From assembly GCA_021790195.1 (NCBI GenBank), contig JAJYIF010000024.1, positions 1 through 42,708 of the forward strand: 42,708 bases of DNA, written 5' to 3'. Numbering within the stretch: position 1 is the stretch's first letter; each line of letters opens with the position of its first letter. The DNA is from Nitrospirota bacterium (GTDB lineage: Bacteria > Nitrospirota > Thermodesulfovibrionia > Thermodesulfovibrionales > UBA9159). The position numbers and the translations under genes were made by a program. The notes beneath the pieces are model-generated. The model was given only the letters and a program-made list of their open reading frames with translations, did not search any database and had not been told where the DNA came from. Below, one piece after another: positions 1 to 42,708 of this stretch.

Positions 1-2
1 CG

Positions 3-479
3 ACCCATACATGGAAGGACAAAAACAGGATACATGAGTCCGTCAAGGGGTGGAAGACCGCAAACAGCACAATACAACACCAGTACGTCTGCTCGAAGTG
101 CCACACGGTCCATAATTCTCGCCTGCCGAGGTTGATGGTCACAAACTGTCTCAACTCAGCCCACAAAGGCCGCGTCGGCAATAATTCTTCACCGAAGATA
201 TCCGGGAGCGGAAGCGGCACACAGACATGTCTAAATGCCTATTCGCCGTCACTGACATGCTCGGGAGACGGCGCGTCGGTCTATTGCTACGAAAAAGGCC
301 TCTATTCAGGCATGGGCTGCGGGGGTGTCGGAGGTTCGGGCTCCGGCAGGATGCCGGGCAACTACTCATATTCTTCCGTCGATATAGGAAACGGCTCCAA
401 CGCTATCTCATGTCACGAAACTGATACGGGAAGCGTTACCGATCAGAGCTGGAATACAAAGACGCCATGGACCAATTAG
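3..479 (+). CDS. Multiheme c-type cytochrome, C-terminal part (5' end outside window)
   Basis: The frame is open from base 3 at the left edge and ends at TAG 477-479, so only the C-terminal 158 residues are present. A CSKCH heme c attachment motif is encoded at bases 90-104 in the context YVCSKCHTVH, followed by the segment LPRLMVTNCL. The rest is rich in Gly and Ser, with scattered Cys but no second CxxCH. A heme motif just before the C-terminus, then a Ser/Gly-rich tail, is common in exported multiheme cytochromes of metal- and sulfur-cycling bacteria. The protein should be periplasmic or at the cell surface. The number of hemes cannot be known from this fragment. It could belong to the same class as the giant cytochrome at 26765-33583. 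Confidence 0.6.
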   Translation, partial: THTWKDKNRIHESVKGWKTANSTIQHQYVCSKCHTVHNSRLPRLMVTNCLNSAHKGRVGNNSSPKISGSGSGTQTCLNAYSPSLTCSGDGASVYCYEKGLYSGMGCGGVGGSGSGRMPGNYSYSSVDIGNGSNAISCHETDTGSVTDQSWNTKTPWTN

Positions 480-591
480 TCAGGAAAGAACTCCTATGGG
501 CCGTATGGGATATATGGATAGATAGAGAGAGTTCTGGGCCGGGAGCATCCTTTCATCGTTCCGACCCTCGGATGCCCGGCAACGGCTGCGT

Positions 592-1842
592 TTATTCGTG
601 GCGCAGGGCCGCAATCGGATCTAGCTGTGTGGCCCTCCACGCCGGATAAAAACCGAAAAAGACGCCTTCCGCTACAGCGAAGGCGGGAGCGATGATAAGG
701 GATTCCGGGGGTATGGACATCGGCCATCCCAGGACATGCCCGGCCACAAAGGAGCCCGCCAAACCGACGAAGATTCCCAGGAGACTGCCGAACGCGCTCA
801 GCATGACGGCCTCCCCGAGGAACTGGACCTGGATGGCGCGGCCTGTTGCCCCTATCGCGAGACGCAGGCCGATTTCTCTCGTCCGCTCGGTCACCGATAC
901 CAGCATCACGTTCATGATCCCGATCCCGCCGACGAGAAGGGAAATGGAGGCGACGCTTACCAGGAAAAGCGCGAGCGTCCGCTTGGCGGCGATCTGGGCC
1001 TCTATCACCTCTTCCGGATGGCGTATATTGAAATCGTCGCCCTCGCCGGGCTGGATATGGTGCCGTTCGCGCAGTATTGCGTTGATCTGGTCGATGGCGG
1101 GGCTGATGGAATCGACGGACACCGCCGAGCACATGATGTCGTCAAGCCATGTGAAGCCCTTGCCCCTCAGTTTCTTCTGCACCGTGGTATAGGGCATGAT
1201 GACGGTGTCATCCAGGTCATAGCCAGTATTAGACTGGCCCTTTGGGGCCAGCACCCCGAGCACCCTGAAGAGCTGTTTGTTAATCCTTATCTCCCGTCCG
1301 ACCGCCTGCCCATCCCCGAAGATTTGCTTGCGCACTGTTTGCCCGAGCAGGCAAACATTGGTCGCATGTTCAACGTCTGCTGCCGTAAACGGGTCACCTT
1401 CTGCCAGGCCCCAGTTTCTGATCTCTAGGAATTCCGGTGTCACACCCCGGTAATGCGTCGTCCAGTTATGGTCCCCTGAAGCGACGAGCACTGTCCCGTC
1501 CACATTCGGAGAAACACTCTTAATGCGTGAGACCTGGTGAAGGATCGTCTCCGCATCCTGCATCGTGAGCGAAGTCATGCCGTGGCTCCCTGAACGCACG
1601 CCGTTTACATTGCGGGAACCTGCCTCGATCCAGACGAGGTTGTCCCCCAGGCTTTGAAGCTGCTGCTCCGCCTGCCGCGAACCCGCGGCGCCGATGGCTA
1701 TGACGCAGACCACCGCTGCGATGCCTATGGTGATCCCTATTGCCGCCAGCGCGCTCCTCAGCTTGTTGCGGGAGAGGGCGCGGAGAGCCTCGCGGACAAA
1801 GAGGATCGAGACATCTATGCCATTTCCTGTAATGCGTGACAT
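592..1842 (-). CDS. Orphan MacB-type ABC transporter permease (FtsX/MacB_PCD)
   Basis: This 416-residue protein has the MacB permease layout: an N-terminal membrane helix (LRSALAAIGITIGIAAVV), a large periplasmic domain, then three C-terminal helices. It carries the family signature GGIGIMNVMLVSVTERTREIG and ends in ALRHE. I place the start at ATG 1842 (MSRITG), with AGGAG about 13 bases upstream; the frame is open for 71 more codons but those look non-coding. It is clearly paralogous to the permease at 33964-35169. Unlike that gene, it has no ATPase, HlyD-type adaptor or TolC gene beside it, so it is an orphan here. It may share the ATPase encoded at 35169-35876, or be a leftover of a broken operon. 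Likely role: mechanotransmission exporter subunit for peptides, lipids or drugs. Confidence 0.85.
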   Translation of the reverse strand: MSRITGNGIDVSILFVREALRALSRNKLRSALAAIGITIGIAAVVCVIAIGAAGSRQAEQQLQSLGDNLVWIEAGSRNVNGVRSGSHGMTSLTMQDAETILHQVSRIKSVSPNVDGTVLVASGDHNWTTHYRGVTPEFLEIRNWGLAEGDPFTAADVEHATNVCLLGQTVRKQIFGDGQAVGREIRINKQLFRVLGVLAPKGQSNTGYDLDDTVIMPYTTVQKKLRGKGFTWLDDIMCSAVSVDSISPAIDQINAILRERHHIQPGEGDDFNIRHPEEVIEAQIAAKRTLALFLVSVASISLLVGGIGIMNVMLVSVTERTREIGLRLAIGATGRAIQVQFLGEAVMLSAFGSLLGIFVGLAGSFVAGHVLGWPMSIPPESLIIAPAFAVAEGVFFGFYPAWRATQLDPIAALRHE

Positions 1843-2094
1843 GGTATTATTGCGACTCCTGATTTTCTGACTCTTGTATAGGCATTCTAACTCTTGCGGA
1901 TAAAATGATTCAATAACCGGAGGCCCGCTTATCCAGATCCTGCTTGTCCTTTGCGCTGTCCGCGATAGCAAGCGCCGAGCCTTCTTGCCGGACATCGGAT
2001 GTGCTATCATTAGATGCGGTGGCGGGAAACTGCGGGGCTTCGATCCGGGGGCCAAATAATAGGATCGGCTAAAAGCAATTTTTATCTTATTGTC

Positions 2095-2133
2095 GCGCTT
2101 CCGGCGTATTGTGTGCCGAAGGCTCGGAAGCGC
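2095..2133. repeat. Inverted repeat upstream of the GGDEF gene
   Basis: GCGCTTCC (2095-2102) is repeated inverted as GGAAGCGC (2126-2133), with 23 bases between them that can also pair partly. It lies about 40 bases before the chosen GGDEF start. It could be a leader hairpin or an operator. It lacks a T-tract, so it is not a convincing terminator. The rest of the divergent spacer 1843-2174 shows no gene that I can support. Confidence 0.3.
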
Positions 2134-2174
2134 AAAATCCTTGGGAGATATCCGGCTATGAACAGGGAAGGTTT

Positions 2175-4265
2175 ATGAACCTGCTTGACATGCGTTCCAT
2201 AATCTTCAGTTATGCGCTCAGCAACCTTATTTGCATGATCGTCATGACCATCCTGTGGAGACAAAACCGCGCGCGCTTTGACGGGCTGGGATTTTGGATG
2301 GCCGATTATGTGATGCAATTCGCAGGGCTTGCCCTTCTTGCGCTGCGCGGCCATGTGCCTGATCTTCTTTCGATGACCGGCAGTAACGCCCTGATCATCG
2401 GAGGCACTGTCCTTATCTACATCGGCCTGGAGCGCTTCACGGGAAAGCGCGGGCCTCAACGCCATAATTATATCCTGCTTGCGGCATTCATCGGAGCTCA
2501 TGCATATTTTGTCCTCGTAGTCCCCGACCTCACCGTGCGGAGTGTCCTTATCACCCTGGCCTTGTTGGCGATCTGCTTGCAGTGCGCCTGGCTGATGCTC
2601 CGGCGCGTGGCGCCGGACATGCGCGCCATCACAAGCGGCGCGGGGTATGTATTCTCGGCCTTCTGCCTCGTCAGCGTCATCCGCCTGATCGCTATTTTTG
2701 CGGCCCCCTCCGGAAACGATTTCTTCCGCTCCAACATCTATGAGTCGGTCCTGCTCATTGTTTATCAGATGTTCTTCATCCTTCTCACGTTCTCTCTCTT
2801 CCTGATGGTGAACCAGCGGTTGTTTGGCGAGCTCGAAGGGGACATCTCGGCGCGCAAGCGTACGGAAGCGGCGCTCCGGCTGAGCGAGGAGAAATTCTCC
2901 AAGGCCTTCCAATCCAGCCCGGACGCTATCCTCATCTCCCGGCTCGGAGACGGGCATTTTATCGAGGTCAATGACGGCTTCTGCCGCCTTACGGGATATT
3001 CGCGCGAGGAGGCGCTCTCCGGTTCTTCAATCGCACTGAAACTGTGGGCCGACCCGGAGGACCGCGAAAAGATAGTTGCAGGCTTGCGGGCAAACTCTCG
3101 CGTGAGAGACTATGAGTTTGATGTGCGCATCAAATCGGGCAAGATCGTGAACTGCCTTTATTCCGGAGAGATCATCATGCTGGGTGATGAGGCGCATATC
3201 CTGTCGCAGGTCCGGGACGTCTCCGAGCGGAGGCGGGCGGAAGAGATCAACCGTCTGCGCCTGATATTATGGGAGTTTGCATCTGCACATTCCGCGGGCG
3301 AGTTGATGCAAAAGGCGCTCGATGAAATCGAGGCGCTGACCTTCAGCCTGATCGGCTTCTATCACTTCGTGGAAGAGGAGCAAGACACTCTGACCCTGCA
3401 GGCCTGGTCGACCCGCACGAAGAATGAATTTTGCACGGTTGAGGGGGAGGGGATGCATTATCCCATTGACGAGGCGGGCGTGTGGGCCGATTGTGTCCGC
3501 CTGCGGAGACCGGTCATCCACAACGATTATGCGTCCTTGCCGCGCCGCAGAGGACTGCCCGCAGGTCACGCCGAAGTGGTCCGTGAACTAATCGTTCCGA
3601 CCATGCGCGGCGGGCGGGTTGTGTCTGTCCTCGGCGTAGGGAACAAACCCGAAGATTACGATGAAAGAGATCTTGAGATGGTCTCTTACATCGCCGACCT
3701 GGTATGGACCATTGTCGCGCAGAAGAGGACTGAAGAGCAGGTCCTCCTGCTGAACAGCAGGCTTGAGCGCCTTGCCATGACGGATGAGCTGACCGGACTG
3801 TCGAACCGGCGGTCCTTCTTCATCCGGGGCGGCGAGGAGGTAAAGAAGGCCCGTCGCTATCACACCCCTCTTGCGCTGATCATGCTGGACATCGACAGGT
3901 TCAAGGACATTAACGATACATACGGGCATGAAGCCGGGGACGAGGCCCTGCAGTGCCTTGCTGAAACGCTCCGGGAAAACAGCCGCGAGGTAGACGTGGC
4001 TGCGCGGTTAGGGGGCGAGGAGTTCTGCATACTCCTGCCGAACACGAATGCCTCTGACGCCTTCATATTGGCCGAGCGCCTGAGGCTGGCCATAGAAGGG
4101 GAAGGCTGTTTCCTCGATAAGCAGAGAATGCACCTGACCGCCAGCGTCGGCGTGGCCGCATTCAGCGGGGAAATGCCGGACCTCGATGCCTTGCTAAGAA
4201 GTGCCGACGCCGCTATGTACCAGGCCAAGAACCAGGGACGGAACAGGGTCGTTTTAATGGAATAG
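2175..4265 (+). CDS. Membrane diguanylate cyclase: 7TM-like sensor, PAS, GAF, GGDEF
   Basis: This 696-residue protein should make c-di-GMP from two GTP. The first 215 residues hold about six or seven hydrophobic helices, a membrane sensor of unknown ligand. Next come a PAS domain (about 236-350), a GAF domain (about 365-515) and a C-terminal GGDEF domain. The active-site loop is GGEEF at 613-617, a functional variant of GGDEF. The inhibitory site RxxD (REVD) lies exactly five residues before it, so feedback inhibition is likely. I chose ATG 2175 (MNLLDMRS), preceded by GGAAGG. An in-frame start at 2109 would add 22 residues without a ribosome-binding site. It is transcribed away from the orphan permease. 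The input sensed by the membrane and GAF parts is unknown. Confidence 0.9.
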   Translation: MNLLDMRSIIFSYALSNLICMIVMTILWRQNRARFDGLGFWMADYVMQFAGLALLALRGHVPDLLSMTGSNALIIGGTVLIYIGLERFTGKRGPQRHNYILLAAFIGAHAYFVLVVPDLTVRSVLITLALLAICLQCAWLMLRRVAPDMRAITSGAGYVFSAFCLVSVIRLIAIFAAPSGNDFFRSNIYESVLLIVYQMFFILLTFSLFLMVNQRLFGELEGDISARKRTEAALRLSEEKFSKAFQSSPDAILISRLGDGHFIEVNDGFCRLTGYSREEALSGSSIALKLWADPEDREKIVAGLRANSRVRDYEFDVRIKSGKIVNCLYSGEIIMLGDEAHILSQVRDVSERRRAEEINRLRLILWEFASAHSAGELMQKALDEIEALTFSLIGFYHFVEEEQDTLTLQAWSTRTKNEFCTVEGEGMHYPIDEAGVWADCVRLRRPVIHNDYASLPRRRGLPAGHAEVVRELIVPTMRGGRVVSVLGVGNKPEDYDERDLEMVSYIADLVWTIVAQKRTEEQVLLLNSRLERLAMTDELTGLSNRRSFFIRGGEEVKKARRYHTPLALIMLDIDRFKDINDTYGHEAGDEALQCLAETLRENSREVDVAARLGGEEFCILLPNTNASDAFILAERLRLAIEGEGCFLDKQRMHLTASVGVAAFSGEMPDLDALLRSADAAMYQAKNQGRNRVVLME

Positions 4266-4398
4266 GGTGACGCCGTGAGCAGAATCGGTAATCTGTCTTT
4301 TTGTCGAGTGTAAACCCATGCTGTTTCGGGAGGAACACCGACAACATCATAGTTACCAAAAGCTGAAACTGGTGAAGATTGCTGTTTGTATCAAGCAA

Positions 4399-4427
4399 TA
4401 AAAAGGGGCGAGTATTCTCTCGCCCTT
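4399..4427 (-). terminator. Rho-independent terminator of the IPTL-CTERM gene
   Basis: GGGCGAG (4406-4412) and CTCGCCC (4419-4425) form a 7-bp GC-rich stem with a 6-base loop. Read on the minus strand, the stem is followed by a run of five T. It lies just past the minus-strand stop at 4450. On the plus strand there is no T-run, so it acts mainly on the minus-strand transcript. Confidence 0.7.
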
Positions 4428-4449
4428 AATCAGGTTTGCAAGATCCTTG

Positions 4450-5157
4450 CTATGCTGGTCTCCGTCTTCTTAAATAATAGACGGAACCAAGTCCCGCTAA
4501 GACCATGAATATTATCATGCCCCATTCCGTCATTGTGGGAATCGCCGCAGGGGCTGTCTGTCTGCTGAAGGTCAAATCATCGAGCACGACCTCTTGATTG
4601 GAAACTCTGAACTGGCAAATGTCGGCTGTCGGACGGCTTATGCCTCGAAAGCCCCCTGCATTAGCTGCCCCTGGCGTAGAAATGGGCGCCTCCACTGTAA
4701 TATCATAGGATTCAAGCAAATTATTGGAACAGTCATAGGCGCTGACAACGGCATTGGGGCTTTCTAGCGGCATGTAATTGATAAATCCGCCGACAGAACT
4801 GACAGGTCCACTGTTGAACGTAAAGATCATGTCGCCCGAGTTGGTATCTAAACCAGTAAACCCGCTCTTGCCGCAGTCCCAGTAACCGTTAGGGCCAAGG
4901 CCATAGCTATCGCAGCCGATAACAGACTCATTATAGGGATCCGTAGTCGTCCAGACTATATCTTCGCCGATAGGCGTGCCCACCTGCTGCGGCCCATCAC
5001 CAAATATAAAGCCCGGAGCAAAATTATCGAAAGTTACCACACTTTGCGGTGATGGAATAGACGCTTGAGAGGTAACAAGCGCAGCATGGACGCTGCTAAC
5101 AAGGACAAATATAGAAATTATTAGAGATAAACTGACAATGAAAGCCTCTTTTTTCAA
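4450..5157 (-). CDS. Secreted IPTL-CTERM anchored protein
   Basis: The 235-residue product begins with a Sec signal (MKKEAFIVSLSLIISIFVLV...HA). It ends with the tripartite IPTL-CTERM sorting signal: the motif IPTMTEWG, a hydrophobic helix, then the basic tail RRRR. Such tails are recognised by an exosortase-type transpeptidase and are typical of surface or biofilm-matrix proteins; no exosortase gene lies in this window. The central part is a beta-rich domain with four Cys and no family I recognise. The start is TTG at 5155-5157, supported by a strong AGGAGGG six bases upstream. The gene stands alone, with its own promoter (5212-5240) and terminator (4399-4427). Confidence 0.85.
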   Translation of the reverse strand: MKKEAFIVSLSLIISIFVLVSSVHAALVTSQASIPSPQSVVTFDNFAPGFIFGDGPQQVGTPIGEDIVWTTTDPYNESVIGCDSYGLGPNGYWDCGKSGFTGLDTNSGDMIFTFNSGPVSSVGGFINYMPLESPNAVVSAYDCSNNLLESYDITVEAPISTPGAANAGGFRGISRPTADICQFRVSNQEVVLDDLTFSRQTAPAAIPTMTEWGMIIFMVLAGLGSVYYLRRRRPA

Positions 5158-5211
5158 AATTTCCCTCCTGCTAAGATGCTCTTATGTCGAAAAGCTTGTT
5201 ACTTCCAAAGA

Positions 5212-5240
5212 AGTTTATATTAGTCGGCATCCTTTGTCAA
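5212..5240 (-). promoter_or_regulatory. Sigma-70-like promoter of the IPTL-CTERM gene
   Basis: On the minus strand TTGACA (5235-5240) is followed after 17 bases by TAAACT (5212-5217). An overlapping TATAAA (5214-5219) would give a 15-base spacer. It lies about 55 bases upstream of the TTG start. Confidence 0.5.
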
Positions 5241-5575
5241 ACTTATAGACACGAAATTTATGGGCCTGAATAGAGCACATGAGTCACAAACTTTTGATAT
5301 TGCACCCTCCGGCAAGAGATAATAGTCTCATTAATAATAAGTAGGGAAATTTCCCATATTATGCCCCTCTCCTTTTGGAGAAATAGCGCATACCCTTGCA
5401 ATTCTCAACATGGCTCTATCCTATCCAAAACATGAAATCTTTAATGATTACCATTCGAACCCCTCACGTGTGAAGAGTATATCATAGGTGTCAATAACAG
5501 TAAGTAGACTGTTGGCGCACTCTACAAGAATTCAGGGATAAGCGACCAGTGAACTTAATTTGAATCGGATAGCGA

Positions 5576-5640
5576 GCCTGCCTGACGGCAGACAGGCCTA
5601 CCGGACAGGCAGGCGCATTCCTCGCAGCTTTGCTGCGGGG
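5576..5640. repeat. Double palindrome (possible dispersed extragenic repeat)
   Basis: GCCTGCCTG (5576-5584) pairs with CAGGCAGGC (5606-5614). It is followed at once by a second hairpin, CCTCGCAGC (5620-5628) with GCTGCGGGG (5632-5640) around a TTT loop. Two adjacent GC-rich palindromes in an AT-rich spacer look like a dispersed repeat rather than a terminator, as neither has a T-tract. Confidence 0.5.
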
Positions 5641-5793
5641 GCGTTCATTCGGACATCCTCTGGCGTATCGAGAAAGTTCTCATTCTTCTCATCATAATAT
5701 AGAAGCATAGAAGCCGGCTTTTCCTACTAAGAAGTGCTATCTGTGAATGCTGCGACTTGACTCCCATTAAAGGTGACTAAGAAATTAGGGGAG

Positions 5794-5841
5794 GTGCTGC
5801 CTGTCTTTTTATATTGGGGAGGTATCAACGACAGGCAGCAC
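5794..5841. repeat. Perfect 12-bp inverted repeat
   Basis: GTGCTGCCTGTC (5794-5805) is exactly inverted as GACAGGCAGCAC (5830-5841), with a 24-base spacer. Part of the arm (GCCTGTC) resembles the neighbouring palindrome at 5576-5614. Possible origin: a small mobile or extragenic element. Confidence 0.5.
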
Positions 5842-6242
5842 TGAGGCTGTTCAATAATATAGGCGCAGTGCCGATAAAGTAAATCACCCGCACTGGGTAT
5901 TTTTGGGGTACAAGGACGGACGAAGAGGCGTATCGACCGGGGCGGCACTTTCTCGCTGCGATGCGCAAACGCGCATTGAGACATGCTCCTCACGGCAGGC
6001 GTATCCTTTTCGCCTGAGTCTCGTCTATAGATGACTGACGATTACGACTCGCTTCGATAAACAATGTTCAGTAAATGCGTTGCCTTGAAAAAAAGAGAAC
6101 GAAAAAGAAAGGCAGGTCGTCGGGAGGGAGGTGATGACGGCAAGTTATCGAAGCGTCTCGGACGAGTTGTCACAAACCTGGGCGTCGAACCACTTATGTA
6201 TAAAAAGGTGCATATGGACGCCAAAGAAGGAGGATATTTTAT

Positions 6243-7094
6243 ATGTTCGGTGAAGTGATGAATGGGAAGAAACAATTGTCCAGAAGAGATCTCATCATCG
6301 GCGCGGGTAAATTAGCGGCCGGGACGGCCGGGATCGCCGCTATTTCCGCAGGCGCGCTCGGACTGGCGACAAAGGCGGAGGCCGCAAAGAAGAAGTCCTC
6401 GGAAATCCCCTGGCCGTATAAGAAACTGAGTTCCGGGGAAATCAAGAGGGTCGCGGAACTCGCGCACGATAACTGGTTCAAGGGGTTCTGCACATACGCC
6501 ACCTTGAGCGGCATTGTCGGGATGCTCAGGGAGAAAGTCGGGGAGCCATATAAGTCTTTCCCGCTGGAGGCGTTTATTTTTGCCCACGGCGGCACGGCAG
6601 GATGGGGCGGCACGTGCGGGACGCTGATCGGCTCGGGCATCGCGGCCTCTCTTGCCACAGGGCATAAGACCGGCGAGCAGATAGCCAACGAGGTGATGGA
6701 ATACTATTCAGAAACAGAACTGCCCACTTACATACCGGACAGACCCAAAGCCGACCTCAAGGCAAAGAGTATAAGCCACACGCCCGTTTGTCATATCTCG
6801 GTAGGCAGGTGGATGAAGGCGGAGGGCATAGAAGAAGGGAAGGGCGCCGAGGGCATCGGTTTTCTCAGCGTCCAGCAGATGGAGCGCTGCGCGAGGATGT
6901 CGGCCAATATGGCAATCAGAACGGTAGAATTACTCAATGATTGGGCGGACGGTAAGTTCAGGGCGGCACATACGTCCCCTGTTATGTCGAACCATATTCC
7001 CTCTCAGAACAACTGCTCGGATTGCCACGGCCAAAATGTTCCGACCCCCGGACCATTCGGAACAGGCCTGCACATACTCGGCGGAGGACATTAG
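6243..7094 (+). CDS. Split-Soret-type cytochrome c with Tat-like signal
   Basis: The 283-residue protein starts with a twin-arginine-like signal (LSRRDLIIGAG, Arg14-Arg15, then an Ala/Gly-rich hydrophobic stretch ending in KAEA), implying export to the periplasm. The core matches split-Soret cytochrome c of sulfate reducers, itself related to the C_GCAxxG_C_C family: FCTYATLSGIVG, GGTAGWGGTCGTL, TPVCHISVGRW and ERCAR. A single heme c site CSDCH sits near the C-terminus (258-262). In the known split-Soret protein a dimer carries its hemes at the subunit interface; function is thought to be redox, with some link to nitrate or oxygen stress. The ATG start at 6243 has AGGAGG nine bases upstream. 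The gene stands alone; a hemerythrin remnant follows on the other strand. Confidence 0.8.
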   Translation: MFGEVMNGKKQLSRRDLIIGAGKLAAGTAGIAAISAGALGLATKAEAAKKKSSEIPWPYKKLSSGEIKRVAELAHDNWFKGFCTYATLSGIVGMLREKVGEPYKSFPLEAFIFAHGGTAGWGGTCGTLIGSGIAASLATGHKTGEQIANEVMEYYSETELPTYIPDRPKADLKAKSISHTPVCHISVGRWMKAEGIEEGKGAEGIGFLSVQQMERCARMSANMAIRTVELLNDWADGKFRAAHTSPVMSNHIPSQNNCSDCHGQNVPTPGPFGTGLHILGGGH

Positions 7095-7145
7095 TCGACC
7101 ACCGGAAGTATCACCAGAGCGGCTGAATGCCCGCAGTCGGAACCG

Positions 7146-7176
7146 TGCGCTGCCGGACCTGAGATTCGGCAGCGCA
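7146..7176. repeat. 10-bp inverted repeat after the split-Soret gene
   Basis: TGCGCTGCCG (7146-7155) and CGGCAGCGCA (7167-7176) form a strong hairpin with an 11-base loop. There is no T-tract. It abuts the point where hemerythrin similarity ends, so it may mark a rearrangement junction, or act as an mRNA 3' stabiliser for the cytochrome transcript. Confidence 0.5.
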
Positions 7177-7330
7177 TTCCGTTGCATGTGTGGAAATCCT
7201 CCATGTACTTTTCTTCCGTCCCGAAATGCGTAGCGGCGTAATCGATCATTTCTTTGAGTATCTCAGACACGGCGTCTTTCCCTTTGCCGGAATATTCTAT
7301 CCGGCTTACTGTCCTATTTGATCGGCCCAA
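7177..7330 (-). pseudogene. Hemerythrin gene fragment
   Basis: Read on the minus strand, the segment GKGKDAVSEILKEMIDYAATHFGTEEKYMEDF (about 7288 to 7193) matches the middle of bacteriohemerythrins, including the HFxxEE iron-ligand region. A shift of one base then gives FPHMQ, which continues the family pattern, so a frameshift is likely at about 7192-7195. Beyond that the sequence runs into the palindrome at 7146-7176 and similarity ends. The N-terminal half with the first His ligand is also absent. This is therefore an internal fragment of about 35 codons of an oxygen-binding di-iron protein, not a working gene. Confidence 0.6.
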
Positions 7331-7429
7331 AGCACCCGGGACGATTGCGGGAACGGACTAGGGTTGTTGCGTCATTATGATGTAATCTATAGTTTATGCA
7401 TATGTTTATGAAAGCCTTTACAAGATGTT

Positions 7430-7486
7430 CCGTGGCTTGCCACGGGAGTTCCACTTGCATGGCGAGTGCAGGCAGGGCTTCGGCCC
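7430..7486 (+). promoter_or_regulatory. Structured leader of three hairpins before the MFS gene
   Basis: Three hairpins follow one another. CCGTGG-CTTG-CCACGG spans 7430-7445. CACTTGC-ATG-GCGAGTG spans 7452-7468 and includes one G-U pair. GGGC-TTCG-GCCC spans 7475-7486 and has a classic UUCG tetraloop. They lie 38-95 bases before the ATG at 7525. The arrangement suggests an RNA leader that controls or stabilises the exporter mRNA; it matches no riboswitch I know. Confidence 0.4.
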
Positions 7487-7524
7487 GTCCATCTCAAAAG
7501 CAGTGCGTGTCTTAGAGAAGCGTC

Positions 7525-9117
7525 ATGAATGACAACGGTCGCATGGGGAACGAGTCGGTTTGGACGCCTGCCTTCAGTCCGTGGATCATAGCGGCCACGA
7601 TGGTTCTGCCCACTTTCATGGTGGCCCTCGACACATCGGTGGCAAACGTGGCCCTGCCTCACATCGCGGGCAGCCTCTCGGCGAGCACGGATGAAGCCAC
7701 CTGGATGCTCACGAGCTACCTTGTGGCAAACGCGGTGATACTTCCGGCAACGGCGTGGCTGAGCGGGCTCTTCGGCCGGAAGAGGTTCCTCCTTCTGAGC
7801 ATCGCGGTCTTTACCGTTTCCTCGGGACTGTCAGGCGCCGCTCTCACGCTCGATATGCTCGTCTTCGCCCGCGTGGTCCAGGGCGCAAGCGGGGGCGTCC
7901 TCCTGCCGATCTCACAGGCGATCCTCCTGGAAAGCTTCCCCCCCGAAGACAGGGGCCAGGCCATGGCCGCCTTCGCCCTCGGGGTTATCGTGGCTCCCAT
8001 CGTCGGCCCGACTCTCGGCGGCTGGATAACGGACAACTATACATGGCGGTGGGTCTTCTACATCAATCTCCCCGTGGGGGTCATGGCCCTCCTCATGACC
8101 CAGACGTTTATTGAGGACCCGCCTTATATAAAAAGGATATCGCGAAGAGAGATAGATTACGCCGGATTTGTCCTCATGGCAGTAGGTCTCGGCGCGCTCC
8201 AGGTGATCCTCGACAAGGGCCAGGAGGACGACTGGTTTGCGGCCCCCTGGATACGCTGGTTCGCGTTTGTCTCGGGCGCCTCGCTCATCGCCTTCGTCAT
8301 CAGGGAGCTGAAGGCAAAGAGGCCGATCGTGGACCTGCGCATCCTGAGAGACCGGAACTTCACGGTCGGTATCGTCATTGCCGTCGCCTATGGCGCGATC
8401 CTGTACGGCACGCTCCTGATCCTCCCCCTTTTTCTCGAAGACCTCATGGATTATTCGGCCCTGCAAAGCGGGCTCACGATCAGTCCGAGGGGGATCGGCG
8501 CGATGATATCGGTGGCGGTGGCAGGCAGGATGATCAAGAAGATCGATGCGCGGATTATGATGATCGGGGGTTTCCTTATGATCGCCTGGGCCGGGTTTCT
8601 CTTCGGCAGGATCAATCTGGAGATAGCCCCGTTCGACGTCGCGTTCCCGAATATAGTCCTCGGCAGCGCCATAGGCTTTGTCTTCGTCCCCCTCACGACA
8701 ATCTCCATGGGCATGCTCGCCAAGGAGAAGATGGGGACAAGCACAGGCATCTACAACCTCATGCGCAATATGGGCGGCAGTGTCGGGATCGCCGTCATCA
8801 CCACCATCCTGGCAAGGAGCAGTCAGAAATACCAATCGGTCCTGGTCTCTCATCTTACCCCCTATGACCGCTCTTTCGTGCAGGCCTATGACCGGCTTCA
8901 TAGTTTCTTTCTATCAAAGAGCGATCCGGTTACCGCGGCCGGGTTGGCACTCGGCGCTATCTATCGGGACCTCCTCGACCAGTCGACCCTGCTTGCATAC
9001 GTGATCAACTTCAGGCTCCTTGGGATCCTTGCGCTCATCTGCATTCCCTTTGTCTTTCTTTTTAAGTCGGAGAAGAAAGGCGAGAAAACCACAGGCGGCG
9101 GAAACGCCGTGGATTAG
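7525..9117 (+). CDS. DHA2/EmrB-type MFS drug exporter, 14 TM
   Basis: This 530-residue protein is a proton-driven multidrug exporter of the DHA2 (EmrB/QacA) family, by its length and about 14 hydrophobic helices. Visible motifs: the TM1 motif LDTSVANVALPHIAGSLSAS; motif A-like GLFGRKRF; RVVQGASGGVLLPISQA; and motif C, GPTLGGWITDNYTWRWVFYINLPVG. EmrB proteins usually work with a HlyD-type adaptor and TolC; no adaptor gene is adjacent. The ATG at 7525 is preceded by a modest AGAGAAG. Upstream lies a leader of three hairpins. Its stop codon overlaps the stop of the convergent paralogue by two bases. Substrates cannot be told from sequence. Confidence 0.9.
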   Translation: MNDNGRMGNESVWTPAFSPWIIAATMVLPTFMVALDTSVANVALPHIAGSLSASTDEATWMLTSYLVANAVILPATAWLSGLFGRKRFLLLSIAVFTVSSGLSGAALTLDMLVFARVVQGASGGVLLPISQAILLESFPPEDRGQAMAAFALGVIVAPIVGPTLGGWITDNYTWRWVFYINLPVGVMALLMTQTFIEDPPYIKRISRREIDYAGFVLMAVGLGALQVILDKGQEDDWFAAPWIRWFAFVSGASLIAFVIRELKAKRPIVDLRILRDRNFTVGIVIAVAYGAILYGTLLILPLFLEDLMDYSALQSGLTISPRGIGAMISVAVAGRMIKKIDARIMMIGGFLMIAWAGFLFGRINLEIAPFDVAFPNIVLGSAIGFVFVPLTTISMGMLAKEKMGTSTGIYNLMRNMGGSVGIAVITTILARSSQKYQSVLVSHLTPYDRSFVQAYDRLHSFFLSKSDPVTAAGLALGAIYRDLLDQSTLLAYVINFRLLGILALICIPFVFLFKSEKKGEKTTGGGNAVD

Positions 9118-10679
9118 TGGGCCGACATACTGCCGCGCGGCTGAACTCGCTTCATAAGAAAGACTACAGTGATGCAGATCAGGCAATCGATCGCAAGCAT
9201 GCGGAAGCCCTGCACAAAGGCTAGAAGCTGAGACTGGACGAGCAGTGAGTTATAGACAAGATGCTGGGCCTTGTGGTACGCCCCGGCGGTTCCAAGACGG
9301 ACAGCAAGAAAGTTCTGTATTTCATTAAGCCTCTGCTGAAAGGCGGGCTCCAGAGGCGTAAGGTGCGAGACCAGTATAGACTGGTTCGCCTGGGAATGCC
9401 TGGTCAGATAGGTCGTAAGGAGGGATATTCCGACGCTGCCGCCCACGTTTCTCATCAGATTGAATACGCCGCTGGCGTTACCGATTTCCTTCTGGGTAAG
9501 AGTTCCCATGGCCACAGTCGCCAGAGGAACGAAAAGCATCGAAAGCCCGATTCCGGTGACTACCGAGGGCACGGCAATGTGCCATATGGAAATGTCGAGC
9601 GTCAGGTCGCTGATCACCCATAAGGAGGCCGCGACCAGGAAGAACCCGATCCCTATCAGCTTCCTGAAGTCAACCCTTGTCGTGAGAAACCCCACGACCG
9701 GCATCGTGATCAGGGCGCCGAGCCCTCGCGTGCTTACTGCGAGGCCGCTTTCCAGGGCAGTGTATCCCATGAGAGTCTGAAGGAACAGCGGTATCAGAGT
9801 GATCGCGCTGTAAAGGGCCACTCCCACAAGGGTGATCAAGAGTGTCCCCGTGGCGAAATTCCTGTTGCGGAAGACATTGAGGCGTACGATCGGCTCTTTG
9901 CTTCTTCGTTCCCAAAAGATGAACGCCATCAAAGACGCCACGCTGATAAATGCGAACCATCTTATCCATGTCGCGGCAAACCAGTCGTCCTGCTGGCCCT
10001 TGTCGAGCATGACCTGGAGCGTCCCCAGGGCAACCGCCATCATAATGAACCCGATCCAATCTATCTTCCCCGGCCTGGCCTCTCTGATATAAGGAGGGTC
10101 TTCAACGAATGTGCGGATCATCAAAATGGCGAGCACCCCGATCGGGACATTGATATAAAAGGCCCAGCGCCATGAGTAATTGTCCGTCAGCCAGCCGCCG
10201 ACGGTCGGTCCTGCTATGGGCGCAACAACCACCCCCAGGGCGAAGGCGGCCATGGCCATCCCGCGCTTTTCAGGGGGGAAGCTTTCCAGGAGGATGGCCT
10301 GTGAAATGGGTTGAAGGGCGCCTCCTCCGGCCCCCTGGATAACGCGGGCGATCACGAGCATCTCGAGACTTGAGGCGGCCCCGCTTACGATGGACGAGAG
10401 GGTGAAGATGACGATACAGGCGATCAGAAAACGTCTGCGGCCGAAGTAGACGGCAAGCCAGCCGCTGGCCGGCAGAATGACGGCGTTCGAGACAAGGTAG
10501 CTCGTCAGGACCCACGTCGCCTCATCATTGCTCGATGAAAGGCTCCCGGCGATATGAGGGACCGCGACGGTGACGATCGTGGTATCGAGGACCTCCATGA
10601 AGGTGGCGAGCATCACGGCTACCGTGATGAGCCACGGGTTGGAGGCGGGACGCCATTCGGCATAATCACGTGCGCTCAT
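9114..10679 (-). CDS. DHA2/EmrB-type MFS drug exporter, 14 TM (paralogue)
   Basis: The 521-residue product is a second DHA2 exporter, clearly related along its whole length to the one at 7525-9117. It shares VPHIAGSLSSSNDEATWVLTSYLV, RVIQGAGGGALQPISQAILLESFPPE and GPTVGGWLTDNYSWRWAFYINVPIG. The two genes face each other tail to tail, with stop codons overlapping, so they may derive from an inverted duplication. ATG 10679 is preceded by a weak GGGGA. No HlyD-type adaptor lies nearby. The AAA+ ATPase gene upstream on the same strand is 122 bases away; whether they are co-transcribed is unclear. Confidence 0.9.
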   Translation of the reverse strand: MSARDYAEWRPASNPWLITVAVMLATFMEVLDTTIVTVAVPHIAGSLSSSNDEATWVLTSYLVSNAVILPASGWLAVYFGRRRFLIACIVIFTLSSIVSGAASSLEMLVIARVIQGAGGGALQPISQAILLESFPPEKRGMAMAAFALGVVVAPIAGPTVGGWLTDNYSWRWAFYINVPIGVLAILMIRTFVEDPPYIREARPGKIDWIGFIMMAVALGTLQVMLDKGQQDDWFAATWIRWFAFISVASLMAFIFWERRSKEPIVRLNVFRNRNFATGTLLITLVGVALYSAITLIPLFLQTLMGYTALESGLAVSTRGLGALITMPVVGFLTTRVDFRKLIGIGFFLVAASLWVISDLTLDISIWHIAVPSVVTGIGLSMLFVPLATVAMGTLTQKEIGNASGVFNLMRNVGGSVGISLLTTYLTRHSQANQSILVSHLTPLEPAFQQRLNEIQNFLAVRLGTAGAYHKAQHLVYNSLLVQSQLLAFVQGFRMLAIDCLICITVVFLMKRVQPRGSMSAH

Positions 10680-10801
10680 CGCGTCCCCGTCATCGAGGTC
10701 CTGGAAGGGATCGAAAAGAAGAATCTTTCTGTCATCTGCACTCCTTCCGGCTTTGCCACAATGATACCGGAGATATCAAAGATTGCAAGACCGCGCCCCG
10801 T

Positions 10802-11884
10802 TCAGACGCGCGAATAGGTGATGCTGTCCTTTTGGAACTCCTCGATAGTCTCTTCGGTCAGAGACGGCCGCATGTTCGGCAGGATCTCTATAAAGGTGTC
10901 GGTGGTCACACGGTAATCCTGCCCGCGAGCGTGCTCCTGCTCAAAAGCGAATTGCGCCACCTGCTGGAAAAGGTACTCGATATCGGCAGGCGTGAACCGC
11001 GACGTCATCTTCACGATGAGATTAAGATCGACGTTTTCGGTATTGAGCCTCGACAGAAATTGCTCCAGGATGGTCCTTCTGCCGTCCTCGTCAAGACCGC
11101 CCACCGGGATTATGCAGTCGAACCTTCCGGGACGAAGCAGGGCCGCATCCAGCTGGCGGATGTAGTTGGTCGCGCAGACTAAGAGGACTTTGTTCCCCTG
11201 ATTTTTCAGGAGAGGGACCTGTTTGAGGAATTCGTTCGTAATGGATTTGTCTATCCGTGTTGCGGCGTCACGGCTGGCCGCGATCTCCTCGAACTCGTCG
11301 ATGAAGATCACCGCCTCCTCCAGGTTGCGGGCCTTTTCCATCACGGTGTGCAGATTCGCGCCTATCTTTTCCACCCCGTCCACCATAAGCATGCTCGGCA
11401 ATATCTCTATGTACCACCACGAGAGGACCCCTGCTATAGCCTTTACAAAATGGGTCTTTCCGGTGCCGGGCGGGCCGAAGAAGATGATTGTCTTGGGCGG
11501 CGTGACGCCGTGTTTCCTCGAAAGGTCCTCCTCCGTCAGGGGAAGGATGATCCTCTTTTGGACCAGTTGCTTCGGCGGCTGGGAGTCGGATATCGAATCC
11601 CACTTCTCCCTGCCGATCCTTTGTGCGGCCATCTCGACCAGAATGTCTTTTCGCTTATAGTCCATATACTCCCTGAGGGCCTGGTCCATGTTTTCGAGCA
11701 GGTCCACGCAGGCAGTCCGCAGGCCAACGTCGCGCCCGAGCTTTTCGGACATCAGCCACTTGTGCTGCAATATCTTCTGCCAGAGGTCCGCGGCGACCTC
11801 AGGGTCGAGCTTTGTGCCGCTGATCTCAAAGATCTTGCTGGCGCAAAGCTCCGGTGACGGGTCCTCTATCAAGGCGTCGCTCAT
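10802..11884 (-). CDS. AAA+ ATPase of the classical (FtsH/Cdc48-like) clade
   Basis: The 360-residue protein has a helical N-terminal domain (about 1-100) and one AAA+ module. Walker A is GPPGTGKTH (137-145), Walker B is VIFIDE (192-197), the sensor-1 Asn is N240 in CATN, and the RPGRFD arginine box is at 251-256. These are classical-clade features. There is no protease domain or membrane segment, so it is a cytoplasmic remodelling ATPase or chaperone of unknown target. The N-terminal segment with HKWLMSEKLGRDVG recalls the DUF4032-type motif, but I hold that only loosely. The ATG at 11884 has a strong AGGAGG six bases upstream. It lies downstream of the LuxR-type gene on the same strand, which may control it. 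Confidence 0.8.
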   Translation of the reverse strand: MSDALIEDPSPELCASKIFEISGTKLDPEVAADLWQKILQHKWLMSEKLGRDVGLRTACVDLLENMDQALREYMDYKRKDILVEMAAQRIGREKWDSISDSQPPKQLVQKRIILPLTEEDLSRKHGVTPPKTIIFFGPPGTGKTHFVKAIAGVLSWWYIEILPSMLMVDGVEKIGANLHTVMEKARNLEEAVIFIDEFEEIAASRDAATRIDKSITNEFLKQVPLLKNQGNKVLLVCATNYIRQLDAALLRPGRFDCIIPVGGLDEDGRRTILEQFLSRLNTENVDLNLIVKMTSRFTPADIEYLFQQVAQFAFEQEHARGQDYRVTTDTFIEILPNMRPSLTEETIEEFQKDSITYSRV

Positions 11885-12071
11885 GATTTCCTCCTGTCCG
11901 GCGTTTTCGTCACATCAACGCGACAGAGATGTTCCTGCTTTTCCGTTTCTCCGCTCGCCGCGATGATGGACAGGTAAATGAGAAAGACGGTGTGTGTCGC
12001 AATCGTATGCTTATCAAGAGCTTAATTTCTGCGTATGAAGGAAATATGAAGACAAGGCCGAAGATGAGATT

Positions 12072-12350
12072 CTATCGCTTCAGAAAACGGTCTTCACGGC
12101 CCGGCAGGAAAAGTCCGTTTCTCAGGGCTATGAGGCACGCGGAAAGCCTGTTTGAACAGCCGAGCTTCGAATAGATGTTGTCGAGATGGGTGTTCACTGT
12201 CCCGGGGCTGATTTTCATTATGTCCGCTATACTCTTGTTGGACTCTCCCCTGACGTCGATGAATACGACCGGCTCTTTTTCTATCGATCCTTCGAGCTGT
12301 TTGAGGGACTTCTTGATCGCAGCTACTACTCCTCTGTTGATCCTATTCAT
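12072..12350 (-). CDS. LuxR-family DNA-binding protein (HTH only)
   Basis: The 92-residue product is almost only a LuxR/GerE helix-turn-helix: SNKSIADIMKISPGTVNTHLDNIYSKLGCSNRLSACLIALRNGL, with the typical recognition helix GTVNTH. No receiver or other sensor domain precedes it. The usual LTxRExEVL first helix is degenerate (EPVVFIDVRG). The ATG at 12350 has GAGGGG seven bases upstream, so the short form is probably real and not a fragment of a response regulator. A stand-alone HTH of this kind can bind DNA constitutively or be controlled by a partner protein. The AAA+ gene follows 187 bases downstream. Confidence 0.7.
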   Translation of the reverse strand: MNRINRGVVAAIKKSLKQLEGSIEKEPVVFIDVRGESNKSIADIMKISPGTVNTHLDNIYSKLGCSNRLSACLIALRNGLFLPGREDRFLKR

Positions 12351-12416
12351 CTGTCCCCTCGTCCATATTCCTATAGAACACTATTTCTCGCACTTATATC
12401 TTCTCCCATTTGGGAT

Positions 12417-12737
12417 ATGGACTCCGATTGCCCGCCTCATTATAATTTTAGCATCGAAAAACGCGAATTTAAGTTCAAGGCCTCAATCGATGAAGATATG
12501 AACTCCGAGGAAATAGAAAGAAGACTTTGCGAACATAGTTATCTGAGGTTAGACAAAGGGGAGCCTGAGGCCGGTGCGGAATATTCCCTCGACGAATACT
12601 GGGAGAAGAATAAGACATACTTCACCAGGCAGGCCGAGACATACTTGTATGTCAAGAAAGTCACTGGACCTGAAATAGTCTTTTGCCCTTCCCAACTCGC
12701 CTGCTCAGCCACGCCTCTTTATGATCTGTCGAAGTGA
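12417..12737 (+). CDS. Hypothetical small acidic protein
   Basis: A 106-codon frame, divergent from the LuxR-type gene. The product is hydrophilic and charged, with the segments KREFKFKASIDEDMNSEEIERRL and YSLDEYWEKNKTYFTRQAETYLYVKKV. It has no signal peptide or membrane helix. I do not recognise a family. The ATG at 12417 has no clear ribosome-binding site; ATG 12498 (MNSEEIERR) is an alternative. The composition looks protein-like rather than random, but the call is uncertain. Confidence 0.4.
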   Translation: MDSDCPPHYNFSIEKREFKFKASIDEDMNSEEIERRLCEHSYLRLDKGEPEAGAEYSLDEYWEKNKTYFTRQAETYLYVKKVTGPEIVFCPSQLACSATPLYDLSK

Positions 12738-13191
12738 CAAGACCTGCGCCCGGACGGCACCCTGATCAAAGTCTATCCCTGAGACAAGATATCGCTCGGG
12801 GTATAAGTCAATGGAAATTTACATCAAGGTATCGAAACAAAAAGAGTCTTGAGCCGCATCTGCCCATATTTCATGAATAATGTAGGCTAACGGGTATCCG
12901 GTGACTAATGGGCGACGATGCTTCTGTGCCATTTCACCCACGTCGGAAGAGGGACCGGTCGATTACACCCGACCGCCGTAATTATCGGGAAGGAGATGCA
13001 GTTACATCTTCCTGCCGGGCTGTCTTCCTTTACACGTCTTACCGGTTTGCGCAGTCGGCTGCTGTTTGGGGAAAGATTGATTCTTTCAGGGTCTTTCGGT
13101 ATGATTCTTGCTGTTAAAGGAACGTGGAGCGTGTTTTCCTGAGGGGTTGCCGAAGAGCGTCAATGGAAGAGCGAAGGGGAGAATCCGGCCG
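12738..13191. other. Intergenic region upstream of the GGDEF-EAL gene
   Basis: About 450 bases with only short, unsupported open frames. I looked for a c-di-GMP (GEMM-type) riboswitch before the GGDEF-EAL gene and saw no match. No strong hairpin or consensus promoter stood out. Confidence 0.4.
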
Positions 13192-16086
13192 ATGAAACGA
13201 AGGATTGTTCTGTCGCTGAGTTGCCTCTTTGTCCTGTTTTCATCCGGCGCCATCGTGGCCTCTTTTTATATCAACGACACCACCGCAAGGGTCGGCAGGC
13301 TTGTAAAACTTCACCAGATACAGGATTTTCGCACCGATCTGGTAATAAGCATCCAGGCCGTGCAGTCGGACTTATATACCGTCGGGACACCGCTCGCGGA
13401 AGACCTTGATTCGATCGTGACCCATGCGGAAAGGCTCGATGCGACCGCGCAGAAGTGCACCATGTGCCACCATGCCCCTCCCATAGCAAAACGCCTGGAA
13501 GAGATCCAGTCGCTTACAAGAGATTATCAGAATGCCCTGAGCTATTACATAACGGCGTCTGCAAATCAGGGGCGGATCGACAAATTGAAACTGGATGCCG
13601 CTGCCACAGGAAACAGGCTTCTCGGCGTAATCGAGGGGATGTCGGTAGAGGCGGGCAGAAGGCTCGAGACCATGACGGGTGCGGTCATGCAGAAGATCAA
13701 CAGGGCGAGGACCATCCTCTACATAACAATGGCCCTCAGCTTTGTCTCCGGGGGCGTCATTGTCGTTTGGCTGACTCTTTCCATAACGCGACCCATAATG
13801 GCCCTCCTGAAGGGGACAAGGGCAATAGCGTCCGGTGAGCTCGGCTACACTGTCTCACACAGCGATAAGACCGAATTCGGGGAGCTCACAGAAAAATTCA
13901 ATTCCATGAGCAATTTTCTGAAAGAGGGTTATGAGAAGCTGCGAAATGAGATAGCAGAGCGGGAGCAGACGGAAAAGGCCCTTGCCAAATCCGAAAAGTT
14001 CCTGAGCACGATATTCGACAGCATCCACGATCCTTTCTGCATTATCGGCAGTGATTTCAAGATAGTGAGGGCCAATAAGGCATATGCGGACCTCAAAGGC
14101 AAGGGGCTCGAAGAGCTTATTGGGCGGAGCTGTTTTGAAACGATCGAGAACAAGGAAGAGAAGTGCCGGAACTGCATCGTCGAAAAGACCTTCCGCTCCC
14201 ACGACCCGTGCTCGAAAGACAAACTATTGGCCTTGCCCGGCGGACGCAGGATGTGGCTCGAAATATACACTTATCCGGTCATGGACGCAGAGGGGAAGGC
14301 GTCCCATGTCGTCGAATATGTGAGGGACATCACTGAGCGGAAGCTGGCGGAGGAAGAGATCAAGGAAAGCAAGGAGCGTTACGAGCTTGCGGCCAGGGGC
14401 GCAAACGACGGGTTGTGGGACTGGGACCTGAAGTCGAACAAGATCTACTATTCCCCCCGGTGGAAATCCATGCTCGGCTATTCGGGGGACGACATCGGAG
14501 GCTCTCCCGAAGACTGGCTCGACCTCGTGCATTCCGACGACCGCAAGCAGCTGGAGGCAAAGATGGCCGCTCACATAGACGGTCATGCCCCGCATTTCGA
14601 GAGCGAGTTCCGCATCCTTCACAAGGACGGGACGCACCGCTGGCTGCTCAGCAGGGGGCTTGCGGTGAGGGACGGAGCCGGGAAGGCTTACCGGATAGCG
14701 GGTTCGCAGACCGACATTACGGAGCGGAAGGTGGCCGAGGAGCAGCTGATCTACGACGCTTTTCACGATGCGCTGACCGGCCTGCCTAACCGGGCCCTGT
14801 TTATCGACCGTCTCGAACATATCATCAGGGGGATCAGACGCCGCAGGAACTATTTGTGCTCGGTGCTCTTCCTCGACATCGACCGCTTCAAGGTCATCAA
14901 CGACAGCCTGGGGCATATGATAGGAGACCAGCTCCTGGTCGCGGTGAGTCAGAGATTGGTGGGGTGCCTGCGCCCCGACGATACAGTCGCGCGTTTCGGG
15001 GGTGATGAGTTCGCCATCCTGCTTGATGACGTGAGGGACATCGACGAAGTGTCGCAGATAGTCGAAAGGATCCAGAAGGAACTGGCTTCGCCGTTGCATA
15101 TAGGCGGAAGCGAGATATTTACCACCGTGAGTATCGGGGTCGCGATGAGCTCATCGGAATACGACAGACCTGAGCACATGCTTCGTGATGCCGACATAGC
15201 CATGTACCAGGCCAAGGCGCACGGCAAGGCGCGATATGAGGTCTTCGACAAGAAGATGTACGCCAGTATTACGGAGCGTCTGCAGCTGGAGACGGATCTT
15301 AGGTCTGCCGTGGAGCACCTCCAGTTCCTGATCCATTACCAGCCTATTATGAACCTGAAGACTGACGAGGTCATCGGCTTCGAGGCCCTCGTGCGCTGGA
15401 AGCATCCGAGGCGCGGACTCATCTATCCGCTTGAGTTTATCCCCCTTGCCGAAGAGACAGGCCTGATCTTTCCTGTCGGCCAGTGGGTCCTCACGGAGTC
15501 GTGCCGGCAGATAAAGGCCTGGCAGGTCAGGTATCCCTCCGACCCGCCCCTCAAGCTCAGCGTCAATATTTCGACGAAGCAGCTTTCCCAGCCGGACCTT
15601 GCTGTGCGCGTAGGCGAGATACTCGCGGAAACAGGCCTTTCACCGACCTCTCTGGCGCTCGAGGTCACCGAGAGCATGATCATGGAAAACCCGGAGGCGG
15701 CCACCGCCCTTATGCTCCAGTTGAGAGACCTCGGGGTGCATATCCACATAGACGATTTCGGCACAGGATATTCGTCGCTGAGCTACCTGCATAGGTTCCC
15801 GATCAATGCCTTGAAGATAGACCGCTCGTTCGTGAACAGGATGTTCGTCAACAACGAAAACTTCGAGATTGTGAGGACAATCGTGACCCTCGCACAGAAC
15901 CTTGATCTCGACCTTATTGCCGAAGGGCTGGAGCTTTCCGAGCAGCTGGCGCAGTTGAAGGACCTGAAATGCCACTATGGTCAGGGCTTCCTCTTCTCGC
16001 ACCCGATGGAGGTGAAGGCGGCCGAGGCATGGATGGCGTCACAACTCCCCCCTGCGGGCGGATGGCAGCAGGGCCGCAACTTTTGA
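13192..16086 (+). CDS. Heme-binding membrane sensor with HAMP, two PAS, GGDEF and EAL domains
   Basis: A 964-residue bifunctional c-di-GMP protein. The N-terminus has one helix (about 3-25), a helical periplasmic domain carrying the heme c motif CTMCH (89-93), a second helix (about 173-198) and a HAMP domain. Two PAS domains follow (about 265-385 and 395-515); the first has a Cys cluster (KCRNC...C). The GGDEF loop is intact (GGDEF 603-607), with the RxxD inhibitory site RPDD five residues before it. The EAL domain keeps EALVRW, VTES, IDDFGTGYSS, LKIDRSF and IAEGLE, so both synthesis and breakdown of c-di-GMP look possible. ATG 13192 has AGGGGAG about 10 bases upstream; an in-frame start at 13108 is less likely. 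The heme suggests sensing of redox state, NO or CO, or electron input from cytochromes. Confidence 0.9.
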   Translation: MKRRIVLSLSCLFVLFSSGAIVASFYINDTTARVGRLVKLHQIQDFRTDLVISIQAVQSDLYTVGTPLAEDLDSIVTHAERLDATAQKCTMCHHAPPIAKRLEEIQSLTRDYQNALSYYITASANQGRIDKLKLDAAATGNRLLGVIEGMSVEAGRRLETMTGAVMQKINRARTILYITMALSFVSGGVIVVWLTLSITRPIMALLKGTRAIASGELGYTVSHSDKTEFGELTEKFNSMSNFLKEGYEKLRNEIAEREQTEKALAKSEKFLSTIFDSIHDPFCIIGSDFKIVRANKAYADLKGKGLEELIGRSCFETIENKEEKCRNCIVEKTFRSHDPCSKDKLLALPGGRRMWLEIYTYPVMDAEGKASHVVEYVRDITERKLAEEEIKESKERYELAARGANDGLWDWDLKSNKIYYSPRWKSMLGYSGDDIGGSPEDWLDLVHSDDRKQLEAKMAAHIDGHAPHFESEFRILHKDGTHRWLLSRGLAVRDGAGKAYRIAGSQTDITERKVAEEQLIYDAFHDALTGLPNRALFIDRLEHIIRGIRRRRNYLCSVLFLDIDRFKVINDSLGHMIGDQLLVAVSQRLVGCLRPDDTVARFGGDEFAILLDDVRDIDEVSQIVERIQKELASPLHIGGSEIFTTVSIGVAMSSSEYDRPEHMLRDADIAMYQAKAHGKARYEVFDKKMYASITERLQLETDLRSAVEHLQFLIHYQPIMNLKTDEVIGFEALVRWKHPRRGLIYPLEFIPLAEETGLIFPVGQWVLTESCRQIKAWQVRYPSDPPLKLSVNISTKQLSQPDLAVRVGEILAETGLSPTSLALEVTESMIMENPEAATALMLQLRDLGVHIHIDDFGTGYSSLSYLHRFPINALKIDRSFVNRMFVNNENFEIVRTIVTLAQNLDLDLIAEGLELSEQLAQLKDLKCHYGQGFLFSHPMEVKAAEAWMASQLPPAGGWQQGRNF

Positions 16087-16214
16087 GGCGTAATCCTCCA
16101 TGCTACTCTACGTTTCTTAAAAACAGCGTTAAGGAGTTGCTTCCGTTTATTTCAGGATTGCCGGCCGATGAAAATGACCGACCTTTTCTACCTGACTCTT
16201 GACGGTGGGCTTCT

Positions 16215-18158
16215 CTATTCACCTTCTCTTGAGCTTTTCGACGGGAAATATTCGCAGATCGTCTTTATCCTCTTCAAGATCGATTCAGCCTCTTTCCGAT
16301 TTAGCCGCTCGATAATAAGTCTATCCGCTATCGCGCCAAGCACTTTGCCCGGCATTTCGTATTCGATATCAACGCTCAGCATGGTTCCATGAGCATCTTT
16401 TTCAAAGCGGTATGTCTCCCGAACAGGGAACGCCCCGTCCATTTTCATAGAGAATTCCCTGTTCTTGTGAAAAGAAACGACCTCGCCTCTGCCATTAAAA
16501 TTGATTCCGACCATTCTATAGGACCATTCGAACGTAATGCCTGCAGTGATCACAGTGCCCGAAACATTCCGGATACCGACAAGGCCATTTACGAACTTCG
16601 TCCAATTAGTATGGTCTGTCACAAAATCAAATACTTTGTCGAGGGGGGCTTTTATCCTGATTGCCTTTGAGATACGCGAAACCTTTCCTTCCCTTTTCGG
16701 TTTTTGCTTATGTTCTGCCTCGATCCTATCGATCAGGGTTCTGACCTTTGGCGGCATTTCCCCAAGAGAGCCTAACTTGTCGACGATGAACGAACTATTC
16801 ATGATCAGTTTCATGGAGGACAGAAGATACCGTCGCTTAAATTCGTCTTTCATCAATACAATCTCTTTCAATTTGCCCATATAAAAGCTTCTGTAACTGT
16901 CAATTATCGCCCGATCAATCTGTTTCAAGCTCATTCTATCTGGTTTGATCACGGGATCTATCAGGTTGTATTTCCGATAGTCTCTCTCGACAATGTACGG
17001 CTCGATTTCCTTATACATGTCACTGTACGGCCATGCTGCGAGCGCAAGGTAGTGGGCAAAGTCAGGGTTATAAATTTTTGAAAGAGCGAGGGTCTTTTTG
17101 ACTGTTTCCTTGGTCTCGTGAGGGAACCCGAGTATGAAACTCGTCTCGGTTATCATGCCGTGCTCGTGAATAAGACGTATGGCTTCTCTTCCTGTCTCAA
17201 CATTGACGTCCTTCCTGATCAGGTCAAGCGTCTTCTGATCAGTCGCCTCGATGCCGATATAAATGTGGACAACTCCGGCCTCTTTGTACTTCCATAATAT
17301 GTCCTTGTCACGGATGATGTCCTCGGCCCGGGTCTCCATAAGGAGATATATACCGAGACATCTTTCTCTCAGGAGGTCAAGGAGCCTCTCCCACCTCTCC
17401 CCGCTCCGGGTGGGATACTCATCCGGGATCAGAAAGACATTTACATTGTATGTCTTCTTCAGGTGCTCCAGCTCAGCTACAACGCTTTCGGGCCGCCGTC
17501 CCCGCCATGATTGATGCCAGAACTTCTGCTGCGAGCAGAACGTACAGTTGTGGCTGCAGCCTCTCGATGTGCTGACCGCAGCCAGTCTGCTCCCGGGAAT
17601 GACGAAGTATGTGTAATCCCTCCAGTCTATCAAGTCCCAGGCCCTGGCAAGACGGTCAAGATCCCTGATGAAAGGTCTCGGCGGTGTGGCGATAATTTCC
17701 TGCCCGTTTCTATATGCGATTCCTCTCACTTTTTGGGTCTTCTTGCCAGCTCGGATGGTCGAAAGCAGCTCGCTAAGCGTTTCCTCTCCTTCCTCTCTGA
17801 CCACATAATCGACAAAGGCGCTATCAAGCACCTCTTCAAAAAGAAATGTTGGATGAACGCCGCCGATGATAGTAACTATACCCGGGTTTACCTCCTTGGC
17901 AACCCTCAGGACTCCGAGCGCGTCGGTAACTGTCGAAGTGATGGCTGTCGTTGCAACAAAGTCCGGCTTGTTCTCTCTTATCGCCCTCTCTATCTCGTGG
18001 AAACCGTGCCGCTTCGTCATGGCATCGTAAATAACGGGTTCAAAACCTGCTTCCCTGACGGAACCTGCGAGGTAGACAAAGGTAAGCGGGACCCAGCGGC
18101 CCGCGACTTCCACTACGCCGCAGTGATATGGAGGAGTTATGAAAAGGATCTTCTTCAT
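16215..18158 (-). CDS. B12-binding-type radical SAM protein fused to an SRPBCC domain
   Basis: A 647-residue protein with three parts. The N-terminal Rossmann-like domain (about 1-140; ILFITPPY, FVATTAITSTVTDALGV, IIGGVHPT) resembles cobalamin-binding domains but has no DxHxxG. The radical SAM core has the CxxxCxxC cluster C201/C205/C208 (GCSHNCTFCSQQ) and a typical HGMITETSFILGFPHET strand. The C-terminal domain (about 497-634; KAIRIKAPLDKVFDFVTDHTNWTKF) has the SRPBCC/START-like hydrophobic-ligand fold pattern. It may bind SAM, a 4Fe-4S cluster and perhaps cobalamin, and act on a lipid-like or tetrapyrrole-like substrate; that is inference. The start is ATG 18158; a GTG at 18161 overlaps the previous stop. 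It is the last gene of the cytochrome-iron operon. Confidence 0.85.
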   Translation of the reverse strand: MKKILFITPPYHCGVVEVAGRWVPLTFVYLAGSVREAGFEPVIYDAMTKRHGFHEIERAIRENKPDFVATTAITSTVTDALGVLRVAKEVNPGIVTIIGGVHPTFLFEEVLDSAFVDYVVREEGEETLSELLSTIRAGKKTQKVRGIAYRNGQEIIATPPRPFIRDLDRLARAWDLIDWRDYTYFVIPGSRLAAVSTSRGCSHNCTFCSQQKFWHQSWRGRRPESVVAELEHLKKTYNVNVFLIPDEYPTRSGERWERLLDLLRERCLGIYLLMETRAEDIIRDKDILWKYKEAGVVHIYIGIEATDQKTLDLIRKDVNVETGREAIRLIHEHGMITETSFILGFPHETKETVKKTLALSKIYNPDFAHYLALAAWPYSDMYKEIEPYIVERDYRKYNLIDPVIKPDRMSLKQIDRAIIDSYRSFYMGKLKEIVLMKDEFKRRYLLSSMKLIMNSSFIVDKLGSLGEMPPKVRTLIDRIEAEHKQKPKREGKVSRISKAIRIKAPLDKVFDFVTDHTNWTKFVNGLVGIRNVSGTVITAGITFEWSYRMVGINFNGRGEVVSFHKNREFSMKMDGAFPVRETYRFEKDAHGTMLSVDIEYEMPGKVLGAIADRLIIERLNRKEAESILKRIKTICEYFPSKSSREGE

Positions 18159-18160
18159 CA

Positions 18161-18565
18161 CTACTCTCTCTTTCCGGTCCGGATTCTAAGATGCACTATC
18201 CTTTTTCTTATTCTGACCCAGACGTAAATCCCCGATCCGACGCAAATAAATGCAACGATGTGTTTGACGATCAGGGCAGGCACCTGACCTTTGCCCGCAG
18301 CGTTGGCCCACTCAAAGTCCTTATAGAATATGACCCTCGGTATGCCGCCGATAATTATCCATAATAAAGAGAACTGCGCAAGACGTGTCATGCCGCGGTG
18401 TATCCTAAGAAAGTAATCAGCTGTCGCAGTTGCAGGCGCGTCGTCGAGCCTCCTAAGCATCAGCCACATCGCGATGCCGCTTGAAAGCAGCAGGGCTGTA
18501 GCAACGTCGTGCAGATAGTTATTCATCATAAGTAGGACACCTGCTGAAGCGCTCAACTTGATCAT
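18161..18565 (-). CDS. Small three-helix membrane protein with conserved-type His (CopD/DUF2269-like)
   Basis: A 134-residue integral membrane protein with three helices (about 14-37, 62-81 and 96-118). His19 (NYLHDV), His56 (RIHRGMTR) and His102 (VKHIVAF) sit at or near the membrane, a pattern seen in heme- or metal-binding membrane proteins such as CopD-like or DUF2269 families. I do not assign a family firmly. ATG 18565 overlaps the TGA of the ATPase gene (ATGA), so translation is coupled. Its own stop overlaps the GTG/ATG start region of the radical SAM gene. It may be an accessory to the ABC or heme-handling parts of the operon. Confidence 0.65.
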   Translation of the reverse strand: MIKLSASAGVLLMMNNYLHDVATALLLSSGIAMWLMLRRLDDAPATATADYFLRIHRGMTRLAQFSLLWIIIGGIPRVIFYKDFEWANAAGKGQVPALIVKHIVAFICVGSGIYVWVRIRKRIVHLRIRTGKRE

Positions 18566-19236
18566 CTGTATTCGTCCCTGATTATCTTTCCGTCTTCCAT
18601 GGTAATTGTCCTCCGTCCCCATTGGGCGACAAAGGGATCGTGGGTGACAAGGATTATGGTGAACTGCCGTTCCGAGTAGAGCCTGTTTAGGAGCTCCAGT
18701 ATCTTCCTTGTGTTCTCCCTGTCGAGGTTGCCGGTCGGCTCGTCGGCAAGCAAGATCTGCGGGCTGTTGATCAATGCCCGTGCAATACAAATGCGCTGCT
18801 GCTCGCCGCCGCTCAGCTGCGAAGGCTTGTGGTCAATCCTGTGCCCCATTCCGACTCTTTCGAGAGAATCGGCAGCCTCTCTCTCGTCCGCGATGCTGTG
18901 AAAATACTGCGCCAGCATAACATTCTCCACCGCGTTGAGGTATGGTATAAGGTGCGATTGCTGAAACACAAAGCCGATCTTCTCTCTCCTAAATCTCGCC
19001 ATCTCGTCCTCTTTCATCGCGGTGATGTCCGTGGAATCGATAACGACCTGACCGCTGGTGGGATTGTCGAGACCGCTCATGATGTTGAGAAGCGTGCTCT
19101 TGCCGGAACCGGAGGGACCTACAACACTGACCCACTGTCCCTTTTCAACAACCATGTCGATACCCCTTAAGGCAGAAGCCGTAGCATATTCCTTAGAAAC
19201 GCACCTTAATTTTATAAACTCATCTGCACTGCCCAA
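18562..19236 (-). CDS. ABC transporter ATPase of the iron/cytochrome operon (Cj1663/LolD-MacB type)
   Basis: The 224-residue ATPase has Walker A GPSGSGKS, the signature LSGGEQQR, Walker [13 protein letters not shown] and the switch His in THDP. It belongs to the MacB/LolD/FtsE group that pairs with FtsX-type permeases, two of which are encoded immediately upstream. The start is TTG at 19234-19236, since no ATG is available until the P-loop region; AGAGGTG lies about nine bases upstream. The permease stop (19240-19242) is four bases before it. In the Campylobacter Cj1658-1663 and enteric Fet loci an equivalent ATPase acts with two FtsX permeases in iron uptake. Confidence 0.88.
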
Positions 19237-19239
19237 TGT

Positions 19240-20352
19240 TCATTCACCTCTCAGTATCGCCGCTGCATCATATCTCATGGCTCCCCTCACGGGGAAATGG
19301 CTTGCCGTAAGGGCTATCGAAAGTCCCATAGCAAGGGAAAGAAGGATCATCCATTGAGGCAGATGGATGAAGGAACCAAATGCTCCTCTCGAGATCGCCT
19401 GGGCCGATAGATAGCCGGCAATGAAGCCTGAGAGACCGCCCGAGAGTCCTATTATAACAGCCTCTGTCGTATAAAAAAGAGTGATCTGACTTCTTGACCC
19501 TCCCAGCGCCTTCATGAGACCGATCTCTTTCTTCCTTTCAAATACATTGGCGCTTACTGTGCTAGCCACGCTGACTGTTGAAGCAAATAGCGCGATAAGC
19601 GTGACCAGCGTCATAAGGAGCTGCATCTTCGAAAGCAGAGATTCTTCTGCAGACGCGACTTGCCTCAGGGTCTTGGCCGCAACCGCTGGAACATCCCGGA
19701 CGATATCCCTGGCTATACCATCTAATTTCCCCGGCTCACCCCTGACGAGAATAGCGCTGAAAACGTTGTTTGTCCCCGTCAGCTCCCATGCGTCTTCGAT
19801 CGACATGATGATACTGCTGTCTTCAGGGCCACCTTTTTCTACGAAGCCGCTCACTATGAAGTCCGCTTTGCCGCCGTTGCTTTCCAAAGACAACGTCTTG
19901 CCGGGTGCAAGCCTCAGGGCGTCCCTGAGATCGATTCCGGCCAGGACCTCGTTTCGTTTCGCCGGCCGATCTCCGATAAATCTCCAGCCGCTGTATTTCA
20001 ATCTGTCGATGTTTAGCCCGATAAGCTCAATCGCGTAACCGCCTATAAACACCTTCCCGAGAACCTGTCCTGATGCATCTTCTACATGCTGAATTCCTCT
20101 GATCTTGTCCAGGGCCGCGGCCTCGATAGAATCTCCGTTCCGGGGAGAGACGATTATGTTCGCGCCATAGGCCTTAAGTTCCGCGCCGAGTTTTTCCCTT
20201 ATGCCCGAATTGATCCCTGCCAGCGCGGTTACCATGGCAACGGCCAGCATTACAGAGAGGGAGGCTATGACAACCCGCCCTTTTCTCTGCGAGACGGACC
20301 TCGCAAAGAAGAATAGGAAACGGCGGATTTCAAACCTGCTTAACACCTTCAT
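19240..20352 (-). CDS. FtsX-type ABC permease 2 (Cj1662-like)
   Basis: A 370-residue permease with an N-terminal helix (VVIASLSVMLAVAMVTAL), a periplasmic domain beginning LKAYGANIIVSPR, and three C-terminal helices with FERKKEIGLMKALGGSRSQI. It is homologous to its upstream neighbour, so the two probably form a heterodimer with the ATPase. ATG 20352 overlaps the previous stop by four bases (ATGA). The pair with FTR1 and DUF2318 upstream is the layout of Fet-type iron systems. Confidence 0.85.
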   Translation of the reverse strand: MKVLSRFEIRRFLFFFARSVSQRKGRVVIASLSVMLAVAMVTALAGINSGIREKLGAELKAYGANIIVSPRNGDSIEAAALDKIRGIQHVEDASGQVLGKVFIGGYAIELIGLNIDRLKYSGWRFIGDRPAKRNEVLAGIDLRDALRLAPGKTLSLESNGGKADFIVSGFVEKGGPEDSSIIMSIEDAWELTGTNNVFSAILVRGEPGKLDGIARDIVRDVPAVAAKTLRQVASAEESLLSKMQLLMTLVTLIALFASTVSVASTVSANVFERKKEIGLMKALGGSRSQITLFYTTEAVIIGLSGGLSGFIAGYLSAQAISRGAFGSFIHLPQWMILLSLAMGLSIALTASHFPVRGAMRYDAAAILRGE

Positions 20353-21593
20353 TGCTCACCTTTGAGTATGACGGCGGACCTTACTTCCATCGCCTTCTTA
20401 ATCGGGAGCACTGTGCCGGCAATAGAGACGCAAGCCGCGCCCGCCATTGTCATCGGCAGAAGCATCGCTCTCTGTTCGAGGGCGATGCCAAAGACCTTCG
20501 TCCCTATGTATTGGGACGCACCGACTGAAAGGAGATAACCGAACAGACCGCCCGCGAGGCCTATCATTATTCCCTCGGTCACAAATATGAGCGCTATCTT
20601 TTCCGAACCCGCCCCAAGAGCCTTCATGAGTCCGATCTCTTCCTTCCTTTGCACAAGGCCCATTATCATGGTCGTCGAAACACCGAGGGTGGAGGCGGCG
20701 AGAGTCATAAGGCACAGCAGATAAACCAGAACCTTCAATCTCTTGAGGACCTTACCTTCAGTCCCTGCGACCTGCCATATCGGCCTTGCCTTTGATCCTT
20801 TAAACACATCCTCAATCTGTTTGGCAATCGAGGTGACATAGCCGGTGCAATACCACTTTTCGTATTCTGCCTTGGACATGGAGGCCGGGTCCCTGTAAGC
20901 GAAAGTATCCATCGGAGCGGTAAGGGCGCTCACGAGGACCTTCGAGATCTTGCCTCCCGCACCCTTCAGTCTCTGCAAGGATTCGAGGTCCATAAAGATC
21001 TGCCTGTCCTCAATGCCCCCGGAATCAAGAGTTCCTGAGATTTTAAGCGGCGTTCCGTCCACATCTATTCTATCGCCCGGTTTGACGCTGAATTCAGAGG
21101 CGATGGAAGAACCGATTACAATATTGTCTGCAGAATCCGACCATTTTCCTGAAAGAGACCACCACGGCGAAACGGTCTTTATCCCGACGGGAAAAGTTCC
21201 CGTCTCTCCCGGAAGAGGCAATTCCTTATAGTACCACGAGCCAATGAGCCCGACCTTCTCGGACTTTCCATTGCTTGTGATTTCGGCGTCGGTCTCCAGA
21301 AAAGGTGCTATGCCTACTATATTGTGTCTCCAGAAAATAGTTTTTGCCCTGACGATATCTTCATAACGTAAATATCGCCGCTGTCCCGAGAGGTCGGCCA
21401 TGCCTTCTATTTCAGGCTCCACAAGTATGTTGGCTCCGAATGCCCTCAGCTCCCTTGAGACCCTGCCGCCTATTTCCATGGAAATAACGATCAGAGAAGA
21501 CGCTATTGCCGTGCCGAAAGTTATCGACGCGATCATAAGTGCAGCCGCCTTCTTCCGGTTAGCAAAAGACCTTCTGACAATAGTCGCGATCAT
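20349..21593 (-). CDS. FtsX-type ABC permease 1 (Cj1661-like)
   Basis: A 414-residue permease with the same topology: one N-terminal helix, a long periplasmic domain starting LRAFGANILVEPE, and three C-terminal helices with QRKEEIGLMKALGAGSEKI. The segment KWYCTGYVTSIAKQIED before IWQVAGTEGKVL is the sort of sequence seen in the first permease of the Campylobacter/Fet loci (from memory, not searched). The ATG at 21593 lies two bases after the stop of the ResB-like gene. Substrate unknown; iron, or a thiol or heme-related compound, would fit the neighbours. Confidence 0.85.
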   Translation of the reverse strand: MIATIVRRSFANRKKAAALMIASITFGTAIASSLIVISMEIGGRVSRELRAFGANILVEPEIEGMADLSGQRRYLRYEDIVRAKTIFWRHNIVGIAPFLETDAEITSNGKSEKVGLIGSWYYKELPLPGETGTFPVGIKTVSPWWSLSGKWSDSADNIVIGSSIASEFSVKPGDRIDVDGTPLKISGTLDSGGIEDRQIFMDLESLQRLKGAGGKISKVLVSALTAPMDTFAYRDPASMSKAEYEKWYCTGYVTSIAKQIEDVFKGSKARPIWQVAGTEGKVLKRLKVLVYLLCLMTLAASTLGVSTTMIMGLVQRKEEIGLMKALGAGSEKIALIFVTEGIMIGLAGGLFGYLLSVGASQYIGTKVFGIALEQRAMLLPMTMAGAACVSIAGTVLPIKKAMEVRSAVILKGEQ

Positions 21594-21595
21594 GA

Positions 21596-22594
21596 CTATA
21601 TATACGCTCTTCTCTTCCCTATCGTTTCAGTCACAAAAAGCGCCAATCTCAACGGCAAGCCAATTATGACAAGGACGATGCCCGCCACAACAAGCGGGAC
21701 CCCCCGATCTTCCACAGCTTCCAGTCTTATCCAGTAGCCGGTATCGAGAAAGGTCAGGGTGAGGTTCTCAAAATCGATCCCTTTATCCGAAGGCCATTCT
21801 CCTATAAGCCTTTCCCCCCTGAAGATGGTAACGCGGTAAGCAGGAGTTTTGAGATTGTAGACTCTTGCCGAGCTTCTGCCTTTCTCTATCACCTTTTCTG
21901 GACTGAGCATCAAGTTAAACCTGAAGGGAAGGCCCTGTACCGTGAAGCTGTCCGAGCTTCCCGGAGGCAGTATCCTCTGGGGCATGTAGCCCTGTATGAC
22001 GGTCCTTCCGCCCGATGTTATTCTTATGCCGGGGGCAAGGCCGAACTCCATGATATGGAAATAGCTGCCGCCGAGCCTGCTGGGCGGGTAAACGCCTACT
22101 TCGTAATCGCGATCAGAGGCTGCCAGAGTCACCTTGGGCTCCATGGAGAAGAACCCTTTCATCTCGTCAATATCCAGCACGCTGCCTTTCAGGTTGGGCT
22201 GGATCTTCTTTACTACATAGATTTCACCGTCTGCGGCCTTGACGGTGTCTTCTTCCCCAAGCACGACCCGCTCCGTATGCTTTGAAGTTATGCTCAGGAA
22301 GAAGCCCAGGAGAAATATGAAGACACCCAATGAAAGAGGAAGCCAAAGCAGCTTGTGAAGGAGTCTTTGCCTTTGATTGTAAACGCCGGTCACGAGATGT
22401 ATGACAAGGTTTACGAGAAGGAAGATAAAGAATGTCTTGAATATAAGATTTGTCCTCAATCCCTCCACAAAATGCTCGAACGCCTCCGATCCCCATATGG
22501 CGACAGTAACATAATATGCAAGCCACGTCATAATGAGCCAGAACAGAACGCCTTTCGACGCCAGGATGCGAAGTATTTTCTTCGGGACGCTCAT
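21596..22594 (-). CDS. Second ResB-like cytochrome c biogenesis protein
   Basis: The 332-residue product has three N-terminal helices (LFWLIMTWLAYYVTVAI; FKTFFIFLLVNLVIHLV; LWLPLSLGVFIFLLGFFL), a periplasmic beta-rich domain and one C-terminal helix (VPLVVAGIVLVIIGLPL). This is the ResB/Ccs1 layout, shorter than the ResB at 25349-26650. The start ATG 22594 overlaps the TGA of the FTR1 gene (ATGA); a long upstream extension in the same frame lies inside that gene and is not coding. Two ResB-type proteins with one CcsA suggest a specialised maturation system. It could instead pass electrons or heme to the transporter. Confidence 0.75.
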   Translation of the reverse strand: MSVPKKILRILASKGVLFWLIMTWLAYYVTVAIWGSEAFEHFVEGLRTNLIFKTFFIFLLVNLVIHLVTGVYNQRQRLLHKLLWLPLSLGVFIFLLGFFLSITSKHTERVVLGEEDTVKAADGEIYVVKKIQPNLKGSVLDIDEMKGFFSMEPKVTLAASDRDYEVGVYPPSRLGGSYFHIMEFGLAPGIRITSGGRTVIQGYMPQRILPPGSSDSFTVQGLPFRFNLMLSPEKVIEKGRSSARVYNLKTPAYRVTIFRGERLIGEWPSDKGIDFENLTLTFLDTGYWIRLEAVEDRGVPLVVAGIVLVIIGLPLRLALFVTETIGKRRAYI

Positions 22595-24006
22595 TTTACA
22601 GACCCTTTGGTCTTCCCTGTTTTGACATCCTGCCATTTCTTCAGAATATCGGATGCCTGAATCCTTACGTCTCTGTCGGTTACTACGGCATTCAACGGTA
22701 TGGGGTTGCATCCGCCCGGTTCGCCGATACTCTTCAGGGGGATAGGGGTCTTGCAGTACAGGCACACTATGCGTTCATGAGACTGGCCGTATCCCTCCTG
22801 AGGGCATATTTCACAGGCATCGAGACATGTCGCGAGTCTGCCGTCCGGCTTCTTAACTATAAGAATCCGAATTACATCACTGCCGGATGAAAACGAAAAC
22901 TTATGGATGCGACCGTCGAAGAGGTCGTCACCGGATTCTCTCAGGGGGATCGAGATGACTCCTTTGTCCGAAACAACGGGCAATGGCTGAGGGAGATAAA
23001 GTGATGTGGATCTCTCGCCGGAAGCCGCGTACCAGGATGCAAACACCAACAGAAGGGAAATGAAGACAGGCGCGGTGACCTTTCTCCTGCGGGACCTCTG
23101 TGCCGCTATGAACGCCCTCCGGTGAGCGCCCTCCTGTGTCATCTCGATGCCGGTCATTGGACTGAAGATTGTCTTAACGATATAAATGGCAAGCGGAGCC
23201 GCCAGGACGAAGAGGGCGATGACGATCGCCAGCGTTGAGCCGAAAAGGAAGCCCACAAATCTCCAGACAAAAGGGGTGAGGAGAGGATGGTCCGGTAACA
23301 TGAGAATAACAAAAAGCTGGTGAATCATATCATGGAGCATCTTCATGGCCCCACGTTGAACGGACGAGACAAGAGTCATCTCCGCAAAGCCCCTGATACC
23401 GCCGCCTATCAGCTTAATTACCGCTAAAGAGAAAAGCAGACCCGGGAGATCAAAGAAAGAGCCTATTCCCTTCTTTCTCAGGTACGATGCAATGGGGATT
23501 CCAGGGCCTGCCGACAGGACAAGTCCCATGAACGCGGAGAAATAGCAGCCATAGGTGTTTCCTTTCATTAGTGCAGTCTCGTGCAGAAAAGCGAAGGCCC
23601 CGACATTTTCGGGGAGAAAGAGCATAAATGGAACAGCGAAGCAGACGGCGGTGACAAAAAAGCTGTTATTGCCCGCCTTCTTCAGCGGTCCGAGAAGCTC
23701 AATCCCGTGTGTCTGATAAAGGCCGATTACGGCAAGAATATAAAGCATCGCGAAGGAATAGGCTATGAAGTTGCCGATCTCTTCCCTGACGTCGATATGG
23801 TTATGGATAGTAAAGGCTGCTATGGCCACGGAGAGGGTCAACGACAGAATCAATCCAATGATAAATGCTTTTGTCCACTTCGATGCCGCGTGACTCTTAT
23901 CGCCTGAACGCGCATCCAAGAAGGAGATTACGAAAAGGCTGACGATGCAGACCTTCAGGCCCTCTCTGAATATGATTATAAACGGTGCGGCGACAAAAGG
24001 ATTCAT
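22591..24006 (-). CDS. FTR1-family permease fused to a DUF2318 domain, with altered REXXE motif
   Basis: A 471-residue fusion. Residues 1-275 are the seven-helix FTR1/EfeU-type iron permease. The C-terminal part (about 330-460) is a DUF2318 periplasmic domain with Cys394, 398, 401, 415, 418 and 433 in CLDACEICPQ...VCLYC...GGCNPIPL, a likely metal or Fe-S type site. In Campylobacter (Cj1658, Cj1660) the two parts are separate genes. The first FTR1 motif, normally REGLE, reads REGLK here (R14-K18), and the later motif region reads LHETALMKG without Arg, so classical ferric iron transport is doubtful. ATG 24006 follows the lipoprotein gene by 12 bases. No P19 or oxidase gene is seen nearby. Confidence 0.85.
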   Translation of the reverse strand: MNPFVAAPFIIIFREGLKVCIVSLFVISFLDARSGDKSHAASKWTKAFIIGLILSLTLSVAIAAFTIHNHIDVREEIGNFIAYSFAMLYILAVIGLYQTHGIELLGPLKKAGNNSFFVTAVCFAVPFMLFLPENVGAFAFLHETALMKGNTYGCYFSAFMGLVLSAGPGIPIASYLRKKGIGSFFDLPGLLFSLAVIKLIGGGIRGFAEMTLVSSVQRGAMKMLHDMIHQLFVILMLPDHPLLTPFVWRFVGFLFGSTLAIVIALFVLAAPLAIYIVKTIFSPMTGIEMTQEGAHRRAFIAAQRSRRRKVTAPVFISLLLVFASWYAASGERSTSLYLPQPLPVVSDKGVISIPLRESGDDLFDGRIHKFSFSSGSDVIRILIVKKPDGRLATCLDACEICPQEGYGQSHERIVCLYCKTPIPLKSIGEPGGCNPIPLNAVVTDRDVRIQASDILKKWQDVKTGKTKGSVK

Positions 24007-24018
24007 CTTGATAACCTA

Positions 24019-24498
24019 TCAGACCGGTGAGAGGTCGAAGACCTTCCAAAGTCCTTTTTCTCTGACCATGTTATATCTCATGTGATATTCAATGGAGGTC
24101 AGGGGCTTGGCCTCTTCTTTTGTTTTCACATTGATACGCCTGTATCTCCAGTTTTCCTTTGTCGTCACCACAACATTGTCCGGTCCCCATCTCTCGACTT
24201 TTTCTATGCGCATACGCTCCAGCTCGGCCTCCATAATAAGAGACTGAGAAAGAATATCTTCTATGAGATGAGAGACCTTATTGAATTCCCTGTCTGTAGC
24301 AAAATCCCTCAATGGGGCCGGATCGTTCTGCCTATATGCAGACACGAGCGCCTTGTTGTAGGCTCTGACCGCACTTACGGCATCGGCGGCGTCAGGGTCT
24401 TTTCTAAGAAAATCCTTAACGGACGAAAGTTCGATGAAGTCATTTGAACAACCTAAGAGAAAGATCATAAATGTAACGGCGCCTATGATTCTCTTCAC
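24019..24498 (-). CDS. Small lipoprotein with NTF2/IMS-like domain
   Basis: The 159-residue product has a lipoprotein signal with lipobox LLGC (Cys16), so it should be anchored to the outer or inner membrane. The mature part is helical then beta-rich (VRAYNKALVSAYRQND, VVVTTKENWRYRRI, LWKVFDLSPV), like NTF2 or IMS-type domains; I hold that family call loosely. The start is GTG 24498, with GAGG eight bases upstream, ten bases after the ccsA stop. Its place between ccsA and the FTR1 fusion suggests a periplasmic partner of one of them. Confidence 0.65.
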   Translation of the reverse strand: MKRIIGAVTFMIFLLGCSNDFIELSSVKDFLRKDPDAADAVSAVRAYNKALVSAYRQNDPAPLRDFATDREFNKVSHLIEDILSQSLIMEAELERMRIEKVERWGPDNVVVTTKENWRYRRINVKTKEEAKPLTSIEYHMRYNMVREKGLWKVFDLSPV

Positions 24499-24508
24499 TT
24501 CTTCGCCC

Positions 24509-25342
24509 TCATGGCTTCATGATCTGCGTATGCACATCGCCCACGAACCCTACCCCGAAGAAGGCAATGATTATTCCGAGGAAGGAGAATAGGGCAAGCC
24601 ATGAAGCCTTCTTGCCCTTCCATCCAAGAGTAAGTCTGAGATGCAGATTGATGCCGTAAGTGAGCCATGTTATAAGGGACCACGTCTCGATGGGGTCCCA
24701 TCCCCAATACCTTCCCCAGAGCCCATGGGCCCATATTGCGCCCGCGCCGATCATGACCGCGTCCGTGATAAATCCGAACATGATGAACTTGAGGCATATT
24801 TCATCGAGCCTCGTGAGGGCTGGAGTAAGAGTCACTGCTCCTGTTCCTTTATTGCTATTTGCCTTTGATGACTTCGACAGGTAGATTATGGATACCGCCG
24901 TTGCCATCAGGTACGAACCGAAGGCGAACCACGCAAAAAATACATGCACATATAGCCACGTGCTTTGATACGGCGGCTCAAGGGGCGCCATTTCGGCCTT
25001 TGCCATTATGCCATTGCCGAGAATAAGGACCGTAGCCGGCATCACAACAAGAGAAAGAATCCTTCCCTTCGGGAAATATCTGAGCGTGAACAGGAACGCC
25101 AGCATAACAAACCATGCGCCGAAGAGGGAATTCTCGTAAGTGCCCATAACGGGCATGTGCCCCGTGGATATCCATCTGGTGAGGACCGCGCCGCTTAAGA
25201 AGACAAATCCGACGAGAGTACTTATGTACGACAGGTAGACGGGTCTTTCCTTCTTAAAAATGACGCCCGCCAAGTGTCCTAAAAAGGAAATGACAAGGAT
25301 AAAAATGGAAGACCAAAGAAGAATACCTTCCAAGAGGGTCAT
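24509..25342 (-). CDS. ccsA: CcsA-type cytochrome c synthase subunit (System II)
   Basis: A 277-residue membrane protein with about eight helices and the heme-handling WWD motif WAHGLWGRYWGWDPIETW (204-221). His residues near helix ends (H62 in RWISTGHMPVMGTYENSLF, H133, H234) fit the heme ligands of the CcsA/CcsB family. With ResB it exports heme and attaches it to CxxCH motifs of apocytochromes in the periplasm. The gene follows resB by six bases, so the two form the expected heme lyase pair. The giant multiheme cytochrome upstream is the obvious client. Confidence 0.92.
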   Translation of the reverse strand: MTLLEGILLWSSIFILVISFLGHLAGVIFKKERPVYLSYISTLVGFVFLSGAVLTRWISTGHMPVMGTYENSLFGAWFVMLAFLFTLRYFPKGRILSLVVMPATVLILGNGIMAKAEMAPLEPPYQSTWLYVHVFFAWFAFGSYLMATAVSIIYLSKSSKANSNKGTGAVTLTPALTRLDEICLKFIMFGFITDAVMIGAGAIWAHGLWGRYWGWDPIETWSLITWLTYGINLHLRLTLGWKGKKASWLALFSFLGIIIAFFGVGFVGDVHTQIMKP

Positions 25343-25348
25343 ATTCTA

Positions 25349-26650
25349 TTATGATAATCGTTGATTTTGCAGCTTTTCAACGATCCTCCTTATTTCTTCC
25401 TCGAAGAAGTCGGGGAAATATTTTGTCCAGCCCTTTATGAGTGCCTTGTTCCCTGTAATGCTGATCTCCATCTGTTTATCGGGGAAGACGAATCTCAGGG
25501 CAAGACCGAGCACCCCCATGCCGAACCCGGCGGCAAAGATCCAAAGTCCATAGTCCCTTCCCACGATGAGGTCAACCCAATAGTTGAGGGCGTCAAATTT
25601 GATATAAAGTCCGCCGATATCCACCGTGTCTCCCAGACGAACAAAGTTCCTGCCCAATTCCCGGCCGTTCGAGGTCATCCTTAGCAGGAAGACCGGATTC
25701 TTTGGAACGATGCTTCTGCTTCCGAACCGGCCGTTATCGTAAAAGAAGTCGGGGAAGAATTCCGTGTAAATCAGATACGGCGTATTGGGTATCAAGAAAG
25801 AATCTTCTTTGCCTCCGACGACGACAAGGTTGACCGTGGCATTCAGGACCTCCCTGCCTTTCTCGTCAGTTACCTTGAAAGAGGGGGCGAATCCGAACCT
25901 GTGAAGACTCAGCTGGAATCCGCCCATGTCCGCAGGTTTATTTACGTGAACGTCTTTCCGCGCTCCATCGATGGAGAGTTCGGCAGAAAAGTCTTTCGCG
26001 AATTTTCCCTTTTCATAGGACGGCACGAACCTTTTGAGCTCGACGACCGACGACGGCACTTCAGAGAGCCATCTGTTTTTATATATCTTAACGAAGGCAT
26101 CCTTTCCAAGCTTCATTGGAAATCCTTCCGTCAGAAGGAGTTCAGCGCTGAACCTTGTAATGGAAGAAACGACCACCGCGATAAAGACCACAAGGAGGCC
26201 GAGATGAAATAAGACAGAGCCGTGAAAGCCGTAACCGCCTTTTGTGGCCTTTAGAGTATCGTCCTCTCTCACCACGCGCCATTTTTCGGATGAAAAGATG
26301 GAAAATATCTCTTCGTACCTCAATTGTGTTTCACCTGCTGCTTCCCTGTAAAACCCTCCTTCTCCGGCGGTCTTCAGACAGAGGCGCTTCATCGTACAGA
26401 GAGCGGTGCTTAGAAATATCAAGGCTGGCAGGACGAGGAAATAAGGAGACGAGATGAGTGTCTCGATCTGGAGAGAGTTGCTTATCAGGAAGAGAAGCGG
26501 CCGGGAGGTCTTTAGTGCGCCGGTCTCTTCAGGGGTCATCGAAGCTATATCGGGAAGAGAGGTGCCCAGGATAAGAAATGCGACCATGATTGCAAGAAGA
26601 TAGACGGCAAATCTTCTTGAGGGAAGGAGCCGAGTTAATCTATGCATCAT
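25349..26650 (-). CDS. resB: ResB cytochrome c biogenesis protein (System II)
   Basis: A 433-residue ResB/Ccs1 protein: helices near residues 14-32, 65-85 and 150-166, a large periplasmic domain, and a C-terminal helix (LWIFAAGFGMGVLGLAL). A His at the start of the third helix (GFHGSVLFHLGLLVVF) is in the place of a heme ligand. It acts with CcsA to ligate heme to c-type cytochromes. The start is ATG 26650 or the next codon 26647. It begins 115 bases after the giant cytochrome gene; I saw no terminator in that gap, so co-transcription is likely. Confidence 0.9.
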   Translation of the reverse strand: MMHRLTRLLPSRRFAVYLLAIMVAFLILGTSLPDIASMTPEETGALKTSRPLLFLISNSLQIETLISSPYFLVLPALIFLSTALCTMKRLCLKTAGEGGFYREAAGETQLRYEEIFSIFSSEKWRVVREDDTLKATKGGYGFHGSVLFHLGLLVVFIAVVVSSITRFSAELLLTEGFPMKLGKDAFVKIYKNRWLSEVPSSVVELKRFVPSYEKGKFAKDFSAELSIDGARKDVHVNKPADMGGFQLSLHRFGFAPSFKVTDEKGREVLNATVNLVVVGGKEDSFLIPNTPYLIYTEFFPDFFYDNGRFGSRSIVPKNPVFLLRMTSNGRELGRNFVRLGDTVDIGGLYIKFDALNYWVDLIVGRDYGLWIFAAGFGMGVLGLALRFVFPDKQMEISITGNKALIKGWTKYFPDFFEEEIRRIVEKLQNQRLS

Positions 26651-26764
26651 CGCTTAGTTTATCAGATACCGGAACAATCGTCTCCTCGAACTATCAAGAT
26701 ATGGAGTGGCTCAAAACTTTCCCGCCCATATAGAATATGCCATTATATATCATTCGCAAAAGTG

Positions 26765-29700
26765 TTATGGATTGGTGTCGTAATCGTAATTAGCTGCTCC
26801 ACTCGTGAAAGACACGCCGTTATGGGAATGTGCGCAATTATCCACTGCATCCACGCTTCCCTTTGTCCAGCATGATCCAGCGCTAGCCGTCGTTGAGCGT
26901 GTGACTGCGTACCAGGTCGATCCCCCAAGAAGCCGCTTACCCGAGTAACTCCCGCCGCTTCCGTTGAATCCCTTCCCGAGGTTTTCGCCGTGTATGCCGC
27001 CTGTCCTTGCTCCGCCGTGGCAGTTCATGCAGACGATACCCCACTTGTTTTTCGCTGTTAATGAGTGAGAGCCGGAGTCCACAGGATGGCTCTGGCGTGA
27101 ATATCCGGGGCTGGCCGGCGAAGTATAATTATAATCTCCATACACATCCCTCCTGTGGCAGTTTAGGCAGAAAAGATACGTGTCACTCGGACTAAGACTG
27201 TAGGCCGTATCAACCCCGCTTGAGTTCAGAGAAATAAAACTCTGGACGACCGCCTTTCTCAGCAAATACTTTGTTGCCGAGCCATGAGGCCCCATGGGGT
27301 CGGTGGTCGTGTCGCTCTCGTGACAGTCCGAGCAGCGCATGGTCGACCAGGGTCCCCATGGCGGGACAAAGGTGCTGCCCAATCCTGCTGTTACCGACCA
27401 GTACTGAGTGCTCGCAACAGCTATCGCGGGCGTAACTGTAAAATGCGTGCTGTCCGTAATAGATACGACCTGGAACCAGCCGTAACCCGTCCCCCCGGCT
27501 GCCGGGGTTTTGGCACTATTGTTGGGATTGTCACCGCCATGTGTTCCGGTTGTATCGACCCATACATACCAGCCGGGTATTACGGACTTCGGCAGTGCAG
27601 CAGCACCTCCGAAAGTGGCATTGCCGGACGAGTCTATTGTTAAGACATCTGTTGTTGAAGTAGTGCCGTATTTAGGCCAATTTGGATTCCATGAAGTTGT
27701 GGCGGCCGTATTGTAATTTGCGGTTATCGGCTGGTTCTTGCCTATCGCGAATATTGGGTGGTAGCCCAGGTTGTTCGGGCTGAATTCGTTAGCTTTGTCT
27801 CCCTGCGTCGCTGTGCCGCCCACTGTATTGCCCCATGTCGAAGAAGTGCTGTTCGGCAGCCCTGAAGCCGTTGCGGGCGCAGTAGATCCATAGGCATAAG
27901 CGGAGTGGCACTTGATGCAGATCTGACCTTGTATTGTGGCGCTCTCGGTCCTGTTCCATGTTGAAGGAGAGGTAAAGATCGCTGTGCCGGTCTTGCAATT
28001 GCCGCTCGCGCCGGCATTGGAATCAGTAGCATCATTAGTTGTTGTCGAACTCCCGCATGCGCCACTGCTGTCGTCCCAGTTTGTATAGGAACTATAGGTC
28101 GGCCAGGTAGGGTTGAGGCCCCATACACCATTCTGAGGCCCCCTGACGGTGTTTCCGTCGCTTGTGCCTCTCTTGAAGATAATGAACCCGCTGCCGGTTG
28201 TAGCGCTCCCCGTGCCGGGCGCAGTGGCGAACTTCACGTATATCTGGTTTGCCGTGTTCCCGTATATTACGCTCATCTGTCCGGCTCCTGTAGCCGACTG
28301 GGTAGATAATAATTGCAGGATTTTCACCGTGTAACCTGTCCACTGGTCGGCTGTCCAGTTCGGTGTACCGTTGGCTGTCAAAGTATCGTATGAAGCTCCG
28401 CTTGAGTAAGCGTTCACACTCCCTGTTGCATTGCCGCTCGCAACCGGCTGGGCGGCGTGTGGGTTATGGCAGTCTGCGCATTCAATGTGCCTGTTTGTGC
28501 CGCTGAGCGTGCCGTCGTTGGCAGTTGCGCCCTCGTCTGCAGGCTTGTGCAGTCCTGAATAGTTCTGGACCTCATGCCCAAACGTGTATGTAGCGGACGT
28601 AAAAACATTGTATATAAGCTCTGATGCAACCGACATTGCTTTCCCCAGAGTGCTGCCGTACCAGTCATAACCCGGATTAGGTTTTACGGTTCCGCCCACG
28701 GTATCGGTCGTCCTCGAGTGGCACCTGTAGCAGAACTGCTCTTCATAGTCCGCGGACACGGTTCCTCCAAGGGACGACAGGAGCCTTTTTGCTGTGGAGT
28801 CATGCGTTCCCATGTCATTTGCCGAATAGAACTGGGCTGTCTCGCCGTTTTGTTCGTCGTGGCACTTGACGCAATTGGCGTTGAACGTCTTTGATCCTGT
28901 CTTTGTCGTCATCGCTACGTTATATTGATGGGCCGACGAGTAGAAATTGGCTTTCGTCACCGTGAGTGTCTTAGTGGAGCCCGTCTCTGTCGCCTGCCTT
29001 CCCGTGTCCTTAATGAGATTTCCTGTGCCGTGGCAGCTTACGCATATGCCTCCGTTAGTCAGGGTATTGTCGAAGTCCGTATTCGTATAACCCGAAGACG
29101 CTGTGGGCTGCACCGTGATGTCGGTCCTCAGGTTCATCGCCCTGGGTTGGGTTAATGCAGCGTTGGTGTTCATCCTGTCGCTGAACTTGTTGTGCTTCAC
29201 ATGGCACATGAGACATTTCCTGCTCGCCGGGTTTGTGCCCGTCGACCAGTTCCCCTGAGGAACTACATTGGCAGCGGCCGCATTGTAAGGATAGTCGCTG
29301 TCAGGATCTGATGTATTCGGAGTATATGCTTCGGTATTGATGGAGTGGTGATATGTGGTATTGGAAGTCAGATCGATCTTATGACAATCCGTGCACCGGG
29401 TCGAAGGATCCAGATCGTTCCAGTTAAGAGTCGTATTGGTATTGTCCGCAGTGGTTGTACCTGTCGGATGGCATGAGACATTGGAGCATGTGCTGACTCC
29501 TGAGTATGCGTTATATGTATAAGTCAGACTCACCGTACCAGAAGCGCTCACGTTCTCACCGGTCGGATATGAATTTGACGCATTACCGCTCGTAACAGTA
29601 TACGAACCGTTTGCATGAGTCGTGCTTCCCGTTGCTATAGTCGCGCTGTCCGTAGTCGTCTGATAGTGGCAATGCTGGCACTTTGTCTCGCCTGTATTTA

Positions 29701-32700
29701 TCGTGTTTGCGGTTATATGAAGTCTGTGTGCGTTCGGTTTTGCGCCGGCGATCTGCGTTGTTGTGGAATTGTATAGCGGAGCGCCTATCCGGTAATCCGA
29801 CGTATATGTAGAATTCCCGTGGCATGTGTTGCAAGCCACGCTTGTGGGACCCCATGTCGGAGTGCTGCCCGCGCCGGTAAGCCCGGACCATATAGAGGTG
29901 CCGTCGCTGTGACACTTGATATCCGTGCAAGAGCCGTAAGCCGTCCCGACGGTCTTCTGATAAACGTTGGTCCCCCCTGCATTCTGAGAATTATAGGTGG
30001 CCGTGTTAAGGGCGGCATTCGAATCGAGGTTTATTGTTACGTAGCCGTTCACGTGGTTGGCATAGGTGCCTATAGCGGAATTTGAAGAGGCAGTAGCATT
30101 GTGACAGTTGTTGCAGGTCGCGCCTTTCAGGTGCCCGGAATGAGAACCGCTCGAAAGCGAGCTTGCATCGCCGTGACAGCCGTTACATCCAAGGCTCGAC
30201 CCCCACGTTGGATTGCTATATGTTATGGCCGCCTGGGCATCTGAATGACAGTATATGTTTGAACATCCTCCATATGCGTCGCCGGGCGCGGGCGTGCCCG
30301 TGTATGAGCCGACTACCGAGATATTCCCAACTGTACCGTTTATAGCAACGTCCACATTGCCGTCGGCGTGCTTCGTTGTTCCTTCTCCCGCCCCGTTGTG
30401 ACATAAAGTACAGGCGAATCCATATGTGCTGACGTGCTTGGTATGGCTTCCGGAATCCATAATCGTTGCGTTGCCCGAAGATCCGTCAGCCTTATGGCAT
30501 GTGCCGCACTGACCTGAAGATGCGTTTCCCCATGTCGGTGACGCGTAGGTCAATGCGCCGCCGGGAGGTGACGTCTGGACATTACTATGACAGTAAAGGT
30601 TGGAGCAATTGCCGTAGGCGTCGAGCATGGTCGGAGTTCCGCTGTACGCTGCGGATGCCCCGATGTATGTCTTTGAGGTATCAAAGGCGAACTCGGACTG
30701 GTTGTTCACGTGGGTCGTCGTTGCAGCGGGCGGCACATATCCGTTATGACAATCCGAGCACGGCAGCGCCCTGTTTGGAGATGCGCCTGTGTGTTTTTGA
30801 TGGCTGCCCAGAAGGGGAGGGTTGGACGCCGAAGCGCCGTGGCACGCCCCGTTCGGATTGCTGCTGCATGAATATGATCCTGACGCTGCTGTCCATGAGG
30901 GGGTTGTTGCAGTCCCGTTGTTGTTCCCCATGGTCGAGCCGTGACAGTAGACGGAGCATGTCGGATCTGACGTGGTGATGTTCACCGTTGTCCCGGCGGC
31001 CGTACCATATCCGGTATATGGAGAAGCCGGAGCGCGCGCATTAAGTGTGCCGGAAGCAATGGACCCGTTGAAATTCGGCACATTGGTGGCGTTCAGCGCG
31101 AATCCCATATCAATGGTATAGCTCGGAATTGCGTTCGTCGGCATGCCGCCCGTATGGCACGCTTCACAGAGCATTGCCCTTGTTGTAGCGTGGAAGACGT
31201 GGGCCCCGGCGCTCGAAGGGTTGGTGACACCGGTTGCCGGTGTTGCAACGCCAGGAGGCCCGATAGTCCCGTCCTGTGGCGGATCGCCGTGACAACTAGT
31301 GCATCCGCTCATGAAAGCGTTCTTATGGTTATGGCATGTGGTGCAGTCGGCGCCGTTGTTGTGGGAATCGGTTACGGACATATTGTAGGCATGCTTATTA
31401 ACTCCGTTGGCATCTGACGCGTCATAGACATGACAGACTTCACATACAAAAACAGAGGTTGAATGTGTCACCGAATCATCACCCATTATTCCGGAAGTCT
31501 GGGGACCGGGGACGGCAGCTGTTCCGGATTTCACCCTAAAATCGACGGACACACTATTTGTCGCGCTACTCAGGAAGTTCGAGCCGTCCGGAGTGGTTAT
31601 TGCCCCTTTTATCAAGTAAATGTTGCTTGTGCCATGGGCTGTGTGGCAGGTAGTGCAGAGAAAGACGCCGTAGACCCCGCCGGTAACGCCCCAACCGCCA
31701 GAGGACGCATGTTTGCCTGGCGTCCAGGTGCCGTTGCCTTTTGTGGGATCGATGCATTCCGACATCGTTTTGTATAAAGCGTTGGAACAAGTGCCAAGGA
31801 TTTCGGAGCTATGCATCTTGATCGCATTGCCCCAGTCCGAGTTTGCGACGCCGCCGATTACCGAAGGCGTATTCACATTCGTCTTATGGCAAGCCTGGCA
31901 TGTCTCTTCCTGGGACCGTTTCAACAGATTGCCATCACCGGAGCCCAAGGTGGCAATAGTTGTTGTCGCCGTATTGCTCGTAACATCGGCATGTCCGTTG
32001 CCGCTTCCGTCAGCAGCCGTAACCGACGTCTGCTCGGAAGAGCCGATGGTGCCGCCAGAGGCAGTCGTATGCGTCAATGTTGTTGTGCCGGACTGACCTC
32101 CGTTGAGCGGACCGATGGCTGTAGCCCCAAGAGTGGATGCGGTGAAATTAGTGTTGGGAACCAAGGGCAGGTCCGTATTGGTGAGGTTGAAGGAAGTACC
32201 GGAACACACCGCAGTGTCGTTGTTCGTCACGGTTACGGTGTAGTTAACGCTCCCTCCTGGTTTCACGCTTTGTGCAGAAGGGTAAATGGAAACAGAGGGA
32301 TTTGCTCTGACGCAAGTGGCGGCTACCGTAGTGTAAGAGAAAGCATAACTGGAAGCCATGGCATTTCCGGCCGAGTCGGTGACATTTGTTGATACAGTTA
32401 CGGAATAGGCGGTATTGTTCGCCTGTCCGCTCGTAGTAAAGGTAGCAGTGTTATTTAAGCAGCTCGATAATGTCCATCCGGGACTTGTCGATGTTATGTT
32501 AGTCGCATTGACCGTGCTACAGTTTACGTTCTCGCTCCAGGTTATTGTGACATTGCTGTTCAGAGTGACGTTCGTTGCCCCATTCGCCGGATTCGTACTG
32601 CTCACCGTCGGCGTTACAGTATCCACCGTAACAGTTACGCCCGCGCCCGGCGTCTCGACATTATTCGATGAATCAGTGGCCTTGCTCAATATAGTATATG

Positions 32701-33583
32701 AAACCCCGTTCTGGGTAGGCAGTGTCCAACTATAAGACCAAGTAACACTTGCCCCCGGGCAACCCGTGCATGTCGCCGTGTTCCAGGTGGACCCGCCGTC
32801 AGTAGAGACCTGAATGCCGGATACCGCAACGTTATCCGTTGCCGTGCCGGTTATCGCATACGGATTCGGAGATGCGAGATTCAAGGTTGCTCCGCTTGCC
32901 GGCGACGTTATGCTCGATGATGGAGGAGTCGTATCAGGCGGCGTGTAAGTGATTGAAACCTGATCTACCCAAAGGTTTGACGTTGCGGCTCCGGAGTTTC
33001 CGGACTTGGTATTCATTGTGATTCTTATTTGAGTCACATTCTGCGCAAGAGTCAGGGCGGGAGAGTTTGTCCTTTGGGTCCAGGTGCTGTTGGTCAATTC
33101 GCCGGTGCTTAATATATTAACAGTAGTGTTATCGGCATAAACCAGATCCACTGACACATTATCGCCGGTGGTCTCATTGCTGGTTGTTAGCTGTGTCCAT
33201 AAAGATATAGCAGATACGGTTGAGCCCGACGGAATGCTTACCGCCTGAGTTACCGTTCCTGAGACGGCGCTGTTCCTTCCCGAGGTCGCGAGTTTGGCTG
33301 AGCCGGTTCCCGCGTCATATGTGGTTGTGCCGTCATAAGCAGACGTAGCAAACGACCAGTTGGTGCTGCCGGAAAAAACGCCGTTTGTGACCATTTCAGC
33401 GGCATGCGCGTCCCCGCAAACAAGAGCCGACGCGAAGATGACCGTCAAGAATATGCCTTTCATTCGGAATGGAAAAGAATTGCGTGCAACAGCAAAGCCA
33501 CGTTCGACACCAGGCGTTGTCAGTCGAACAGAGGTAAAGAAGTTATTGTTAAAGCTTTTTGCCTTTTCGATCCGTTCCTTCAT
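26765..33583 (-). CDS. Giant multiheme c-type cytochrome with Ig-like N-terminal domains
   Basis: About 2,270 residues. After a signal-type segment (MKGIFLTVIFASALVCGDAHA) come a jelly-roll-like domain and Ig-like repeats (DTTPPSSSITSPASGATL; VTPTVSSTNPANGATNV; SVKPGGSVNYTVTVTNND). From about residue 560 to 2190 I count 23 CxxCH motifs, four CxxxxCH (CSNLYCH, CSNIYCH, CTDIKCH, CSNVSCH) and one CxxxCH (CSVYCH), about 28 possible hemes. The mixed motifs match the Geobacter-type CxxxxCH/CxxCH repeat family. Likely role: extracellular or outer-surface electron transfer. The start is uncertain: ATG 33583 (used here), ATG 33463 just before the signal peptide, or TTG 33637; none has a good ribosome-binding site. 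The gene precedes the resB-ccsA pair on the same strand. Confidence 0.85.
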   Translation of the reverse strand: MKERIEKAKSFNNNFFTSVRLTTPGVERGFAVARNSFPFRMKGIFLTVIFASALVCGDAHAAEMVTNGVFSGSTNWSFATSAYDGTTTYDAGTGSAKLATSGRNSAVSGTVTQAVSIPSGSTVSAISLWTQLTTSNETTGDNVSVDLVYADNTTVNILSTGELTNSTWTQRTNSPALTLAQNVTQIRITMNTKSGNSGAATSNLWVDQVSITYTPPDTTPPSSSITSPASGATLNLASPNPYAITGTATDNVAVSGIQVSTDGGSTWNTATCTGCPGASVTWSYSWTLPTQNGVSYTILSKATDSSNNVETPGAGVTVTVDTVTPTVSSTNPANGATNVTLNSNVTITWSENVNCSTVNATNITSTSPGWTLSSCLNNTATFTTSGQANNTAYSVTVSTNVTDSAGNAMASSYAFSYTTVAATCVRANPSVSIYPSAQSVKPGGSVNYTVTVTNNDTAVCSGTSFNLTNTDLPLVPNTNFTASTLGATAIGPLNGGQSGTTTLTHTTASGGTIGSSEQTSVTAADGSGNGHADVTSNTATTTIATLGSGDGNLLKRSQEETCQACHKTNVNTPSVIGGVANSDWGNAIKMHSSEILGTCSNALYKTMSECIDPTKGNGTWTPGKHASSGGWGVTGGVYGVFLCTTCHTAHGTSNIYLIKGAITTPDGSNFLSSATNSVSVDFRVKSGTAAVPGPQTSGIMGDDSVTHSTSVFVCEVCHVYDASDANGVNKHAYNMSVTDSHNNGADCTTCHNHKNAFMSGCTSCHGDPPQDGTIGPPGVATPATGVTNPSSAGAHVFHATTRAMLCEACHTGGMPTNAIPSYTIDMGFALNATNVPNFNGSIASGTLNARAPASPYTGYGTAAGTTVNITTSDPTCSVYCHGSTMGNNNGTATTPSWTAASGSYSCSSNPNGACHGASASNPPLLGSHQKHTGASPNRALPCSDCHNGYVPPAATTTHVNNQSEFAFDTSKTYIGASAAYSGTPTMLDAYGNCSNLYCHSNVQTSPPGGALTYASPTWGNASSGQCGTCHKADGSSGNATIMDSGSHTKHVSTYGFACTLCHNGAGEGTTKHADGNVDVAINGTVGNISVVGSYTGTPAPGDAYGGCSNIYCHSDAQAAITYSNPTWGSSLGCNGCHGDASSLSSGSHSGHLKGATCNNCHNATASSNSAIGTYANHVNGYVTINLDSNAALNTATYNSQNAGGTNVYQKTVGTAYGSCTDIKCHSDGTSIWSGLTGAGSTPTWGPTSVACNTCHGNSTYTSDYRIGAPLYNSTTTQIAGAKPNAHRLHITANTINTGETKCQHCHYQTTTDSATIATGSTTHANGSYTVTSGNASNSYPTGENVSASGTVSLTYTYNAYSGVSTCSNVSCHPTGTTTADNTNTTLNWNDLDPSTRCTDCHKIDLTSNTTYHHSINTEAYTPNTSDPDSDYPYNAAAANVVPQGNWSTGTNPASRKCLMCHVKHNKFSDRMNTNAALTQPRAMNLRTDITVQPTASSGYTNTDFDNTLTNGGICVSCHGTGNLIKDTGRQATETGSTKTLTVTKANFYSSAHQYNVAMTTKTGSKTFNANCVKCHDEQNGETAQFYSANDMGTHDSTAKRLLSSLGGTVSADYEEQFCYRCHSRTTDTVGGTVKPNPGYDWYGSTLGKAMSVASELIYNVFTSATYTFGHEVQNYSGLHKPADEGATANDGTLSGTNRHIECADCHNPHAAQPVASGNATGSVNAYSSGASYDTLTANGTPNWTADQWTGYTVKILQLLSTQSATGAGQMSVIYGNTANQIYVKFATAPGTGSATTGSGFIIFKRGTSDGNTVRGPQNGVWGLNPTWPTYSSYTNWDDSSGACGSSTTTNDATDSNAGASGNCKTGTAIFTSPSTWNRTESATIQGQICIKCHSAYAYGSTAPATASGLPNSTSSTWGNTVGGTATQGDKANEFSPNNLGYHPIFAIGKNQPITANYNTAATTSWNPNWPKYGTTSTTDVLTIDSSGNATFGGAAALPKSVIPGWYVWVDTTGTHGGDNPNNSAKTPAAGGTGYGWFQVVSITDSTHFTVTPAIAVASTQYWSVTAGLGSTFVPPWGPWSTMRCSDCHESDTTTDPMGPHGSATKYLLRKAVVQSFISLNSSGVDTAYSLSPSDTYLFCLNCHRRDVYGDYNYTSPASPGYSRQSHPVDSGSHSLTAKNKWGIVCMNCHGGARTGGIHGENLGKGFNGSGGSYSGKRLLGGSTWYAVTRSTTASAGSCWTKGSVDAVDNCAHSHNGVSFTSGAANYDYDTNP

Positions 33584-33963
33584 CCTATCAGTCTTTTCTG
33601 GGCATAAATATATTGTTTCAATACTTTTTAACTGCAAGAACCATGCCTTTAGTTGCGGCGAACAGGCTTCTTTTTCATATAATAAGAATTCCCTTGTATA
33701 CTAGTAGTTGGAAACATGCGGCAAGGTTCTGAAACGCCTACTGTCAGCAATTTGGGTGTAATAACACTGGTAATAATTACAACAAGTGTACAGAATGCCC
33801 GATTTCCTAATATTTATAATGTAGATATCAGCTATTGGGCCAATATGCGTTTTCGCTAAAGAGATCAGCCGAAAGGCGCACAATCATAAAGAAGCTCGTA
33901 AAATCAAGCAGTTAGCGTTTTGTGCAGATCTCCCGATGTTAAATGAAAAGAAAACAGTGCTAA
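33584..33963. other. AT-rich spacer upstream of the giant cytochrome
   Basis: About 380 bases between the start of the cytochrome gene and the end of the exporter operon. It is AT-rich and should hold the cytochrome promoter. The best candidates on the minus strand are weak (TTGCAG near 33630 with an AATATA/TATATT box), so I do not call one. No gene or clear terminator seen. Confidence 0.4.
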
Positions 33964-35169
33964 CTACTCATGCCGCAATGCATCAATAGGGTCGAGCATT
34001 GCTGCGCGTTTTGCAGGAAAGAATCCGAAGATAATACCGATGGCTGCGGAAAAAAGAAATGCCAGCACGTTTATGCCGGGAATGAAGATATATGGGACCT
34101 GCATGAGCCGGGCTGCGAAAAATGAACCTGCTGTTGCCAGGGCGATACCGATCAAGCCGCCAAGCGATGAGAGCACAACGGCTTCCACGAGGAATTGCAT
34201 AAGCACATCATATTCGAGAGCCCCGATAGCAAGCCGGACTCCGATCTCACGGGTTCTCTCCGTGACCGACACAAGCATTATATTCATAATTCCGATGCCG
34301 CCGACAAGGAGGCTGACCGCAGCGACCGCACTCAATAATGCTGTAAGCAGTTGAGTTGTTCCTGTAAGCATCTTTGCGATCTCCTTCATGTCCATGACGT
34401 TGAAGTTATCATCCTCGCTTGCCGAAAGATGACGCCTCTCCCGCATCAACGTCCTGATATCGCCCTGGGCTTTTTCGGTCGATGCCCCCTGCCTGACCGA
34501 CAGCTGTATCATGCCGACGTCCTGGTTGCCCGAGATGCGCCGCTGAAAGGTGCTCAATGGAATAAGCACAATATCGTCCTGGTCCATGCCCATAGTGCTC
34601 TGGCCTTTGGCTTCCAGCAAACCTATCACGTCGCAGGAAAGTTTTTGCAGGCGGATCTTTCCCCCCAACCCCCCTTGACCGCCAAAGAGTTTCTTGCGGA
34701 CTGTCTCGCCGATGATGCAGACTGCCGCGCCGCTGCGCAATTCGCTGTCGCTGAATTCCCTGCCGGCCTTGAGAGACCTGTTTGTCACTTTTAAATATTG
34801 GTTATTTGTTCCGGTCACCTGTGTTGTCCAATTCTGGTTGCCGAATATAGCCATAAGAGACTGGGATGATACGGGAGCCACGGCAGTGACTGAACTAATC
34901 TCTTTTGCGATAGCATCGGCATCACTTTCTTTGAAAGGAGCGCTGCCGCTGGACTGCCCGGGCCCCAGTCTTTTCCCCGGACTCAACATAAGCATGTTGC
35001 TTCCCATGCTCGCAATCTGCTGCTGGACCTGAACTGTAGCGCCTCTCCCGATAGTCACCATAGTGATTACAGCCGTAACGCCAATGACAATACCGAGCAC
35101 GGTCAGGAACGATCTGAGCATATTGCGTCTTATTGCGCGTAGAGCCAGCAATATTGTGTTCCATAACAT
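33964..35169 (-). CDS. MacB-type ABC permease of the tripartite exporter
   Basis: A 401-residue permease with one N-terminal helix (FLTVLGIVIGVTAVITMV), a periplasmic domain (MGSNMLMLSPG) and three C-terminal helices with GGIGIMNIMLVSVTERTREIG. It ends in ALRHE like its paralogue at 592-1842. In MacB of enterobacteria the ATPase is fused to the front; here it is the separate upstream gene, whose TAA overlaps the first base of this ATG (TAATG). With MacA and TolC homologues it forms a tripartite pump moving substrates from periplasm to outside. It is the last gene of the MarR-associated operon. Confidence 0.9.
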   Translation of the reverse strand: MLWNTILLALRAIRRNMLRSFLTVLGIVIGVTAVITMVTIGRGATVQVQQQIASMGSNMLMLSPGKRLGPGQSSGSAPFKESDADAIAKEISSVTAVAPVSSQSLMAIFGNQNWTTQVTGTNNQYLKVTNRSLKAGREFSDSELRSGAAVCIIGETVRKKLFGGQGGLGGKIRLQKLSCDVIGLLEAKGQSTMGMDQDDIVLIPLSTFQRRISGNQDVGMIQLSVRQGASTEKAQGDIRTLMRERRHLSASEDDNFNVMDMKEIAKMLTGTTQLLTALLSAVAAVSLLVGGIGIMNIMLVSVTERTREIGVRLAIGALEYDVLMQFLVEAVVLSSLGGLIGIALATAGSFFAARLMQVPYIFIPGINVLAFLFSAAIGIIFGFFPAKRAAMLDPIDALRHE

Positions 35170-35876
35170 TAGTCGGCCCTCCCGTTTTGCTTGTCTGTTT
35201 CAACCAGGCCGTCCCTGAAATGGATGACCCGCTTCGCGTATGCTGCCATATCGGGCTCATGAGTAATCATGATAATAGTAATGCCGTCCGTGCTGTTCAG
35301 CGTATTCAGTAATTGCATGATCTCACGGCTTCGCGCAGTGTCCAGGTTGCCCGTCGGCTCGTCTGCCAGGAGCACAGCAGGTTTCGTTACGATGGCGCGG
35401 GCGATGGCGACCCGCTGTTGCTGTCCTCCGGAGAGCTCGCCGGGCGTATGGGACTCCCATCCCTTTAGCCCCACAGTTTCCAGCGCCTTAAAGGCATCTT
35501 CACGTCGCTGGTGCGCCGGAGCACGCCGATAGATCAAGGGAAGCTCGACATTTTCAATCGCTGAGGTACGGGTTAGCAGATTGAACCCCTGAAATACGAA
35601 CCCCTGATAATAACGCCGGAGCAGGGCGCGTTGCCTGCGGTCCAATTTGCCGACATCCACGCCTTTGAATGAGTAGAGTCCGGAGGTTGGCGTGTCGAGG
35701 CATCCAAGGATGTTCATGCAGGTGGATTTCCCTGATCCGCTCGGCCCCATGATCGCCACAAACTCGCCTTCGTCTATACTGAGATCGACTCCTCGAAGAG
35801 CCTGCATTGAAGCAGTCCCTTTACCGTAGGCCTTAGTCACCTCCTTGAATTCTATAAGGCGCTGTCCGGTATTCAT
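35169..35876 (-). CDS. macB: MacB-type ABC ATPase of the tripartite exporter
   Basis: The 235-residue ATPase has Walker A GPSGSGKS, the signature LSGGQQQR, Walker [13 protein letters not shown] and the switch His in THEPD. The length is normal for a stand-alone MacB/LolD-type nucleotide-binding subunit. ATG 35876 overlaps the TGA of the adaptor gene (ATGA). It powers the permease encoded next; it could also serve the orphan permease at 592-1842. Confidence 0.92.
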
Positions 35877-37159
35877 TTGGCGCCCGCAATAGTATCAACC
35901 ACCACTGCCATGCCGGGCTGGAGATTGCCGGTAAGAACTTCTGTGACGTCGCCACTTGTTGCCCCAGTCGTGACGGTGAGGGGGGATAGCTTGCCGTCTT
36001 TCAACATCCAGACTCTCGGCTGATTTCCGTCGGTAGTATTATCACTGCGCTGCTGCGTTCCGCTTGGCGGATGCGGAAGCAGGCTGCCGACTAAACCAGC
36101 GGATGGTTCTTTCTCCTGCTGAACGGGCGGGGTGAAGCGAAGCGCTGCGCTGGGGACCAGGGTGGCATTTTCGACTTTCTTGACCGTTACGTTGGCAGTG
36201 GCCGTCATCCCAGGTCGCAGAGACAAATCCGTGTTATCGACTTTCAAAACTGTTTCGTAAGTCACGACCCCCGAGGTCGTTGTGGATGCATAGCGGGCCT
36301 GGGTAATCCGTGCCTCGAAAGTCCGATCCGGATAAGCGGAAACGCTGAATGTGGCTTTCTGGCCTTCCCGTATTTTGCCTATATCGGCCTCATCGACATT
36401 TACGTGCAGTTCCATCTGTGTCAGGTCCTGGGCCAGAGTGAACAGGACCGGGGCCTGAAAGGACGCAGCCACTGTCTGCCCCGGCTCTATGCTGCGTGTC
36501 AGAACGACACCGCTGATAGGAGACCTGATGACCGATTTGTACATATCGGTCTCATTAGACTGTAAAGTAGCCTGGGCCTGGGAGACGGCAGCGGCAGCGC
36601 TGGCCGCATCAGCTTTTGCCCGCTCGAAAGCCGCTTCAGCGGCATCCATCTCTGACTGTGAAGGGACCTTGCCTTTGCTCAGTTCCCTTACTTTCTTAAA
36701 CTGGCCGAACTTGGCCTGCGTTTCTGAAACAGTCGCCTGGGCCTCCAAGACCTTCGCCTTTGCCGACTCCAATGCGGCCTTGGATTGGGTTATTTGCGCT
36801 TCGAGTTTCGATGTATCCAGCCTTGCAAGTATCTGCCCGACCTTCACCCTGTCGTTGTAGTTTACTTCAACGCTCTTCATGGTCCCGGATAATTCGCTGC
36901 CCACGCTGACGGTATTCGTAGGTTGCAGGGTGCCCGTGGCAGTTACAATGACTGTAAGCTCTCCGCGCCGGACCTGCTCGGTCTTATATTGAATTGCGGG
37001 TGTCTTGTCCGCCCTTTTCCAGATCATTATCGCTGCCACTGCCAAGATCGCTACTAAGGCAATTGCAAGATATCGCTTCAGCCGGTTGCTGAACATTTGG
37101 GAGCGGTGCATTCCCAGGGTCTCTGTAATATCCGGGTTCGGATCAACCTTAGATTTCAT
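35873..37159 (-). CDS. macA: MacA-type periplasmic adaptor (HlyD/RND family)
   Basis: A 428-residue membrane fusion protein: cytoplasmic tail, one helix (about 27-47, LAIALVAILAVAAIMIW), then lipoyl, coiled-coil hairpin (about 105-200, Ala/Gln/Glu rich) and beta-barrel domains (ISGVVLTRSIEPGQTV; LRPGMTATANVTV). It links the MacB permease to the outer-membrane channel. The start ATG 37159 lies just after the tolC-like stop, with GGAG eight bases upstream. An insertion of Pro, Ser and Thr residues near 350-380 is typical of this subgroup. Confidence 0.9.
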   Translation of the reverse strand: MKSKVDPNPDITETLGMHRSQMFSNRLKRYLAIALVAILAVAAIMIWKRADKTPAIQYKTEQVRRGELTVIVTATGTLQPTNTVSVGSELSGTMKSVEVNYNDRVKVGQILARLDTSKLEAQITQSKAALESAKAKVLEAQATVSETQAKFGQFKKVRELSKGKVPSQSEMDAAEAAFERAKADAASAAAAVSQAQATLQSNETDMYKSVIRSPISGVVLTRSIEPGQTVAASFQAPVLFTLAQDLTQMELHVNVDEADIGKIREGQKATFSVSAYPDRTFEARITQARYASTTTSGVVTYETVLKVDNTDLSLRPGMTATANVTVKKVENATLVPSAALRFTPPVQQEKEPSAGLVGSLLPHPPSGTQQRSDNTTDGNQPRVWMLKDGKLSPLTVTTGATSGDVTEVLTGNLQPGMAVVVDTIAGAK

Positions 37160-37160
37160 A

Positions 37161-38681
37161 TCAATTCTCCATTGCAAAGCTATTGTTTTCATCGGAAGCG
37201 ATTGATTTCCACCCGCCTCCCAGGGCCTTATACAGGCTGATGAGGTCGGAAGTCACGGCGGCCTCGCTCTCTGCAAGCTGTTCCTGGAAATTCAGGAGGG
37301 ACCTCTGCGCATCCAGGACGCTCTGAAAATCTATAAGTCCGGATGAATACTGATCTTGGGCAAGCTCGGCCGCCCGCTTCGCAGCCTGCGAAGCCTCAAA
37401 CAATGACTGTCTCCGGCTCTGCTCTTTCGCATATGCGATAAGTGCATTGTTGACTTCTTCAAGAGCTGAAAGGATTGAAGCCTCATACGTTATCAGCGCC
37501 TGCTCCTGAACCGCATTTTGAGCTTCGATGCTTTGGCGGACGCTTCCCGCGTTAAAGATATTCCACTTGAAACTCGGCCCATAACTATAGACCTTGCTCG
37601 ATGCGTTGAAAAGATTCGACAGGGAGAGCGCTTCAAGACCTATCGATCCGCTCAAGGTGAGTTTAGGGTACAGCTCGGCAGTTTGGACGCCAATACGGGC
37701 AGTCTCGGCAGCCAACTGACGCTCGGCGCGCCTGACATCGGGTCTGTTCCGAAGCATATCCGCAGGAATCCCGTAAGCTATCTCCTGTGATGCGACGGGG
37801 ATGGATTCTCGCTCGGCCAATTCTTTTTCTAAAGAACCGGGATTCAGACCCAACAATACCGCGAGGCGGTTCTTGGCTTTCTCAATACCCGTCTGTAGCG
37901 TAGGTATTTGTGCGTTAGTCTGTTCCAGGCTGTACTTTGCCTGTTCAACGTCGAGGTCTGTAGTCAGGCCCGCCTCGTAACGCCACCTGACGATCTGATA
38001 AGTCTCCTGCTGTGCATCGCGATTTTCTTCTGCGATCGAAAGTCTTGTCTGAAAGGAGCGAAGATCGACGTAATTTGATGCCACTTCTCCTATCAAACTG
38101 ACAAGAACATCGTTCAGATCTTCTTCACTTGCCTCCAGGTCCGCCTGCGAGGCCTCGACGGCCCGCCTTTTACCGCCGAACAAATCAAGTTCCCAGCTGG
38201 CATCGAAGCCTGCCGAATAGAGGTCGGATTCGGCGGCGCCGGCTTGAGCATTGCCGGCTGTCGATAGTGAGTTTGGTCCGGCAGCGACACCGGTTTGGGT
38301 GTTGCTATGAGTGTGCTGTACCGAACCCGAGGCATCGACAGAAGGGAACAGTGTGGCCCTGCTGATACCGCGGCGCGCCCTTGCCTCACGGACTCGCGCC
38401 CTGGCCTTTCGAAGATCGGTATTGTTCTTAACGGCGCGTTCAATAAGGCTTGTAAGTTCGGAATCATTGAGTGTCGACCACCATCGAGCAAGAGTTTTGA
38501 TATCTGCCCTCTTTGAATCGGAATGACCGACTGCTTCGCTGTTCCAATCGGCGGGCACCTGCACTTTGGGGCGGACATAGTTCGGGCCCACGGCGGCGCA
38601 GCCCGCAAGTGAAAGCGGTGTCAGCAATGCCGCAATTAATACGACTATCGCATTTCGGCTCATGAGGCTTCTGATTTTCAT
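37161..38681 (-). CDS. NodT-type outer-membrane efflux lipoprotein (TolC family)
   Basis: A 506-residue outer-membrane factor. The signal peptide ends with the lipobox LAGC, followed by AAVGPNYVRP, the NodT-family start. The rest shows the two TolC-type repeats rich in Ala, Glu and Leu (SLIGEVASNYVDLRSFQTRL; YEASILSALEEVNNALIAY) and NRPDVRRAERQL. It forms the exit duct for the MacAB pump. I chose ATG 38681 because GAGGAG lies 11 bases upstream and the lipoprotein signal fits. It is the first gene of the exporter operon, behind a promoter with a palindrome. Confidence 0.92.
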   Translation of the reverse strand: MKIRSLMSRNAIVVLIAALLTPLSLAGCAAVGPNYVRPKVQVPADWNSEAVGHSDSKRADIKTLARWWSTLNDSELTSLIERAVKNNTDLRKARARVREARARRGISRATLFPSVDASGSVQHTHSNTQTGVAAGPNSLSTAGNAQAGAAESDLYSAGFDASWELDLFGGKRRAVEASQADLEASEEDLNDVLVSLIGEVASNYVDLRSFQTRLSIAEENRDAQQETYQIVRWRYEAGLTTDLDVEQAKYSLEQTNAQIPTLQTGIEKAKNRLAVLLGLNPGSLEKELAERESIPVASQEIAYGIPADMLRNRPDVRRAERQLAAETARIGVQTAELYPKLTLSGSIGLEALSLSNLFNASSKVYSYGPSFKWNIFNAGSVRQSIEAQNAVQEQALITYEASILSALEEVNNALIAYAKEQSRRQSLFEASQAAKRAAELAQDQYSSGLIDFQSVLDAQRSLLNFQEQLAESEAAVTSDLISLYKALGGGWKSIASDENNSFAMEN

Positions 38682-38754
38682 TAAGTGCTTATCTCCTCTA
38701 TGTTTATCTTTATCAATATGCGTAGGGGCCAAATATGTTCTATTTATGTTATAT

Positions 38755-38789
38755 CCATTTGGCAATTATTGTAGTATGCAACTAAATGG
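38755..38789. promoter_or_regulatory. Candidate MarR operator at the exporter promoter
   Basis: An outer imperfect palindrome, CCATTTGG (38755-38762) and CTAAATGG (38782-38789), encloses a smaller one, TTGTAGTATGCAA (38769-38781). MarR-family sites are often short TTGnn-nnCAA palindromes. It covers the spacer between the -35 and -10 boxes of the tolC-like promoter, the place expected for repression. Confidence 0.45.
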
Positions 38790-38793
38790 ACAA
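38765..38793 (-). promoter_or_regulatory. Promoter of the tolC-macA-macB operon
   Basis: On the minus strand TTGTCC (38788-38793) is followed after exactly 17 bases by AATAAT (38765-38770). It lies about 85 bases before the tolC-like ATG and overlaps the candidate MarR operator. Confidence 0.5.
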
Positions 38794-38801
38794 AAATTTT
38801 T

Positions 38802-39275
38802 TTAATGAGAACCGTCACGCATCCCGAGAGCCAACTTTGATGCCAGCTCGATAAAGGTTTTGCGCTCACCCGGCGTTAACAGTTCGAGCATTTTAAAGGC
38901 AAGAGCGAGTTGATGTTCTCGCGCGTTATCGTGGAGCATCTTCCCTTTCTCACTTGGAGCAACGATGACAATCCTGCGGTCCCGATCGGAGCGCGAGCGC
39001 ACGATCAACCCTTTTTTCTCAAGGCGGTCGGTTATTCTCGTGACGGTGCTGAGGGGGGTATCAATAGCAGAGGCGAGCTCCGTCATAATAGTCTCTCCCT
39101 TTTCTCCAAGGAAGATCAAAACCCTGATTTCCGAAGGACTGAGCGCTAATTCCGGCAAAGGATGCTTTCCTAATTTCATCGGGGCTTCCATCAACTGAAC
39201 CATTGCCGACATCAGTTCACTCGCCTGCCTTTTCGTCTTTGCATCAGTATCGAGGGTTCTTTGTTTGGCTCCCAT
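38802..39275 (-). CDS. MarR-family transcriptional regulator
   Basis: A 157-residue winged-helix regulator with LALSPSEIRVLIFLGEKGETIMTELA, the recognition helix PLSTVTRITDRLEKKGLI and the wing RSRSDRDRRIVIV. It probably represses the tolC-macA-macB operon that starts 120 bases downstream on the same strand, and itself responds to a small ligand or oxidant. I chose ATG 39275 (MGAKQR), because a near-consensus promoter ends seven bases before it, which would give a leaderless mRNA. ATG 39299 is in frame but lies inside that promoter. There is no obvious ribosome-binding site for either. Confidence 0.88.
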   Translation of the reverse strand: MGAKQRTLDTDAKTKRQASELMSAMVQLMEAPMKLGKHPLPELALSPSEIRVLIFLGEKGETIMTELASAIDTPLSTVTRITDRLEKKGLIVRSRSDRDRRIVIVAPSEKGKMLHDNAREHQLALAFKMLELLTPGERKTFIELASKLALGMRDGSH

Positions 39276-39281
39276 ATTTGC

Positions 39282-39310
39282 ATTATACAATATTTCCATT
39301 TTGAAAGCAA
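39282..39310 (-). promoter_or_regulatory. Promoter of the MarR gene
   Basis: On the minus strand TTGCTT (39305-39310), a 17-base spacer and a perfect TATAAT (39282-39287). The expected transcription start falls at about 39275, the first base of the chosen ATG. Confidence 0.6.
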
Positions 39311-39364
39311 CTTTTTTTCTCTGGGCACTGGGATGGGTGGCAGGAATCAATCGGCGGCGCGAGT

Positions 39365-39393
39365 TTGACACCGGGCCATTGTCGTAGTAGCAT
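39365..39393 (+). promoter_or_regulatory. Promoter of the FAH/OYE genes
   Basis: Perfect -35 box TTGACA (39365-39370), a 17-base spacer, then TAGCAT (39388-39393). Transcription should start near 39400, just before the hairpin at 39404-39434. It is divergent from the MarR promoter about 55 bases away. Confidence 0.5.
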
Positions 39394-39403
39394 TTTCCAT
39401 AGA

Positions 39404-39434
39404 CGCATTCGCCGGTAAAAATCCGGCGAATGCG
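39404..39434 (+). promoter_or_regulatory. Perfect 12-bp hairpin at the 5' end of the FAH/OYE transcript
   Basis: CGCATTCGCCGG (39404-39415) and CCGGCGAATGCG (39423-39434) pair without mismatch around the loop TAAAAAT. No T-run follows, so it is not a standard terminator on the plus strand. It could stabilise the mRNA 5' end, act as an operator, or stop read-through in either direction. The ribosome-binding site follows at about 39446. Confidence 0.6.
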
Positions 39435-39457
39435 AATTTCTATGAAGAGGAACAATC

Positions 39458-40336
39458 GTGTACATAGTGAGTTACAGGAAACAAGGGCACTGGCGGGCGG
39501 GCATTGTAGGCGGTTCTCTTCTTGCGGATATCGCTATGCTGAGGCCGGCGCAGGGCCGGGCCGGCTATTCGGTGCGATCCCTGATCGAGGAGGGGGCAGA
39601 GGCAATAACCGAGACGCTGAAGCTGGCGGAGAAAGCTTTTGAGGTTGGGAGAGATTATCTAGTCCCTCTCGAAGAAGTCGAGCTGGGGCCGCCTGTTCCC
39701 GACCCAGATAAGATTATCTGCCTCGGCCTCAACTACTACGAACACGCCCGGGAAGTGAAGATGGAGATACCCGGCGTGCCGACGTTCTTCGCCAAGTTCC
39801 GCAATTCCCTTTGCGGTCCCTTCAGTCCTATTGTCCTTCCCCGGGTGAGCAAGCAGGTAGACTACGAAGGCGAGCTCGCATTTGTGATCGGCCGCCGCTG
39901 CAAGGACGTGCCGGAACAGGAAGCCCTCGGCTGCGTTGCCGGCTATACGATCATGAACGATGTGAGCGCGCGCGACCTCCAGTTTCAGACGAGCCAGTGG
40001 ACCGCGGGCAAATCTCCCGACACCTTTGCCCCCATGGGGCCCGGTATCGTACCGGCTTCTTTTGTGCCGGACACGCAGAATCTTCAGATCACCACCCGCG
40101 TAAACGGCATTACCCTCCAGAGCGGAAACACGGGTGACATGATCTTTTCGGTGAAACATACTGTAGCCTTCCTCAGTTCTATAATGACGCTTGAGCCGGG
40201 TGATATCGTCTCTACCGGCACGCCTTCAGGCGTTGGTTTCAAGCGGACACCGCCGCTCTTTCTCAGGGCCGGCGACGTCGTCGAGATAGGGATCGAGGGG
40301 ATCGGCGCCATACGCAATCCTGTTACTGGAGGATAA
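39458..40336 (+). CDS. Fumarylacetoacetate hydrolase (FAH) family protein
   Basis: A 292-residue member of the FAH family, which cleaves or hydrates 2-oxo acids in catabolic pathways. The N-terminal lid domain is followed by the core: IICLGLNYYEHARE, the metal site pattern DYEGELAFVIG, and MNDVSARDLQ, with a typical VSTGTPSGVGF near the end. The divalent metal ligands Glu, Glu and Asp all seem present. The start is GTG 39458, with AGAGGA about eight bases upstream. It shares a promoter with the Old Yellow Enzyme gene 44 bases downstream, suggesting joint action on a ring-derived or unsaturated oxo compound. The exact substrate cannot be read from sequence. Confidence 0.9.
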   Translation: MYIVSYRKQGHWRAGIVGGSLLADIAMLRPAQGRAGYSVRSLIEEGAEAITETLKLAEKAFEVGRDYLVPLEEVELGPPVPDPDKIICLGLNYYEHAREVKMEIPGVPTFFAKFRNSLCGPFSPIVLPRVSKQVDYEGELAFVIGRRCKDVPEQEALGCVAGYTIMNDVSARDLQFQTSQWTAGKSPDTFAPMGPGIVPASFVPDTQNLQITTRVNGITLQSGNTGDMIFSVKHTVAFLSSIMTLEPGDIVSTGTPSGVGFKRTPPLFLRAGDVVEIGIEGIGAIRNPVTGG

Positions 40337-40380
40337 GCCGGAAGGCCCGTCTATTTTTATGCGGGAAGGAGGTTTTTGTT

Positions 40381-41499
40381 GTGAGCGAACTCTTTGCATC
40401 GTTTAAGTTGGGACAGGTTGAGTTGTCAAACCGGGTCGTTGTCTCGCCGATGTGCCAGTATAGCGCAGACGACGGGGTAGCGGGTGATTGGCATATGCAC
40501 CACCTGGTCCAGTACGGTTACTCAGGGGCCGGGCTTATCACGTTGGAGGCAACGGGCGTTGAAAGGCGGGGCAGGATCACTCACGGCTGTCTCGGTCTTT
40601 ATTCGGATGCGTGTGAAACAGCACTCGCCTGCATTATCAGGTCCAGCAGGCGTTTTGCCGGACCCGCTCGCTTCGGCATTCAGCTTGCCCATGCGGGCAG
40701 GAAGGCCTCGGCGCATCTGCCCTGGAAAGGGGGCGGACCCCTGGGACCCGAGGACGATCCCTGGCAAACCGTTGCACCCTCGGCAGTTCCCTTTGCAGAA
40801 GGATGGCCAGCGCCTGGGGCCTTGAACGAAGACGGAATAGAACGGACATTGAACGCCTTTGTCGATGCGGCGAAAAGGGCTGCAAGGGCCGGCTTTGACG
40901 CTGTGGAGATTCATGCAGCCCACGGGTATCTGCTGCACGAGTTTCTTTCGCCCATATCGAACCGGCGGACAGATTCCTGGGGCGGAAGCCTGGAAAACCG
41001 GATGCGTTTTCCGCTCGCCGTGGTATCGTCCGTCCGGGCGGCATTGCCTTCCGGCATGGCGGTCGGAGTTCGCATTACCGGCACTGACTGGACCGAAGGA
41101 GGGTGGGGCATCGATGACGCGGTTGTGTTTGCACGCGAGCTGAAGGTGCTCGGCGCGGATTATGTCTGCGTCTCCTCGGGCGGCATCACCCATCCGCTTC
41201 AGGTCCCGCAGACTCAGGGATATAACGTGCCCATGGCGGCAAGGATAAGAAAGGAGACAGGGATGGCCACGCAGGTTGTGGGCATGATCCTGACCCCCTC
41301 GCAGGCCGAGGAGATTATCAAATCGGGGCAGGCGGACATGGTCTGCCTTGCACGTTGTTTTCTCGATGACCCACGCTGGGTCTGGCATGCGGCCGAAGAG
41401 CTCAACGCCCGTGTCCATTATCCCCCTCAGTATGAGAGGGCACGAAGGTCTGTCTGGCCTGGAGCCGGCATATTGCGGCCATTCAAAGATAGAGAATAG
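40381..41499 (+). CDS. Old Yellow Enzyme family NADH:flavin oxidoreductase (YqjM-like)
   Basis: A 372-residue FMN-binding ene-reductase. It has the YqjM-class start (VVVSPMCQYSADDGVAGDWH, with the redox-tuning Cys25), HAGRKAS, and the active-site stretch AAHGYLLHEFLSPISNRR followed by DSWGGSLENRMRF. It should reduce activated C=C bonds of enals, enones or xenobiotics with NAD(P)H. The start is GTG 40381, decided by a strong AGGAGG eight bases upstream. It follows the FAH gene by 44 bases. It ends 14 bases before the stop of the convergent SDR-like gene. Confidence 0.93.
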   Translation: MSELFASFKLGQVELSNRVVVSPMCQYSADDGVAGDWHMHHLVQYGYSGAGLITLEATGVERRGRITHGCLGLYSDACETALACIIRSSRRFAGPARFGIQLAHAGRKASAHLPWKGGGPLGPEDDPWQTVAPSAVPFAEGWPAPGALNEDGIERTLNAFVDAAKRAARAGFDAVEIHAAHGYLLHEFLSPISNRRTDSWGGSLENRMRFPLAVVSSVRAALPSGMAVGVRITGTDWTEGGWGIDDAVVFARELKVLGADYVCVSSGGITHPLQVPQTQGYNVPMAARIRKETGMATQVVGMILTPSQAEEIIKSGQADMVCLARCFLDDPRWVWHAAEELNARVHYPPQYERARRSVWPGAGILRPFKDRE

Positions 41500-41513
41500 A
41501 CCGTTGAGCCGTC

Positions 41514-42110
41514 CTACTTTATCGCGTCGATAACCTCTCCATTCATCGAGCCTTCGAGCGCCTTCACATATGCGCGCGCAACCACCTCGACAGGAGTTCC
41601 GATCGACGGGTCCATGTTGAATGCCTTCAATGTATCTATTACCCAATTCGGGCTTACCACATTTATACGTATGCCGCGAGGCATCTCCAATGCGGCCGCC
41701 CTGCCGAAGCCTTCGAGGGCGGCGTTCACCGGGCTGATCGCGGCAGAGCCTTTCATGGGCTTGCGGCTCAATATGCCGCTTGTGAGAGTGAATGAACCCT
41801 TGTCGTTTATATGATCCAGTCCGACGCGCACAAGGTTCACCTGTCCCATCAGCTTGTTGTTCAGGCCGAGCGCAAAGTCCGAATCCGTCAGCGTAGTCAT
41901 GGGGCCGAACTTGGCGAGCCCTGCCGCGCTTATCAGCGCATCGGCGCGTCCCACCGACTCGAACATCTTCTTGATGGATGCCTTGTCCGCAATATCGACC
42001 TTGATGGCTGATTTGCTGAAACTCACCGGCACCACCTCATGGCGGTCGCCGATCGCTTTTACAATCGCTTTTCCAATTGTCCCGGTTGCGCCAACAACAA
42101 TTACCTTCAT
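41514..42110 (-). CDS. SDR-fold protein lacking the catalytic Tyr-Lys (Lin1944-like)
   Basis: A 198-residue short-chain dehydrogenase relative. The nucleotide-binding motif GATGTIG (7-13), ISAAG and INVVSP are intact, and a Ser remains in TLTSGIL. Where the YxxxK pair should be, the protein has SPVNAALEGF, so neither the Tyr nor the Lys is present. A known subgroup (Lin1944-like) is like this and has no established reaction. It may be a degenerate enzyme, a cofactor-binding sensor, or use other residues. ATG 42110 (MKVIVVG) is chosen for its AGGAGG eight bases upstream. It converges on the Old Yellow Enzyme gene. Confidence 0.85.
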   Translation of the reverse strand: MKVIVVGATGTIGKAIVKAIGDRHEVVPVSFSKSAIKVDIADKASIKKMFESVGRADALISAAGLAKFGPMTTLTDSDFALGLNNKLMGQVNLVRVGLDHINDKGSFTLTSGILSRKPMKGSAAISPVNAALEGFGRAAALEMPRGIRINVVSPNWVIDTLKAFNMDPSIGTPVEVVARAYVKALEGSMNGEVIDAIK

Positions 42111-42437
42111 GTCTTTGTCCTCCTGGGAGATCTTGTTCAAGGTTTGATGTAACTGTTTAATAAAGTATAGCAGCAGGCTGAGAGTTTAAAAGGACATGTC
42201 AAAGGAACTGAACGGAATGAATGATTTGCCCGTCCGGATAAGGAACTATCGATGCCCCGAATCATGCACCGAGATCTACTTCTGATAATCTATAAGGATG
42301 GTAGTCCTGTGGGGTGGGCAGTTCAAAATCCCGAAAGGATAATTTTTCGGCGAATTATACTGCTGCAGCATAACAATGCCCTGCGTACTATTATATTCCA
42401 GAAAACCCAAAAACTGGACAATTATGCCCGATTTTGA
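42111..42437. other. Intergenic region before the right-hand promoter
   Basis: About 330 bases without a gene I can support. It holds the upstream region of the SDR-like gene and one weak inverted repeat (CCGAAA/TTTCGG near 42333-42352). A 61-codon open frame at 42252-42437 has no ribosome-binding site or recognisable features. Confidence 0.4.
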
Positions 42438-42467
42438 TTGACACCTCGACTTTTTGGGGAATATAAT
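42438..42467 (+). promoter_or_regulatory. Consensus sigma-70-like promoter
   Basis: TTGACA (42438-42443) and TATAAT (42462-42467), both perfect consensus boxes, separated by 18 bases. It points at the small membrane-protein gene starting at 42517. Confidence 0.7.
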
Positions 42468-42516
42468 GCTGCAAAGATTGAAGAAAGATAAAAGACAATG
42501 TTAGGAGTAATGAAAA

Positions 42517-42633
42517 ATGAAAAGATATAAGAACTTGATACTTTTATTAGTAGTGTTTGGTTTTATTCATCTACTTTTTACAGGTGCAGTTGTTCCTATA
42601 TTTGTGATTTTTCACGAGCATTCCCCCATTTGA
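42517..42633 (+). CDS. Short membrane-peptide gene, probably truncated by an insertion element
   Basis: 38 codons starting MKRYKNLILLLVVFGF, with one hydrophobic helix like a signal peptide or membrane anchor. AGGAG lies nine bases before the ATG at 42517, and a consensus promoter lies 50 bases upstream, so this start is real in my view. The last residues (HEHSPI) are encoded by the first copy of the repeat cluster that begins at about 42603. I infer that a longer gene was cut by the element and now ends in it. The original function is unknown. Confidence 0.45.
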   Translation: MKRYKNLILLLVVFGFIHLLFTGAVVPIFVIFHEHSPI

Positions 42634-42708
42634 AGGGATAGTTTTTCAAGACCATTCCCCCACCCTTTTTCAGGAGCATTCCTCCACTTTTTCAGGTCAT
42701 TCCCCCAC
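42603..42708. mobile_element. Probable end of an IS21-type element (multiple terminal direct repeats)
   Basis: Four direct copies of a unit TTTTTCA-n4/5-CATTCCYCCA begin at 42608, 42642, 42666 and 42688 and run to the edge of the window. The cluster starts with TGTG at 42603. IS21-family ends start with TG and carry several terminal repeats, so this is probably such an end with istA/istB outside the window. No transposase is visible here, so the family call is tentative. Confidence 0.4.

Follow-up and report, generated by a model that had tools for sequence, protein, structure and literature searches.

What is the function of an array of genes that joins a Fet-type transporter to cytochrome c assembly and to a radical SAM enzyme? 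This question is raised by the window analysed here, i.e. the whole stretch of 42,708 nucleotides of Nitrospirota DNA, in which eleven ORFs lie within 16215-33583 (Table 1), all on one strand as the original prediction had stated, namely the minus strand. The gaps from RESB to RSAM measure, in order, 6, 10, 12, -4, 2, -4, 3, -4 and 2 bp and thus agree with the predicted spacing of a dozen bases or less; the ATGA junctions, which had been described as many, come down to three (FETA/RBL, FETB/FETC and FETD/SMALL). CYT lies 114 bp upstream of RESB and could have its own transcript. A terminator scan listed no terminator-like site in this 114-bp gap, which is the sole use made of the promoter and terminator scans (in the window, promoter counts were near the level of shuffled sequences and terminator counts somewhat higher), and a search for RNA regulators gave no Rfam match within the window at gathering scores.

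Table 1. Genes of the array in the window, given in order from CYT to RSAM.
Gene	Position	Strand	Description
CYT	26765..33463	-	giant exported multiheme cytochrome with Big_5 Ig-like domain; 2232 aa from the likely start 33463
RESB	25349..26650	-	System II CcsB/ResB subunit; PF05140 E 9.6e-29; FH histidine kept
CCSA	24509..25342	-	System II cytochrome c synthase subunit; PF01578 E 7.7e-37
LIPO	24019..24498	-	small NTF2-like lipoprotein; Pfam matches weak, all below cut-off
FETA	22591..24006	-	membrane protein resembling FetA, FtrD-like (DUF2318) domain at the C-terminus; PF10080 E 1.5e-24
RBL	21596..22594	-	ResB-family protein; profile-profile 99.3% to ResB
FETB	20349..21593	-	FtsX/MacB-type permease; phmmer E 5.5e-81 to E. 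coli FetB
FETC	19240..20352	-	FtsX/MacB-type permease; phmmer E 1.1e-38 to E. coli FetC, 1.8e-37 to FetB
FETD	18562..19236	-	LolD/MacB-type ATPase; phmmer E 2e-76 to E. coli FetD
SMALL	18161..18565	-	membrane protein of 134 aa; three long helices predicted; NYxHD and KH conserved
RSAM	16215..18158	-	cobalamin-binding radical SAM protein, nearest to BchE, with fused SRPBCC domain (PF10604 E 1.1e-13)

The CYT ORF is open from 33637 and offers an alternative start at 33583, from which 23 CXXCH, four CX4CH and one CX3CH heme motifs are counted; 33463 is the more likely start, judged by the putative signal peptide MKGIFLTVIFASALVCGDAHA that follows from the sequence. The original prediction tied the array to the building of one very large cytochrome, which holds in part: 7 of 23 genomes have a gene with at least four CXXCH motifs no further than 8 kb from FETA, and these multiheme cytochromes are unlike one another in heme number and size.

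RESB and CCSA resemble the System II synthase (ResB/CcsA, CcsBA) in the WWD motif and the histidines. Both exceed their Pfam cut-offs (RESB, PF05140, 101 bits vs 24.6; CCSA, PF01578, 127.4 bits vs 29.9), CCSA scores slightly below the cut-off of the CcsB equivalog TIGR03144 (183.6 vs 187.6 bits), and it matches the solved CcsBA structure 7s9y with E 3e-16. The window CCSA has WGWD and the C-terminal His, and a putative P-His1 can be read in YVHVFF; WxWD together with the C-terminal His occurs in 7/7 CCSA rows and FH in 7/7 RESB rows. In CCSA2, the variant that accompanies FETA2, WxWT replaces WxWD and the C-terminal histidine is absent (11/11). LIPO homologues adjoin RESB-CCSA in other cassettes, and the window's own genome has a second cassette with the order CYT-(PMT/TPR)-RESB-CCSA-LIPO-RSAMB-RSAM'. 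Unlike in a plain System II arrangement, the window synthase lies beside genes for an ABC transporter, a FetA-like protein, an extra ResB-like protein and a BchE-like protein. In Wolinella, special heme motifs are reported to have synthases of their own (PMC12285233).

The other half of the array recalls the Fet cluster (FetMP-FetABCDEF; Cj1658-1665 in C. jejuni, plasmid-borne fet in E. coli, the latter locus being examined as a control), with which it has in common the FetA-like protein, two FtsX-type permeases and the ATPase; FetB and FetD are clear homologues of the window's FETB and FETD. The predicted Cj1658-1663 gene set is therefore present as far as FetA and FetBCD are concerned, whereas FTR1 above cut-off and P19 are missing from the window's own genome (96% complete), where the sole FTR1 match is FETA itself, below cut-off, and P19 has no match. 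A survey of 33 species reports one order for the first six genes of the Fet cluster, FetM and P19 included (PMC6083913). In contrast, the 24 carrier genomes (86-100% complete) contain neither P19 (PF10634, 0/24) nor FTR1 above cut-off (PF03239, 0/24), the only weak PF03239 matches being two with E 1e-4 to 5e-4, one of which is FETA; thus, neither Fet-type iron uptake nor the premise of an iron permease is supported. Further differences are that, by Pfam, the window's eleven products include no recognised thioredoxin or FMN protein and the window FETA no recognised YHS domain, and that the window adds a ResB-like partner, System II genes and a radical SAM gene.

A check that the original prediction had proposed, the search for the same gene order in other genomes, found the union of Fet-type and cytochrome c assembly genes again, with RESB and CCSA beside FETA in five other genomes (G261, G325, G342, G384 and G397) and in the bin behind locus L071, which carries the name Geobacter. 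That this union is no accident of one genome is thus supported. The Fet-type genes occur either as A-RBL-B-C-D or as B-C-D-A-RBL, and G325 and G342 have a mixed order in common, RESB-CCSA-X-RBL3-FETA-RBL-FETB-FETC-FETD. RBL directly follows FETA in 21 of 23 genomes. A profile scan of contigs gave 19 named loci, many of them from genomes already counted, and FETA and RBL are adjacent in 18 of these 19; a single-sequence scan of the contigs found no relative. In 15/24 genomes a CcsA-type gene, be it CCSA or CCSA2, is located at most 8 kb from FETA or FETA2, where about 6% per genome would be expected by chance if about five CcsA-type matches per genome are assumed (2 to 8 were found); the p-values for proximity and co-occurrence count related genomes as independent. 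The remaining 9/24 genomes are lyase-free over this distance, several of these loci being truncated by contig ends. Among 395 genomes of the phylum, FETA and RSAM are each found in 23, with 22 common to both (the RSAM cut-off lies in a clear score gap, 837.9 vs 682.4 bits). SMALL is present in 23/23 FETA genomes, and FETA, SMALL and RSAM occur together in 22/395; SMALL matches are found in 44/395 genomes at E 1e-8 and in 25 of these at E 1e-45, a cut chosen post hoc from the list of matches, whose E-values have no clear gap. YxHD is conserved in 18/18 and KH in 16/18 rows of the SMALL alignment; neither Pfam nor NCBIfam gave a match for the protein at E 0.01, and a fold search gave nothing usable (best E 1.7).

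Based on these findings we suggest, with about even confidence, that the locus is a dedicated maturation and heme-handling system for multiheme c-type cytochromes in Nitrospirota, in which FetABCD has been recruited away from iron import. This explanation is supported by the heme-lyase motifs in the window CCSA and RESB, by the adjacency of FETA and RBL and the frequency of CcsA-type genes near FETA/FETA2, by the co-occurrence of FETA, RSAM and SMALL together with the absence of P19 and FTR1 above cut-off, by the second cassette in the same genome and the lyases next to the RSAM' and RSAMC clades (see below), and by the precedent for ABC-driven heme release, i.e. CcmABCD of System I, an ABC complex whose ATP hydrolysis is reported to serve heme transfer from a WWD protein (PMC9616876).

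From gene content, gene order, recurrence, co-occurrence and the loss or retention of motifs we infer the following steps. RESB and CCSA would export heme and join it to CYT in the usual manner of a System II synthase, with LIPO as a small accessory. FetA, RBL and FetBCD may constitute a single membrane module. MacB-type ABC machines perform mechanical work on periplasmic partners, and FetBCD may be such a machine; FetA would supply a periplasmic Cys-rich domain, probably with an Fe-S cluster, and a His cluster in the membrane, and RBL would be a ResB-like partner minus the heme histidine. Using ATP and electrons, the module may keep heme or heme iron reduced and may pass heme to the synthase or free it from there, a task in System II that would correspond to that of CcmABCD in System I. 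The likeness is one of analogy only. FetBCD is of the MacB/FtsX type, and neither CcmC nor CcmE is recognised among the eleven products. The histidines of SMALL may carry electrons in or bind heme, and RSAM with its SRPBCC domain would be a cytoplasmic enzyme whose substrate is most plausibly a tetrapyrrole before export. Several observations count against a role in maturation. RBL lacks the conserved ResB transmembrane histidine, and its pair with FETA may thus have no contact with heme; the FetABCD proteins of C. jejuni are reported to be needed for growth when iron is limited (PMC10783030). Moreover, only 8/24 genomes have a BchE-like gene at most 8 kb away from FETA or FETA2, and in the window's own RSAM clade a lyase is found within 8 kb in 1/11 loci, the window itself, 4/11 loci being without any other system gene nearby. 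The 9/24 genomes without a lyase near FETA or FETA2 and the possible separate transcript of CYT weigh in the same direction.

The nearness of RSAM to BchE, a tetrapyrrole cyclase whose substrate is Mg-protoporphyrin IX monomethyl ester, had escaped the original prediction. RSAM matches six BchE records with 36-38% identity over 455-475 aa (E 3e-84 to 3e-93), the other matches having E 2e-43 or weaker, all among the best 40 of 91 records. B12-binding and radical SAM domains are common to both, whereas RSAM has the fused SRPBCC domain and adjoins cytochrome maturation and FetA genes. This opens a bolder reading than that of a maturation system, and one compatible with it, namely that BchE-like cobalamin radical SAM enzymes methylate or cyclise heme or a precursor, the product being exported and attached to multiheme cytochromes by dedicated or variant lyases (CCSA with RESB, or CCSA2 with RESB2). 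We regard such a pathway as doubtful, and it is improbable that the loci both make and install a modified heme, with BchE-family and SRPBCC proteins remodelling it, FetA, the ResB-like protein and the ABC transporter moving or reducing it, and lyases including CCSA2 attaching it. Two sister clades near CcsA-type genes, together with the altered motifs of CCSA2, are consistent with modification: the BchE-like clade RSAM' has CcsA nearby in 32/45 loci vs 0/19 control regions (19 of 20, drawn from RSAM' rather than FETA genomes), and RSAMC a lyase within 8 kb in 7/14. The proximity of RSAM' to CcsA, likewise absent from the original prediction, was determined in 45 of the 48 lower-band matches listed; among these 45, L198 is placed by the tree apart from the main RSAM' clade. 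The control region L211 contains a radical SAM match and a gene with five CXXCH motifs, without a lyase. Against modification argue the lyase linkage of the window's RSAM clade at the window alone, the canonical window CCSA, and the scores of RSAM (429.6 bits) and of its copy at L036 (406.8 bits), both below the cut-off of the BchE equivalog TIGR02026 (481.35). In addition, a tree with long outgroup branches leaves true BchE, two further bchE-annotated records and the RSAM clades in an open fork, and the LuxE-like gene of cassette b and the PMT/TPR genes of some loci could mean lipid or glycan chemistry. We know of no modified heme from the Nitrospirota carriers.

Iron acquisition, the second alternative, would make FetA itself the iron permease through the transmembrane His cluster of its weakly FTR1-like region, with the Fe-S domain reducing Fe(III), FetBCD energising the process and the cytochrome genes acting as iron consumers or electron suppliers; we consider it unlikely. 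In its favour, the Campylobacter FetABCD homologues are reported to support iron-limited growth (PMC10783030), the FETA transmembrane part is weakly similar to FTR1/EfeU (E 4e-4 to 0.01, and 1.3e-4 in another search), and K222, H225, D226, H229, D239 and H240, which belong to the KxxHDxxHQ...DH motif kept in the FETA clade, could bind metal; they are conserved in 23/23 sequences of an alignment that mixes genomes and named loci and thus differs from the 23 genomes of the neighbourhood counts. Of the predicted FTR1-DUF2318 protein, however, the DUF2318 part stands and the FTR1 part does not: FETA reaches 15.6 bits in Pfam FTR1 (cut-off 25.3), and RExxE reads REGLK where E. coli FetM has REGLE, RELLE and REGAE. 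The missing P19 and FTR1, the constant ResB-like partner of FETA and the co-occurrence with a BchE-like enzyme also speak against it. Transporter structures matched the FETA transmembrane region with Z 8.3 to 10.4 and were not trusted, the region being a helical bundle.

The C-terminal domain of FETA contains CxxC, CxxC and GGC motifs. Five Cys are common to FETA and E. coli FetA, and the four of CxxC and CxxC are found in 23/23 FETA and 15/15 FETA2 sequences. All six structural matches listed for residues 347-468 are Rieske ferredoxins (92-106 residues aligned with rmsd 2.5-3.4 among the rows listed), at Z 8.3-8.7, which is near noise for such models; the Rieske-type cluster ligands CxH and CxxH are absent, with CxxC pairs instead, and Foldseek gave no match for this domain at E 0.001. 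Neither the FETA nor the RBL profile produced anything meaningful against the sequences of solved structures.

That cytochrome and lyase on the one hand and FetA-ABC and radical SAM on the other are two independent units and neighbours by chance is very improbable, as the lyase-free FetA cassettes (9/24 genomes), the 114 bp between CYT and RESB and the single lyase-linked locus of the window's RSAM clade are set against lyase proximity far over the chance estimate, the mixed order repeated in G325 and G342, and gaps of at most 12 bp from RESB to RSAM.

In mostly uncultured bacteria, Fet-type genes without an iron channel, lying beside heme-attachment genes and a BchE relative, thus point to undescribed heme handling, perhaps modification. 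A literature search, from which subscription journals were largely out of reach, found no description of such a locus. If a dedicated maturation system is indeed present, FetABCD, whose biochemistry in iron uptake is unsettled, would gain a second context without an iron channel, and its core activity, i.e. redox and ABC work on a periplasmic cofactor, would be separable from iron import. System II may then have ATP-driven, Fe-S-bearing accessories, the BchE-like enzymes of Nitrospirota would be tied to cytochromes, and whether the multiheme cytochromes of the carriers hold ordinary heme would become a testable question; if the heme is modified, it would be a new heme and its installation a new type of cytochrome c maturation. 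The related locus L036 also contains a 107-aa redoxin-like ORF.

All eleven genes of the predicted one-strand array were recovered on the minus strand of the window, in the order CYT (giant multiheme cytochrome), RESB and CCSA (System II subunits), LIPO (NTF2-like lipoprotein), FETA (FetA-like), RBL (ResB-like), FETB and FETC (FtsX/MacB-type permeases), FETD (ATPase; together FetBCD), SMALL (small His membrane protein) and RSAM (BchE-like B12 radical SAM fused to SRPBCC), with junctions from CYT to RSAM of 114, 6, 10, 12, -4, 2, -4, 3, -4 and 2 bp. CYT carries 23 CXXCH, four CX4CH and one CX3CH motifs, each CX4CH being followed by a CXXCH, which is the Geobacter pattern PF09698; its start is favoured because of a signal peptide read from the sequence. 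On the same strand a MacB/ATPase/HlyD/TolC-type set, an ordinary efflux set adjoining the locus, ends 380 to 500 bp upstream of CYT, depending on the CYT start. The large plus-strand protein beside the cytochrome locus, which we take to be PAS/GGDEF/EAL-like, carries a single CXXCH (CTMCH) towards the N-terminal end and is possibly a heme sensor.

Positions of the features discussed
Feature	Position	Strand	Remark
FETA	22591-24006	-	FetA-like
CYT start	33463	-	favoured
MacB permease, ATPase, HlyD adaptor, TolC-like protein, MarR regulator	33964-39455	-	separate set
Large protein	13108-16086	+	possibly heme sensor candidate
Second DUF2318 ORF of the window's genome	G000:C23		168 aa
Second cassette of the window's genome (L152)	G000:C52:42000-60895		RSAM' type
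Redoxin-like ORF	L036:14067-14390		107 aa

FETA had been labelled FTR1-DUF2318, but the FTR1 part fails, with 15.6 bits against a Pfam cut-off of 25.3, and the EfeU model scored far under its own cut-off. At the N-terminal RExxE position the window protein shows REGLK; this motif occurs three times in E. coli FetM (REGLE, RELLE and REGAE), and the sole copies in E. coli FetA are RETEE (227) and RETPE (445). C. jejuni FetA is described, in passages of PMC10783030, as eight TM helices followed by DUF2318 and YHS, whereas a Pfam scan found no YHS domain in the window protein. Moreover, K222, H225, D226, H229, D239 and H240 are identical in 23/23 FETA-clade sequences but missing from E. coli FetA, and the paralogue FETA2 mostly keeps only H240 (12/15). 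In the DUF2318 domain the candidate conserved ligands are Cys only. For the predicted model (pLDDT 82.9, pTM 0.67) the six rows listed as covering residues 347-468 are all Rieske ferredoxins, and Foldseek placed Rieske oxygenases top, yet with no match at E 0.001; the likeness of this domain to Rieske ferredoxins is only a lead, because the Z values of 8.3-8.7 are close to those of unrelated models. Another setting for DUF2318 is found on Pelobacter propionicus plasmid pPRO1 (L122), where a stand-alone DUF2318 protein, one FtsX permease and an ATPase lie beside heavy-metal genes; L052 and L053 hold similar small sets, and the window's genome has a second DUF2318 ORF.

The Fet gene set of the original prediction was found in part: the FetA-like gene and FetBCD are present, but neither P19 nor FTR1 (the permease FetM) over its cut-off was matched in any of the 24 carrier genomes, which are 86-100% complete. 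By contrast, the E. coli control locus has FetM, P19, FetA, FetB, FetC, FetD and TlpA in one row and no ResB, and a survey of Fet clusters in 33 species reports, in the part consulted, a constant order of the first six genes (PMC6083913). Fet-type iron import by this locus is therefore not supported.

The FETA profile matched 24 of 395 phylum genomes, 23 of them strongly, and FETA genomes are spread over 23/170 genera and some twelve families. It also gave 19 named loci, all MAG-titled (by name 16 Nitrospirota-type, one 'uncultured bacterium', one Deferribacteres and one Geobacter), many from the same genomes, so that the counts overlap. Neighbourhoods were examined in 24 genomes including G061, 23 with FETA and one (G229) with FETA2 only. 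RBL lies directly beside FETA in 21/23, the exceptions being a contig end and an unrecognised 422-aa ORF; in 16/23 the complete FETB, FETC and FETD set is no more than 8 kb away from FETA, most of the other loci being cut by contig ends; and FETA2 is followed by a ResB-like gene in 15/18 loci. The tie to a large cytochrome was upheld only in part: 7/23 genomes have a gene with at least four CXXCH no further than 8 kb from FETA. A mixed array is present in G325 and G342, which probably correspond to loci L057 and L056: CYT, RESB, CCSA, X183, RBL3 (ResB-like), FETA, RBL, FETB, FETC and FETD are followed by RSAMB (a second B12 radical SAM, other strand), SMALL, the variant lyase pair CCSA2 and RESB2, and FETA2; RESB and CCSA are also beside FETA in G261, G384, G397 and L071. 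Of the 24 genomes, 15 have a CcsA-type gene (CCSA or CCSA2) at most 8 kb from FETA or FETA2, chance expectation being ~6% per genome, given 2 to 8 CcsA-family matches per genome.

Profile comparison supports the kinship of RBL, the further ResB-like protein RBL2 and RESB2 with ResB, and of CCSA2 with CcsA (probabilities 97.9 to 99.8%). CCSA has WxWD and the C-terminal histidine (7/7); CCSA2 has WxWT and lacks that histidine (11/11). RESB has FH in 7/7, and the same place is without histidine in RBL (25/25 rows) and RBL2 (14/14). In the sections consulted, PMC6299221 defines the heme-handling family by WWD flanked by two periplasmic histidines, so that CCSA2 falls outside it, and reports that Chlamydomonas CcsA tolerates loss of the Asp. 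L045, L046, L047, L049 and L108 each hold a CcsA variant of this kind close to FETA2-RBL2: it has WxWT, lacks the second periplasmic histidine and is accompanied by a short ResB.

The RSAM orthologue band (at least 837.9 bits, the next beginning at 682.4 in the same 395 genomes) comprises 23/395 genomes, 22 of which belong to the strong FETA set; RSAM occurs alone in G073, and FETA alone in G353. SMALL occurs in 23/23 strong FETA genomes, and weaker matches elsewhere bring it to 44/395 at E 1e-8. The overlap probabilities are ~1e-33, with genomes treated as independent despite kinship.

The best RSAM matches are six plasmid records (36-38% identity over 455-475 aa, E 3e-84 to 3e-93), five annotated bchE and one unannotated; the remaining matches listed, some also annotated bchE, have E 2e-43 or weaker. 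In the tree, 63 Nitrospirota rows cluster together; their group, true BchE and two further bchE-annotated records meet in an open fork, and the outgroup branches are long. The Nitrospirota group includes the window-type clade (11, mostly SRPBCC-fused) and the sister clades RSAMC (14) and RSAM' (37). CcsA is present in 32/45 fetched RSAM' regions, and CcsA, RESB and a multiheme cytochrome together in 14/45; control regions had CcsA/RESB in 0/19 and a cytochrome in 1/19. A lyase lies within 8 kb in 7/14 RSAMC cases and in 1/11 of the window-type clade, namely the window itself. Four more of this clade have SMALL or RSAMB nearby (L067, L135, L139, L140), three have cytochromes (L135, L140, L143), and near RSAM in L132, L138, L145 and L148 no other system genes were found. 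In 8/24 genomes, FETA or FETA2 has a BchE-like gene no more than 8 kb away. As the window RSAM recurs little by position, the case rests more on co-occurrence and the sister clades.

Taken together, the synthase genes carry the expected motifs and keep lasting company with FETA, RBL and FetBCD, and FetM and P19 are absent while BchE-like enzymes co-occur. By analogy with CcmABCD, for which PMC9616876 describes ATP-driven heme transfer, we propose that heme, or the redox state of heme, is what FetBCD and FETA-RBL work on at the synthase. SMALL, with three long predicted helices, YxHD in 18/18 rows and KH in 16/18, might carry heme or electrons, and RSAM would act on a tetrapyrrole. Dedicated System II synthases are already known, as the part of PMC12285233 consulted indicates, and likewise FetABCD; the literature searched yielded no description of the two joined together, of a constant ResB-like partner, of the FetM/P19 absence or of the BchE-like enzymes.

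The second cassette of the window's genome holds an 828-aa CYT relative with 13 CXXCH, a PMT/TPR protein, RESB, CCSA, LIPO and two radical SAM enzymes, one a second B12 type and the other BchE-like. A cassette of CcsA, B12 radical SAM, a ~500-aa protein and BchE-like radical SAM recurs in L169, L171, L183, L186, L187, L189 and L195; the ~500-aa proteins scanned (L169 and L183) are LuxE-like acyl-protein synthetases, and the similar locus L193 holds a PMT/TPR protein. In L036, the redoxin-like ORF, which is flanked by RESB2 and a BchE-like gene, is perhaps a thioredoxin partner in that genome.

Follow-up and report, generated by a model that had tools for sequence, protein, structure and literature searches.

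In the window, as we call the whole stretch of 42,708 nucleotides analysed in this work, one gene encodes a FetA-type protein in whose membrane domain both REXXE motifs are broken. The REXXE glutamates of FTR1 permeases bind iron in transit. Judging from its relatives, the altered first motif, REGLK, has been inherited within a subfamily found mainly in Nitrospirota and is not an error, and the membrane domain itself derives from FTR1, our confidence being high for both anatomy and ancestry. We infer the function with moderate confidence overall. In the reading that we prefer, and to which we give a little short of even probability, the protein may be a pseudo-permease that anchors a redox domain on the periplasmic side, within a complex that is powered by ABC proteins and includes a ResB paralogue, and that probably serves cytochrome c maturation. 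The genes and motifs concerned are listed in Table 1.

Table 1. Positions in the window of the FetA-type gene, its motifs and the surrounding genes.
Feature	Position	Strand	Length
FetA-type protein: FTR1-derived 8-TM domain (residues 1-332) and DUF2318/FtrD-like domain	22591..24006	-	471 aa
Altered first motif R14-E-G-L-K18 in TM1 (REXXE equivalent)	23953..23967	-	
P132-E-N-V-G136, true equivalent of the second REXXE, outer end of TM4	23599..23613	-	
Periplasmic segment H225-D-x-x-H229-Q ... P-D239-H240	23287..23334	-	
DUF2318 domain (residues ~345-457), CxxC-x13-CxxC-x14-C, predicted Rieske fold	22636..22974	-	
ResB paralogue	21596..22594	-	332 aa
FetB-like MacB/FtsX-type ABC permease	20349..21593	-	
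FetC-like MacB/FtsX-type ABC permease	19240..20352	-	
FetD-like ABC ATPase (LolD/MacB group)	18562..19236	-	
Small membrane protein without Pfam/NCBIfam match	18161..18565	-	134 aa from ATG
Putative lipoprotein, weak NTF2-like matches	24019..24498	-	159 aa
CcsB/CcsA-type cytochrome c assembly protein	24509..25342	-	
ResB, cytochrome c maturation system II	25349..26650	-	

The original prediction had described an FTR1-type region fused to a DUF2318 domain with six cysteines, and this anatomy was borne out: the 471-aa protein matched PF10080 (FtrD-like, formerly DUF2318) in Pfam with an E-value of 1.5e-24, and six Cys residues were counted in the DUF2318 part (394, 398, 401, 415, 418 and 433). 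The cut-offs of the FTR1 families were not reached by the protein (PF03239, 15.6 bits vs 25.3; EfeU NF041756, 19.9 vs 255). Eight membrane helices with both termini in the periplasm fit the hydropathy profile, the loop charges and the AlphaFold helices. With this topology the regions of the old iron sites (14-18, 132-136 and 205-209), the segment 225-240 and DUF2318 would all face the periplasmic side. The predicted first motif is present in the open reading frame and its codons are clean (AGA GAG GGC CTG AAG). The second motif is broken as well, as had been claimed, though not at LHETALMKG, where the claim had placed it; the alignment with FTR1s that keep REXXE identified P132-E-N-V-G136 as the real equivalent, and LHETALMKG lies after it.

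A genome scan with the single protein returned no relatives, the patterns being too specific. In a search of 101 genomes (the window's own and 100 relatives), orthologues were present at 34-42% identity, along with another group of more distant proteins, and GTDB genomes queried with the class II alignment added 79 further loci. When aligned to one profile, the proteins fell into three classes. Class I comprises the canonical fusions of Acidobacteriota, Chloroflexota, Methanoperedens, Verrucomicrobiota, Myxococcota and Tectomicrobia (47 loci, a count that takes all non-class-II rows minus nine class III rows), all 47 of which keep REXXE in TM1 and TM4, together with HExxE in TM6. Class II, with 22 members including the window protein, is mostly from Nitrospirota; its usual motifs are [KR]E[AG]xK in TM1 and P[DE]xxG in TM4, the TM6 His is lost, and a normal REXXE was found in 0 of the 22 proteins. 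The nine class III proteins, from Nitrospirota, mostly carry REALQ and FEARA. Lys18, the conservation of which had been proposed as a check, is found in 17 of the 22 class II proteins and is absent from the canonical fusions, where Glu occupies the position in 47/47, a pattern that is not due to chance. Close homologues with REGLE, the finding named beforehand as one that would refute the prediction, were sought among the orthologues, and none was detected.

Several pore residues of class II have changed in concert (E18 to K, R132 to P, E136 to G and H205 to K/R), and Glu15, the acidic residue at 133 and Glu209 mostly remain. Homology of the class II membrane domain to FTR1, EfeU and FetM extends from end to end, and class II differs from them in the two broken REXXE motifs and the broken TM6 His, in the sub-cut-off scores and in an extra periplasmic segment; in this segment H225, H229, D239 and H240 are invariant (22/22), and it is mostly missing in the canonical fusions.

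Profile comparisons show the FTR1 ancestry of the class II membrane domain, which matched that of the canonical fusions with an hhalign value of 99.6% over the whole length and stand-alone FTR1s with 97.3%, about 270-280 columns being aligned in both comparisons. In the maximum-likelihood tree, classes II and III formed one clade on a long stem (support 100/100), one branch setting class II apart (98/94) and another class III (97/89). With FTR1s taken as the outgroup, the simpler interpretation is that REXXE was lost; the tree method infers no root, and the FTR1 rows do not lie on one side of a branch. For the membrane part of E. coli FetA the comparison with FTR1 gave hhalign values of 80% and 52% in two runs, which is only suggestive of the same ancestry. 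Only weak matches were obtained in a Foldseek search with the whole model. The membrane part also resembled helical bundles of the MFS type (Z about 10), but such scores are often reached between helical bundles and the match was set aside.

The DUF2318 domain, modelled alone from 42 sequences, reached a pLDDT of 94.4 and is predicted to take a Rieske fold. Every match listed by Foldseek (best E 3e-3, probability 1.00) was to a Rieske protein or a Rieske oxygenase, and the same was true of those listed by VIA-align, including T4moC (1vm9; Z 8.6, 103 residues, rmsd 3.1). Although the E-values are modest, the hit list is specific. No convincing match was obtained when PDB sequences were searched with the DUF2318 profile, and no sequence search linked DUF2318 to Rieske proteins. 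Compared with the Rieske [2Fe-2S] proteins T4moC and BphA3, which its predicted fold resembles, DUF2318 has CxxC and CxxC at the ligand positions instead of CxH and CxxH, and these four cysteines are invariant in 44 sequences. From the order of the strands, the CxxC pairs would be located in or at the edges of the inter-strand loops where Rieske proteins carry CxH/CxxH. Cysteines 398, 401, 415, 418 and 433 fit the CxxC-x13-CxxC-x14-C motif described previously (PMC6083913), and in the papers on Fet systems the DUF2318 cysteines are regarded as possible Fe-S or disulfide sites (PMC10783030, PMC6083913). We found no mention of a Rieske fold for DUF2318 in the Fet-system literature searched.

The gene neighbourhood distinguishes class II from the canonical fusions, with which it shares the fusion itself and the ABC partners. 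FetB-FetC-FetD-type genes follow the class I gene in 45 of 46 loci, and no ResB relative was found beside it in any of the 46 or at the class I row L110, which was counted separately. In class II a ResB paralogue is present at 19 of 20 loci, and at the exception (L076) the contig ends about 100 bases past the gene. Most class II genomes have the gene order B-C-D-A-ResB-like, and the order A-ResB-like-B-C-D is seen in the window and at two other loci (L058 and L060). The partner gene of the window is homologous to ResB (hhalign 99.4%, E 1.8e-21; unrelated controls below 1%), the ResB match of single paralogue sequences being weak or below the Pfam cut-off. Heme binding by the paralogue through a transmembrane His was considered but given up, since it has no conserved His of this kind. 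The components of system II (ResB-CcsA) also occur in their own right: the window encodes a true ResB and CcsB just upstream, and true ResB/CcsB genes lie on the same strand within 7 kb at 6 of the 20 class II loci, with none within 7 kb at the remaining 14 and at 0 of the 46 class I loci. The neighbours of class III are CcsB, ResB-like, ResA-like and BchE-like genes.

Other genes of these regions were also recorded. In several genomes class II and class III copies are located within about 10 kb of each other (e.g., L035:15858-17153 and L037:7456-8817), the class III copy being without ABC genes. Relatives of the small membrane protein of the window recur near class II/III loci and CcsB. At the end of the operon-like run (16215-18161, minus strand) lies the gene of a radical SAM protein that binds B12, is closely similar to BchE (429.6 bits, the cut-off being 481.35) and has a polyketide-cyclase/SRPBCC-type domain at its C-terminus, and a BchE-like gene also adjoins a class III locus (L035:14395-15858). 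Directly upstream of ResB-CcsB, a gene at 26765-33637 (minus strand) encodes a protein of 2290 aa with 23 CxxCH motifs, a candidate very large multiheme cytochrome.

As a rule, ABC proteins of the MacB/FtsX type pass force on to the periplasm instead of carrying solutes across the inner membrane. In the mechanism that we propose, Lys18 would neutralise Glu15 at the former place of the iron and close the old path. The neutralisation is suggested by the occurrence of Lys18 only together with Glu15 (17/17, compared with Glu15 in 1/5 of the proteins without Lys18; Fisher 7e-4, kinship ignored). The conserved business end would be periplasmic, made up of the Rieske-fold domain and the HDxxHQ...PDH segment. 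DUF2318 may hold a disulfide or else an iron centre, of Fe-S or rubredoxin-like type, and move electrons on the periplasmic side, the cycle presumably being driven by the mechanotransmission-type ABC proteins. The ResB paralogue could then link the module to cytochrome c maturation by system II, where the module would act on the redox state of heme or of the apocytochrome cysteines, and iron import would be left to FeoB, which can supply it. Since the ResB paralogue is a constant partner and cytochrome c assembly genes lie nearby, the best-supported guess is that the module has a redox role in the maturation of cytochromes c. To our knowledge, neither an ABC transporter nor an FTR1-derived protein is part of system II. 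Whether the parts add up to a previously undescribed envelope redox machine, with a non-transporting FTR1 scaffold, an all-cysteine Rieske-fold domain, a mechanotransmission ABC drive and coupling to cytochrome c maturation through the ResB paralogue, is more doubtful, and we regard this as possible rather than probable. The only tested role of the kind, that of FetA-D of C. jejuni, is iron supply (PMC10783030), and this speaks against the cytochrome reading, as do the missing conserved transmembrane His of the ResB paralogue and the 14 class II loci with no ResB/CcsB within 7 kb.

The main rival builds on this role, and we consider it rather unlikely: the protein would assist iron import, the role ascribed to C. 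jejuni FetA, with the ABC-powered Rieske-fold domain handling the redox state of periplasmic iron and passing the iron to a separate permease such as FeoB. The original prediction had called for comparison with Cj1658 (FetM), but by domains and gene order the protein corresponds not to this permease but to C. jejuni FetA (CJJ81176_1651), which has eight TM helices and a DUF2318 domain (PMC10783030). FetA of the FetMP-FetABCDEF system and the 'Fe-S-containing protein' of the E. coli FetMP plasmid locus share with class II the 8-TM architecture, the DUF2318 Cys motif and FetBCD-type ABC neighbours, even though the sequence similarity to the membrane part of E. coli FetA is weak. FetA, FetB, FetC and FetD are each needed for the growth of C. 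jejuni in low iron (PMC10783030), the same A-B-C-D genes make up the E. coli locus, and FeoB is present in 22/22 class II genomes. However, class II is without FetM, P19 and the YHS domain, and has the ResB paralogue where the Fet system has thioredoxin genes. FTR1 above the Pfam cut-off was found in 0 of the 22 class II genomes, some of which are incomplete, and P19 in 0 of the 101 genomes, the window's own included, and 0 of 18 further ones. This implies that the known FetMP partners are absent. Moreover, an accessory role leaves the ResB paralogue and the neighbouring cytochrome c assembly genes unexplained.

It is unlikely that the protein has remained a transporter, whose substrate (ferrous iron, heme or another metal) would enter at the His/Asp segment and whose selectivity Lys18 would tune. 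The invariance of the four His and Asp residues, the acidic residues retained in the pore and the absence of any other FTR1 above the cut-off from class II genomes are consistent with transport, but each motif has lost its final Glu, the Arg of TM4 and the His of TM6 have gone with them, and a lysine is unfavourable in a cation path. In addition, two class II proteins (L013 and L070) are without both E15 and K18, yet their operon is kept. The original prediction that the altered site marks something other than an ordinary ferric permease was supported; of the roles that it offered, a structural one or one with electrons would be a better fit than the passage of a different metal along the same pore, since several pore residues have changed together. 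Finally, a sequencing error or a recent mutation of a normal REGLE, for which the Glu-to-Lys exchange would take only one base change, is extremely improbable and was ruled out by the recurrence of Lys18 among the relatives, including the orthologues at the identities given above, by the intact frame and by the kept operon.

The comparison suggests an origin from FTR1 permeases for DUF2318 membrane proteins of the FetA type and provides DUF2318 with a predicted fold, which makes the biochemical function of Campylobacter FetA, stated as unknown (PMC10783030), testable. The natural variants without REXXE offer a means to test the role of the conserved FTR1 glutamates. If the proposed link to cytochromes is true, an ATP-driven component would be added to system II cytochrome c maturation.

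Two further observations concern related genes. In Acidobacteriota, Chloroflexota, Methanoperedens and others (L086-L133), four-gene loci consist of a canonical FTR1-DUF2318 fusion and FetBCD-type ABC genes; P19 was found in 0 of 12 genomes with such loci, which could represent a minimal Fet system. The window's genome also has a second, smaller DUF2318 protein (L002, G000:C23:17659-17943) in an open frame of 168 aa, and similar stand-alone DUF2318 frames are present in several relatives.
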